The notes beneath the pieces were generated by a model that saw only the letters and a program-made list of their open reading frames with translations, searched no databases and was not told the DNA's origin. The position numbers were made by a program, and so were the translations under genes. Source: Halichondria panicea (lineage: Eukaryota > Porifera > Demospongiae > Suberitida > Halichondriidae). Taken from it: a stretch of DNA of 64,000 nt. The stretch is taken from contig NC_087378.1 in assembly GCF_963675165.1 (NCBI RefSeq), positions 5,389,205 through 5,453,204 of the forward strand, read 5' to 3'. Below are positions 1 to 64,000 of this stretch, in pieces (position 1 is the first letter of the stretch; every line of letters begins with the position of its first letter).

Positions 1-1
1 T

Positions 2-3000
2 GTGACTGCAAGTAGCTACTATGGGAGCGGGTCGACAGTTAGTACGGTGCGCATTGAAACACAATCTGTTATATATACTGTTCTCATAGGCATGCACTTA
101 TATCCTGGCGTATTTATAGTCTTAACTGCTGATGGATGCATGGTGTTTTCCTCTCAATAGATCGAGTCAAGGATTACTGACATTGAGACACGCTATAGTA
201 CAAACAATCCAGACACCAGGCACGGTATTCTCCAGGTTGGGGAAACAATGACTTTGAACATTACAATAACACAACCAGAAGTAAGTCAGATACCGTAATT
301 ATAGTATGCTGCAGTACTGATGAGGCTCTACTTTTCTCTTGGTGAATTAGAATACCCCTAAAAAATTGTCAATGATCGGTACATTACAAAGATATGGATC
401 ATCGAATTGTTCTTATGGATATAACTAACTAATAACCATTTGTGCATGTACATAAATTACACGAAAGACAAAATTGCAGTGGCTGTTACTATAATTATAT
501 TTTCACTCTAGAATGTCTCGTCCAACCTGACTTTGAACCTGACCATGACCCAAACTCTACCTCTGGACTACCCAATAATTGTGTCCACAGTGACGATAGT
601 GCACATTGGTACTAAAATTGAAAACACAGTGCTGGCCGTGGGTGACTCTGAATCATCACCACACATTACCCTAGTCTCAAATGTGAGTCCCTTGAAGCTT
701 GTTAACACCACTGAAGGGTATTATGATTTACTACATGTAGGGGCTTTAGGTTTGAATATAGCTACGAAAAGGTGCTTAAAACTCAGTGACTTTACTATGA
801 AAAGTATCGTTATTTGCGTGATTTGATTTTTGTCTAAACCGTGGGTATATTTTTACTTACTATAGAGTATATATTAACTACTCACCTTCCCGTTTGTCCA
901 GAATGCTGTGACTGTTTATCTGGGAGAGGTCCTCAATAGAGGGGATGGGATGATAAATGAAGATGATCAGGTGGTGGTCAGCATCACTGCCTTTGCTCAG
1001 ACCACAGGCAACGATATGCGTAGCCAGGTAAGTGATATGACTGGTATTGTTTGAGGGAGAGTTCTGTTATCCCTGTACAACTAACACAGTGTGTAAACTG
1101 TGTGTTACCTTTCTTCCATCTTCCAGACTGTCACTCTGCACTGCTTCCTTGAAGAGCAGCCATTCGTCCAGGACAGTACAATACTGCAGCTCATACATCC
1201 ACAGCTTGAGTTAACCCTGACCGATGTAGGCCCCACTGGTCCATGGGATGGAGGGGACTTAATCAACTTCATGTTTGAATTACGTCATCAGGTAAAGTAT
1301 ATGAATGTGTACAGATTCGTATGGTGTACCAAAGTTTCGTAGTCATCCACTGTTGCCTGTACTTTTCCACACGCAGGTTGTATTCCCCAGTGCCTCGGCT
1401 TACGATCTTCAGTTCTCTATAACTACTGATCATGGAGCACTGACAAGCCTTTTTATTGACTCAGCAAACACTACCGGCTCCTCTTGTCTCATTGGGTCAC
1501 TGTCATGCTCTGTTATCAATAGATCTATGTTCAGTTGTAGCTCTCTTCCTACTGACTGTGCTGCAAGTGTTGTTATGTCAGCAGAGCTTCCAATGTCTGT
1601 GGTGGCTGGAAATAACATTACCATTGAAACTACCTTACAGTACGACAGTAACCCTTTCTCAGCTCCTCACACTGGTGTGATGTACACACCTCTCAATGTG
1701 AGTGTAAATGTCTATCTATTTCACAACGGTGTGTGGAATGGCAGATATAATAAGGTTTACATGTGTAGCCTCAGCAAAGTGGCTACTTAATTTGAAATAA
1801 TTATGCTCCCCATCATGACTTTGTATTCAGTGGATTAATTTTAGTTCAGGAACTACTTTATCCTCTATAGGCCCAATTCACTGAGAGTGTCAAAGTGCCA
1901 ACACAAGTGTTCGAGTCGAATGTCTCTCATCCTCTCAACTACGTTGCCCCATTCCAAACCATTGAGTTCACACTTACTCTAACTGTGCCTGAAGGAGAGA
2001 CTCAAGATGTCTCCATTTCCTTTAATACCACCATCACTCCACCGGGAGATCCCAATGGTGTCAACCTGACAATAACACTGCAGAGTATAGTCATACATCC
2101 CACAGCAATCCAGTAAGTTTTGATCTGTCACATGTATAGAGCATACTCCTTTTCTTATTTGTTTCCATTACAGGGCTACACTCCCATTCTTGGGAGATAT
2201 ATTCAACTCATTTGACAACCTTGCCTCAGTCAATGACACTGTTGTATTAGTGCTCACACTGGATGTGCCAAGTGCCACAAATATTCCCTTCACGATATTC
2301 GCCTTGACAATGTACAACACTTCCTCTGGAGAGATGCAACTGGTAGATGAGTTGGACTTTATCATTGTCAAACCTGAAATCAATGTAACAACTGAAGCAC
2401 TCTCTGTAAGGTAGGCAAAGTACAAGTCATGTAATGTGTTGTTATGATACTTTGATGTGAGTATGCAAAACTGGTTAGTTTTATTGCAGATTTCAGTCAG
2501 AAATCCGCACGTCATTTCGTCATGTATACAACTAGTGTACCTTTATTATTATACTATTCTGTAAAGCATCCCTTCTTTTTTGTCATTGATACTACAATCA
2601 TAAGCAGGTTTTACAAATTTCATACGAGAGATTGTATAGGCCTCATGTATAGCCAATCTTTCGTAACGTGTATGAGGCTGCATGTTTTAAATTGACTCTC
2701 CTCACGTTGGACATACACTACTTCGCTCTGCTATAATTATATGACCTCTCCACAGATTATCCAGGATAGTGAACACAGAAGTAATCAACTTCGATCTTTG
2801 GATAGAGCGTGTGGATAGTGCCTTTCCTGACTATGATGTCATTATTGACGTTTCTCTACAGTTGCCATCTGAAACGATTTTGAATTCGACGCTTGACAAT
2901 CTGTCTGTTAGTATGAAGAGCTTTGCAGGAAGTGAGGTTTCTGTGCTGCTTAATAGTTCCGTGCTTAGCTATGTCAACAGTACCAGCATGCAACTGCTCC

Positions 3001-3313
3001 ACTTTGAAGGACGCTTTTTACCGAATATTCCTGATGGGCAAGTGATAAAACTGAATGGATCAGTAATGTTCATTGTGGATCCTTTCACATTCACAAACTA
3101 TGTAGAGTATTTCACATTCCCTGATTTGTACTTCATAAGACCCACAATTGAAGTAGAAAGGTTATCATTCAGCTCATTTAACGAAGGTTCCGAAGTAGTG
3201 ATTTGGGAGCTGGTACTGACAAACATTGCTGGATCACCGTTTGATCTTATTGTGGACATTTTTGTAGACACGGATGTACTTCAACTTCTGTTTGTGGATG
3301 TTCAAAGTGTAGG
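2..3313 (+). CDS. Giant membrane protein, ectodomain unit 1 (exons 1-9, 5' partial)
   Basis: Nine exons join without a stop: 2-46 (partial), 161-280, 512-682, 902-1027, 1127-1291, 1377-1697, 1871-2112, 2174-2410, 2756-3313. Phases match at every junction (0 up to 1871, then 2, 2, 2) and all introns are GT-AG. The product is Ser/Thr/Val-rich with alternating hydrophobic residues, as in stacked beta-sandwich domains, and has many N-x-S/T sequons (for example NVSSNLTLNLT near 512-545), so it is probably secreted to the cell exterior and glycosylated. Cys residues are few; one cluster lies in exon 1377-1697. The gene starts upstream of the window, so no signal peptide can be seen. I do not recognise the exact domain family; DUF11-like or integrin-alpha-like beta repeats are possible. 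It continues into the next unit and, downstream, into a transmembrane helix. Confidence 0.8.
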
Positions 3314-3412
3314 GTAAGTCATAATCTTATACTTTATCTCTTTTGTATATCTTGATAGCAATCTGTTGGAGCATTAGTTAGATCTGAAGTCTGCACTTTA
3401 TGTGTTCTACAG

Positions 3413-6400
3413 GGGAGGTCTTGGCTTTGTTGCACCAGTTCTCATGGATAACACAACTTCCCAAGCTCAATTGGTGTTCCAGAATCTCACCTCAGTGCTG
3501 AGTGGCGGTAGTGGGATCTGCTCAGAGTGCTCAACAGAGATTGTCCTGTTTATTCACACATCACTCATCAATGATGTTGGTGACCGTAGTGCACTTGTGA
3601 CTGCAAGTAGCCACTATGGTAGCGGGTCGACAGTTAGTATGGTGCGTGTTGAAACACATTCTTTTATCTACTTACGTATATACGTATTAAATCTAGCTTT
3701 CAACTCATAAGTTACAGATGGTATATTTCCTCTCAATAGATGGAGTCAAGGATTACAGACATTGAGACAAGCTACAGTACAAACAATCCAGACACCAGGC
3801 ATGGTATTCTCCAGGTTGGGGAAACAATGACTTTGAACATTACAATAACACAGCCAGAAGTAAGTCAGATACCATAATTATTGTATGCAAATACTGATGA
3901 CTCTCCACTTTTCTCTTCTTGGTGAATTAGAATCCACCTTTATATTGCATTGTTCTTATGGGTATAACTATTCAATCTAAAAGCCTGTGTGCATGCATGC
4001 ATGGTACATTACACAAAACACCAAATTGCAGTTTAATGTACTATGATGTTATCACTTAGAATGTCTTGTCCAACCTGACTTTGAACCTGACCATGACCCA
4101 AACTCTACCTCTGGACTACCCAATGATTGTGTCCACAGTGACGGTAGTACACATCGGTACTAACATCGAAAACACAGTACTGGCCGTGGGTGACTCTGAA
4201 TCATCACCACACATTACCCTAGTCTCAAATGTGAGTCTCTCGAGACTAGTTAACAACACTGAATGTCTTTGATGTACTATACATGTAGGAGCTCTAAGTT
4301 TTGGTTCGCTAGAAATTACCATGATCGTAAATTTAATTGATTTTTGTATAGTCGGAGCATGGAGTATAACTACCGTGTATAGCGGGTGTAAATTTGGTGC
4401 GGAAAGATCATTATAGAAAGGTTTTCTGAATTAGGAATGGCAGCAGCATGCATGCATATGCGGATATTAAATTCATGGGTAGAAATGTTCGCGGTAAATA
4501 CTTAATCAGCAAAAACCGCAAACTTTTATACCCTCAAAATAATTATACCCGCTATACGTATTTTCCTTCCTATCTAGAATGCTGTGACTGTTTATCTGGG
4601 AGAGGTGCTCAATAGAGGGGATGGGATGATAAATGAAGATGATCAGGTGGTGGTCAGCATCACTGCCTTTGCTCAGACCACAGGCAATGATCTGCGAAAC
4701 CAGGTAAGCGAGATTGTTTGAGGAAGAATTCTTAATCATTATTTTTATCCCTGTAAAACTATAACACAGTGTTTATATACTGTATGTTAACTTTCTAGAC
4801 TGTCATTCTGCACTGTTTCCTTGAAGAGCAGCCATTCGTCCCAGATAGCACAATACTGCAACTCATACATCCACAACTTGAGTTAATCCTAGCCGATATA
4901 GGCCCCACTGGTCCATGGGATGGAGGGGACTTAATCAGCTTCATACTTGAAACACATCATCAGGTAATGTTCATGAACGTTTTACATATTTGTACTAGTA
5001 TACCAACAATTCCATAGTCATCCACTGTTGCCTGTACTTTTCCACACGCAGGTTGTATTCCCCGATGCCTCGGCTTACGATCTTCAGTTCTCTATAACTA
5101 CTGATCATGGAGCACTTACAAGCCTCGTTATAGACTCAGCAAACACTACCGGCTCCTCTTGTTTCATTGGGTCACTGTCATGCTCCGTGATTAATACATC
5201 TGTGTTCAGTTGTAGCTCTCTTCCTACTGACTGTGCTGCAAGTGTTGTTATGTCAGCAGAGCTTCCAATGGGTGTGGTGGCTGGAAATAACATTACCATT
5301 GAAACTACCTTACAGTACGACAGTAACCCATTCTCAGCTCCTCACACTGGTGTGATGTACACACCTCTCGATGTGAGTGTGCACGTATTTTATTTCACAA
5401 CGGCGTGTGTCAATGCATGGCAAATTACATTTGTAATTAACGTTAACAACCAGGTTGCTGATACATAGCTTCAGCAAAGTGCCGATCTTTGATTTGAAAT
5501 AATTATGCTCTCCATGCAGTGGATTAATTTGGGTACAGAAACTGCTTTATCACTTCCTTTGTAGGTCCATTTCACTGAGAGTGTCAAAGTGCCGACACAA
5601 ACATTCACGATCAGCACTAAGTACCCAACACCTAACGAAACTCTGCTTCTTACATTGGAGCTCCTTCTTCCTGAAGGACTCACTCGGAACGTAACCACCA
5701 TTATTGATGCTTGGGACACGAATCAGACATTCATTTTGGATATCAAAATTGATAAAGTTACTCTTGGAAGTAATATCAACTCAAGTAACGTAGAGATAAT
5801 GTAAGTGTGACTGTATATATAATTATATTTAATTGACGTTGCTGCTTATAAATTATTATTGATAAGGTTGTGTGCAGTGAGTGCATCATAATTATCGTAT
5901 GGATACAATTAACCTGTATAGTGGGGGAATTTTCGTAAGGTGCACAATTCGCGTTTTTCGAGGGCAGAGCAGTTAACACAAAATTAAAACTGTGAGAAAC
6001 TCCCACGCACTGGTATTTCACATTCAAAGCTCTTGGTGGGTATGCTTTCCTGGCCTTAAAACACGAATAATACAACCGCGAAAATTTAATCTGGGGGCTC
6101 TTGAGCCAAATATATAGCAATCATTTGTACCCGAGAAAATGTCGCGCTATATATATACAGTATGTGCTGTGATCCATGATAGTACAGTTTGTATAATTAT
6201 GCTTAATTCACACACTGCCGTACAGTGATCACTATCCAGAGCTAGGAGATATTTTTGTCATACCAGACCAAAACGATTCTCTGCTTGAGTTGGACACGAT
6301 CGTCATAACCTACTCTGTGATGATACCCGAGGATGCCTACCAAGTGAACTTCACTGCACTCACTGAAACTTCGTACTCGACAAGCGATAGTGTATCAGTA

Positions 6401-7299
6401 ACTCTCAGTGGTAGTAATGTCTGGTTGGTAATCCTGGAGCCAATCTTGACTGTCGAACTAAGCGTCTCAGAGAAGTGAGTGACTTAAACTGTGACGAATG
6501 ACCTGAGCTTGCATGTCATAGGCTGGTAGCTGGTCTTGTGCATCTTTCTTTGCCTGCCTGCATGGTCTTTAATTTTAATAAAGCCTGGGTCATAACCGAG
6601 TACATTTATATGTAGGTCACATGCCATGTACAAGCTAGTGTATGTATACTTATACCCTGCTGTAATTATAAATGAATAGATGTTTCCTAAAAAAATTCCC
6701 ACAATACACATTATTTGTTCTTTGTTTTACAGGCTGGTGGACATTGGATTCATTGTAGTGTACAACCTTTCTCTAACGTACAGTATGCAACCAGATCAAC
6801 CTGATGAAGTGATAATCATCAATGCTACTGCTTTCCTCCCTTCCTTCTTGGACCTGCTTCCTAACAACTTGGTGGAACAAACAACCCAGTACTCTGACAG
6901 GAATGGTCTGGAGTATACTGCAATCCACTTTGTCTCTCTTCAAAAAAATACTGCAAGTGATATTCTTCTCTCAGTACCAGTAGTAGTGACTTCTAACTCC
7001 GCCAATAGAACAGTAATTCTTGCCAACAGTGAAATTAGTTACGCCTATTCTTCAATAGAACGTGTGTTTGGTTTTGTTGAAGATTTCCGCAATGTCTACA
7101 TCGCTAACCTGAACATGGTGCTTTCACTTGTGTCAACTAGTTTGCAGGTTACAAACGGAAATGTAATCACATTTGGTGAGACTTCCACTTGGCATGTGAC
7201 CATCTCAGAACTTGTTGGACCAGTACAAAACATGACTGTGACTATTTTTTCAAGCAATGTGCTCCTCGATGTTGCTGAGTTGAGTGTGTTGTCCATTGG
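3413..7299 (+). CDS. Giant membrane protein, ectodomain unit 2 (exons 10-18)
   Basis: Exons 3413-3641, 3740-3859, 4060-4230, 4578-4703, 4799-4963, 5052-5372, 5565-5800, 6226-6474 and 6733-7299 repeat the order of unit 1. Five interior exons have identical lengths (120, 171, 126, 165, 321 nt) and the last three are close (236/242, 249/237, 567/558). The protein of the first six exons is nearly identical to unit 1, and intron sequence next to the exons is also shared. Similarity drops sharply about 14 codons into exon 5565-5800, after the shared FTESVKVPTQ. The last three exons are clearly homologous but old (both start their second-to-last exon with a similar LGDIF motif). This is an extracellular beta-rich segment with many N-glycosylation sequons. 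An inverted-repeat element sits in the intron 4231-4577. Confidence 0.8.
4371..4560. mobile_element. MITE-like inverted-repeat element in intron
   Basis: Imperfect terminal inverted repeats: accgtgtatagcgggtgtaa at the left and a matching ttatacccgctatacgta end at the right. It shares the GTATAGCGGG terminus with the elements at 24419 and 49937. It sits between ectodomain exons 12 and 13, and the equivalent intron of unit 1 (683-901) lacks it. Confidence 0.6.
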
Positions 7300-7346
7300 G
7301 TGAGTGTTTGCACTTATATAGTATAGTACTGCATGTACAGGTTGTC

Positions 7347-7404
7347 CATTTTCGTTTGTACCAATCATCCTTGAACATTTTTGTTTGTACCAATCATCCT
7401 TGAA
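7347..7404 (+). repeat. Two-copy 29-bp tandem repeat
   Basis: cat-ttcgtttgtaccaatcatcc-ttgaa occurs twice head to tail with one difference, in the intron between exons 18 and 19. Confidence 0.8.
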
Positions 7405-7631
7405 AATTAGATACAATAGCGCCGGAGTCGCTATTTTTGTTGATTGCGTTGTGGAATTAGGATGGTGATGTACTCGCTATATGCATAAATCACCATTTCC
7501 ACAATAATCTAGTCTAGCATTGCGTGCATTCAAATTGGTCATTGCACCTTTATTTTAACAGTAACAATGTTGTACCATATACATAGTGACTCTGTGTTTC
7601 CGTAATGTTTCTTTATTATATATGCATGTAG

Positions 7632-10600
7632 ATCTAACCTCAACCTGGTTGGAGCTCCCCTCATCACCGTTCTCAATGAGACAGCTGTTGTTGTATTTCA
7701 AGATCTCACCCTAACAGATCCAGATGGCTACAATGGCAGCTGTGACTGTGGCATACTGATTGAAGTATTATACACTTCTCAGCTGCCTGTAGTTCAAAAT
7801 CAACTAGTAACCGTTGATGCGAATGTAACATATGGCTCACTTCAAAGAATAGTAAGACGCGTAATGTATCCTTTTCGTCTACACAGCACTGTGACAATTT
7901 TTTTGTATAATTCAACTGGAGTTTTCTGGGACATGAATTAAATGCTAGCCATGCAAAATAGTAGACTTATACACTCCACACTTCACTTATGTGCAGGACG
8001 AGGGACAGGTACTGGTTTCTCCCCCAGCAAAGCTATCAATCAACCTCACCTTGGAGACATATGAAGTGGAGGGTGGTAGTGATGTACCAGCATATGCTAC
8101 AATTGAGCATGTTTCTATACTCCGTCTAGATGCATATGATCTAGTAATCACACTACCAATTGAAGACCCACAGCTAACTTTCTCTGGCAATGCAACTGCT
8201 CACTTTTCTAATGGGACAACAGTAATTTTTAGTAAGTGAATTTTCTGCTGTGAATGGCATGCATGGGTAAGCAATTTGATTTTCCTTTTCTGTTTATTGC
8301 TATACGTGTAGCTTTAGCGATAGTATTTGCATATACTTGATCCTAGTTTGTAATCAGGTTCAGATGTTCTACTCGAGAGTGGAGGAGGTTTCAATGTTTC
8401 TTTGCTACCATGGAATGAGACGATACTGATATCCTTTGTGTACACCTTCTCCCCATTTACTACACTTGGACTCATTGTCCCCCTCAGTGCTCTTCTGGAA
8501 TATTCCAACACAAGTTAGTTGTTATCAATAAGCTATAATATTCCTGCAAGATTGGTGTTGATGACTGACTATGGTACCATTATTTTTGTGATGGGGCTTA
8601 GAATAATTTTATTAGATTGTATCTCTTGCACAATTCCATGTGATTTATGTGATGTTTGTCCTTTCGATACCTTCAGACATTAGTATTCCTGGATACAGAG
8701 ACACAGTTAATGATACAGAGGATGTGATACCGAGTAGCTTGAATGAAGTGGCCAGTTTTCTGTCCAGCACATCTTCTTCCTTTACTTTTGGTAGGGACGT
8801 TGCCATCAATGAGATATTTGACGTTTCTGTCAGGAAACTTATACGACATGGAGTTTCTTCCCCTGTATTTTACACAGGTGAGTATTCGCTCTAGCTTGTA
8901 GCCAGATGATCTACAGGGGGTGGCCAAATAATAATTATGATATTGAGTTCATTTGAATTGTGGCTATAATTATATAATAACCAAAATAAAGTCTAACCAG
9001 CATGATAAGCAATGTCTTCATGAAATCAATCAGTTATGAAGACGATTTATAGCTACGACTACATTGAATGACAAATACATACTCTGTTGCAATGAAGAAA
9101 AGGAGAGGCCTGCTAGATTTACTGACTGTTAGCGCATGCGTATAAAATGTACCGTAAACTTTCCGAAAATGAATATGATATATAAACAAATGAAAGCACT
9201 GCAGGTGCTAATGCCTCGGTAGGTGCCAAAGCTACATAACATAAAGCTACTAATAGCGTTATACACACATTATACATTTGTGCATTGATTAATTTTGCTG
9301 CATGCAGGCAGAATCCAGAATCACAGAGGGAAACTCTAAGAGTGGGTAATGATCGACCATGATTGTTGTTAAAAACGATTGATGCCAACAGTTCAAGCCT
9401 AAGATTAATGGCTGCGTCAGTAGAGCCTAGCGCCTTGCAGCTCTCTTCTCACTGTTGCAGCTACCAATAGCTAGCATTCTAGTGCAGAGCTAGCTACTAA
9501 GTAGAGTAGCAACACTCCATGGACAAGTTTCGCTACGCACTCTTTTGAAAATGCTGCAATGTATGCAAAAGTAGGCATAACTCGAGAACGAAGCATTATT
9601 TTGCTAATTAAAATTAATCCACGAATTAAAATCCATGACTAGAAGCCTATAAAAACTGTTACTTGCACTTGATTGATCCTTGAGCAGCTGTAGCAGTCCA
9701 CACACACACACAAACACACTACCGTATACCTCGCTTGCGCATGCGCACCGAGGCATAATAATACCATTAAAGTCACACACAGAGCTAGCTAGCTAGAGAC
9801 AGAGAGACAGTGGTTGTTGCAGCAGTTATTTTCTTTCTGATGGAGTCTTTCACCAATTATTATAATGTTACTATTATAAACGGGTACTAGCGAATTTTAG
9901 TGAATTTGTAATTAAAGCTAAATTATGTCCTCGCTAATAGTAGAATTAATGAAAATGTACTTTGAGGTATATGCTATAATAGCGCTAAGCAAGCTAGCCC
10001 TTTTTTCATCTATATCTGATTCCAAACTTTCTATTCATATACTTCTTGACATCTTGACATGCAAAATATTGTGCAAATGAATTGGCACAAATTGAATTGA
10101 AATTGAGTATCCTAAAAAGAGAGAAAATCTGAATCGTTAGTATAATTATTATAATTATGGGCGTGACTTGTCCATATAGGCTCTTGTCAGCTTTCACTCC
10201 GTTCAGATAATTGTCATCCACATGCACTGTTGCAGGCTGTGAGTCTTTGTTAGCACAATAGCAGGCTAAAGAAGGTATAGCTATCAGAATGCTATCAGAT
10301 GGGCTAGAAACCTTCATTGAACTTCTATCTGCTTACATACAAGTATAGATCTTTTTTAAACCCTGACAATTACAGTACTTATTGCAGTGAGTCAGTCTAT
10401 GTAATATTGACTGATCATACCTATGTATATATATATACCACTATTCTTTCATGCACTCAATTGTTGCTCCCTGTTTACACAGTGTTTAGTACAGATGATG
10501 GTACATATCCTCCTGTTCAATTACTCAACGTTGACAGCTCCATACCAAGTGCCACTACGTTCGTTACCACTGCCAATGCAACACTTGACATTTTACATAA

Positions 10601-11372
10601 CTCCAGCGAATTGAGCATTATCTGGAATTTAGGAGTGTTGTACAATCAACCTGATGGATTTAAAGATATCAACGATATCATTCAAAATGTCTACACAATT
10701 GGAATCTCTACGAATGCTTCTTTGACCAGTATAAACATTGATAACTATGTGATGGATTCTGGAAGCAACCAAACTGAAGACGCGCTGAACATCAATCTGA
10801 ACGTAGTTGCACCAGAATTGATAACATCTTTGAACATTGAAGTATGTTGCTCATCACATTTTTATTGGGTCTAAATTTTCATTACAATATCACAGCCACA
10901 TGCAAATGTGGGTCTATATAATTAGTCTATGCAGTAAGAGCTTCGATGATTATAGTCAGAATTAATTTTAGCCTTTACTTTTGTGTCACTAAGAAAGACA
11001 TAATCGTAACTTGTGCAGGTGCTTGAGGAAGGGAATCCAAGAATAGCAAGATTTACATTCTCAATTTTTCACTCCGAGAACTCATCAGCTCCTGCTTTCT
11101 TCCTTAACATCTTAAACACTATACCTCCTGAACTGAAACTAGTTTCTCTCGTTACTGTGGGGTACAATGATGGCAGTATGTTACATGAAGAGTCACGAAA
11201 TGAAGCAGACTCGATTGTCGAACTATCTTACCCTCGTTTTCTCCTTGACCAAAACGTTACCTTGGAATACCTGGTTCAAATCGGCATCGATTTACCTGAT
11301 GGATTTAATATTACCAATGCTATTGAGCTGCAGTACACTACCATTAAGCAGGAGGGAACAATTGCAGTGCTG
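7632..11372 (+). CDS. Giant membrane protein, juxtamembrane ectodomain unit 3 (exons 19-24)
   Basis: Exons 7632-7851, 7997-8231, 8358-8513, 8677-8877, 10483-10841 and 11019-11372 continue the reading frame with compatible phases (2/1 at 7632, phase 1 at 8358, 8677 and 10483, phase 0 at 11019). The first exon, with a CDC motif near 7741-7749, matches exon 3413-3641 of unit 2 in layout, so this is a third, diverged and shorter copy of the same module. Sequons remain frequent (NLTLET, NATAHF, NVTLEY). The long intron 8878-10482 interrupts it. The segment ends about 30 residues before the transmembrane helix. Function is unknown; by position it is the membrane-proximal part of the ectodomain. Confidence 0.75.
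9698..9719. repeat. CA microsatellite
   Basis: A short run of CA with one CAAA interruption inside the 1.6-kb intron; similar GT runs recur after each cassette (for example 36061-36086). Confidence 0.8.
9736..9747. promoter_or_regulatory. NRF1-type palindrome in large intron
   Basis: TGCGCATGCGCA is a perfect 12-bp palindrome matching the NRF1 consensus, inside a larger foldback (cctcg...cgagg, 9729-9753). It could be an internal regulatory site, or just the end of a mobile element; nothing else around it indicates a promoter. Confidence 0.3.
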
Positions 11373-11526
11373 GTAAAGTGATGCTTTGCCATGGAATGAC
11401 ATTTCTAACTCAGGATATGTATTGCTTTGCATGCACCCTTTAAATAGCATGTTTCCTCACTCTAATGTAAATGTTACATATACAAACATGTGTATATGTC
11501 ATGCCCTTTTATACTTTCACTTTCAG

Positions 11527-11763
11527 TATCCTGAATACAATGGAAGAAATGAAAATCACAGAAATGGAGGATGCGTTCAAAAAATTTTGGTCGGCATCCC
11601 AGTGGAAATTATCGATGGCCCTTTTCTTCTGCTGTGGCTCATTATTGGAATCATTATAGGCATTATTGTAGGTACTTTAGTGATTGGGATTTATCACTGC
11701 TGCATTTACATACGAGAATGGCGCTTGAAAAGATCAGTGTTTCCAGCACTTCTGCTTGGAGTG
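11527..11763 (+). CDS. Transmembrane exon of the giant protein (exon 25)
   Basis: This 237-nt phase-0 exon encodes 79 residues. About 31 polar residues are followed by a strongly hydrophobic run of roughly 24 residues that begins PFLLLWLIIGIIIGI and continues to GIYHCC. A basic stop-transfer stretch (YIREWRLKR) comes next. This is a single-pass helix with the glycosylation-rich part outside and everything downstream in the cytoplasm (type I topology, inferred from the positive-inside rule). The two Cys at the cytoplasmic edge could be palmitoylated. The acceptor is tttcag at 11521-11526 and the donor is GTGAGT at 11764. This is the only convincing transmembrane segment seen in the window. Confidence 0.85.
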
Positions 11764-11818
11764 GTGAGTATACATTCACTTCATCTTGCAATTTTACCAG
11801 TAACTAATGTTTGTTCAG

Positions 11819-14800
11819 CTACTAGACGATAAAGAGGAGGAGGAATGTTTGATATTCAAGTCTGAACGGAAGAGGTATAATTAGAAGTGACAAAATACAT
11901 TGTTAACAACCTTTATCTCTAATCAGACCCCTCTTTTCAAGTCTACTGGAAGCGTTACCTAAAGACGTGTGGTTCGACGTAGATGGCACCTATATAGGCG
12001 CCGAGTCCGACTACATAGCTGAAGTGGAAAGAGAATTCTTTTATGTTGAAGGAAAGGCAATGAGTAGATTAATGGTACATCTGTTGAAGACCAAAAGTAA
12101 TCTAAAGGCTGAGAATATTCGTAAGGTTTGTGCAGCTGACTAATTGGATTACATGTTTGATAACTTGTTTTGCTTCCAGGCTAAACTCAGATTTGATTCT
12201 AAAGTTATTGAGCTCAGAGCCCAGTTAAAAGATAGTATGAGAAGTGAGATGCAAAAGCAAGCGTATCAATCTGTATCAGACAAGATTGTGAGTTGATTCA
12301 ATACTGTGCTCATGCACCGAAAGATCCTGATTCCCATTGCATGCAGACTCAAGAAGAGGAATTGACTAATTCACAAAGTAAAAGTATCGGAGAACTGCAG
12401 TCCAGCTTGACTGGGGATATGGTAAGTTCATTACCTGCATGATTGTCACTCGTCATGGCAATTGAGATGGAGCTCAGAACCACGTTCCTCTTTCCTTATA
12501 GGATACAGCTGTTGATTTACTGGAGTATTTGGACAGAAATCACGAGTCAGAAAAAACAGAGCTATACTTAACTATTGGGCTTGAGAAGAAAGAAGCAGAG
12601 CTTGTTATAGTACAGCAGTATATAGCCCACTTCATGCTTGGTGTAAAGGTAGCTATTCGAGTATAGCATACTCACAGACACCCTATGTTAATGTCCTCGT
12701 GGGTTTTTTAATACTTGTAGGCACTGATGATACAGACAATACATGAGTTTTGTCCCAAGGAGACGAGCACTGCCAAATCAATCCAGGAGTTTTCTGGTGG
12801 GATATATGAGAGCATTCTAGCTGAAGCAAAGACTCAAGAAGAGGTATCTGTGATTCGAGGAAAGCGTCAACGGCAGTGTCTGCTAGAGAAGAGGATTGTT
12901 GAAATACAAGACTTTCATTTGGAAGAGCAGATGCTGAAACTGATTGACAGTAGCATTGCTGGAATGAAACAGTATGCCTTGCATTCATAAAGTTGCACAA
13001 AATAGCTTTTTAGTGAATTGTACATAAAATAGTGATGGGGTTAGTGCTGCAGTATAATTATTATCTCTCCTTTTGTAGAGAGCATGTGGTCAAGGATGAC
13101 GTTTGTGAAGAATTGAAAGACACTTTCTACAACGATATGAAGATGTTGAGATCACGTAAGAAGGAAACTGAGCTAGAAATCAACAATAGAGCGAAGGCTG
13201 ATTTGGAGAAAAGAGTACAAGAGTTACCCGTCTTCACATTCATCGATACCACAGGTATTAGCTACCTTGCCTATTGAATTACTTAGTAACTAACCGATTT
13301 CTTACAGCTTTTTCTTCTATTGAATCTGAGATAGAAAGGTGGCACAGTCTTCAAGAGGAAAGAGAAGTATTACTGAAAGAAGTTGAAGAACAGGTTAGCG
13401 ATAGCAATTAAGCATATCAACACAGAAAAATGTTGCCTCATTTTGCACTGACTATATAGGCTATAAAGCAGTTAAAGGAAAGCTGGGAGCAACACCTTAT
13501 ATCTAGGAAGCAACTTATGGAAGACCAAACTACCAAGTTATCTCAGCACATGTTATCACGAGGTACAAAATGAGCAGCTTGAGTAACATGCTATAATTAT
13601 AGCTGTGTTGTAGAGTTTGAAAAATATGAAATCACTAGAGCTGACTGATGCTTCAGTCCCAATCATAATGACTGTTATAAAGCTTCAAAATTAACACATG
13701 CATGCGTTTATAACATGCACTGGTTTTAATTATACATTATTATGTGTATTATACACACATGCACACACATGCAGGTGTGCAATTGAAATTGTGTGATGAA
13801 ATTCTGAGGCAGCACTCGAAGAATAGATTGAACGCCAAAGAAAAGTTGGAAACAAGCATTTTAATTCTTAAAGTCAAGTTCCAAGCCAGTGTGGAAAGGC
13901 TGCGACAAAGGGTGGATAAAGCTGCTATAATCACAAAGAAATTACACTCAATGAGAAAGGAGGTCGAGATGCACTTCTTACTGTAAGTTTCTAGTCCAGA
14001 TGATTTTACATGCGTGGTAGTCCTCGCGGTGTCAGATAACACCGTCTCCATGGAGTCTTTCAATTATACATTTGCAATACAATGTGGAGAAAGAACCTGT
14101 CTCAATTCTAGCCATTTGTCAGTAGCTATATAGTCTCACACCAGTAACATTATTATGTACAGTGATGTGATCTCTGGAATGGATGGTGAAGAACAGCTGG
14201 AAAAGATAGAGCTATATCATAGAGATGCTGCTATTCTACAAAGAAGGTATAGGCCATTTTTTTATATTTGCGGGCATAACACATGCATGTACTAGTAATT
14301 GCAGTGGAATGCGTCAGCACTCTACTGTGACCTTTATTTAACCGTCGGTGTTACTGCACTATGTATGCCTCGGGGCGTAGCCGCAGGAGGTGTACGATAA
14401 AGATTGTGTGTGTGTCCGTGTATACTCCTTCTGTAACTGTTTAACGGTGCAATGCGAGTATACAACTAACAGCTTATAGGCTCTTCTAATCTTGGATTTT
14501 TACTTGCGGTTTTGCAAACTTCAAGCAGCTTTGTTTTTGAGTTGTGGCTAGTTTTAAGACAGTGCAGTTCTTTAGAATCGTATATAGAAAAATTTTACCA
14601 TCATACATCATACTTGAGTGCTAGCTACAGCAATGAGAAAGCGCTCCACATTGACTCGACCCAGACCCAAACTCTGGTGATATGTCTGGCTTGGCAAGCT
14701 AAGCTGCACATGCATACTTCAAGATGTCCTCTAGCCACACTTCTTGATAATGCATGGGATACTTCCTTCAAATTCAATTCGAAACCACCAATTAACTCTT

Positions 14801-17800
14801 GGGCTCATCTTGTACGCTTGAAAAGTGTTTTGAACGTGAAAACAACCTATACCAACGCACCGCAAGTGCTTAAGTGTCTACAGTATGATCTACATTAATT
14901 TTGTGACACATGACACCAACAGGTTTCATACAGGATTGAAATGGGGAGGGGAGGAAATATAGTTGTGTACTCCCCGGACCACCAAATTTTTGTTGTTAGT
15001 TAGGTGGTCTGGTGAGTTTGGGGTTGCCTTTGCTTTATATTTGTTCATGCATATATAACTTTTCTCCGTAACTGAATACACATTTTAGGGGGTGGGAGGA
15101 AATTGAGCCAGGGGAATATCCCCCTTCCCCCTAGCCTGTATGATACCCTGCTGGGCCAGTATATTATAAATTATGTTCTGGTTTCATGTAGTGTGGCTCT
15201 GGAGAGATTGAGGATTTTTCTTAGAGCAAAGGCTAGAGTTTCTGTTCATGAGAAAAGAAAGCTTCAGAATGCTCAAAACAAATTCGTCCAGCTTCTCCAA
15301 AGTGACAAATTTACCAGGCAAGTCAAAGAAACCTTCAGATCTTTTGTGAGGCAGTTACAGAAAGTGAGGACAGAGACTTACACTAAGGTGTTTGAAGAAG
15401 AGCGAAGAAAGGCTGAAGAGGACCACACAAAGGTGATTCTTACTTTACAGTGTATTGAAAGGGGAGTATAATATTAGCCTAATTTTATGCGATCGCTAAT
15501 GTATTACGGACTGGCCCTGACTGTCACTCTTTGGCAGGGACCGATCTAGAGGATAGCATCAAGGGCGTATAAAGAAGAGAGGGTATACAAGTGACTATCT
15601 ATAGTACGCGCACATAGCGGCCAATATTCGAAGCGTGGGCAGATGAATTTGAATGTGCATCTCTATTTTTTTAGCACTTTATGCACATTCATCCGCCCAC
15701 TGCTTTGAATTTTGGCGTTTTGCTGTTGCATGCTCTCTCTTTTTTTATACACCCTGGTAGCATGCAGATACTCTTGGATAATAGTACCGTTGGATAATTT
15801 TAATCGGTTATCTGTATGTCTCATTCATTGACTGATTGAAGACTGAAGTCACTCTTAAACTTGGAACTAGCTGAGTAGCTGTAGACCTATATCTAATACA
15901 GTTGTGTCTTTTAAAAGCTGTGCTAAAGCTTGACTAACAATGAGTAGCACTGCTGCAGTGCAGACTAGCCCAATAGAAAATAGACATGAGTTTTTCCACA
16001 CCTAGATCACTCACGTGCAACCGGAAATGACGCACAAATCAAAATCACGCGCGCGCGTTTGCTTTCCTTCCGCATCAGCACCTACCTACTAGACTCGTCC
16101 CTTAAGTCTAACAGTAGTATACCCTTTCACGTTACTCTATTATGATACTGTTCTACTATTTGCAGGTGCGAGAGAGGGAGGTTCAGTTGATAGCTACTCG
16201 GAGCATTGAGACAGTGCTAGGTGCTGAAGAGGTATGATTGGTGCTGCAGGTGTGCAACAGACTGGTCACTCATTGATGTTTTCTTTTGTAGATTGAAGAA
16301 CAATGGAGCAGAAGCCGACCCAACACTGGAGCAGCTGTAAGCATACTGCATGTTTCTTATACCCGTCCATTACTCAAAGCTTGCATGACATAACATTTGT
16401 ATATGCAAAAAATGGTTACCATTTAGCGTCAAATTTTTTTGGCTCATAATTTTCGTGGTCTTCGTGGATTGACCTCGAACGATTAAAAATATTGGCGTGA
16501 AAAATGTGGTATCGTTGTTTACTGCCTGTACAAAGTAATTCGGACCCGTTATTGGATTAAAAAAATTCATAGTGGAGATGTATGTAAAAGGGCGGGGCTG
16601 GGGGTACAGTGCTTATTAACTGTAGTGCGCTGGCTCTCTACAACCACGGACCATCACCTCAATGCTGAACGTTTCAGTAGAGCTCTTCTAGCTACGTATC
16701 TATGGCAACTTTATCTTCTTGTGACCTCTATTGCTGGAGTGGGGTTATTTGAACCTCATTCCGCAACAAGATTTGGTCCTTGCACTATTAATTGAGGTGT
16801 AACCTCTTGGTCTATACCACCTTCCTGTATTATAATAGTACACATCATATTGGGCATTAATTTGTATAGAAATTACACATCGTTAAGGCTGTCGTGGTTT
16901 TGGCAGTTCTTTAACCATATTTTTCACAGCTACAAGTGAATTTGATGGACATCCAAGAAGATTCTAAGAAGTTGTTAACAGACCACAGGGAGAACCTCAT
17001 CCAAGTTAACAGCAAACTAGTGAAAGAGAAAGACAATATTGCACATAGTTTCGAGAAGAAACTGAATAGAAGGCGGCTACGACGAGAAATGACTGTCATG
17101 GATTTGGCTGTTCCTGTGAGTACTAACCATACCCTAGATGTTTGATAGGTTTTCGGACTGAATTTAGCATGTGTCACACTGTAAACTAAATATAATATAC
17201 ATTTGTGTTGTGATCATCAGGAAAACAGCCCAGGCCAGATTGCTAAGCCATCCAAATTTGTGGTAGCTGTACGCAAGGTGATGCTCTCAGAACGGCTGAG
17301 AATGATCCATGACCAACACAAGAGAGAGCTGCACACTGTACTCGAGGACCTACAGAAGTCGTATGAGCAAAAACGGCATGACGCGTTCTCCAAACTGGTC
17401 AGTTTATAAAAACAATTGTGTGATGTTAGACGTTTTCTAATTGTTCAATTGCAAGTGTTGTTTCTCATGCACTGTATAAGTGTGAGATTCACTTAGTAAT
17501 ACTACAACAGTTCAAACTAGTACTGTACTATCTATGATGTAGAAACCTTACTAACCATGACAAATGATTCTACAAACTCTGCATGATTGTCTTGCCAACA
17601 GGAGAGGAAGGTTGAAAATCATCTGCTAAAGGGTGGAACACATTCTCAGGAGGAGCTTACCAAAATATTCCAAAGCATTGACGTGTGGCAGGCAGAGCTG
17701 AAGAAACCCACGGGGGGAAAAAGTAGGAGTTACTCCACTGTGTAAGTGTGTGTATATAGTGGTATTAATTATTGTAAAGTGAACAAAATCTTTAGATTCT

Positions 17801-18091
17801 AACCCTCATGCATGCATACTACAGTGGAGCCTTCACTAGCTGCATGTATTAAAGCTACCTCGATCTATAACAGTGCTTCAATCCCTAAACGTTACTTTCC
17901 TCGCAAAATGTAGTGTATAAAACCTATTTATACGACGTACAGAATATTGGACAACCCGTAAGATTCAGAGGTTCCACTGAATATAATGACATTGCAAGCT
18001 CTCATAATGATAATATTTAATGAATGCCAACTATATACACAGGATTGGAAAAAGTCCTAGTAGATATCCACTACCACCGATATATGCTGCG
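11819..18091 (+). CDS. Cytoplasmic coiled-coil region, limbin/EVC2-like (exons 26-43)
   Basis: Eighteen exons: 11819-11874, 11927-12125, 12180-12287, 12347-12421, 12502-12648, 12721-12971, 13079-13254, 13308-13393, 13460-13562, 13775-13982, 14163-14246, 15192-15432, 16166-16231, 16292-16336, 16930-17115, 17221-17397, 17602-17741, 18043-18091. They encode about 800 residues, rich in Glu, Lys, Arg, Gln and Leu with heptad-like spacing, as expected for a long coiled coil. All phases agree. A glycosylated ectodomain, one helix and a long cytoplasmic coiled coil are the hallmarks of limbin/EVC2, the ciliary-base partner of EVC in Hedgehog signalling. The ectodomain here is far larger than in the vertebrate protein. 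Assignment rests on architecture and general resemblance only; another coiled-coil membrane protein is possible. The last exon ends in phase 0, exactly what the repeat exons downstream require. Reading through its donor would reach a stop about 10 codons later (near 18120), a possible short isoform. Confidence 0.7.
14247..15191. other. Intron in the coiled-coil region
   Basis: Contains a 128-codon ORF (14512-14898, +) with no recognisable domain and no fitting splice frame. It also contains a cctcggggcgtag...gtgtac segment like parts of the other foldbacks. Nothing else is supported. Confidence 0.5.
15433..16165. other. Intron with hairpin element
   Basis: Apart from the foldback at 15562-15756 and a CG-rich patch (cgcgcgcg near 16048), I see no gene-like signal. 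Confidence 0.5.
15562..15756. mobile_element. Long hairpin (inverted-repeat) element in intron
   Basis: The left arm (agggcgtataaagaagaga) pairs with the right arm (tctctttttttatacaccct). An inner pair, roughly 15617-15660 with 15676-15717, contains gcagatgaatttgaatgtgca against tgcacattcatccgcccactg. The whole is a MITE-like foldback of about 195 bp with no ORF. Confidence 0.5.
16337..16929. other. Intron, no feature recognised
   Basis: AT-rich, with gcgtcaaatttttttgg and tattggcgtgaaaaa (about 16427-16505), perhaps a decayed inverted-repeat element. No exon is supported. Confidence 0.4.
17822..17979. mobile_element. pogo/Tigger-like MITE
   Basis: Ends read CAGTGGAGCC... and ...GAGGTTCCACTG, resembling the CAGTGGAACC-type termini of pogo/Tigger-family elements. 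Left flank is TA, right flank AA. It lies in the intron before the last coiled-coil exon (18043). Confidence 0.55.
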
Positions 18092-18302
18092 GTGAGTTAT
18101 AAAGTACTTAAGAATTGATGAAAGGAGTGCGACATCATTATTCTGTTGATGTAAGGTTTATTATTACTCGTGGTTTAGCACCTAAGTCTAATCCATGGGT
18201 TCATTCCAGCCTTTGTACCGACTAATAGCATTTTCACGTATGGCAGCCTCAACAAACCTGATTGTTATAGTAGCAGAAGTAACGTCACATTTTGTTTTGT
18301 AG

Positions 18303-21300
18303 CCTGGAGAAAGTGTCGGAGAAAGTGGTGCGTTGTTGAGAGCTGCCCATCCTCAACTACATGGAGTTTTCAGGGTGCGTGAGTTATAATTATATGAAAG
18401 TACTTTGTCTATTGTATAATGACTGTAAAAGTGCATGTGACATCATTATTCGGTTGTTGACAAGTGTACTAACTATAAGCCGGCTATGAGTTCAGTCCAA
18501 GCCTGTACAGAATGCTAGCATTATACATGCATAGCAGCCTTGTAGAAGCAGATTCACATCTTATGATTTTTATAGGCTGGAGAAGGTATCATTGAGAGTG
18601 GTACGTTGTTGAGAGAAACACATTACGCTCATTCTCAACCAGATGGAGTTCTCAGGGTGAGTTATAAAAAAGGACTGTAGGAGTGTAATATCATTATTCG
18701 ATTGTTGAAAGCGTACTATCAAGAGTTCATTAGGAAGAGTACACAACTCCAATAGACTGTACACAAAAGGCGTTCCGTCTGAGCTACGTCACAGATACTC
18801 ACTGTTGTAACCGAGGAAAGGCAATGAATAAAACTATGTTATTCATTACTGGCATGCAGTTGTAAATGATAGTGATAGCATCACAATCATCACTATGTTG
18901 TTATCATTGCAAATTTGATTTCACATTTATACAACAGCATGTGGTTGTGACATAGGTTGGAAGAAACGCCCACTACAGTTTTAAGTGAAGTTGCGTACTC
19001 TTCCTAATGAACTCTTGGTACTATATAAACCATGTGTTCAGTCCAAGCCTTTGTACAGAAGTATAGTATTTTACATATAATTATGGCAGCCTCAACAAAC
19101 TGATTGTTGTAAAACATTATAATATCGCATTTTGTTTCGTAGGCTGGAGAAGGTTTCGGTGGAAGTGGTGCGTTGTCAACAGAAAGACACTCCGCTTATC
19201 CTCAACCAGATGGAGTTCTTAGGGTGAGTTACATACAAAAGTACTTCTTTTACTGTAACGACTGCAGGAGTGCATATGACATCATTATTCGGTTGTAGAC
19301 GAGTGTACTATAAGCCGGCTGCCCAAGCCTTTGTACAGCATTATACATGTATGGAAGCCTCAACAAACTGATTGTTCTAGTAGCAGAGTAATGTAACATT
19401 ATATTTTGTAGGCTGGAGAAGATGTCAGTGGAAGTGGTGCGTTGTGGAGAGAAAAGCATTACGCCCATTCTCAACCAGATGGAGTTCTGAGAGTGAGTTA
19501 TAAAAAAGAACTGTAAGAGTGTGATAATTATCATTATTCGATTGTCGAAAGTGTACTCTATGAACCATGTGTTCAGTCCAAGCTTTTACAGAATTATAGC
19601 ATTTTACATAATTATAGTTATGGCAGCCTCAACAAACTGATTGAATTATAATAGCAAGCATTTCTTTGTAGGCTGGAGAAGATTTCAGTGGAAGTGGTCC
19701 GTTGTCGACAGAAAGACACTACGCCCATCCTCAACCAGATGGAGTTCTCAGAGTGCGTTATATACGAAAGTGCTTCGTCTAGTGTTTTTAACTATAATGA
19801 CTGCATGTAGGAGTGTGACATCATTATTCGGTTGATGTGACAAGTATAAAGTGTATTACGTACTCTAAGCCATGAGTTCAGTGGTACAGAATGATACGTA
19901 TAAGCAGCCTCTATATGTAGTAGCAATAGTAGCAGCATGCAATAATAGCAGCAGTAATAATTTCATTTTTTAGCCTGGAGAAGTTGTCGATGGAAGTGGT
20001 GCGTTGTCGAAAGAAAGACACTCCGCTTATCCTCAACCAGATGCAGTTCTCAGGGTGAGTTACATACGAAAGTACTTCTTTTACTATAACGACTGTATAG
20101 GAGTGCATGTGACATCATTATTCGATTGTAGACGTGTGTACTATAAGCCGGCTGTCCAAGCCTTTGTACAGAATCATAGCATTATACATGTATGGAAACC
20201 TCAACAAACTGATTGTTCTAGTAGCAGAAGTAATGTCACATCTTTGTAGGCTGGAGAAGATGTCAGTGGAAGTGGTGCGTTGTGGACAGAAAAACATTAC
20301 GCCCATTCTCAACCAGATGGAGTTCTCAGAGTGAGTTATAAAAAAGGACTGTAAGAGTGTGACATCATTATTTGATTGTTGAAAGTGTACTCTATAAACC
20401 GTGTGTTTAGTCCAAGCTTTTGTACAGAATTACTTATAATTATGGTAGCTATAGCCTGATTAATAATAGCAACAGTAAGCATTTCCTTTTGTGTAGGCTG
20501 GAGAAGGTTTCAGTGGAAGTGGTCCGTTGTCGACAGAAAGACACTACGCCCATCCTCAACCAGATGGAGTTCTCAGAGTGCGTTATGTACGAAAGTGCTT
20601 CGTCTAGTGGTTTTAATTATAATGACTGGATGCAGGAGTGTGACATTATTATTCGGTTGATGTGACAAGTATAAAGTGTATTACTCTAAGCCATGAGTTC
20701 AGTGGTACAGAATGATATGTATAGCAACCTCTATATAGTAGCAGCAGTAATAATGTCATTTTTTTAGCCTGGAGAAGGTGTCTATGGAAGTGGTGCGTTG
20801 TCGAAAGAAAGACACTCCGCCTATCCTCAACTAGACGGAGTTCTCAGGGTGAGTTATATACGAACTACTTCGGTTTAGTGGTTTTTACTGTAACAACTGT
20901 AGGAGTGTGACATCATTATTTGGTTGATGACAAGTGTAAATACTCTAAGCCATGGGTTCAGTCCATTTAAGCGTTTGTACAAAATGATAGCGTTTTAGGC
21001 AGCGTCCGACAATCTGATTTTTGTATATACGTTGTAACAGTAATATCGAATTTTCTTTTGTAGGCTGGAGAAGGTTTCAGTGGAAGTGGTCTGTTGTCGA
21101 CAAAAAGGCACTCCGCCTATCCTCAACCAGATGGAGTTCTCAGGGTAAGTTATATACGAAAGTATATTGATTTTACTATAATGAATGTAGGAGTGTATTA
21201 TTCGGTTGTTGACCAGTGTACTCTAAGCCGGCTATGAGTTCAGTCTAAACTTCTGTACATGTATCGGAGCCTCAACAAATTGATTGTTGTGGTAGCAGCA

Positions 21301-21977
21301 GTAATGTCACATCTTATTTTTGTAGGTTGAAGAAAGTGTCAGTGGAAGTGGTCCGATGTCGAAAGAAAGACACTCCGCCTGTCCTCAACCAGATGGAGTT
21401 CTCAGAGTGCGTTACACGAAAGTACTTTGTCTGGTGTTTTTACTACATGTATAATGACTGCATGTAGGAGTGTTACAGTATTATTTGTTTGAGGACAAGT
21501 GTAACTCTTTAAGCCATGCATGAGTTCAGTCCAAGTCTTTGTACATCTTGATAGAATTTTCATGGCAGCCTCAACAAACTGATTGTTGAATATAGTAGCA
21601 GCAGTAATGTCTTACGTTGTAGCCTGGAGAAGGTGTCGGTGGAAGTGGTGCGTTGTCGAAAGAAAGACACTCCCCCCATTCTCAACCAGATGGAGTTCTC
21701 AGGGTGAGTTATATACTTCGTCTAGTATTATGATTATAGGAGTGTGACATCATTATTCGGTTGACGACAAGAGTTAGTGGTAAAGTGTATTATACTCTAA
21801 GCCATGGCCAAACCTTTGTACAGAATGGTGCATTTTACATGTATGGCAGCCTAAAAAAAACTATATAATTATATAGTTGCATGTCATATTTTGTAGCCTG
21901 GAGAAGGTGCCAGTGGAAGTGGTGCGTTGTCGAGAGAAAGACACTCCGCCCATCCTCAACGAGATGGAGTTCTCAGG
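18303..21977 (+). CDS. 27-residue repeat micro-exon array, segment 1 (13 exons)
   Basis: Exons 18303-18374 (72 nt), 18576-18656, 19143-19223, 19412-19492, 19672-19752, 19974-20054, 20250-20330, 20497-20577, 20768-20848, 21064-21144, 21326-21406, 21623-21703, 21897-21977. Apart from the first, all are 81 nt, phase 0 at both ends, preceded by a pyrimidine-rich tract plus AG and followed by GTGAGT, GTGCGT or GTAAGT. The unit starts [APV][GE]E[GSDV], has a GSG core and ends QPDGVLR. The first two copies are the most diverged (24 residues, PGESVGESGALLRAAH; then AGEGIIESGTLLRETH), as expected at the edge of a tandem array. A three-exon super-unit is visible: exons 19412, 19672 and 19974 pair with 20250, 20497 and 20768. 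Function is unknown; it is low-complexity, probably disordered and, if joined to the coiled coil, cytoplasmic. Confidence 0.75.
18719..19018. mobile_element. MITE with about 34-bp inverted repeats in array intron
   Basis: The left end TCAAGAGTTCATTAGGAAGA is mirrored by the right end TCTTCCTAATGAACTCTTGG, with TA on both sides. Neighbouring array introns (for example 19540-19580) continue straight through this position, so it is an insertion into a repeat unit. It explains the unusually long 18657-19142 intron. Confidence 0.6.
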
Positions 21978-23452
21978 GTGAGTTATATACATTATTCATT
22001 ATTCGGTTGATAACAAGTGTAAAGTGTACTACTCTAAGCCATGTACAGAGTTTTGCAAAAAATCCTTGCAACAGGGCTAAACAGACACTGCAATGACTTC
22101 TGCTGACTATAATATTTTGTGTACATGTATTTTGTGTACATGTATATGCAGCATACAGGGATATAATTATGATTATCCCCCTCTGGCTCCAATTCCCCCC
22201 CCTCCCTCCCTAACATATGCATTCAGGTACTCAGTCGTAAGACTGAGTGTCCATAGCCGGCAGGGTATTGATAACTGTTGACCTTTTTTAAATGTTTTGG
22301 TGACTTTTCAAAATCCTGTATGACATCCTGGTATGTGTATAATTATTTGAATTGAAAGATGTCCAGAGAGCATCAGCTCATAAGGTTGTAAGCATTCATA
22401 AGGTTGATAAACAAAACACCCTCCAAACAGTGGTATTGGCTGATATTGATAAGCTTGAAGACAGAAGGCCTGCCCCTTAGGCCTTATAATTATTGTAACC
22501 AATTTCTTTTTGTCAGCTCCTGTCTCATCAATATTTCAGGATTACCATTTCTGTTTTATCAGATCTGAGTCTACTCACCTGGATGCCATAGCACTGCATT
22601 TACAGTATGGATAGCCACCGGCCAGGTTTTAATATTGGCATATTTTGTTGTTTAAGCTTCGTTGTCGAATAAAAGTGAGCAAAAGCGAACTTGCACGTTG
22701 GCAGTAGCTAACTACTGCGGCCTTTATTTGAGGTATATTACGTATTTACAGCTGAAGTAATCCCGTACCAGGAACAATGGAACTGAGTCACTAAAGTAGA
22801 TGGCTAGTTTAGCTTGTCCTAGCCCCAGAGCATACTCCACAGGAGCCATACATCATTTCTAAGGTTTAAGGTTACGGTTACGGTAAACAGTTTGCTCATG
22901 AATTAATATTCATTTTGTGAAACTATAAATGCCATGAAAGAAGTTTGAAGCACATAATGATAAATATATTAGTGTATGATTCTGTATGAGAAGGTATCGA
23001 TCGAGTCTTTAAAACATCTTTCAGTGAAGCTCTGAGCGATCATCAAGTTTACTAGAAACAACACAAACTAGGTCATTTTAAACTTCCAAAAACACTTCTA
23101 TAGCTCTGTGTTCTTGCTCTTATACGATGCTTCTTACCATTCTAGAGGGCAACTCGAAGCGATTTTTCTTTCCAGGCCAATTTATAAACTCTCACAAAAT
23201 AATAAATATGTAGACTAACCTTAAAATGGCGGTCAGAGCCAAGGAAAACAGCCTCTTGTGAGCTTTCAGTAGCCTTTTTCGAAATATCTCTTCGAGTCGC
23301 CCTGCATAATAATATTATTACTGTACCTATAAGCTATCTAGTAACATGTATATTCGAGCCATGAAATGACTACTGCATTTCAGCTGGACTACCAGATCAT
23401 TCTAGCTGCTCATGATCACATAGTAGCAGCCGTTATGTCATATTGTTTGTAG
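21978..23452. other. Break in the micro-exon ladder
   Basis: After the donor at 21978, only about the first 70 bases resemble array intron. The rest is a C-rich run (cccccccctccctccc, 22195-22210), the dispersed repeat and unassigned AT-rich DNA up to the next acceptor at 23452. No intact 81-nt exon is present. Confidence 0.6.
22565..22865. repeat. Dispersed repeat, copy 1
   Basis: About 300 bp sharing blocks in order with 24807-25128: cacctggatgccatagca, aagcttcgttgtcgaataaa, gaacttgcacgttgg, and ccaggaacaatgg. It interrupts the micro-exon ladder, which explains the gap 21978-23452. No inverted termini or ORF were recognised. Confidence 0.6.
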
Positions 23453-26400
23453 CCTGGAGAAAGTGTCAGTGGAAGTGGTGCGTTGTCGAAAAAAATACAC
23501 TCCACCCATTCTCAACCAGATGGAGTTCTCAGGGTGAGTTATATACAGAACTTCTTTGCCTAGTGGTTTTCACTATAATGACTGCATATATATAAGGGGT
23601 GTGACATCATTATTGTATTAATGACAAGTGTAAAGTTTTTACTCTAAGCCATGGGCTTTGTACAGCATTTTATATGTATGGTATTGTCAACCAACTATTA
23701 GTTGTATTTATAGTAGCAGCAGTAATGTCATAATTATTTGTTTGTAGCCTGGAGAAGGTGTCGGTGGAAGTGGTGCGTTGTCGAAAGAAAGACACTCGTC
23801 CCATTCTCAACCAGATGGAGTTCTCAGAGTGCGTTATGTACGAAACTATTGTCTAGTGTTCTACTATAGTGACTGCATGTATAGGAGTGTGACATCATTA
23901 TTCGGTTGATGACAAGTGTAAAAGCAATGAGTTCAGTCCAAGCTTTTGTAGAATGGTAGCATTTTAAATGTTTGGAAGCCTCTACGAACTGATTGTTGTA
24001 TACATGCATCAGTATTATAGTATTTTCTTTTGTAGGCTGGAGAAGGTTTCAGTGGAAGTGGTCCGTTGTCAGGTGAAAGACATTTCGCCAATCCTCAATC
24101 AGATGGAGTTCTCAGAGTGCGTTATAATCACTGCATGTATAATTATAGCTAGGGGTGTGACATCATTATTAATGACAAGTGTAAAGTGAATTTTACCATG
24201 AATTCAGTCCAATTAAGCCTTTATACAGAATGATAGCATTTTATATGAATGGCAGCCTCAACAAACTGTTATAGTAGCAGCAGTAATGTCATATTTTTTG
24301 CAGCTTGGAGAAGGTGCCAGTGGAAGTGGTGCGTTGTCAAGAGAAAGACACTCTCCCCATTCTCAACCAGATGGAGTTCTCAGGGTGAGTGTATACTTTG
24401 TCTATAGTGTTTTTACTACCGTATAGCGCGAAATTTTCGAATGGCCTCTGAAACTATTAATTTGGTTGCATATGTTTGTGGGATAACTGCTTATACCGGA
24501 AGCCACCTCTTTAATCTTTTCACGTTATAGCAGATAATTCTAGCAATTTTCGTGGACTTAATTTTCATGTAGCCCCTTGAAAGCAGCAAAATTAAGCACC
24601 TCGAAAATTTCACGCTATACGGTATAATGAATGACTGTATAAAAATATGACATCATCATTCAGTTGATTACGTGTATTTCCATGGATTCGGTCCAAACCT
24701 TTGTACTAAATTATAGCATTTTACATGTATGGCAAATCTGATTGTTGTTACTCGAGGTGTGTGGGCCCCTACTGGTCGTTTGGTTTGTTTGTTTGTAATT
24801 TGTGAGTCTGTTTACCTGGATGCCATAGCAGTGCGTTTACAGCATGGATAGAGCCAGCCTTCACACTACAAAGTATTCGTAATAGTAGAATTAAAGCTTC
24901 GTTGTCGAATAAAAGGTAAGAAGCTTGAACTTGCACGTTGGCTGCATGGCCTCTAGCTACCACGCGTCCTTTGTTTGAGGTATACATGTATACGTATTTA
25001 CAGGTGAAGTGATCTTGTACCAGGAACAATGGAAAAGAGTAATAAAATTATGATGGATTGTCACTTCTTTGCTTATCCCTGGCCCTAGCCCCAGAACATA
25101 TCAGGAGCCATAATTATTTCTAAAGACTTCTTTGCTGACCATGCAGACTTTGCTGTGATCCTATCACAGTGCATGTCTCATCCATACTAAAGCTCCGTTC
25201 TCAAAAGTTGCAGTATTCCTCTAGAGTCTAGAATTTCATTCCTCGATTATGTTACTTTCTACTTAGCCAGCTTCAATGCTTAATTCATACATTTAATCAT
25301 AGATATAGTAGAAAGAGACTACTATTTCTACTATCTATGATTAATTTTTAATAAACAGCCGAGGGTTGCACTTCAGTGCTCTAGTATAGTAGCAGCAGTA
25401 CAGTGGAACCTCCGGAATACTTTGGGAGCAGAGCTTTTGTCCTATGTTCAGACATTGTCCTCTGGTAGGAATCAAGAAGATCTGCTTGTGATAGGTTGCT
25501 TTTGTGTACTTGGATAGTGATTGCCATAGCTATAGTGGCTTTATAAAGAGCTCCGTTATGGGAGGGTCCACTGTAATATCAAATTTTCTTTTGTATAGGC
25601 TGGCGAAGGTTTCAGTGGAAGTAGTCCGTTGTCTAGAGAAAGACACTCTGCCCATCGTCAACCAGATGGAGTTTTCAGAGTGCGTTGTATACGAAAGTAG
25701 TTTGTCTAGTGGTTTTACTATAATAACTTTATGTAGGAGTGTGACATCATTATTCGTTTGATGACAACTGTAAAGTGTATTACTCTAAGCCATGCATGAG
25801 TTCAGTCGTACAGAACGATAGCATTTTACATTTATAGCAGCCTGATTGTTATAATTATACAGTAGCGGCAATAATATCGAATTTTCTTTTATAGGTTGGA
25901 GAAGGTTTCAGTGGAAACAGTCCGTTATCAGATGAAAGACACTCCACCAATCCTCAAGCAGATGGAGTTCTCAGAGTGCGTTATTTTTTTACGAAACTTC
26001 TTCGTCTAGTGGTTTTCACTAGAATGACTGCATGTGTATAGGGGTGTGACATCATTAATTTTGTTTAATAACAAAGTGCATGTATTGCCATGTGTTCATT
26101 CCAAGCCTTTATACTGAACGATAGCATTTTACATGTATGGCAGCCTCAAGAAACTGATTGTTGTGTATAGTAGCAACAGTAATGTCATATTTTGTGTAGC
26201 CTGAAGAAAGTGTCAGTGGAAGTGGTGCGTTGTCGAAAGAAAGACACTCCCCCCATTCTCAACCAGATGGAGTTCTCAGAGTGAGTTATATACAAAACTA
26301 CTTCGTCTAGTTGTTTTTACTACCTTAAAGGTGACATATTTTCAGAGGTATATTTGTCTGCGATTTCATTTTTTAGCTCATTTTGCTGGTATTAAATCTG

Positions 26401-27966
26401 CTAAATTCTGCTCAAGGTGTGAAATGAATGTAGCGTTTATATTTACTCGCAAGTGGTTTTAATGAGTTCATTGCATTTTCTAATATCTGCGAGTACACAT
26501 TTTTGTGATTTTACTCTCATTCACAGAAATAGCTGAAATTATTACACGCGAAAATATGTTACCTTTAAGGCATACTGACTGCGTGTAGGAGTGTGAAAAT
26601 AATTATTGTCAGTATTCGGTTTTGACAAGTGCACTCAGAACCATTCGTTCAGTTTACAGAATGATAGCAGCATTTTAAAAATGAAAAGATCACTAGTTGT
26701 AGCATAAATTATAGTGCAGCAGTATAATGTCATATTTTTATAGCCTGGAGAAGGTGTCATTGGAAGTGGTCCGTTGTCAGGTGAAAGACACTCGTCCCAT
26801 TCTCAACCAGATGGAGTTCTCAGAGTGCGTTATAATCACTGCATGTACATATGGGGTGTGACATCATTATTCTGTTAATGACAAGTGTAAAGCGTATTTT
26901 ACTCAAGTCATGAGTTTAGTCCAAGCTTTTGTACTGAATGATAGTATATTACATGAATGGCAGCCTCAGCAAACTGATTGCTGTATATAGTAGCAAAAGT
27001 AATGTCACATTTTTTTGTAGCCTAGAGAAAGTGTTGGTGGAAGTGGTGCGTTGTCGAAAGAAAGACACTCCCCCCATTCTCAACCAGATGGAGTTCTCAG
27101 GGTGAGTTATATACTTCGTCTAGTATAATGATTATACGAGTGTGACATCATTATTCGGTTGACGACAAGTGTAAAGTGTATGAGCCATGAAATCAGTTCA
27201 AATCTTCGCATACAGAATGATAGCATTTCATTGAAGCCTCTATATAAAACTGATTGTTGTGTATATAATAGCAGCAGTGTTATCGCATTTTCTTTTGTAG
27301 GCTGAAGAAGGTTTCAGTGGAAATAATCTGCTGTCAGGTGAAAGACACTCCGCCAATCCTCAAGCAGTCAAGGTTCTCAGAGTACGTTATAATAATTATA
27401 ATAATAAGTGATGCGTCTAAGTAGTTTTTACTATAATAACTTCATGTATAATTATAGGGGCATTATTCTGTTAATGACAAGTATAAAGCGTATTTTACTC
27501 TAAGCCATGGATTCAGTCCAAGCCTTCGTACAGAATGATAGCATTTTACATGTATGTATGGCAGCCTCAACAATAATGTATAGTAGCTATAGTAATGTCA
27601 TGTTTTTGTTTGTAGCCTGGAGAAAGTGTCGGTGGAAGTGGTGCGTTGTCGAAAGAAAGACACTCCCCCCATTCTCAACCAGATGGAGTTCTCAGGGTGA
27701 GTTATACGAAATAAAGTACTTCGTCTACTCATTTTTACTATAATTTGTAAGAGTCTCACATCATTACAAATCTAAACTGTGCTCTAAGCCATGAGTTCAG
27801 TCCAAGCGTGTTTAGAGAATGATAGCATTTGGTATGGCAGCCTCAACAAACTGATTGTTGTATATTGTAGCATCAGTAATTTCATATATTGTTATAGCCT
27901 GGAGAAGGTTCCAGTGTAAGTGGTGCATTGTACTCAGCCCATCCTCAACCAGATGGAAATCTCAGG
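23453..27966 (+). CDS. 27-residue repeat micro-exon array, segment 2 (12 exons)
   Basis: Exons 23453-23533, 23748-23828, 24036-24116, 24304-24384, 25599-25679, 25895-25975, 26200-26280, 26744-26824, 27021-27101, 27301-27381, 27616-27696 and 27898-27966. All are 81 nt except the last (69 nt, exactly four codons shorter). No stop occurs in frame. Two flavours mix: AGEGFSGSGPLS...NPQ and PGEGVGGSGALSKERHSPHSQ. Exon 27301-27381 is the most altered (AEEGFSGNNLLS, ending QAVKVLR) but still open. The spacing between exons is disturbed by inserted elements at 24419-24622, 25401-25573 and 26323-26570 and by the dispersed repeat at 24807-25128. The last exon leads in phase 0 into cassette exon B at 28201. 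Confidence 0.75.
24419..24622. mobile_element. CCGTATAGCG-family MITE
   Basis: The 5' end CCGTATAGCGCGAAATTTTC is mirrored by the 3' end GAAAATTTCACGCTATACGG, and TA flanks both sides. Sister introns read ttttactataatgactg without it, giving a TA target duplication. It is an intronic insertion between micro-exons 24304 and 25599. Confidence 0.7.
24807..25128. repeat. Dispersed repeat, copy 2
   Basis: Direct-orientation partner of 22565-22865, with similarity in several blocks and diverged stretches between. The element family is unknown. It lies in the enlarged intron 24385-25598 together with two MITEs. Confidence 0.6.
25292..25344. repeat. Near-perfect hairpin
   Basis: ttaatcatagatatagtaga pairs with tctactatctatgattaa around a short loop. 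It lies in the intron 24385-25598. It may be an element end or a simple foldback; no function is seen. Confidence 0.5.
25401..25573. mobile_element. pogo/Tigger-like MITE
   Basis: CAGTGGAACCTCCGG at the left and GGAGGGTCCACTG at the right, flanked by TA. Removing it restores gtagcagcagtaatatc, the normal sequence of the array intron just before a micro-exon acceptor. It has the same family signature as 17822-17979. Confidence 0.65.
26323..26570. mobile_element. CCTTAAAGG-type MITE in array intron
   Basis: The terminal inverted repeats are about 21 bp with one mismatch (CCTTAAAGGTGACATATTTT against AAAATATGTTACCTTTAAGG). It is inserted after ttttacta, the same spot in the array intron as the 24419 element, with TA on the left; the right flank is CATA. 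No ORF. Confidence 0.65.
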
Positions 27967-28200
27967 GTGAGTTATATGCGAAAGTAGTTCGTAGGCCTCG
28001 GATTTTATCCGGTATCTATACATGTCGAAAAAAGACGCCTCGTTCAATTAGTGGCCATGTCTCACCCACGTACTACACTCATTGGGTTCGTATTACAACA
28101 AAGTTCTAACTAGTATAGCTCTACTGAAATTGGATCTTCCATACATTTCTGCACGAGGCTTCTTATTAAGAACATGTTATTCACTTTCGTCCGTATTCAG

Positions 28201-29077
28201 GCTGGACTCTCAATGCCAAGAAATACCGCCAGTCAGTCTCAAGCCAAAATCACATCTTCCCAATTGGATGCCCCACAATCCAACACTGAACATGGAGATG
28301 AAACCGGTTCTGGGGATGACACTGGTTCTGAGAGTGATACGGATTACACAAAAATTGCACCTTCGGAGGTTTCCAAACGTTTACATGAGCATCCTGAGCA
28401 AATCAATGAAGCCCCAATGGATCAGCATCACAAACGGCGTACTCGCCGACTCTTGGGCAAGGAAGACAAGACAGGCGATACCCCAGCACAATACCAGTCA
28501 CGCCAGTCCACACACAAGAAAGATCAAAGTAGACGAGATGGCCGCGGTAAACGGAAAGGAGAACAGCTCCTCGAGAGTAAGGTGACTGATTCACCCCTGC
28601 TGCAGGCTGACCCCAACCGCAGAAAGAAGAGGTAAGAGTGCTTGGTGTATTTCGTGATTTAAGGTCAATGCATAGAATGTATTTTATCGAGTATAGTTCC
28701 TATCGTGTATCATAACTGTTCTTGTATATCATATATTGTCCCTTGTTATGGATTGACAGAAACTGTTTTGTGTTTGTTGTTGCAGAGGAGACAAGTTGAA
28801 AGCCCGTGGACTTGATCCAAAGGAAATAAGTGAAGCTGCTGGAGATAACATATCTCCGAAAATCATAAATCATCTGCTCAGTGAAAACAAACTACAAGCA
28901 ATGAAACCTAAACCTTCCAATGATTCCAGAACCAGCAACAAACTTGTTGACGATAATGACCTGCCCCCAAGCACTCCCGCTGCTTCACCATTGAACGTTC
29001 CCACAGTAACCCACACGAGCAAAGGAGGAGGGGCTCACCAACTGCATGATGAGAGAAACAAGAACATCACTACCAGG
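28201..29077 (+). CDS. B+C cassette 1 (type I, diverged)
   Basis: Exon B is 28201-28631 (431 nt, phase 0 in, phase 2 out) and exon C is 28786-29077 (292 nt, ends phase 0). B begins AGLSMPRN and carries an acidic Ser/Thr/Asp/Glu tract (about residues 30-50, GSGDDTGSESD). Basic clusters follow: KRRTRR, then a KK/RR/KRK stretch, then RRKKR at the very end. These resemble nuclear-localisation or RNA/acidic-partner binding patches, but no known domain is recognised. C begins GDKLKARGLDPKEISEAAG, probably helical to about residue 35, followed by a Pro/Ser/Thr-rich tail ending NKNITTR. This copy lacks the RY dipeptide present in other B exons (SRQST instead of SRYRQSP). It is the first of 12 cassettes. 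Confidence 0.7.
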
Positions 29078-29212
29078 GTGAGTGGTTTATTATTGTTCAG
29101 AAGAGCCGTAAATCTATTTGTAAAAGTTGACTCTTGTTTGAGCAGTTTCTTACAAGTTTCAGCATTGTTCACTCGATGTGTAGCCTCATGAGGAATGCAG
29201 TAAAGTTAACTA

Positions 29213-29625
29213 CCGTATATGCTTGATCAGGAGCCGCGGCTACTAAATGTTTCATTTTGCTGGAAGAGGAGGCTACAATTCGAGAGAGGCCACTGTTCAA
29301 GAGCGGCGTTTATTAGCTCCAGCTAATTCAACAACCTTTAGTTTGTCATCAAAAGTTCTTTTCACCTGCATAAACTTGAATATCTGCCATGAGAAAGTCT
29401 TTGTGAAGCACTAACAAGCTGCTACTTGTACCCAGAAGCTACGTACATGTAGCTAGCTGTTAGTATTAATAATTTTTTTGCTGCCTCGTGCAGAAATGCT
29501 AGAGTCAAAGTTCACTGAGGCTACTATTTGAGAGCGGCTACTAAATGTTTCATTTTGCTAGCAAGGGAGGCTACTATTTGAGTGCGGCCTTTATACAAGC
29601 GCGGCCTCTGATCAAGCATATACGG
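29213..29625. mobile_element. CCGTATATGCTTGATCA MITE downstream of cassette 1
   Basis: 413 bp, with ends CCGTATATGCTTGATCA and TGATCAAGCATATACGG flanked by TA on both sides. Internal repeats gcggctactaaatgtttcat occur at 29237 and 29534. It is absent from the equivalent intron after the other cassettes. Confidence 0.7.
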
Positions 29626-30010
29626 TATGTATGTGTGTGTGTATTCCAGCTGATTAACTGCTCAACGCTTACATTGCCACGGCCAAACAGCTTCTGTAGG
29701 CTTCTATATAGCCACATTTTTCTTGTTCATGCTTTTTCAAGTGCAAGTGCCTCACACATTTCGGGCCCTTTTTCGTTTTTGATTCTTCTTAATTGACAGA
29801 AATGCACATTACTAAACTTCTATTGTAGATCTAAGCTTCCCTTGTTCAACTTCTGTTTCAATTAACGTCCTTTTCCATATAACACTATAATACTTTTGAC
29901 ATGCAGAAGCAAACTTTGAGGCATTAAGCACTCGGGTGCTTTTATGTGATTTTACATATTTGGCATCCTGATTGTAGTAGCCGCAGTATAATGTCATGTT
30001 ATTTTTGTAG

Positions 30011-30020
30011 GCTGGAAAAG
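30011..30020 (+). pseudogene. Decayed micro-exon remnant
   Basis: tttttgtag|gctggaaaag|gtgagt keeps an acceptor, the first codons of a repeat exon and a donor, with the middle lost. At 10 nt it would shift the frame if spliced in, so it is probably skipped. It is the only damaged repeat exon found. Confidence 0.55.
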
Positions 30021-30152
30021 GTGAGTGCAAAGTGTATTACTCTAGGCTATGGGTTCAGTCCAAACCTTTGTACAGAATCATAATGTTCATGTATGGCAGC
30101 CTCAAGAAACTGTAATTATAGTAACAGCATATAATTATGTGTAATTTTGTAG

Positions 30153-32304
30153 CTTGGAGAAGGTGCCAGAGGAAGTGGTGCGTTGTCGAAAGAAAGACAC
30201 TCCTCCCATTCTCAACCAGATGGAGTTCTCAAGGTGAGTTATATACTTTGTCTAGTATAATGACTGTAAGAGTGTGACATCATTATTCGATTGATGAAAA
30301 GTGTAAATTATTTTATATCTAAGCCATGAGTTCAGTCCAATCCAAAGGATAGCAGTATGTGTGGCACCCTCAACAAACTGATTGTAGTAGCAACAGTAAT
30401 GTTATATTTTTTTGTAGCCTGGAGAAGGTGTCGGTGGAAGTGGTGCATTGTCGAAAGACGGGCACTCCCCCCATCCTCAACCAGATGAAGTTCTCAAGGT
30501 GAATTGTATACTTCATCTGCTGTTTTATACTATAATGACTGTATAGGAGCGTGGCATCATTATTTGTTTGATGACAAGTGTAAAGTCTCATCTATGGGAT
30601 CAGTACAAGCCTTTGTGCCAAATGATAGCATTTTACATGTACATATGACAGCCTCAAGAAACTGATTGTTGTGTATAGTAGCAGCGTATAATTATATATA
30701 ATTTTGTAGCCTGAAGAAAGTGCCAGTGGAAGTGGTGCGTTGTCGAAAGAAAGACACTCCCCCCCTTCTCAACCAGATGGAGTTCTCAAGGTGAGTTATA
30801 TGCTTTGTCTAGTATAATGACCGTTAGTGTAGGAGTGTGACATCATTATTAATTTTGTTTGATGATAAGTGTAAAGTGTAACCCATATTGGTTGAGTCCA
30901 ATCCAAATGATAGCAGGTGGTATATAGCAGCCTCAAAAAAACTGATTGCAGCAGTAATGTTATATTTTTTGTAGCCTGGAGAAGGTGTCGGTGGAAGTGG
31001 TGCGTTGTCGAAAGAAAAACACTCCCCCAATTCTCAACCAGATGAAGTTCTCAAGGTGAGTTATATACTTTGTCTAGTATTGACTGTAGGAGTGTGACAT
31101 CATTATTTGATTGATGATAAGTGTAAAGTGTAACCCATATGGGTTCAGTCGATCGAAATGATAGCAGTTTGTACAAGTACATATAACTTTGTAGCTTGGA
31201 GAAGGTGCCAGTGGAAGTGGCGTGTTGTCGAAAGAAAGACACTCCCCCCATTCTCAACAAGATGGAGTTCTCAAGGTGAGTTATATACTTCGTCCATAGA
31301 ATACTTACTGTAGGAGTGTGACATCATTATTCAGGTATAATGACAAGTGTAAACTGTATTAGGTTCAGTCCAATCCAAATAATAGCAGTGTGTATGGCAC
31401 CCTCAACAAACTGATTGCTGTATTTAGTATAATATAGCAGCTGTAATATTACATTTTTTGTAGCCTGGAGAAGGTGTCGGTGGAAGTGTTGCGTCGTCGA
31501 AAGACGGTTACACCTTCCATCCTCAACCAGATGGAGTTGTCAAGGTGAATTGTATACTCCATATATGTTTTATACTGTAATGACTGTATAGGAGCGTGGC
31601 ATCATTATTTGTTTGATGACAAGTGTAAAGTCTAATCCATAGGAACAGTAAGAGCCTTTGTGCCGAATGATAGCATTTTACATGTACATATGACAGCCTC
31701 AAGAAACTGATTGTTGTGTATAGTAGCAGTGTATAATTATATATAATTTTGTAGCCTGGAGAAGGTGCCAGTGGAAGTGGTGCGTTGTCGAAAGAAAGAC
31801 ACTCTCCCCATTCTCAACCAGATGAAGTTCTGAAGGTGAGTTATATACTTTGTCTAGTATTGACTGTAGGAGTGTGACATCATTATTCGATTGATGATAG
31901 TGTAAAGTGTAACCCATATGGGTTCAGTCGATCCAAATGATAGCAGTTTGTACAAGTACATATCATTTTGTAGCTTGGAGAAGGTGCCAGTGGAAGTGGC
32001 GCATTGTCGAAAGAAAGACATTTCCCTCATTCTCAACCAGATGGAGTTATCAAAGTGAGCTATATACTTTGTCTAGAATACTTACTGTAGGAGTGTGTCA
32101 TCATTATTCGGGTATAATGACAAATGTAAAATGTATTGGATTCAGTCCAATCTAAATGATAGAAGTGTCAACAAACTGATTGCTGTATATAGTATAGCAG
32201 CAGTAATGTCGCACTTTTTGTAGCCTGGAGAAGATGTCGGTGGAAGTGGTGCGTTGTCGAGAGAAAGACACTACCCCCATTTTCAACCAGAGGGCGTTCT
32301 TAAT
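30153..32304 (+). CDS. 27-residue repeat micro-exon array, segment 3 (9 exons)
   Basis: Exons 30153-30233, 30418-30498, 30710-30790, 30975-31055, 31195-31275, 31464-31544, 31755-31835, 31974-32054 and 32224-32304, all 81 nt and phase 0. From here on the units end VLK instead of VLR, the donor context being AAG|GTGAGT or AAG|GTGAAT. Variants include a DGH/DGY subtype (SKDGHSPHPQPDEVLK at 30418; SSKDGYT at 31464). The last exon has the distinctive ending HYPHFQPEGVLN; this subtype always directly precedes a type I B exon elsewhere too (38940, 45954, 52527). A decayed partial copy with acceptor and donor but only 10 nt between them lies just upstream (30011-30020). Confidence 0.75.
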
Positions 32305-32565
32305 GTAAGTTATAGTTATGCGAAAGTACTTGTAGGCTTAATTCTGCTGAAATCCACTGATTTGATCTGGTATAATTATGTATACTTGTCGAAAAAAGTC
32401 AGATACGCCTCGTTCAATTAGTGACCATGCCTCACATTGTTGGGTTCACATTGCAAGTAACTAATCTAATACATCAACTATGGTTTTAGATATTCCATAC
32501 ATCTGCATGGCGCTTTTTATTTTGTTAATAACATAATTATGTTATTGATTTTCGTCCGTATGTAG

Positions 32566-33437
32566 GCTGGACTTTCAATGCCAACAAACACCCTCAGTCA
32601 GTCTCAAGACGAAATCACTCCTCCCCATTTGGATGCCCAACAATCCAACACTGAACATGGAGATGAAACAGGTTCTGGGGAAGACACTGATTCTGAGAGT
32701 GATACGGATTACACAAAAGTAGCATCTTCGGAGGTTTCCAAACGTTTACATGAGCATCCCGAACAAATCAATGAAGCCCCAATGGATCAGCATCACAAAC
32801 GGCGTACTCGCCGACTCTTGGGCAAGGAAGACAAGACAGGCGATACCCCAGCACAATATCAGTCACGCTATCGCCAGTCCCCACACAAGAAAGATCGGAG
32901 CAGACGAGATGGCCGCAGTAAACGGAAAGGAGAACAGCTCCTCGACAGTAATGTGACTGATTCACCTCTGTTGCAGGCTGACCCCAACCGCAGAAAGAAG
33001 AGGTAAGAACTGATTTGTACCTGGTGTATTTCGTGATTTAAGGTCAATGCATAGAATGTATTTTATCGAGTATAGTTCCTACCGTATATCGTATATTGTC
33101 CTTTGTTATGGATTGACAGAAGCTGTTTTGTGTTTCTTGTTGCAGAGGAGACAAGTTGAAAGCCCGTGGACTTGATCCAAAGGAAATAAGTGAAGCTGCT
33201 GGAAATGACACATCTCCGAAAATCATAGCTCATCTGCTCAGTGAAAACAAACAACAAGTAATGAAACCTAAACCTTCCAATGATTCCAGAACCAGCAACA
33301 AACTTGTTGACGATAATGACCTGCCCCCAAGCACTCCCACTGCTTCACCATTGAACGTTCCCACAGTAACCCACACGAGCAAAGGAGGAGGGGCTCACCA
33401 ACTGCATGATGAGAGAAACAAGAACATCACTACCAGG
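32566..33437 (+). CDS. B+C cassette 2 (type I)
   Basis: Exon B is 32566-33002 (437 nt) and exon C is 33146-33437 (292 nt). Type I B is recognised by SEVSKRLHEHPEQINEAP in its middle and by DEITPPHLDAQQ near the start. It encodes 145 residues plus a split Arg codon completed by exon C. The 143-nt intron between B and C is strongly conserved among cassettes. The exon before it is the HYPHFQPEGVLN micro-exon at 32224. This cassette and the next are copied almost unchanged 6,716 bp downstream. Confidence 0.75.
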
Positions 33438-34091
33438 GTGAGTGGTTTATTATTGTTCAGAAGAGCCGTCAATCTCCCTGTAAAAGTTAACTTTTGTATG
33501 ACCGTGGGAGCGCCAAGTTTTACAAGTTTCAGCATTATTATGACTCGAGGTGTAGCCTCATGACGAATACAGAAACTTAACTGTGTATGTGTGTGTGTAT
33601 TCCAGCTGATTAGCTGCTCAACGCTTACATTGCCACGGCAAACAGCTGTTATAGGCTTCTATATAGCCACATTTTTGTAGTACATGCAGTGAAGGCTGTT
33701 GCCTCTTCAAAATGGTTCATGGCATCATCTGTGTGCACAAATTTCATTTAAACAGCTGCAAAGCTGTGTATATGGCCAAAAACAGCAGCTATTGTGAATT
33801 CTGACCTCGAAGTCTTTGCAGATATGTATGCGTATAATGCCAAATTATCGAGGGGCTTAACTTTGGCTATTTTCGTGGGTTAGCAAATGTAACAGAAGAC
33901 ACAATTTCAAGTAGATTCAACGAAATGCTTTTAGAGGCCATTTCATGAAATTTAAGAGCCTCACACATTTCAGGCCTTTTTTCGTAATAATATTGACAGA
34001 AATTGCACATTACTAAACTTCTATCGTCATAGATCTAAGCTTCCCTTGTTTAACTACTGTTTCCATTAAGGTCATATTGTGTTTTGTATAG
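33438..34091. other. Conserved post-cassette intron class (about 0.6 kb)
   Basis: The same intron, with gaggggcttaatttt, cgtgggttagcaaatgtaac and agatctaagcttccc blocks, follows C exons at 40154-40807, 47161-47825, 53743-54406, 55879-56479, 57929-58592 and 60080-60735. Its central part looks like an old MITE. No exon is supported; the GT-repeat near its 5' end varies in length. A diverged version forms the start of 62200-62820. Confidence 0.6.
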
Positions 34092-35903
34092 CCTGGAGAA
34101 GGTGCCAGTGGAAGTGGTGCGTTGTCAAAAGAAAGACACTCCCCCCTTTCTCAACCAGATGGAGTTCTCACGGTGAGTTATAACGGTTTGTATGGCAGCC
34201 TCAACAAACTGAGTGCTGTAAATAGTAGCAGCATTAATGTCATATACATATGTTTTTTAGCCTGGAGAAGGTGTCGGTGGAAGTGGTGCGTCCCCCCATT
34301 CTCAACCCGAAGGAATTGTTAATGTGAGTTATAATTATGCGAAAGTACTTGTAGGCTCAATTCTGCTGAAGTCCACTGATTTTATCCGGTATGATATACA
34401 TATCGAAAAAAGTCGGATACGCATCGTTCAATTAGTGGCCATGTCTCACCCACTACACTCGTTGGGTTCGCATTACAACTAACTAATGTACTACACTAGG
34501 GTGACACAAGGTGTCATGGGGCGAGCGTGTTAGCAGTACAGGTGTTTTGATGCATGTTGTTAGACCCTGTTTGAACTTATTGGGAACGAAAGTACTGTAG
34601 GTGATGATACAAGCATAAACGTTTGTGAAAAGCTGTTTTAAGAACAGGGCTTTGTTGTTTACGTTTGGCTAGCCTGACTTCTTTCTCTTCAGCTGTTTCT
34701 TGGGCTCTTGCTTGTCTGTGTCGATCCCTCCTTATTCGAAGTCTTTCTTGTTTGCTTTCGTTGTCAGGATTCATTTTATGCAACTTTTTCTTATGCCTCC
34801 AGTTGTGCAAAATACACGAGGAATACACGAAATTGGTAAGGACCGCGTGTGTAAAAACCGGCTATCAGGCCGTACATACCGTGACATACATACAGAGAAA
34901 TTGTCTACAGTCGTCACTAAGATAGGGCTCGCTACGCTCGCCCCAATCAACTCTATAACTACTTATAGTTCTAGATGTTCCATACATTTGCATGGGGCTT
35001 GTGAAGAACAAAATTATGTTATTCATTTTCGTCCGTATGCAGGCTGGACTCTCAATGCCAAGAAACGCCATCAGTCAGTCTCAAGACAAAATCACATCTC
35101 CCCATTTGAATGCCCCACAATCCAACACTAAACATGGAGATGAAACGGGTTCTGGGGATGACACTGATTCTGAGAGTGATACGGATTACACAAAAGTAGT
35201 ATCTTCAGAGAATTCCAAACGTTTACAAGATGAATCCCCAATGGATCAGCATCGCAAACGACGTACTCGCCGACTCTTGGGCAAGGAAGACAAGACAGGC
35301 GATACCCCAGCACAATACCAGTCACGCTATCGCCAGTCCCCACACAAGAAAGATTGGAGCAGACGAGATGGCCGCAGTAAACGGAAAGGAGAACAGCTCC
35401 TCGACAGTAATGTGACTGATTCACCCCTGCTGCAGGCTGACCCCAACCGCAGAAAGAAGAGGTAAGATCTGATTTGTACCTGGTGTATTTCGTGATTTAA
35501 GGTCAATGCATAGAATGTATTTTATCGAGTATAGTGCCTACCGTATATCGTATAATAATTATTGTCCCTTGTTATGGATTGACAGAAGCTGTTTTTTGTT
35601 TTTTGTTGCAGAGAAGACAAGTTGAAAGCCCGTGGACTTGATCCAAAGGAAATAAGTGAAGCTGCTGGAGATGACACATCTCCGAAAATCATAGATCGTC
35701 TGCTCAGTGAAAACAAACGACAAGCAATGAAACCTAAACCTTCCAATGATTCCAGAACCAGCAACAAACTTGTTGACGATAATGACCTGCCCCCAAGCAC
35801 TCCCGCTGCTTCACCATTTAACGTTCCCACAATAACACACACGAGCGAAGGAGGAGGGGCTCAGCAACTGCATGATGAGAGAAACAAGAACATCACTACC
35901 GGG
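34092..35903 (+). CDS. Linker micro-exon pair plus B+C cassette 3 (type II)
   Basis: Micro-exon 34092-34172 (81 nt, ends DGVLT) and short micro-exon 34261-34323 (63 nt, GASPHSQPEGIVN) lead into exon B 35043-35461 (419 nt) and exon C 35612-35903 (292 nt). Type II B is six codons shorter than type I, with SENSKRLQDESP in place of SEVSKRLHEHPEQINEAP. The 63-nt exon is a micro-exon with an in-frame loss of six codons (the LSKER region), and it precedes every type II B. A Helitron-like element sits in the intron 34324-35042. C ends TTG, not TTR, and the next donor is GTGAGT. Confidence 0.75.
34496..34946 (-). mobile_element. Helitron-like non-autonomous insertion, copy 1
   Basis: The intron before B exon 35043 has 451 bp not found in the matching introns of cassettes 7 and 9-12. 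The empty site in cassette 11 (59114-59131) reads ...tactaca|tcaactc..., so the insertion falls between A and T with no target duplication. Read on the minus strand, the element ends with a 15-nt hairpin (34502-34516, TGACAC stem) followed by CCCTAG, matching the hairpin plus CTRR terminus of Helitrons. It starts TTGGGG and not the usual TC. A subterminal inverted repeat ggggcgagcg lies at 34518-34527 and 34935-34944. A minus-strand ORF (34577-34828, 83 aa) contains an Arg-rich RIRRDRHRQARAQETAEEK segment, like the charged leader seen in some transposon proteins. It is probably a remnant. Confidence 0.65.
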
Positions 35904-36310
35904 GTGAGTGCTTTTATAATTGTGAGCCGTAAATCTTCTTGTAAAAGTTGACTTTTTTGTTTGTGTGACCATGGGAGCGCCAAGTTGAGCAGTTTCTTAC
36001 AAGTTTCAGCATTGTTATCACTCGATGTGTAGCCGCATGAGAAATGCAGTAAAGTTAACTGTGTATGTGTGTATGTGTGTGTGTGTATTCCAGCTGATTA
36101 ACTGCTCAACGCTTACATTGCCACGGCCAAACAGCTTCTAGTCTAGTATATGACTGTAAGAGTGTGACATGCATTATTATTCGATTGATGAAAAGTGTAA
36201 ATTATTTTATATCTAAGCCATGAGTTCAGCCCAATCCATAGGATAACAGTATGTGTGGCACCCTCAACAAACTGATTGTAGTAGCAACAGTAATGTTATA
36301 TTTTTTGTAG
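35904..36310. other. Fused post-type-II intron
   Basis: After cassette 3 the post-cassette intron is cut at ccaaacagcttct and joined to a normal array intron (tagtctagtat). The same junction occurs after cassettes 5 (42620-43026) and 7 (49167-49568), so one deletion or crossover founded all three higher-order units. Confidence 0.6.
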
Positions 36311-39020
36311 CCTGGAGAAGGTGTCGGTGGAAGTGGTGCATTGTCGAAAGACGGGCACTCCCCCCACCCTCAACCAGATGAAGTTCTCAAGGTGAATTGT
36401 ATACTTCATCTAGTGTTTTATACTGTAATGACTGTATAGGAGCGTGGCATCATTATTTGTGTGATAACAAGTGTAAAGTCTAATCCAAGCCTTTGTGACG
36501 AATGATAGCATTTTACATGTACATATGGCAGCCTCAAGAAACTGATTGTTATGTATAGTAGCAGCGTATATATATAATTTTGTAGCCTGGAAAAGATGCC
36601 AGTGGAAGTGGTGCACTGTCGAAAGAAAAACGCTCCCCCCATTCTCAACCAAATGGAGGTCTCAAGGTGAGTTATATACTTTGTCTAGTATAATCACTGT
36701 CGGAGTGTGACATCATTATTTATTTGATAATAAGTGTAAATTGTATTATATCTAAGCCATGAGTTCAGTCCAATCCAAAGGATAGCAGTATGTGTGGCAC
36801 CCTCAACAAACTGATTGTAGTAGCAACATTAATGTCATATTTTTTGTAGCCTGGAGAAGGTGCCAGTGGAAGTGGTGCGTCGTCGAAACAAAGACATTCC
36901 CCCCATTCTCAACCAGATGAAGTTCTCAAGGTGAGTTATATACTTTGTCTAGTATAATGACTGTCAGAGTGTGACATCATTATTCGATTGATGAAAAGTG
37001 TAAATTATTTTATATCTAAGCCATGAGTTCAGTCCAATCCAAAGGATAGCAGTATGTGTGGCACCCTCAACAAACTGATTTTAGTAGCAACATTAATGTC
37101 ATATTTTTGTAGCCTGGAGAAGGTGCCAGTGGAAGTGGTGCGTTGTCGAAACAAAGACATTCCCCCCATTCTCAACCAGATGAAGTACTCAAGGTGAGTT
37201 ATATACTTTGTCTAGTATTGACTGTAGGAGTCTGACATTATTATTCGATTGATGATAAGTGTAAAGTGTAACCCATTGGTTGAGTCCAATCCAAATGATA
37301 GCAGTGTGTATGACACCTTCAAAAAACTGATTGTTCTTTATAGTATATAGCAGCAATAATGTCATATTTTTTGTAGCCTGGACAAGGTGCCAGTGGAAGT
37401 GGCGCGTTGTCGAAAGAAAGACACTCTCCCCATTCTCAACCAGATGGAGTTGTCAAGGTGAATTGTATACTTCATCTATGTTTTATACTATTATGATTGT
37501 AAGAGTGTGACATCATTATTCGTTTGAATAAGTGTATAAAGTGTAACCCTTGGGTTGAGTTCAATCCAAATGATAGCAGTTTGTATGGCAATCTCAATAA
37601 ACTGATTGCTGTATATAATAGCTGGAGTAATGTCATATTTTTTGTAGCCTGGAGAAGGGGTCCGTGGAAGTGGTGCGTTGTCGAAAGAAAGGCACTCCTC
37701 CCATCCTCAACCAGATGAAATTCTCAAGGTGAGTTACATACTTTGTCTAGTGTATTGACTGTAGGAGTGTGACATCATTATTCGATTGATGATAAGTGTA
37801 AAGTGTAACCCATATGGGTTCAGTCGATCCAAATGATAGCAGTTTGTACAAGTACATATAATTTTGTAGCTTGGAGAAGGTGCCAATGGAAGTGGTGCGT
37901 TGTCGAAAGAAAGACACTCCCCCCATTCTCAACCAGATGGAGTTCTCAAGGTGAGTTATATACTTCGTCTATAGAATACTTACTGTAGGAGTGTGACATC
38001 ATTATTTAGGTATAATGACAAATGTAAACTGTATTAGGTTCAGTCCAATCCAAATAATAGCAGTGTGTATGGCACCCTCAACAAACTGATTGCTGTATTT
38101 CGTAAATAGCAGCTGTAATGTTATATTTTTTGTAGCCTGGAGAAGGTGTCGGTGGAAGTGGTGCGTCGTCGAAAGACGGTTACACCTCCCATCCTCAACC
38201 AGATGGAGTTGTCAAGGTGAATCCATCTATGTTTTATACTGTAATGACTAGAGCGTGGCATCATTATTTGTTTGATGACAAGTGTAAAGTCTAATCCATC
38301 TATGTTTTATACTGTAATGACTAGAGCGTGGCATCATTATTTGTTTGATGACAAGTGTAAAGTCTAATCCATAGGATCAGTAAGAGCCTTTGTGCCGAAT
38401 GATAGCATTTTACATGTACATATGACAGCCTCAAGAAACTGATTGTTGTGTATAGTAGCAGTGTATAATTATATATAATTTTGTAGCCTGGAGAAGGTGC
38501 CAGTGGAAGTGGTGCGTTGTCGAAAGAAAGACACTCTCCCCATTCTCAACCAGATGAAGTTCTCAAGGCGAGTTATATACTTTGTCTAGTATTGACTGTA
38601 GGAGTGTGACATCATTATTCGATTGATGATAAGTGTAAAGTGTAACCCATATGGGTTCAGTCGATCCAAATGTACATATCATTTTGTAGCTTGGAGAAGG
38701 TGCCAGTGGAAGTGGCACGTTGTCGAAAGAAAGACACTTCCCCCATTCTCAACCAGATGGAGTTCTCAAGGTGAGCTATATACTTTGTCTAGAATACTTA
38801 CTGTAGGAGTGTGTCATCATTATTCGGGTATAATGACAAATGTAAAATCTATTGGATTCAGTCCAATCTAAATGATAGAAGTGTCAACAAACTGATTGCT
38901 GTATATAGTATAGCAGCAGTAATGTCGCACTTTTTGTAGCCTGGAGAAGATGTCGGTGGAAGTGGTGCGTTGTCGAGAGAAAGACACTACCCCTATTTTC
39001 AACCAGAGGGCGTTCTTAAT
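36311..39020 (+). CDS. 27-residue repeat micro-exon array, segment 4 (11 exons)
   Basis: Exons 36311-36391, 36586-36666, 36850-36930, 37113-37193, 37377-37457, 37648-37728, 37870-37950, 38136-38216, 38487-38567, 38690-38770 and 38940-39020. All are 81 nt and open in phase 0. Exon 38487-38567 is followed by GCGAGT, the only non-GT donor found; GC-AG introns are a known minor class, so it may still splice. Subtypes recur in a fixed order compared with segments 5 and 6: DGH, PGKDA..KEKRS, KQRH, PGQG, GVRG and DGYT types. The last exon has the HY-P-FQPEGVLN ending that precedes a type I B exon. Confidence 0.75.
38221..38366 (+). repeat. Two-copy 73-bp tandem repeat in array intron
   Basis: The unit starts atccatctatgttttatac and ends gtgtaaagtcta; the copies are 38221-38293 and 38294-38366. 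It is a private duplication in the right copy of the 6.7-kb block. Confidence 0.85.
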
Positions 39021-39281
39021 GTAAGTTATAGTTATGCGAAAGTACTTGTAGGCTTAATTCTGCTGAAATCCACTGATTTGATCTGGTATAATTATGTATA
39101 CTTGTCGAAAAAAGTCAGATACGCCTCGTTCAATTAGTGACCATGCCTCACATTGTTGGGTTCACATTACAAGTAACTAATCTAATACATCAACTATGGT
39201 TTTAGATATTCCATACATCTGCATGGCGCTTTTTATTTTGTTAATAACATAATTATGTTATTGATTTTCGTCCGTATGCAG

Positions 39282-40153
39282 GCTGGACTTTCAATGCCAA
39301 TAAACACCCTCAGTCAGTCTCAAGACGAAATCACTCCTCCCCATTTGGATGCCCAACAATCCAACACTGAACATGGAGATGAAACGGGTTCTGGGGAAGA
39401 CACTGATTCTGAGAGTGATACGGATTACACAAAAGTAGCATCTTCGGAGGTTTCCAAACGTTTACATGAGCATCCCGAACAAATCAATGAAGCCCCAATG
39501 GATCAGCATCACAAACGGCGTACTCGCCGACTCTTGGGCAAGGAAGACAAGACAGGCGATACCCCAGCACAATATCAGTCACGCTATCGCCAGTCCCCAC
39601 ACAAGAAAGATCGGAGCAGACGAGATGGCCGCAGTAAACGGAAAGGAGAACAGCTCCTCGACAGTAATGTGACTGATTCACCTCTGTTGCAGGCTGACCC
39701 CAACCGCAGAAAGAAGAGGTAAGAACTGATTTGTGCCTGGTGTATTTCGTGATTTAAGGTCAATGCATAGAATGTATTTTATCGAGTATAGTTCCTACCG
39801 TATATCGTATATTGTCCCTTGTTATGGATTGACAGAAGCTGTTTTGTGTTTGTTGTTGCAGAGGAGACAAGTTGAAAGCCCGTGGACTTGATCCAAAGGA
39901 AATAAGTGAAGCTGCTGGAGATGACACATCTCCGAAAATCATAGCTCATCTGCTCAGTGAAAACAAACAACAAGTAATGAAACCTAAACCTTCCAATGAT
40001 TCCAGAACCAGCAACAAACTTGTTGACGATAATGACCTGCCCCCAAGCACTCCCGCTGCTTCACCATTGAACGTTCCCACAGTAACCCACACGAGCAAAG
40101 GAGGAGGGGCTCAGCAACTGCATGATGAGAGAAACAAGAACATCACTACCAGG
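39282..40153 (+). CDS. B+C cassette 4 (type I)
   Basis: Exon B is 39282-39718 (437 nt) and exon C is 39862-40153 (292 nt). It lies 6,716 bp downstream of cassette 2 and differs from it by only a few substitutions (for example PIN for PTN near the B start, and GDD for GND in C). The basic and acidic tracts are intact. Confidence 0.75.
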
Positions 40154-40807
40154 GTGAGTGCTTTATTATTGTTCAGAAGAGCCGTCAATCTCCCTGTAAA
40201 AGTTGACTTTTGTATGACCGTGGGAGCGCCAAGTTTTACAAGTTTCAGCATTATTATGACTCGAGGTGTAGCCTCATGACGAATACAGAAACTTAACTGT
40301 GTATGTGTGTGTGTATTCCAGCTGATTAGCTGCTCAACGCTTACATTGCCACGGCAAACAGCTGTTATAGGCTTCTATATAGCCACATTTTTGTAGTACA
40401 TGCAGTGAAGGCTGTTGCCTCTTCAAAATGGTTCATGGCATCATCTGTGTGCACAAATTTCATTTAAACAGCTGCAAAGCTGTGTATATGGCCAAAAACA
40501 GCAGCTATTGTGAATTCTGACCTCAAAGTCTTTGCAGATATGTATGCGTATAACGCCAAATTATCGAGGGGCTTAATTTTCGCTATTTTCGTGGGTTAGC
40601 AAATGTAACAGAAGACACAATTTCAAGTAGATTCAACGAAATGCTTTTAGAGGCCATTTCATGAAATTTAAGAGCCTCACACATTTCAGGCCTTTTTTCG
40701 TAATAATATTGACAGAAATTGCACATTACTAAACTTCTATCGTCATAGATCTAAGCTTCCCTTGTTTAACTACTGTTTCCATTAAGGTCATATTGTGTTT
40801 TGTATAG

Positions 40808-42619
40808 CCTGGAGAAGGTGCCAGTGGAAGTGGTGCGTTGTCAAAAGAAAGACACTCCCCCCATTCTCAACCAGATGGAGTTCTCACGGTGAGTTATAAC
40901 GGTTTGTATGGCAGCCTCAACAAACTGAGTGCTGTAAATAGTAGCAGCATTAATGTCATATACATATGTTTTTTAGCCTGGAGAAGGTGTCGGTGGAAGT
41001 GGTGCGTCCCCCCATTCTCAACCCGAAGGAATTGTTAATGTGAGTTATAATTATGCGAAAGTACTTGTAGGCTCAATTCTGCTGAAGTCCACTGATTTTA
41101 TCCGGTATGATATACATATCGAAAAAAGTCGGATACGCATCGTTCAATTAGTGGCCATGTCTCACCCACTACACTCGTTGGGTTCGCATTACAACTAACT
41201 AATGTACTACACTAGGGTGACACAAGGTGTCATGGGGCGAGCGTGTTAGCAGTACAGGTGTTTTGATGCATGTTGTTAGACCCTGTTTGAACTTATTGGG
41301 AACGAAAGTACTGTAGGTGCTGATACAAGCATAAACGTTTGTGAAAAGCTGTTTTAAGAACAGGGCTTTGTTGTTTACGTTTGGCTAGCCTGACTTCTTT
41401 CTCTTCAGCTGTTTCTTGGGCTCTTGCTTGTCTGTGTCGATCCCTCCTTATTCGAAGTCTTTCTTGTTTGCTTTCGTTGTCAGGATTCATTTTATGCAAC
41501 TTTTTCTTATGCCTCCAGTTGTGCAAAATACACGAGGAATACACGAAATTGGTAAGGACCGCGTGTGTAAAAACCGGCTATCAGGCCGTACATACCGTGA
41601 CATACATACAGAGAAATTGTCTACAGTCGTCACTAAGATAGGGCTCGCTACGCTCGCCCCAATCAACTCTATAACTACTTATAGTTCTAGATGTTCCATA
41701 CATTTGCATGGGGCTTGTGAAGAACATAATTATGTTATTCATTTTCGTCCGTATGCAGGCTGGACTCTCAATGCCAAGAAACGCCATCAGTCAGTCTCAA
41801 GACAAAATCACATCTCCCCATTTGAATGCCCCACAATCCAACACTAAACATGGAGATGAAACGGGTTCTGGGGATGACACTGATTCTGAGAGTGATACGG
41901 ATTACACAAAAGTAGTATCTTCAGAGAATTCCAAACGTTTACAAGATGAATCCCCAATGGATCAGCATCGCAAACGACGTACTCGCCGACTCTTGGGCAA
42001 GGAAGACAAGACAGGCGATACCCCAGCACAATACCAGTCACGCTATCGCCAGTCCCCACACAAGAAAGATTGGAGCAGACGAGATGGCCGCAGTAAACGG
42101 AAAGGAGAACAGCTCCTCGACAGTAATGTGACTGATTCACCCCTGCTGCAGGCTGACCCCAACCGCAGAAAGAAGAGGTAAGATCTGATTTGTACCTGGT
42201 GTATTTCGTGATTTAAGGTCAATGCATAGAATGTATTTTATCGAGTATAGTGCCTACCGTATATCGTATAATAATTATTGTCCCTTGTTATGGATTGACA
42301 GAAGCTGTTTTTTGTTTTTTGTTGCAGAGAAGACAAGTTGAAAGCCCGTGGACTTGATCCAAAGGAAATAAGTGAAGCTGCTGGAGATGACACATCTCCG
42401 AAAATCATAGATCGTCTGCTCAGTGAAAACAAACGACAAGCAATGAAACCTAAACCTTCCAATGATTCCAGAACCAGCAACAAACTTGTTGACGATAATG
42501 ACCTGCCCCCAAGCACTCCCGCTGCTTCACCATTTAACGTTCCCACAGTAACACACACGAGCGAAGGAGGAGGGGCTCAGCAACTGCATGATGAGAGAAA
42601 CAAGAACATCACTACCGGG
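40808..42619 (+). CDS. Linker micro-exon pair plus B+C cassette 5 (type II)
   Basis: Micro-exons 40808-40888 (81 nt) and 40977-41039 (63 nt), exon B 41759-42177 (419 nt) and exon C 42328-42619 (292 nt). This is the 6,716-bp copy of the block at 34092-35903, including the Helitron-like element in the intron before B. Protein differences from cassette 3 are minimal (one residue in C: PTVTH versus PTITH). Confidence 0.75.
41212..41662 (-). mobile_element. Helitron-like non-autonomous insertion, copy 2 (by segmental duplication)
   Basis: This is the same insertion at the same intronic site, carried by the 6,716-bp duplication, and therefore not an independent transposition. Minus-strand ORF 41293-41544 differs by one residue (YQH for YHH). 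Termini and hairpin are unchanged. Confidence 0.65.
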
Positions 42620-43026
42620 GTGAGTGCTTTTATAATTGTGAGCCGTAAATCTTCTTGTAAAAGTTGACTTTTTTGTTTGTGTGACCATGGGAGCGCCAAG
42701 TTGAGCAGTTTCTTACAAGTTTCAGCATTGTTATCACTCGATGTGTAGCCGCATGAGAAATGCAGTAAAGTTAACTGTGTATGTGTGTATGTGTGTGTGT
42801 GTATTCCAGCTGATTAACTGCTCAACGCTTACATTGCCACGGCCAAACAGCTTCTAGTCTAGTATATGACTGTAAGAGTGTGACATGCATTATTATTCGA
42901 TTGATGAAAAGTGTAAATTATTTTATATCTAAGCCATGAGTTCAGCCCAATCCATAGGATAACAGTATGTGTGGCACCCTCAACAAACTGATTTTAGTAG
43001 CAACATTAATGTCATATTTTTTGTAG

Positions 43027-46000
43027 CCTGGAGAAGGTGTCGGTGGAAGTGGTGCATTGTCGAAAGACGGGCACTCCCCCCACCCTCAACCAGATGGAGT
43101 TCTCAAGGTGAATTGTATACTTCATCTAGTGTTTTATACTGTAATGACTGTATAGGAGCGTGGCATCATTATTTGTGTGATAACAAGTGTAAAGTCTAAT
43201 CCAAGCCTTTGTGACGAATGATAGCATTTTACATGTACATATGGCAGCCTCAAGAAACTGATTGTTATGTATAGTAGCAGCGTATATATATAATTTTGTA
43301 GCCTGGAAAAGATGCCAGTGGAAGTGGTGCACTGTCGAAAGAAAAACGCTCCCCCCATTCTCAACCAGATGGAGGTCTCAAGGTGAATTGTATACTTCAT
43401 CTAGTGTTTTATAGTATAATGACTGTATAGGAGCGTGGCATCATTATTTGTGTGATAACAAGTGTAAAGTCTAATCCAAGCCTTTGTGACGAATGATAGC
43501 ATTTTACATGTACATATGGCAGCCTCAAAAAACTGATTGTTATGTATAGTAGCAGCGTATATATATAATTTTGTAGCCTGGAAAAGATGCCAGTGGAAGT
43601 GGTGCACTGTCGAAAGAAAAACGCTCCCCCCATTCTCAACCAGATGGAGGTCTCAAGGTGAGTTATATACTTTGTCTAGTATAATCACTGTCGGAGTGTG
43701 ACATCATTATTTATTTGATAATAAGTGTAAATTGTATTATATCTAAGCCATGAGTTCAGTCCAATCCAAAGGATAGCAGTATGTGTGGCACCCTCAACAA
43801 ACTGATTTTAGTAGCAACATTAATGACATATTTTTTGTAGCCTGGAGAAGGTGCCAGTGGAAGTAGTGCATTGTCGAAAGACGGGCACTCCCCCCATCCT
43901 CAACCAGATGAAGTTCTCAAGGTAAATTGTATACTTCATCTAGTGTTTTATACTGTAATGACTGTATAGGAGCGTGGCATCATTATTTGTGTGATAACAA
44001 GTGTAAAGTCTAATCCAAGCCTTTGTGACGAATGATAGCATTTTACATGTACATATGGCAGCCTCAAGAAACTGATTGTTATGTATACTAGCAGCGTATA
44101 TATATATAATTTTGTAGCCTGGAAAAGATGCCAGTGGAAGTGGTGCACTGTCGAAAGAAAAACGCTCCCCCCATTCTCAACCAGATGGATGTCTCAAGGT
44201 GAGTTATATACTATGTCTAGTATAATCACTGTCGGAGTGTGACATCATTATTTATTTGATAATAAGTGTAAATTGTATTATATCTAAGCCATGAGTTCAG
44301 TCCAATCCAAAGGATAGCAGTATGTGTAGCACCCTCAACAAACTGATTGTAGTAGCAACATTAATGTCATATTTGTTGTAGCCTGGAGAAGGTGCCAGTG
44401 GAAGTGGTGCGTTGTCGAAACAAAGACACTCCCCCCATTCTCAACCAGATGAAGTTCTCAAGGTGAGTTATATACTTTGTCTAGTATTGACTGTAGGAGT
44501 GTGACATTATTATTCGATTGATGATAAGTGTAAAGTGTAATCCATATGGAATCAGTCGATCGAAATGATTGCAGTTTGTACAAGTATATATCATTTTGTA
44601 GCTTGGAGAAGGTGCCAGTGGAAGTGGCGCATTGTCGAAAGAAAGACACTTCCCTCATTCTCAACCAGATGGAGTTCTCAAAGTGATTTATATGCTTGTC
44701 TAGTATAATGACTGAGGAAGTGTAACATCATTATTAATTTTGTTTGATGATAAGTGTAAAGTGTAACCCATTGGTTGAGTCCAATCCAAATGATAGCAGT
44801 GTGTATGACACCTTCAAAAAACTGATTGTTCTTTATAGTATATAGCAGCAATAATATCATATTTTTTGTAGCCTGGAGAAGGTACCAGTGGAAGTGGCGC
44901 GTTGTCGAAAGAAAGACACTCCCCCCATTCTCAACCAGATGGAGTTCTCAAGGTGAGTTATATACTTCGTCTATAAAATACTTACTGTAGGAGTGTGACA
45001 TCATTATTCAGGTATAATGACAAATGTAAACTGTATTAGGTTCAGTCTAATCCAAATAATAGCAGTGTGTATAGCACCCTCAACAAACTGATTGCTGTAT
45101 TTAGTATATAGCAGCTGTAATATTATATTTTTTGTAGCCTGGAGAAGGTGTCAGTGGAAGTGGTGCGTCATCAAAAGACGGTTACACCTCCCATCCTCAA
45201 CCAGATGGAGTTGTCAAGGTGAATTGTATACTTCATCTATGTTTTATACTATAATGACTGTATAAGAGCGTGGCATCATTATTTGTTTGATGACAAGTGT
45301 AAAGTCTAATCCATAGGATCAGTAAGAGCCTTTGTGCCGAATGATAGCATTTTACATGTACATATGACAGCCTCAAGAAACTGATTGTTGTGTATAGTAG
45401 CAGTGTATAATTATACTATAATTTTGTAGCTTGGAGAAGGTGCCAGTGGAAGTGGTGCGTTGTCGAAAGAAAGACACTCTCCCCATTCTCAACCAGATGA
45501 AGTTCTCAAGGTGAGTTATATACTTTGTCTAGTATTATGATTGTAAGAGTGTAACATCATTATTCGTTTGATGATAAGTGTAAAGTGTAACCCTTGGGTT
45601 GAGTTCAATCCAAATGATAGCAGTTTGTATGGCAATCTCAAACAACTGATTGCTGTATATAGTAGCAGCTGCAATGTCATACTTTTTGTAGCCTGGAGAA
45701 GGGGTCCATGGAAGTGGTGCGTTGTCGAAAGAAAGGCACTCCTCCCATCCTCAACCAGATGAAGTTCTCAAGGTGAGTTACATTCTTTGTCTAGAATACT
45801 TACTGTAGGAGTGTGTCATCATTATTCGGGTATAATGACAAATGTCAAATGTATTGGATTCAGGCCAATCTAAATGATAGCAGTGTGTATGGCACCCTCA
45901 ACAAACTGATTGCTGTATATAGTATAGCAGCAGTAATGTCGCATTTTTTGTAGCCTGGAGAAGATGTCGGTGGAAGTGGTGCGTTGTCGAGAGAAAGACA

Positions 46001-46034
46001 CTACCCCCATTTTCAACCAGAGGGCGTTCCTAAT
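43027..46034 (+). CDS. 27-residue repeat micro-exon array, segment 5 (12 exons)
   Basis: Exons 43027-43107, 43302-43382, 43577-43657, 43841-43921, 44118-44198, 44382-44462, 44602-44682, 44872-44952, 45138-45218, 45430-45510, 45692-45772 and 45954-46034, all 81 nt. The PGKDASGSGALSKEKRS subtype appears three times (43302, 43577, 44118), so a local tandem duplication of one or two units happened here. Donors at 43922 (GTAAAT) and 44683 (GTGATT) are weaker than the usual GTGAGT. The last exon ends QPEGVPN, a variant of the pre-type-I subtype. Confidence 0.75.
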
Positions 46035-46297
46035 GTGAGTTATAGTGATGCGAAAGTACTTGTAGGCTCAATTCTGCTGAAATCCACTGATTTGATCCGG
46101 TATAATTATGCATACTTGTCGAAAAAAGTCAGATACGCCTTGTTCAATTAGTGACCATGCCTCACATCGTTGGGTTCACATTACAAGTAACTAATCTACT
46201 ACATCAACTCTATGGTTTTAGATATTCCGTACATCTGCATGGGGCTTCTTATTTTGTTAATAACATAATTATGTTATTGATTTTCGTCCGTATGCAG

Positions 46298-47160
46298 GCT
46301 GCACTTTCAATGCCAACAAACACCCTCAGTCAGTCTCAAGACGAAATCACTCCTCCCCATTTGGATGCCCAACAATCCAACACTGAACATGGAGATGAAA
46401 CGGGTTCTGGGGATGACACTGATTCTGAGAGTGATACGAATTACACAAAATTAGCATCTTCGGAGGTTTCCAAACGTTTACATGAGCATCCCGAACAAAT
46501 CAATGAATCCCCAATGGATCAGCATCACAAACGGCGTACTCGCCGACTCTTGGGCAAGGAAGACAAGACAGGCGATACCCCAGCACAATACCAATCACGC
46601 TATCGCCAGTCCCCACACAAAAAAGATCGGAGCAGACGAGATGGCCGCAGTAAACGAAAAGGAGAACAGCTCCTTGACAGTAAGGTGACTGATTCACCCC
46701 TGTTGCAGGCTAACGCCAACCGCAAAAAGAAGAGGTAAGATCTGATTTGTGCCTGGTGTATTTCGTGATTTAAGGTCAATGCATGGAATGTATTTTATCG
46801 AGTATAGTTCCTACCGTATATCGTATATTTTCCTTTGTTATGGATTGACAGAAGCTGTTTTGTGTTTGTTGTTGCAGAGAAGAAAAGTTGAAAGCCCGTG
46901 GACTTGATCCAAAGGAAATAAGTGAAGCTGCTGGAGATGACACATCTCCGAAAATCATAGATCGTCTGCTCAGTGAAAACAAACAACAAGCAAACCTTCC
47001 TATACCTTCCAGAACCAGCAACAAACTTGTTGACGATAATGACCTGTCCCCAAGCACTCCCGCTGCTTCACCATTGAACATTCCCACAGTAACCCACACG
47101 AGCAAAGGAGGAGGGGCTCACCAACTGCATGATGAGAGAAACAAGAACATCACTACCAGG
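46298..47160 (+). CDS. B+C cassette 6 (type I, C exon shortened)
   Basis: Exon B is 46298-46734 (437 nt, ends NANRKKKR) and exon C is 46878-47160 (283 nt). C lacks three codons in the segment that elsewhere reads MKPKPSNDSRT and has DLSPS in place of DLPPS. The same shortened C, with the same changes, occurs only in cassette 12 at 61917, behind a type II B, which implies exchange between distant cassettes. The frame is preserved. Confidence 0.75.
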
Positions 47161-47825
47161 GTGAGTGCTTTTATTATTGTTCAGAAGAGCCGTCAATCTC
47201 CTTGTAAAAGTTGACCGTGGGAGCACCAAGTTGAGCAGTTTCTTACAAGTTTCAGTATTATTATGACTCGAGGCGTAGCCTCATGAGGAATACAGAAGCT
47301 TAACTGTGTATGGTGTATGTGTGTGTATTCCAGCTGATTAGCTGCTCAACGTTTACATTGCCATGGCAAACAGCTGTTATAGGCTTCTATATATAGCCAC
47401 ATTTTTGTAGTACATGCAGTGAAGGCTGTTGCCTCTTCAAAATGGTTCATGGCATCATCTGTGTGCAAAAATTTCATTTGAACAGCTGCAAAAATGTGTA
47501 TATGGCCAGAAACAGCAGCCATTGTGAATTCTGACCTCAAAGTCTTTGCAGATATGTATGCGTATAACGCCAAATTATCGAGGGGCTTAATTTTCGCTAT
47601 TTTCGTGGGTTAGCAAATGTAACAGAAGACACAATTTCAAGTAGATTCAACGAAACGCTTTAAGAGGCCATTTCATAAAATTTAAGAGCCTCACACGTTT
47701 CAGGCCTTTTTTCGTAATAAAAAATATTGACAGGAATTGCACATTACTAAACTTCTATCGTCATAGATCTAAGCTTCCCTTGTTCAACTTCTGTTTCCAT
47801 TAAGGTCATATTGTGTTTCGTATAG

Positions 47826-49166
47826 CCTGGAGAAGGTGCCAGTGGAAGTGGTGCATTGTCGAAAGAAAGACGCTCCCCCCATTCTCAACCAGATGGAGTT
47901 CTCACGGTGAGTTATAACGGTTTGTATGGCAGCCTCAACAAACTGAGTGCTGTAAATAGTAGCAGCATTAATGTCATAATTATGTTTTTTAGCCTGGAGA
48001 AGGTGTCAGTGGAAGTGGTGCGTCCCCCCATTCTCAACCCGAAGGAATTCTTAATGTGAGTTATAATTATGCGAAAGTATTTGTAGGCTCAATTCTGCTG
48101 AAGTCCACCGATTTTATCGGGTATAATTATGTATGCATATCGAAGAAAGTCGGATACGCATCGTTCAATTAGTGGCCATGCCTCACCCACTACACTCATT
48201 GGGTTCGCATTACAAATAACTAATCTACTGCATCAACTCAATAACTACTTATAGTTCTAGATGTTCCATACATTTGCATGGGGCTATGTTATTCATTTTC
48301 GTCCGTATTCAGGCTGGACTCTCAACGCCAAGAAACACCCTCAGTCAGTCTCAAGACAAAATCACATCTCCCCATTTGAATGCCCCACAATCCAACACTG
48401 AACATGGAGATGAAACGGATTCTGGGGATGACACTGATTCTGAGAGTGATACGGATTACACAAAAGTAGCATCTTCGGAGGATTCCAAACGTTTACAAGA
48501 TGAATCCCCAATGGATCAGCATCACAAACGGCGTACTCGCCGACTCTTGGGCAAGGAAGACAAGACAGGCGATACCCCAGCACAATACCAGTCACGCTAT
48601 CGCCAGTCCCCACACAAGAAAGATCGGAGCAGACGAGATGGCCGCAGTAAACGGAAGGGAGAACAGCTCCTCGACAGTAATGTGACTGATTCACCCCTGT
48701 TGCAGGCTGACCCCAACCGCAGAAAGAAGAGGTAAGAACTGATTTGTACCTGGTTTATTTTGTGATTTAAGGTCAATGCATAGAATGTATTTTATCGAGT
48801 ATAGTTACTACCGTATATCGTATATTGTCCCTTGTTATGGATTGACAGAAGCTGTTTTGTGTTTGTTGTTGCAGAGAATACAAGTTAAAAGCCCATGGAC
48901 TTGATCCAATGGAAATAAGTGAAGCTGCTGGAGATGACACATCTCCGAAAATCATAAATCGTCTGCTCACTGAAAACAAACAACAAGCAATGAAACCTAA
49001 ACCTTCCAATGATTCCAGAACCAGCAACAAACTTGTTGACGATAATGACCTGCCCCCAAGTACTCCCGCTGCTTCACCATTGAACGTTCCCACAGTAACC
49101 CACACGAGCAAAGGAGGATGGGCTCACCAACTGCATGATGAGAGAAACAAGAACATCACTACCAGG
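47826..49166 (+). CDS. Linker micro-exon pair plus B+C cassette 7 (type II)
   Basis: Micro-exons 47826-47906 (81 nt) and 47993-48055 (63 nt), exon B 48313-48731 (419 nt) and exon C 48875-49166 (292 nt). The intron before B shows the site where the Helitron-like element sits in cassettes 3 and 5, here unoccupied (about 48225-48250). C is more altered than most: REYKLKAHGLDPMEIS and GGW instead of GGG. All three differences are still open and in frame. Confidence 0.72.
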
Positions 49167-49568
49167 GTGAGTGCTTTTATTATTGTTCAGAAGAGCCGTC
49201 AATCTCCTTGTAAAAGTTGACTTTTGTATGACCGTGGGAGCGCCAAGTTGAGCAGTTTCTTACAAGTTTCAGCATTGTTATCACTCGATGTGTAGCTGCA
49301 TGAGGAATGCAGTAAAGTTAACTGTGTATGTGTGTGTGTGTGTATTCCAGCTGATTAACTGCTCAACGCTTACATTGCCACTGCCAAACAGCTTCTAGTC
49401 TAGTATAATGACTGTAAGAGTGTGACATGCATCATTATTCGATTGATGAAAAGTGTAAATTATTTTATATCTAAGCCATGAGTTCAGCCCAATCCAAAGG
49501 ATAGCAGTATGTGTGGCACCCTCAATAAATTGATTGCTGTAGCAACAGTAATGTTATATTTTTTGTAG

Positions 49569-52500
49569 CCTGGAGAAGGTGTCGGTGGAAGTGGTGCATT
49601 GTCGAAAGACGGGCACTCCCCCCATCCTCAACCAGATGAAGTTCTCAAGGTGAATTGTATACTTCATCTAGTGTTTTATACTGTAATGACTGTATAGGAG
49701 CGTGGCATCATTATTTGTGTGATAACAAGTGTAAAGTCTAATCCAAGCCTTTGTGACGAATGATAGCATTTTACATGTACATATGGCAGCCTCAAGAAAC
49801 TAATTGTTATATATAGTAGCAGCGTATATATATAATTTTGTAGCCTGGAAAAGATGCCAGTGGAAGTGGTGCACTGTCGAAAGAAAAACACTCCCCCCAT
49901 TCTCAACCAGATGGAGGTCTCAAGGTGAGTTATATACCGTATAGCGGGTAATTTTTGGGGGACAAAATATTCGTGGTTCAGCAATATTGAGACATTTCAG
50001 GGATAATATTTTCGTGTGTTGCTGCTTGGATTGTAGGTAAAGGTAGGCAAGGTCGCTTCATTCGTGGGTAAAATATTCGTGGTCAGACCTCCAACCACGA
50101 AAACCACGAATATTTTGCCCCACGAAAATTACCAGCTATACGGTACTTTGTCTAGTATAATCACTGTCGGAGTGTGACATCATTATTTATTTGATAATAA
50201 GTGTAAATTGTATTATATCTAAGCCATGGGTTCGGTCCAATCCAAATGATAGCAGTTTGTACAAGTATATATAATTTTGTAGCTTGGAGAAGGTGCCAGT
50301 GGAAGTGGCGCGTTGTCGAAAGAAAGACACTCCCCCCATTCTCAACTAGATGGAGTTCTCAAGGTGAGTTATATACTTTGTCTAGTATAATGACTGTCAG
50401 AGTGTGACATCATTATTCAATTGATGAAAAGTGTAAATTATTTTATATCTAAGCCATGAATGAGTTCAGTCCAATCCAAAGGATAGCAGTATGTGTGACA
50501 CCCTCAACAAACTGATTTTAGTAGCAACATTAATGTCATATTTTTTGTAGCCTGGAGAAGGTGCCAGTGGAAGTGGTGCGTTGTCGAAACAAAGACACTC
50601 CCCCCATTCTCAACCAGATGAAGTTCTCAAGGTGAGTTATATACTTTGTCTAGTATTGACTGAAGGAGTGTGACATCATTATTCGATTGATGATAAGTGT
50701 AAAGTGTAACCCATATGGGTTCAGTCGATCCAAATGATTGCAGTTTGTACAAGTATATATCATTTTGTAGCTTGGAGAAGGTGCCAGTGGAAGTGGCACA
50801 TTGTCGAAAGAAAGACACTTCCCTCATTCTCAACCAGATGGAGTTCTCAAAGTGAGTTATATGCTTGTCTAGTATAATGACTGAGGAAGTGTAACATCAT
50901 TATTAATTTTGTTTGATGATAAGTGTAAAGTGTAACCCATTGGTTGAGTCCAATCCAAATGATAGCAGTGTGTATGACACCTTCAAAAAACTGATTGTTC
51001 TTTATAGTATATAGCAGCAATAATGTCATATTTTTTTGTAGCCTGGACAAGGTACCAGTGGAAGTGGCGCGTTGTCGAAAGAAAGACACTCCCAACCAGA
51101 TGAAGTTCTCAAGGTGAGTTACATACTTTATCTAGTGTATTGACTGTAGGAGTGTGACATCATTATTTGATTGATGATAAGTGTAAAGTGTAACCCATAT
51201 GGGTTCAGTCGATCCAAATGATAGCAGTTTGTACAAGTACATATAATTTTGTAGCTTGGAGAAGGTGCCAGTGGAAGTGGCGCGTTGTCGAAAGAAAGAC
51301 ATTCCCCCCATTCTCAACCAGATGGAGTTCTCAAGGTGAGTTATATACTTCGTCTATAGAATACTTACTGTAGGAGTGTGACATCATTATTTACGTATAA
51401 TGACAAATGTAAACTGTATTAGGTTCAGTCCAATCCGCAGTGTGTATGGCACCACCCTCAACAAACTGATTGTTGTGTATTGTAGCAGTGTATAATTATA
51501 TATAATTTTGTAGCCTGGAGAAGGTGCCAGTGGAAGTGGTGCGTTGTCGAAAGAAAGACACTCTCCCCATTCTCAACCAGATGAAGTTCTCAAGGTGAGT
51601 TATATACTTTGTCTAGTATTGACTGTTGGAGTGTGACATCATTATTCGATTGATGATAAGTGTAAAGTGTAACCCATTGGTTGAGTCCAATCCAAATGAT
51701 AGCAGTGTGTATGACACCTTCAAAAAACTGATTGTTCTTTATAGTATATAGCAGCAATAATGTCATGTTTTTTGTAGCCTGGACAAGGTACCAGTGGAAG
51801 TGGCGCGTTGTCGAAAGAAAGACACTCCCCCCATTCTCAACCAGATGGAGTTCTCAAGGTGAGTTATATACTTTGTCTAGTATTATGATTATAAGAGTGT
51901 AACATCATTATTCGTTTGATGATAAGTGTATAAAGTGTAACCCTTGGGTTGAGTTCAATCCAAATGATAGCAGTTTGTATGGCAATCTCAAAAAACTGAT
52001 TGCTGTATATAATAGCTGGAGTAATGTCATATTTTTGTAGCTTGGAGAAGGGGTCCGTGGAAGTGGTGCGTTGCCGAAAGAAAGGCACTCCTTCCATCCT
52101 CAACCAGATGAAATTCTCAAGGTGAGTTACATACTTTATCTAGTGTATTGACTGTAGGAGCGTGACATCATTATTCGATTGATGATAAGTGTAAAGTGTA
52201 ACCCATATGGGTTCAGTCGATCCAAATGATAGCAGTTTGTACAAGTACATATCATTTTGTAGCTTGGAGAAAGTGCCAGTGGAAGTTGCGCGTTGTCGAA
52301 AGAAAGACACTCCCCATATTCTCAACCAGATGGAGTTCTCAAGGTGAGATATATACTTAGTCTATAGAATACTTAGTGTAGGAGTGTGACATCATTATTC
52401 AGGTATAATGGCAAATGTAAACTGTATTAGGTTCAGTCCAATCTAAATGATAGCAGTGTGTATGGCACCCTCAACAAACTGATTGCTGTATATAGTATAG

Positions 52501-52607
52501 CAGCAGTAATGTCGCATTTTTTGTAGCCTGGAGAAGATGTCAGTGGAAGTGGTGCGTTGTCGAGAGAAAGACACTACCCCCATTTTCAACCAGAGGGCGT
52601 TCTTAAT
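49569..52607 (+). CDS. 27-residue repeat micro-exon array, segment 6 (12 exons)
   Basis: Exons 49569-49649, 49844-49924, 50283-50363, 50551-50631, 50771-50851, 51042-51113 (72 nt), 51255-51335, 51514-51594, 51778-51858, 52041-52121, 52263-52343 and 52527-52607. Exon 51042-51113 has lost exactly three codons (reads KERHSQPDEVLK). An inverted-repeat element at 49937-50143 splits the intron after 49924. Exon 52263 has a rare Cys (GSCALSK). The array ends with the HYPHFQPEGVLN subtype. Confidence 0.75.
49937..50143. mobile_element. CCGTATAGCGG-family MITE with verified empty site
   Basis: The ends are CCGTATAGCGGGTAATTTT and AAAATTACCAGCTATACGG. The interrupted intron reads ...gttataTA|element|TActttgtc; the intact paralogous introns at 36667 and 43658 read gttatatactttgtc. 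This shows a TA target-site duplication directly, as for Tc1/mariner-type elements. Confidence 0.75.
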
Positions 52608-52867
52608 GTGAGTTATAGTTATGCGAAAGTACTTGTAGGCTCAATTCTGCTGAAATCCACTGATTTGATTCGGTATAATTATGTATACTTGTCAAAAAAG
52701 TCAGATACACCTCGTTCAATTAGTGACCATGCCTCACATTGTTGGGTTCACATTACAAGTAACTAATCTAATACATTAACTATGGTTTTAGATATTCCAT
52801 ACATCTGCATGGCGCTTTTTATTTTGTTAATAACATAATTATGTTATAGATTTTCGTCCGTATGCAG

Positions 52868-53742
52868 GCTGGACTTTCAATGCCAACAAACACCCTCAGT
52901 CAGTCTCAAGACGAAATCACTCCTCCCCATTTGGATGCCCCACAATCCAACACTGAACATGGAGATGAAACGGGTTCTGGGGATGACACTGATTCTGAGA
53001 GTGATACGGATTACACAAAAGTAGCATCTTCGGAGGTTTCCAAACGTTTACATGAGCATCCCGAACAAATCAATGAAGCCCCAATGGATCAGCATCACAA
53101 ACGGCGTACTCGCCGACTCTTGGGCAAGGAAGACAAGACAGGCGATACCCCAGCACAATATCAGTCACGCTATCGCCAGTCCCCACACAAGAAAGATCGG
53201 AGCAGACGAGATGGCCGCAGTAAACGAAAAGGAGAACAGCTCCTTGACAGTAAGGTGACTGATTCACCCCTGTTGCAGGCTAACGCCAACCACAAAAAGA
53301 AGAGGTAAGATCTGATGTGTACCTGGTGTATTTCGTGATTTAAGGTCAATGCATAGAATGTATTTTATCGAGTATAGTTCCTACCGTATATCGTATATTA
53401 TTGTCCCTTGTTATGGATTGACAGAAGCTGTTTTGTGTTTGTTGTTGCAGAGGAGACAAGTTGAAAGCCCGTGGACTTGATCCAAAGAAAATAAGTGAAG
53501 CTGCTGGAGATGACACATCTCCGAAAATCATAGATCGTCTGCTCACTGAAAACAAACAACAAGCAATGAAACCTAAACCTTCCAATGATTCCCGAACCAG
53601 CAACAAACTTGTTGACGATAATGACCTGCCCCCAAGCACTCCCGCTGCTTCACCATTGAACGTTCCCACAGTAACCCACACGAGCAAAGGAGGAGGGGCT
53701 CACCAACTGCATGATGAGAGAAACAAGAACATCACTACCAGA
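52868..53742 (+). CDS. B+C cassette 8 (type I)
   Basis: Exon B is 52868-53304 (437 nt, ends NANHKKKR) and exon C is 53451-53742 (292 nt, ends TTR with donor GTGAGT). B shares the ANxKKKR ending with cassette 6 but has a full-length C. It lies 6,570 bp downstream of cassette 6. Confidence 0.75.
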
Positions 53743-54406
53743 GTGAGTGCTTTTATTATTGTTCAGAAGAGCCGTCAATCTCCCTGTAAAAGTTGACTTT
53801 TGTATGACCGTGGGAGCACCAAGTTGAGCAGTTTCTTGCAAGTTTCAGCATCAATATGACTCGAGGCGTAGCCTCATGAGGAATACAGAAGCTTAACTGT
53901 GTATGTATTCCAGCTGATAGCTGCTCAACGTTTACATTGCCATGGCAAACAGCTGTTATAGGCTTCTATATAGCCACATTTTTGTAGTACATGCAGTGAA
54001 GGCTGTTGCCTCTTCAAAATGGTTTGTGGCATCATCTGTGTGCACAAATTTCATTTAAACAGCTGCAAAGCTGTGTATATGGCCAGAAACAGCAGCCGTT
54101 GTGAATTCTGACCGCAAAGTCTTTGCAGATATGTATGCGAAATTATCGAGCTTAATTTTCACTGTTTTCGTGGGTTAGCAATACTCTACGAAATGTAACA
54201 GAAGACACAATTTCAAGTAGATTCAACGAAATGCTTTTAGAGGCCACTTCATGAAATTTAAGAGCCTCACACATTTCAGGCCTTTTTTCGTTTTTAATTT
54301 TTCTTAATTGACAGGAATTGCACATTACTAAACTTCTATCGTCATAGATCTAAGCTTCCCTTGTTCAACTTCTGTTTCCATTAAGGTCATATTGTGTTTT
54401 GTATAG

Positions 54407-55878
54407 CCTGGAGAAGGTGCCAGTGGAAGTGGTGCGTTGTCGAAAGAAAGACACTCCCCCCATTCTCAACCAGATGGAGTTCTCACGGTGAGTTATATAC
54501 TTCATCTAGAATACTTACTGTAGGAGCGTGACATCATTGTTCGATTGATGATACATGTATGTGTAAAGTGCACGTATTATACTTTAAGCCATGGGTTCAG
54601 TTCAATCCAAATGATAGCAGTTTGTATGGCAGCCTCAACGAACTGAGTGCTGTAAATAGTAGCAGCATTAATGTCACATGTTTTTTAGCCTGGAGAAGGT
54701 GTTGGTGGAAGTGATACGTCCCCCCATTCTCAACCCGAAGGAATTCTTAATGTGAGTTATAATTATGCGAAAGTACTTGTAGGCTCAATTCTGCTGAAGT
54801 CCACTGATTTTATCCGGTATAATTATGTATTATATACATATCGAAAAAAGTCGGATACGCATCGTTCAATTATAGTGGCCATGTCTCACCCACTACACTC
54901 GTTGGGTTCGCATTACAACTAACTAATCTACTACATCAACTCTATAACTACTTATAGTTCTAGATTTTCCATACATTTGCATGGGGCTTCTTATTTTGTG
55001 AAGAACATAATTATGTTATTCATTTTCGTCCGTATTCAGGTTGGACTCTCAATGCCAAGAAACGCCCTCAGTCAGTCTCAAGACAAAATCACATCTCCCC
55101 ATTTGAATGCCCCACAATCCAACACTGAACATGGAGATGAAACGGGTTCTGGGGATGACACTGATTCTGAGAGTGATACGGATTACACAAAAGTAGCATC
55201 TTCGGAGGATTCCAAACGTTTACAAGATGAATCCCCACTGGATCAGCATCGCAAACGGCGTACTCGTCGACTCTTGGGCAAGGAAGACAAGACAGGCAAT
55301 ACCCCAGCACAATACCAGTCACGCTATCGCCAGTCCCCACACAAGAAAGATCGGAGCAGACGAGATGGCCGCAGTAAACGGAAAGGAGAACAGCTCCTCG
55401 ACAGTAATGTGACTGATTCACCCCTGCTGCAGGCTGACCCCAACCGCAGAAAGAAGAGGTAAGAACTGATTTGTGCCTGGTGTATTTCGTGATTTAAGGT
55501 CAATGCATAGAATGTATTTTATCGAGTATAGTGCCTACCGTATATCGTATGTTGTCCCTTGTTATGGATTGACAGAAGCTGTTTTGTGTTTTTTGTTGCA
55601 GAGAAGACAAGTTGAAAGCCCGTGGACTTGATCCAAAGGAAATAAGTGAGGCTGCTGGAAATGACACATCTCCGAAAATCATAGATCGTCTGCTCAGTGA
55701 AAACAAACAACAAGCAATGAAACCTAAACCTTCCAATGATTCCAGAACCAGCAACAATGACCTGCCCCCAAGCACTCCCGCTGCTTCACCATTGAACGTT
55801 CCCACAGTAACCCACACGAGCAAAGGAGGAGGGGCTCACCAACTGCATGATGAGAGAAACAAGAACATCACTACCAGG
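54407..55878 (+). CDS. Linker micro-exon pair plus B+C cassette 9 (type II)
   Basis: Micro-exons 54407-54487 (81 nt) and 54689-54751 (63 nt, GSDTSPHSQPEGILN), exon B 55040-55458 (419 nt, begins VGLSMPRN) and exon C 55602-55878 (277 nt). C has lost five codons (the KLVDD segment: SRTSNNDLPP), again without breaking the frame. The empty Helitron target site is at about 54932-54946. Confidence 0.75.
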
Positions 55879-56479
55879 GTGAGTGGTTTTATTATTGTTC
55901 AGAAGAGCCGTCAATCTCCCTGTAAAAGTTGACTTTTGTATGACCGTGGGAGCGCTAAGTTGAGCAGTTTCTTACAAGTTTCAGTATTATTATGACTCGA
56001 GGCGTAGCCTCATGAGGAATACAGAAACTTAACTGTGTATGTGTGAATGTGTGTGTGTATTCCAGCTGATTAGCTGCTCAACGCTTACATTGCCACAGCA
56101 AACAGCTTTTATATAGCCACATTTTTGTAGTACATGCAGTGAAGGCTGTTGCCTCTTCAAAATGGTTTGTGGCATAAACAGCAGCCATTGTGAATTCTGA
56201 CCTTAAAGTCTTTGCAGATATGTATGCGTATAACGCCAAATTATCGAGGGGCTTAATGTTCGCTGTTTTCGTGGGTTAGCAAATGTAACAGAAGACACAA
56301 TTTCAAGTAGATTCAACGAAATGCTTTTAGAGGCCATTTAAGAGCCTCACACATTTGAGGCCTTTTTTCGTAATAATATTGACAGGAATTGCACATTACT
56401 AAACTTCTATCGTCATATAGATCTAAGCTTCCCTTGTTCAACTTCTGTTTCCATTAAGGTCATGTTGTGTTTTGTATAG

Positions 56480-57928
56480 CCTGGAGAAGGTGCCAGTGGA
56501 AGTGGTGCGTTGTCGAAAGAAAGACTCACCCCCCATTCTCAAACAGATGGAGTTCTCATGGTGAGTTATATACTTCATCTAGAATACTTACTGTAGGAGC
56601 GTGACATCATTGTTCGATTGATGATACATGTATGTGTAAAGTGCACGTATTATACTTTAAGCCATGGGTTCAGTTCAATCCAAATGATAGCAGTTTGTAT
56701 GGCTGTAAATAGTAGCAGCATTAATGTCACATGTTTTTTAGCCTGGAGAAGGTGTCGGTGGAAGTGATACGTCCCCCCATTCTCAACCCGAAGGAATTCT
56801 TAATGTGAGTTATAATATTATTATGCGAAAGTACTTGTAGGCTCAATTCTGCTGAAGTCCACTGATTTTATCCAGTATAATTATGTATTATATACATATC
56901 GAAAAAAGTCGGATACGCATCGTTTAATTAGTGGCCATGTCTCACCCACTACACTCGTTGGGTTCGCATTACAACTAACTAATCTACTACATCAACTCTA
57001 TAACTACTTATAGTTCTAGATGTTCCATACATTTGCATGGGGCTTCTTATTTTGTGAAGAACATAATTATGTTATTCATTTTCGTCCGTATTCAGGTTGG
57101 ACTCTCAATGCCAAGAAACGCCCTCAGTCAGTCTCAAGACAAAATCACATCTTCCCATTTGAATGCCCCACAATCCAACACTGAACATGGAGATGAAACG
57201 GGTTCTGGGGATGACACTGATTCTGAGAGTGGTACGGATTACACAAAAGTAGCATCTTCGGAGGATTCCAAACGTTTACAAGATGAATCCCCACTGGATC
57301 AGCATCGCAAACGGCGTACTCGTCGACTCTTGGGCAAGGAAGACAAGACAGGCAATACCCCAGCACAATACCAGTCACGCTATCGCCAGTCCCCACACAA
57401 GAAAGATCGGAGCAGACGAGATGGCCGCAGTAAACGGAAAGGAGAACAGCTCCTCGACAGTAATGTGACTGATTCACCCCTGCTGCAGGCTGACCCCAAC
57501 CGCAGAAAGAAGAGGTAAGAACTGATTTGTGCTTGGTGTATTTCGTGATTTAAGGTCAATGCATAGAATGTATTTTATCGAGTATAGTGCCTACCGTATA
57601 TCGTATGTTGTCCCTTGTTATGGATTGACAGAAGCTGTTTTGTGTTTTTTGTTGCAGAGAAGACAAGTTGAAAGCCCGTGGACTTGATCCAAAGGAAATA
57701 AGTGAGGCTGCTGGAAATGACACATCTCTCAGTGAAAACAAACGACAAGCAATGAAACCTAAACCTTCCAATGATTCCAGAACCAGCAACAAACTTGTTG
57801 ACGATAATGACCTGCCCCCAAGCACTCCCGCTGCTTCAACATTGAACGTTCCCACAGTAACCCACACGAGCAAAGGAGGAGGGGCTCACCAACTGCATGA
57901 TGAGAGAAACAAGAACATCACTACCAGG
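56480..57928 (+). CDS. Linker micro-exon pair plus B+C cassette 10 (type II)
   Basis: Micro-exons 56480-56560 (81 nt, ends TDGVLM) and 56742-56804 (63 nt), exon B 57096-57514 (419 nt) and exon C 57658-57928 (271 nt). C has lost seven codons at DTSPKIIDRLLSE (reads DTSLSENK), removing part of the predicted helix. This is the first of three extra type II half-units with a period of about 2.06-2.13 kb that lack the long micro-exon array and the type I cassette. Confidence 0.72.
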
Positions 57929-58592
57929 GTGAGTGGTTTTATTATTGTTCAGAAGAGCCGTCAATCTCCCTGTAAAAGTTGACTTTTGTATGACCGTGGG
58001 AGCACCAAGTTGAGCAGTTTTTTACAAGTTTCAGCATTGTTATGACTCGAGGCGTAGCCTCATGAGGAATACAGAAACTTAATTGTGTATGTGTGTATGT
58101 GTGTGTGTATTCCAGCTGATTAACTGCTCAACGCTTACATTGCCACGGCAAACAGCTTTTATATAGCCACATTTTTGTAGTACATGCAGTGAAGGCTGTT
58201 GCCTCTTCAAAATGGTTCGTGGCATCATCTGTGTGCACAAATTTCATTTAAACAGCTGCAAAGCTGTGTATATGGCCAGAAACAGTAGCCATTGTGAATT
58301 CTGATCTCAAAGTCTTTGCAGATATGTATGCGTATAACGCCAAATTATCTAGGGGCTTAATTTTCGCTGTTTTCGTGGGTTAGCAAATGTAACAGAAGAC
58401 ACAATTTCAAGTAGATTCAACGAAATGCTTTTAGAAGCCATTTCATGAAATTTAAGAGCCTCACACATTTCAGGCCTTTTTTGTAATAATATATTGACAG
58501 AAATTGCACATTACTAAACTTCTATCGTCATAGATCTAAGCTTCCCTTGTTCAACTTCTGTTTCCATTAAGGTCATATTGTGTTTTGTATAG

Positions 58593-60079
58593 CCTGGAGA
58601 AGGTGCCAGTGGAAGTGGTGCGTTGTCGAAAGAAAGACACTCCCCCCATTCTCAACCAGATGGAGTTCTCACGGTGAGTTATATACTTCATCTAGAATAC
58701 TAACTGTAGGAGCGTGACATCATTGTTCGATTGATGATACATGTATGTGTAAAGTGCACGTATTATACTTTAAGCCATGGGTTCAGTTCAATCCAAATGA
58801 TAGCAGTTTGTATGGCAGCCTCAACGAACTGAGTGCTGTAAATAGTAGCAGCATTAATGTCACATGTTTTTTAGCCTGGAGAAGGTGTCGGTGGAAGTGG
58901 TGCGTCCCCCCATTCTCAACCCGAAGGAATTCTTAATGTGAGTTATAATTATGCGAAAGTACTTGTAGGCTCAATTCTGCTGAAGTCCACTGATTTTATC
59001 CGGTATAATTATGTATTATATACATATCAAAAAAGTCGGATACGCATCGTTCAATTATAGTGGCCATGTCTCACTCACCCACTACACTCGTTGGGTTCGC
59101 ATTACAACTAACTAATGTACTACATCAACTCTATAACTACTTATAGTTTTAGATGTTCCATACATTTGCATGGGGCTTCTTATTTTGTGAAGAACATAAT
59201 TATGTTATTCATTTTCGTCCGTATTCAGGCTGGACTCTCAATGCCAAGAAACGCCCTCAGTCAGTCTCAGGACAAAATCACATCTCCCCATTTGAATGCC
59301 CCACAATCCAACACTGAACATGGAGATGAAACGGGTTTTGGGGATGACACTGATTCTGAGAGTGATACGGATTACACAAAAGTAGCATCTTCGGAGGATT
59401 CCAAACGTTTACAAGATGAATCTCCAATGGATCAGCATCACAAACGGCGTACTCGCCGACTCTTGGGCAAGGAAGACAAGACAGGCGATACCCCAGCACA
59501 ATACCAGTCACGCTATCAGTCCCCACACAAGAAAGATCGGAGCAGACGAGATGGCCGCAGTAAACGGAAAGGAGAACAGCTCCTCGACAGTAATGTGACT
59601 GATTCACCCCTGCTGCAGGCTGACCCCAACCGCAGAAAGAAGAGGTAAGAACTGATTTGTGCCTGGTGTATTTCGTGATTTAAGGTCAATGCATAGAATG
59701 TATTTTATCGAGTATAGTGCCTACCGTATATCGTATATTGTCCCTTGTTATGGATTGACAGAAGCTGTTTTGTGTTTTTTGTTGCAGAGAAGACAAGTTG
59801 AAAGCCCGTGGACTTGATCCAAAGGAAATAAATGAAGCTGCTGGAGATGACACATCTCCGAAAATCATAGATCGTCTGCTCAGTGAAAACAAACAACAAG
59901 CAATGAAACCTAAACCTTTCAATGATTCCAGAACCAGCAACAAACTTGTTGACGATAATGACCTGCCCCCAAGCACTCCCGCTGCTTCACCATTGAACGT
60001 TCCCACAGTAACCCACACGAGCAAAGGAGGAGGAGCTCACCAACTGCATGATGAGAGAAACAAGAACATCACTACCAGG
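58593..60079 (+). CDS. Linker micro-exon pair plus B+C cassette 11 (type II)
   Basis: Micro-exons 58593-58673 (81 nt) and 58875-58937 (63 nt), exon B 59229-59644 (416 nt) and exon C 59788-60079 (292 nt). B is one codon shorter than other type II copies (SRYQSPHKK instead of SRYRQSPHKK). The intron before B contains the closest match to the pre-insertion Helitron site (aatgtactacatcaactc, around 59114-59131). Confidence 0.75.
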
Positions 60080-60735
60080 GTGAGTGCTTTTATTATTGTT
60101 CAGAAGAGCCGTCAATCTCCCTGTAAAAGTTGACTTTTGTATGACCGTGGGAGCACCAAGTTGAGCAGTTTCTTTACAAGTTTCAGCATTGTTATGACTC
60201 GAGACGTAGCCTTATGAGGAATACAGAAACTTAACTGTGTATGTGTGTATGTGTGTGTGTGTACTCCAGCTGAGATTAACTGCTCAACGCTTATATTGCC
60301 ACAGCAAAACAGCTTTTATATAGCTACATTTTTGTAGTACATGCAGTGAAGGCTGTTGCCTCTTCAAATGGTTCGTGGCATCATCTGTGTGCACACATTT
60401 CATTTAAACAGCTGCAAAGCTGTGTATATGGCCAACAGTAGCCATTGTGAATTCTGATCTCAAAGTCTTTGCAGATATGTATGCGTATAACGCCAAATTA
60501 TCGAGGGGCTTAATTTTCGCTGTTTTCGTGGGTTAGCAAATGTAACAGAAGACACAATCTCAAGTAGATTCAACGAAATGCTTTTAGAGGCCATTTCATG
60601 AAATTTAAGAGCCTTACACATTTCAGGCCTTTTTTTGTAATAATATTGACAGAAGTTGCACATTACTAAACTTCTATCGTCATAGATATAAGTTCAACTT
60701 CTGTTTCCATTAAGGTCATATTGTGTTTTGTATAG

Positions 60736-62199
60736 CTTGGAGAAGGTGCCAGTGGAAGTGGTGCGTTGTCAAAAGAAAGACACTCCCCCCATTCTCAACC
60801 AGATGGAGTTCTCACGGTGAGTTATATACTTCATCTAGAATACTTACTGTAGGAGCGTGACATCATTGTTCGATTGATGATACATGTATGTGTAAAGTGC
60901 ACGTATTATACTGTAAGCCATGGGTTCAGTTCAATCCAAATGATAGCAGTTTGTATGGCAGCCTCAACAAACCGAGTGCTGTAAAAGTAGCAGCATTAAT
61001 GTCACATGTTTTTTAGCCTGGAGACGGTGTCGGTGGAAGTGGTGCGTCCCCCCATTCTCAACCCGAAGGAATTCTTAATGTGAGTTATAATTATGCGAAA
61101 GTACTTGTAGGCTCAATTCTGCTGAAGTCCACTGATTTTATCATGTATTATATACATATCGAAAAAGTCGGATACGCATCGTTCAATTAGTGGCCATGTC
61201 TCACCCAATACACTCGTTGGGTTCGCATTACAACTAACTAATCTACTACATCAACTCTATAACTGCTTATAGTTCTAGATGTTCCATACATTTGCATGGG
61301 GCTTCTTATTTTGTGAAGAACATAATTATGTTATTCATTTTCGTCCGTATTCAGGCTGGACTCTCAATTCCAAGAAACGCCCTCAGTCAGTCTCAAGACA
61401 AAATCGCATCTCCCCATTTGAATTCCCCACAATCCAACACTGAACATGGAGATGAAACGGGTTCTGGGGATGACACTGATTCTGAGAGTGATACGGATTA
61501 CACAAAAGTAGCATCTTCAGAGGATTCCAAACGTTTACAAGATGAATCCCCAATGGATCAGCATCACAAACGGCGTACTCGCCGACTCTTGGGCAAGGAA
61601 GACAAGACAGGCGATACCCCAGCACAATATCAGTCACGCTATCGCCAGTCCCCACACAAGAAAGATCGGAGCAGACGAGATGGCCGCAGTAAACGAAAAG
61701 GAGAACAGCTCCTCGACAGTGTGACTGATTCACCCCTGCTGCAGGCTGACGCCAACCGCAGAAAGAAGAGGTAAGAACTGATTTGTACCTGGTATATTTC
61801 CTAATTTAAGGTCAATGCATAGAATGTATTTTGTCGAGTATAGTGCCTACCGTATATCGTATATTATTGTCCCTTGTTATGGATTGACAGAAGCTGTTTT
61901 GTGTTTGTTGTTGCAGAGGAGACAAGTTGAAAGCCCGTGGACTTGATCCAAAGGAAATAAGTGAAGCTGCTGGAGATGACACATCTCCGAAAATCATAGA
62001 TCGTCTGCTCAGTGAAAACAAACAACAAGCAAACCTTCCTAAACCTTCCAGAACCAGCAACAAACTTGTTGACGATAATGACCTGTCCCCAAGCATTCCC
62101 GCTGCTTCACCATTTAACATTCCCACAGTAACCCACACGAGCAAAGGAGGAGGAGCTCAGCAACTGCATGATGAGAGAAAGAAGAACATCACTACCGGG
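60736..62199 (+). CDS. Linker micro-exon pair plus B+C cassette 12 (type II B, shortened C)
   Basis: Micro-exons 60736-60816 (81 nt) and 61017-61079 (63 nt, PGDGVGGSGAS), exon B 61355-61770 (416 nt) and exon C 61917-62199 (283 nt). B lacks one codon at LLDSVTD and ends ADANRRKKR. C carries the same three-codon loss and DLSPS change as cassette 6. This is the last cassette in the window. Confidence 0.75.
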
Positions 62200-62820
62200 G
62201 TGAGTGCTTTTATTATTGTTCTCAGAAGAGCCATCAATCTCCTCGTAAAAGTTGACTTTTGTATGACCGTGGGAGCGCCAAGTTGAGTAGTTTTTTAGTT
62301 TCAGCATGGTGTAGTCGTACGAGGAATAAGTAAATCTGACTGTGTGTGTATATACCTACTGATTACTAACTAAATGCTCATCGCTTACATTGCAACAGAA
62401 ACTATAGTGCTTCTATCTATAGGCTTCTATAAACCACATTCTTTCGTTCATGGATTTACTTATTTCTCGAGTTATGGGTACAGTAGAGGCTACAGTAAGG
62501 TTTGTTGCAGTCTCTTCGTAGCACCATTAACTTTATCTGATCTGCACAAAAAGTTCTATGCAAAGCTGCTCTGCCAAAAACAGCAGCCATTGCAGATCTT
62601 ATGTTTTTAATTGACGGGAAAATACACACTACTAAACTCATACATCGATGCTTCTCTCCTTTAATTTATTTTTCCAGTTTATTCCTCTTCCTCAACACTC
62701 TAATACGTTGTTGACAGAAGCAAAACATGCCTCGAGGCATTAAGTATTTAGGTGCTTATGATTTTATATGTTTGGCAGCCTAGATTGTTAGCAGCAGTAA
62801 TGTCACATCTTCTTTTGTAG
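62200..62820. other. Intron between last cassette and segment 7
   Basis: A diverged relative of the post-cassette intron (tgattactaactaaatgctcatcgcttacattgc in outline), followed by ordinary array-intron sequence (tttggcagcc...gtagcagcag-type end). No additional exon is seen. Confidence 0.5.
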
Positions 62821-63977
62821 ACTGGAGAAGGTGTCAGGGGAAGTGGTGCGTTGTCGAGAGAAAATGATTCCACCCGTCCTCAATCAGATGGAGTTCTCAG
62901 GGTGAGTTATATACGAAATCACTTATAGGAGTGTAACGTCATTATTCGGTGACAAGCGTACACTGTATTAATTACTCTAAGCCATGGTTGCCAGGAGCGT
63001 AGCCAGACTTTTGAGACAAGCCTTTGTACAGTTTACATGTATTGCAGCTTTAACAAACTGAGTTTCTAGTAGCTAGCTGTAATGCCATAAATTTTCAGAT
63101 TGAAGAAGGTGTCAGGGGAAGTGGTGCGCTGTCGAGAGAAAGAGACTCCGCCCATCCTCAACCAGATGGAGTTCTCAGGGTGAGTTATATTATACGAAAG
63201 GACCTATAGTCTTTGTTTGAAGTCATTATTCGGTGCATGACAATTGTTGCATTGCCATAGAATAGATAAGAGTATCTACTCTTAGTTCAGTGGAAGCCTT
63301 TCAACCTTTGCATGAATGGGCACCTCCACAACTAGTTATAGCAGCAGTAATGTCATATATTATTTTGTAGACTGGAGAAGGTGTCAGGGGAAGTGGTGCC
63401 TTGTCAAGAGAAAGACACTCCCCCCGTCCTCAATCAGAGAGGGTTATCAGGGTAAGTTATTTACAAATTACTTACATGTAGTTTAGTGATTCTGAAGTGT
63501 AACATCATTATTTGGTGACAGCGTACTGTATTACTCTAAGCCATGGGTGCAGTCCAAGCAGTAGCATTTTACATGTATGACAGCTAGTCTCAACATAATT
63601 CTGATTGTTGTCGTAGCAGCAGTAATATCACATTTTCGATTGTAGGCTAGTGAAGGTGTCAGAGGAAGTGGTGCATTATCGAGAGAAAGAGATTCCACGC
63701 ATCCTCTACAAGATGCAGTTTTCAGAGTAAGATACTTATAATGACTGTAGGAGTATGACATCAGTATTTGGTTGACAATAAAGTGTATTATGAAGTCTAA
63801 GCTATGGGTTCAGTCCAAGCCTTTGTATAGTTTACATGTATGACAACTTCAACAAACTGAGTTTGTAGTAGCAGTTGTAATGCCACGAACTTTCAGGTTG
63901 AAGAAGGTGTCAGGGGAACTGGTGCGTTGTCGATAGAAAGAGACTCCGCCTACCCTCAACCAGATGGAGTTCTCAGG
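62821..63977 (+). CDS. 27-residue repeat micro-exon array, segment 7 (5 exons, continues past window)
   Basis: Exons 62821-62901, 63099-63179, 63371-63451, 63646-63726 and 63897-63977, all 81 nt, phase 0. They are the most diverged group on the 3' side (TGEGVRGSGALSREN, then IEEGVRGSGALSRERD, ASEGVRG, VEEGVRGTG). They return to the VLR ending and GGTGAGT donor context of segment 1. Array edges diverged and centre homogenised is the classic result of unequal crossing-over. The gene is still open at the end of the window, so the C-terminus is unknown. Confidence 0.75.
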
Positions 63978-64000
63978 GTGAGTTATAAATATTATACGAA

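Follow-up and report, generated by a model that had tools for sequence, protein, structure and literature searches.

Tandem micro-exons in the tail of a predicted giant membrane receptor from the sponge Halichondria panicea

Overview

One gene of the sponge Halichondria panicea appears, judging from its exon model, to encode a giant cell-surface receptor with an inner tail of repeated micro-exons. We analyzed a stretch of 64,000 nucleotides (contig NC_087378.1 of assembly GCF_963675165.1, positions 5,389,205 to 5,453,204 of the forward strand), herein called the window and used for all coordinates, and followed the gene beyond both of its ends. A COX1-like nuclear fragment, translated by eye with TGA as Trp, resembles mitochondrial COX1 of animals, possibly that of a sponge. 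The array proves real, and it is striking. Architecture of this kind is already known, most familiarly from the spring segment of titin in muscle; the family is apparently new. On balance, we find it probable that a single giant protein, crossing the membrane once, carries the array as its C-terminal tail, and that this tail would serve an adhesion-type receptor as a multivalent linker or scaffold of adjustable length. If transcribed as predicted, the protein would be a membrane receptor of unusual size (about 19,700 aa) and another case besides titin of growth by whole frame-neutral micro-exons.

The A exons

An earlier sequence-only reading had reported 88 tandem exons of one 27-residue motif in the window (hereafter A exons), and both a seed pattern and nhmmer with boundary calling arrive at exactly this number, all on the + strand (first copy at 18303 and last at 63897 by the seed pattern). 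The sizes and the spacing given there are borne out as well: 78 of the 88 exons measure 81 nt, seven 63 nt, two 72 nt, and one 69 nt, these variants differing by multiples of 3, and of 102 distances from one A start to the next across the whole array, 75 lie within 220-300 bp (median 271.5). The array extends past the window with 27 further A exons up to 77515, for a total of 115, and is followed by an A-like terminal exon at 85927 with a stop at 86091. An nhmmer fragment at 29998 (E 0.02) and two pieces of the terminal exon were left out before counting.

All 115 A exons run from phase 0 to phase 0 with splice sites of their own, as had been claimed for the 88 in the window. The donor is GT in 113 and GC in two (at 38487 and 65588), whose ends were placed by hand. 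Because the first boundary script favored frame 0 (it also disfavored stops and sought an AG at most 4 nt from the expected place), and because the two GC ends were hand-set, the boundary test was redone frame-blind. A frame-blind donor score then returned the same best exon end in 113/115 cases, the two exceptions being the GC-donor exons, and a frame-blind choice of acceptor (within 15 nt) returned the same best site in all 115. Exactly 81 nt past the acceptor there is a GT in 103 exons of the whole array and a GC in two; within the window, GT stands at that place in 77/88. None of the 115 exons holds an in-frame stop, whereas the other two sense frames have stops in 16/115 and 64/115, and intron 81-mers (three offsets in three frames) in 89-110/115. 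The array is thus not a product of chance.

Paired B and C exons

Interspersed among the A exons are 16 two-exon blocks (B-C pairs), 12 of them inside the window, which were absent from the first reading. Its claim of a single motif is not supported: besides the repeated 27-residue A motif, the array also holds these pairs. The B exons come in six lengths from 416 to 476 nt and the C exons in five from 271 to 292 nt, with variants again differing by multiples of 3. The blocks are frame-neutral as pairs; since neither exon alone is divisible by three, B and C must travel together. Both are free of stops, where 6.6 would be expected in B and 2.7 in C. One additional B-C pair sits among BRCT-domain exons.

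Gene model and predicted protein

In the exon model built from the sequence, the gene spans about 149 kb with about 300 predicted exons, and the full predicted protein comes to roughly 19,700 aa, its ectodomain part resting on a rough exon chain. After a signal-peptide-like start (near -63334, upstream of the window) would come the ectodomain modules in two arrays, a single clear transmembrane segment, a coiled-coil-like part of 800 residues, and the tail (Table 1). The tail of about 6,950 residues comprises the 115 A exons, the 16 B-C pairs, and the terminal exon, all in one frame.

Table 1. Features of the gene along the window (positions in nucleotides from the first letter of the window)
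Feature	Position	Strand	Basis
Ectodomain, continuing upstream	1 to ~11.4 kb	+	exon chain
Example exon of repeated ectodomain module (321-nt class)	1377-1697	+	exon chain
Exon with single clear transmembrane segment	11527-11763	+	best Kyte-Doolittle window
18 cytoplasmic exons, coiled-coil-like by composition (last 18043-18091, ends in phase 0)	11819-18091	+	hand-refined chain
First run, 25 A exons	18303-27966	+	nhmmer/boundary calling
B-C pair 1 (B 28201-28631, C 28786-29077)	28201-29077	+	
Run of 9 A exons	30153-32304	+	
B-C pair 2	32566-33437	+	
A pair (81 + 63 nt)	34092-34323	+	
B-C pair 3	35043-35903	+	
Run of 11 A exons (GC donor at 38487)	36311-39020	+	
B-C pair 4	39282-40153	+	
A pair (81 + 63 nt)	40808-41039	+	
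B-C pair 5	41759-42619	+	
Run of 12 A exons	43027-46034	+	
B-C pair 6	46298-47160	+	
A pair (81 + 63 nt)	47826-48055	+	
B-C pair 7	48313-49166	+	
Run of 12 A exons	49569-52607	+	
Five B-C pairs (B at 52868, 55040, 57096, 59229, 61355), each separated from the next by an A pair (81 + 63 nt)	52868-62199	+	
Last 5 A exons in window	62821-63977	+	
Beyond window: A exons, then 4 further B-C pairs, then terminal exon with stop	A exons to 77515; stop 86091	+	

The proposal that all these exons belong to a single gene agrees with the exon model, where they fit one reading frame and form the C-terminal tail. From the transmembrane exon (11527) to the terminal stop (86091), the model gives a single open frame of 7,832 aa without a stop. 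For the 18 cytoplasmic exons this frame cannot count as a wholly independent test, since they were initially picked with a preference for an open frame (the chain was then refined by hand); the boundaries of the A exons were likewise first picked with that preference. One could instead imagine two genes, with the receptor ending before 18 kb and the tail belonging to a separate downstream transcript. Nothing in the exon model speaks positively for such a split, and against it stand the phase-0 end of the last coil exon with its donor, the phase-0 opening of the first A exon, and the lack of any stop from the transmembrane exon up to 86091; we hold it to be very improbable. In the single-gene reading, the exons of the coil and the A and B-C exons would be spliced together into one transcript.

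The different parts of the predicted protein are of distinct character. Upstream of the transmembrane exon lie two tandem arrays of sequon-rich modules; the ectodomain chain, a rough prediction with two stops at predicted junctions, holds 327 sequons versus 139 +/- 11 in shuffles, whereas the coil holds none (2.4 expected) and the tail 49 versus 38 +/- 6. A genome search with the 549-nt exon of the ectodomain module gave seven matches, all at this locus, and AlphaFold2 modeled a 182-aa ectodomain exon (six copies) with a mean pLDDT of 29. The best Kyte-Doolittle window of the predicted protein (minus its N-terminal exon) scores 2.99 and the next 2.0. The 18 cytoplasmic exons encode 799 aa, rich in E, L, and K, with no stops. 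The tail, presumably cytoplasmic, is rich in S, G, R, P, and D, with W, C, F, and M each below 1%, a net charge per residue of 0.004, and a charged fraction of 0.29; by its composition, it would be a disordered polyampholyte.

Comparison with known families and architectures

Three variants of the A motif match no family in Pfam, and nothing rose above the cut-off when the 1,074-aa cytoplasmic chain and pieces covering part of the ectodomain were scanned. Matches below the cut-off (TetR_C_19, Spt5_N, VGCC_beta4Aa_N, AAA_lid_10, and DUF2939) were set aside. Sequence searches of the PDB at E up to 1 returned no chain for the three A variants, one B-C pair, or a 347-aa stretch of the coil; two ectodomain profiles, searched with a limit of E 10, drew three chains (best E 0.22) and one chain (E 0.06), which we consider weak and unconvincing. 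Among the matches listed in a literature search, such an array is not described. The suggestion of an undescribed system therefore holds for the family, which lacks a counterpart in the Pfam, PDB, and literature searched, but not for the kind of architecture, which is known from titin's PEVK region and the schistosome micro-exon genes (MEGs).

Titin's PEVK region is flanked by titin Ig/FN3 and kinase domains, whereas Pfam gave no titin, Ig, or kinase match in the chain and ectodomain pieces scanned here. The likeness lies in roughly 100 short tandem exons with one loose motif, here 115 A exons of 63-81 nt; the difference is that the predicted protein here is a membrane receptor, with the array as its C-terminal tail. 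The PEVK study gives 113 annotated short exons in human, with a number that differs between mammals, and states that in PEVK-C expansion and contraction in length dominate over selection on particular exons (PMC6469411). Its PEVK_Finder uses a default PEVK ratio of 0.54 per exon (PMC6469411), whereas P, E, V, and K together make up about 25% of our tail, a figure that is tail-wide. MEGs have exons that are short (3-81 bp) and in most cases divisible by three; their 35 genes encode secreted proteins with 10-20 very short exons, mostly of 15 bp (PMC10526429). Such exons are common to both, but here we find one giant gene for a predicted transmembrane protein with 115 copies of one 63-81-nt exon.

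The layout of the gene is also that of EVC2/Limbin, a single-pass protein with an ectodomain, one transmembrane segment, and a long coiled-coil cytoplasmic part. Membership, guessed from this layout, gained no support: PF12297 (EVC2_like) was unmatched exon by exon and in the spliced 1,074-aa chain, even with E allowed up to 10, in a search that lacked a positive control, the 14 control genomes giving no signal. No paper on a sponge EVC2 was among the matches listed.

Duplication and selection

The proposed growth of the tail by tandem duplication is well reflected in the sequence: exon-plus-intron units and larger blocks recur, with adjoining copies 78-95% identical (offsets of 0.8 kb at 78%, 2.1 kb at 91%, 2.09 kb at 95%, and 6.7 kb at 94%). 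Mean divergence is 0.18 for exons versus 0.35-0.36 for introns. Over the 327-436 changes inferred among the 105 A exons of 81 nt, neutral drift would produce 10-14 stops versus none seen; among intron indels, 126 of 599 (84 pair alignments) are divisible by 3.

The residues themselves change almost freely. In tests of omega and divergence that omit the 10 of 115 A exons not 81 nt long, omega for the A exons is 1.09-1.13 on three trees (tree counts would be distorted by gene conversion among copies), 1.23 in a per-codon pass, and 1.06, 1.45, and 0.88 by section of the array; pairwise pN/pS is 1.04 over all pairs and 0.91 over the 84 nearest. B and C give 0.91 and 1.01. In nine classes of ectodomain exon from this gene, omega is 0.35-0.81 (0.40 for the 321-nt class of six copies); exons that contained a stop or had another predicted length were omitted. 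Values near 1 (0.88-1.45) show no purifying selection on the tail residues overall, which is unusual for a functional repeat. The tail exons thus combine a strict frame with almost free change of residues, and for that reason the exact sequence seems to count for less than length and composition, as it does in the PEVK region of titin.

An omega near 1, together with the joint duplication of introns and exons, would also suit a non-coding satellite or dead array that resembles exons. Such an array would not be expected to lack stops where 10-14 should occur, to change length only in frame-preserving steps, to keep its splice sites in a frame-blind test, and to join in frame both the coil and the terminal stop; this reading is strongly disfavored and, to our mind, extremely improbable. 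Neutral expansion is a more serious contender, although we deem it rather improbable. Unequal crossing over would add and remove units, selection would purge only frame-breakers, and length would have no function. It accords with the omega of about 1 for A, B, and C, with duplicated blocks that vary widely in size and identity, and with the duplication of the ectodomain arrays in the same gene; even for PEVK, the authors of the titin study allow for neutral processes (PMC6469411). On the other hand, exons diverge half as much as introns, codons 3, 8, and 21 of the A exon change less than expected (uncorrected P 0.008-0.017), and 147 internal tail exons are kept open.

In the linker or scaffold reading, which we favor, the array grew as units of exon plus intron, and larger blocks too, were duplicated in tandem, and selection would see tail length and repeat number. 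Because every unit is frame-neutral, units may be gained, lost, or skipped in splicing without breaking the frame, and it is from this that a role for the tail as a multivalent linker or scaffold, adjustable in length and placed behind an adhesion-type receptor, would follow. With 115 copies in one genome, the array is a natural experiment in which strict selection on frame and splice sites stands beside almost free residue change, making it directly testable whether the length of a disordered tail, and not its sequence, is selected.

Splicing and the intron element

Dscam arrays consist of tandem homologous exons in one gene that are chosen in a mutually exclusive manner and encode parts of Ig domains. 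The present gene resembles them in its tandem homologous exons within a single gene, whereas its units are complete, frame-neutral pieces of a low-complexity tail. A Dscam-like menu, in which each transcript takes one or a few A exons and diversity arises among short tails, would draw on the frame-neutrality of A exons and B-C pairs, on the visibly different A variants in sections of the array (by listing, not clustered), and on codons 6 (P = 1.3e-4), 5, and 18 (P about 0.005; all uncorrected over 27), which change faster than expected. The intron element that follows most A exons, with a 10-base block less divergent than the exons, fits it too. But B and C, neither divisible by three, must travel together, and near-identical neighboring copies would presumably yield little diversity; we see such a menu as unlikely.

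Returning to the adjustable tail, a bolder version, which we put forward tentatively as possible, is that an animal outside the known muscle systems has evolved, for a giant adhesion-type receptor, a disordered PEVK-like tail selected for its length and adjustable by splicing. This tail would be built from an orphan 27-residue exon and a two-exon block that a BRCT-domain gene also has, and a dedicated intron element would mark most micro-exons for inclusion. For splicing research, the interest lies in this conserved element after most micro-exons.

The element, CATCATTATT, is found within one mismatch in none of the 16 introns after B and none of the 16 after C. After the A exons, at a median of 45 nt past the donor, it is exact in 58/115 introns and present with at most one mismatch in 79/115; the controls give 0/115 and 1/115 in shuffles and 1/115 and 3/115 upstream, respectively. 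Its 10-base block differs by 0.13 between copies, versus 0.18 for the exons.

The array and its units

The sequence-only reading had counted, inside a single gene, 88 tandem exons of one 27-residue motif, mostly of 81 nt (with a few of 63, 69 or 72 nt) and each with its own acceptor and donor. This count holds, as a seed pattern and an HMM of the exon with its flanks (combined with automatic boundary calling) give the same 88 motif exons, hereafter A exons, in the window; the latter adds 27 further right of it, yielding 115 at the locus, all on the plus strand. Over the whole array, 105 of the 115 measure 81 nt, and the rest 63 (seven), 72 (two) or 69 nt (one), with GT donors in 113 and GC donors in two. 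The boundary script gave preference to frame 0, and the ends of two A exons were set by hand; a frame-blind repeat left all 115 acceptors and 113 donors unchanged (the other two being the GC-donor exons), in agreement with an own acceptor and donor per exon. A protein search with the A motif through the whole genome (131 Mb, 39 contigs) gave at least 94 matches, every one at this locus.

The description as a one-motif array, on the other hand, fits the A exons themselves but overlooked two further exon types. Between the runs of A exons lie 16 pairs of longer exons (12 inside the window), namely B (416-476 nt, phase 0 to 2) and its partner C (271-292 nt, phase 2 to 0), which are frame-neutral when taken as a unit. 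The sole other complete B-C pair in the genome search lies on contig C9, among exons matching BRCT (5.4e-05, above the cut-off; a TopBP1/SLF1 BRCT match at 0.003 is below it). Homology to the tail stops no more than about 40 bp from this pair's outer edges, and comparing the pair with the 16 copies in the tail gives a pN/pS of 0.60 (B) and 0.72 (C), below the values within the tail. A rearranged piece holding the end of B, an intron, and the start of C, with one part inverted, was also found on contig C2, distant from the array.

Self-comparison reveals side-by-side repeated blocks at offsets of 6.7 kb (94%), 2.1 kb (91%), 2.09 kb (95%), and 0.8 kb (78%), bearing out the proposed growth by tandem duplication. 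A doubled assembly is an unlikely source of the copies because they differ enough. The same comparison gave two matches of at least 200 bp on the minus strand. Among the introns, one holds an inverted repeat, and a stretch of another, probably a dispersed repeat, has an 89% match at the C9 locus in the opposite orientation.

Features of the locus and related pieces (window coordinates unless a contig, C, or locus, L, is named; negative, left of the window; above 64000, right of it; C2, contig of the window, which covers its bases 5389205-5453204)
Feature	Location	Strand	Remark
Signal-peptide-like start MFFLVLLLLANAIPS	-63334		Recognised by eye
Two ectodomain-module arrays	-63334 to 11372		Exon chain to the left
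Exon with transmembrane segment	11527-11763	+	Start of 7,832-aa frame
Intron element CATCATTATT (example)	near 18700
Inverted repeat in A-A intron	18743-19011		By eye
Intron stretch shared with C9	49935-50145; L008 8795-9006
Terminal A-like exon	from 85927; first stop at 86091	+	End of 7,832-aa frame
Reverse transcriptase-like open frame	108436-110815 (L006)		By eye only
B-C pair on C9	C9:2342684-2343624 (L008 6684-7624)
Rearranged B-C piece	C2:7209500-7209877 (L013 2500-2877)
COX1-like fragment	C1:5280527-5280718 (L016)		Two TGA codons

Evidence for one coding frame

The transmembrane exon, the 18 cytoplasmic exons after it (799 aa, hand-refined with the frame in mind), 115 A, 16 B, and 16 C exons, and the terminal exon share one frame, which, as far as sequence can tell, upholds the assignment to a single gene. 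In frame 0, none of the 115 A exons contains a stop; the other two sense frames are interrupted in 16 and 64 of them and the three antisense frames in 35, 104, and 114. Of control 81-mers from introns, 89-110 of 115 contain one. On trees of the 105 81-nt copies (327-436 inferred changes), 10-14 stops would be expected under neutrality, and for B and C (both likewise without stops) 6.6 and 2.7, respectively. Variants within A, within B, and within C always differ in length by multiples of three, whereas 126 of 599 intron indels are divisible by three. Together, the open frame, missing stops, and multiple-of-three length changes make a very strong case for A, B, and C being coding.

The predicted gene and its neighbours

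To the left, two further tandem arrays of multi-exon ectodomain modules precede the transmembrane exon, in a rough model that was trained on a few open frames here and has two stops at predicted junctions; on the left it begins with a long open frame. The whole predicted gene would span about 149 kb, comprise some 300 exons, and encode some 19,700 aa. Single-exon queries from the two ectodomain arrays gave seven and five matches, none outside the locus, and the transmembrane/coil query matched at this locus only. The predicted protein has one strongly hydrophobic segment (N-terminal exon left out of the count). The ectodomain has far more sequons than its shuffled versions (327 versus 139 +/- 11), the coiled-coil-like part has none (2.4 expected), and the tail has slightly more than background (49 versus 38 +/- 6).

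The left neighbour encodes a phosphoacetylglucosamine mutase (Pfam AMG1_III, 1.2e-54), and the gene right of the terminal exon matches the DNA-repair metallo-beta-lactamase family (DRMBL, 4e-05, above the cut-off). Further right, an open frame resembles reverse transcriptase. The COX1-like nuclear fragment on contig C1 is probably a copy of mitochondrial DNA.

Selection and the proposed working of the tail

A exons differ on average by 0.18 and their introns by 0.35-0.36. Omega for A is 1.09-1.13 on two trees, 1.10 on the exon tree, and 1.06, 1.45, and 0.88 in three sections; B has 0.91 and C 1.01, and nine ectodomain exon classes (6-8 copies), taken as a within-gene control, have 0.35-0.81. 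Codon positions 6 (P = 1.3e-4), 5, and 18 (about 0.005) are fast, and 3, 8, and 21 (P 0.008-0.017) slow, uncorrected over 27. Gene conversion would blur all these figures. Frame and splicing are thus guarded and the residues of the tail exons nearly free, a pattern that speaks against each copy holding a tight binding motif and in favour of tail length, composition, or unit number being what matters.

About 45 nt past most A donors lies the intron element CATCATTATT, exact in 58 and within one mismatch in 79 of 115 A introns (shuffles, 1/115); in the 90 nt after B and C exons it was found, within one mismatch, in 0 of 16 each. The block holding it differs by 0.13, less than the exons, and it may help A-exon inclusion.

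By its composition (S, G, R, P, and D abundant, W, C, and F nearly lacking, charge balanced), the tail would be a disordered polyampholyte. Following on a very long ectodomain, one membrane segment, and the coiled-coil-like part to which it is attached, such a tail would serve as an extended, multivalent linker or scaffold, its length possibly adjusted one unit at a time, in evolution or through exon skipping.

Relation to known architectures

No Pfam family scored above the cut-off for A, B, C, the coiled-coil-like part, or the scanned ectodomain pieces, and no PDB chain matched A or B-C at an E-value of 1 or below. Schistosome MEG genes, described as having short exons, mostly multiples of three (PMC10526429), share this trait with the array and little else. 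The closest kind is titin PEVK, with 113 annotated exons in human (PMC6469411); by composition and flanking domains, the array does not qualify as a member. The earlier suggestion of an undescribed system is therefore narrowed: within the Pfam, PDB, and paper searches made, the family is undescribed, but the kind of architecture is known from titin PEVK.
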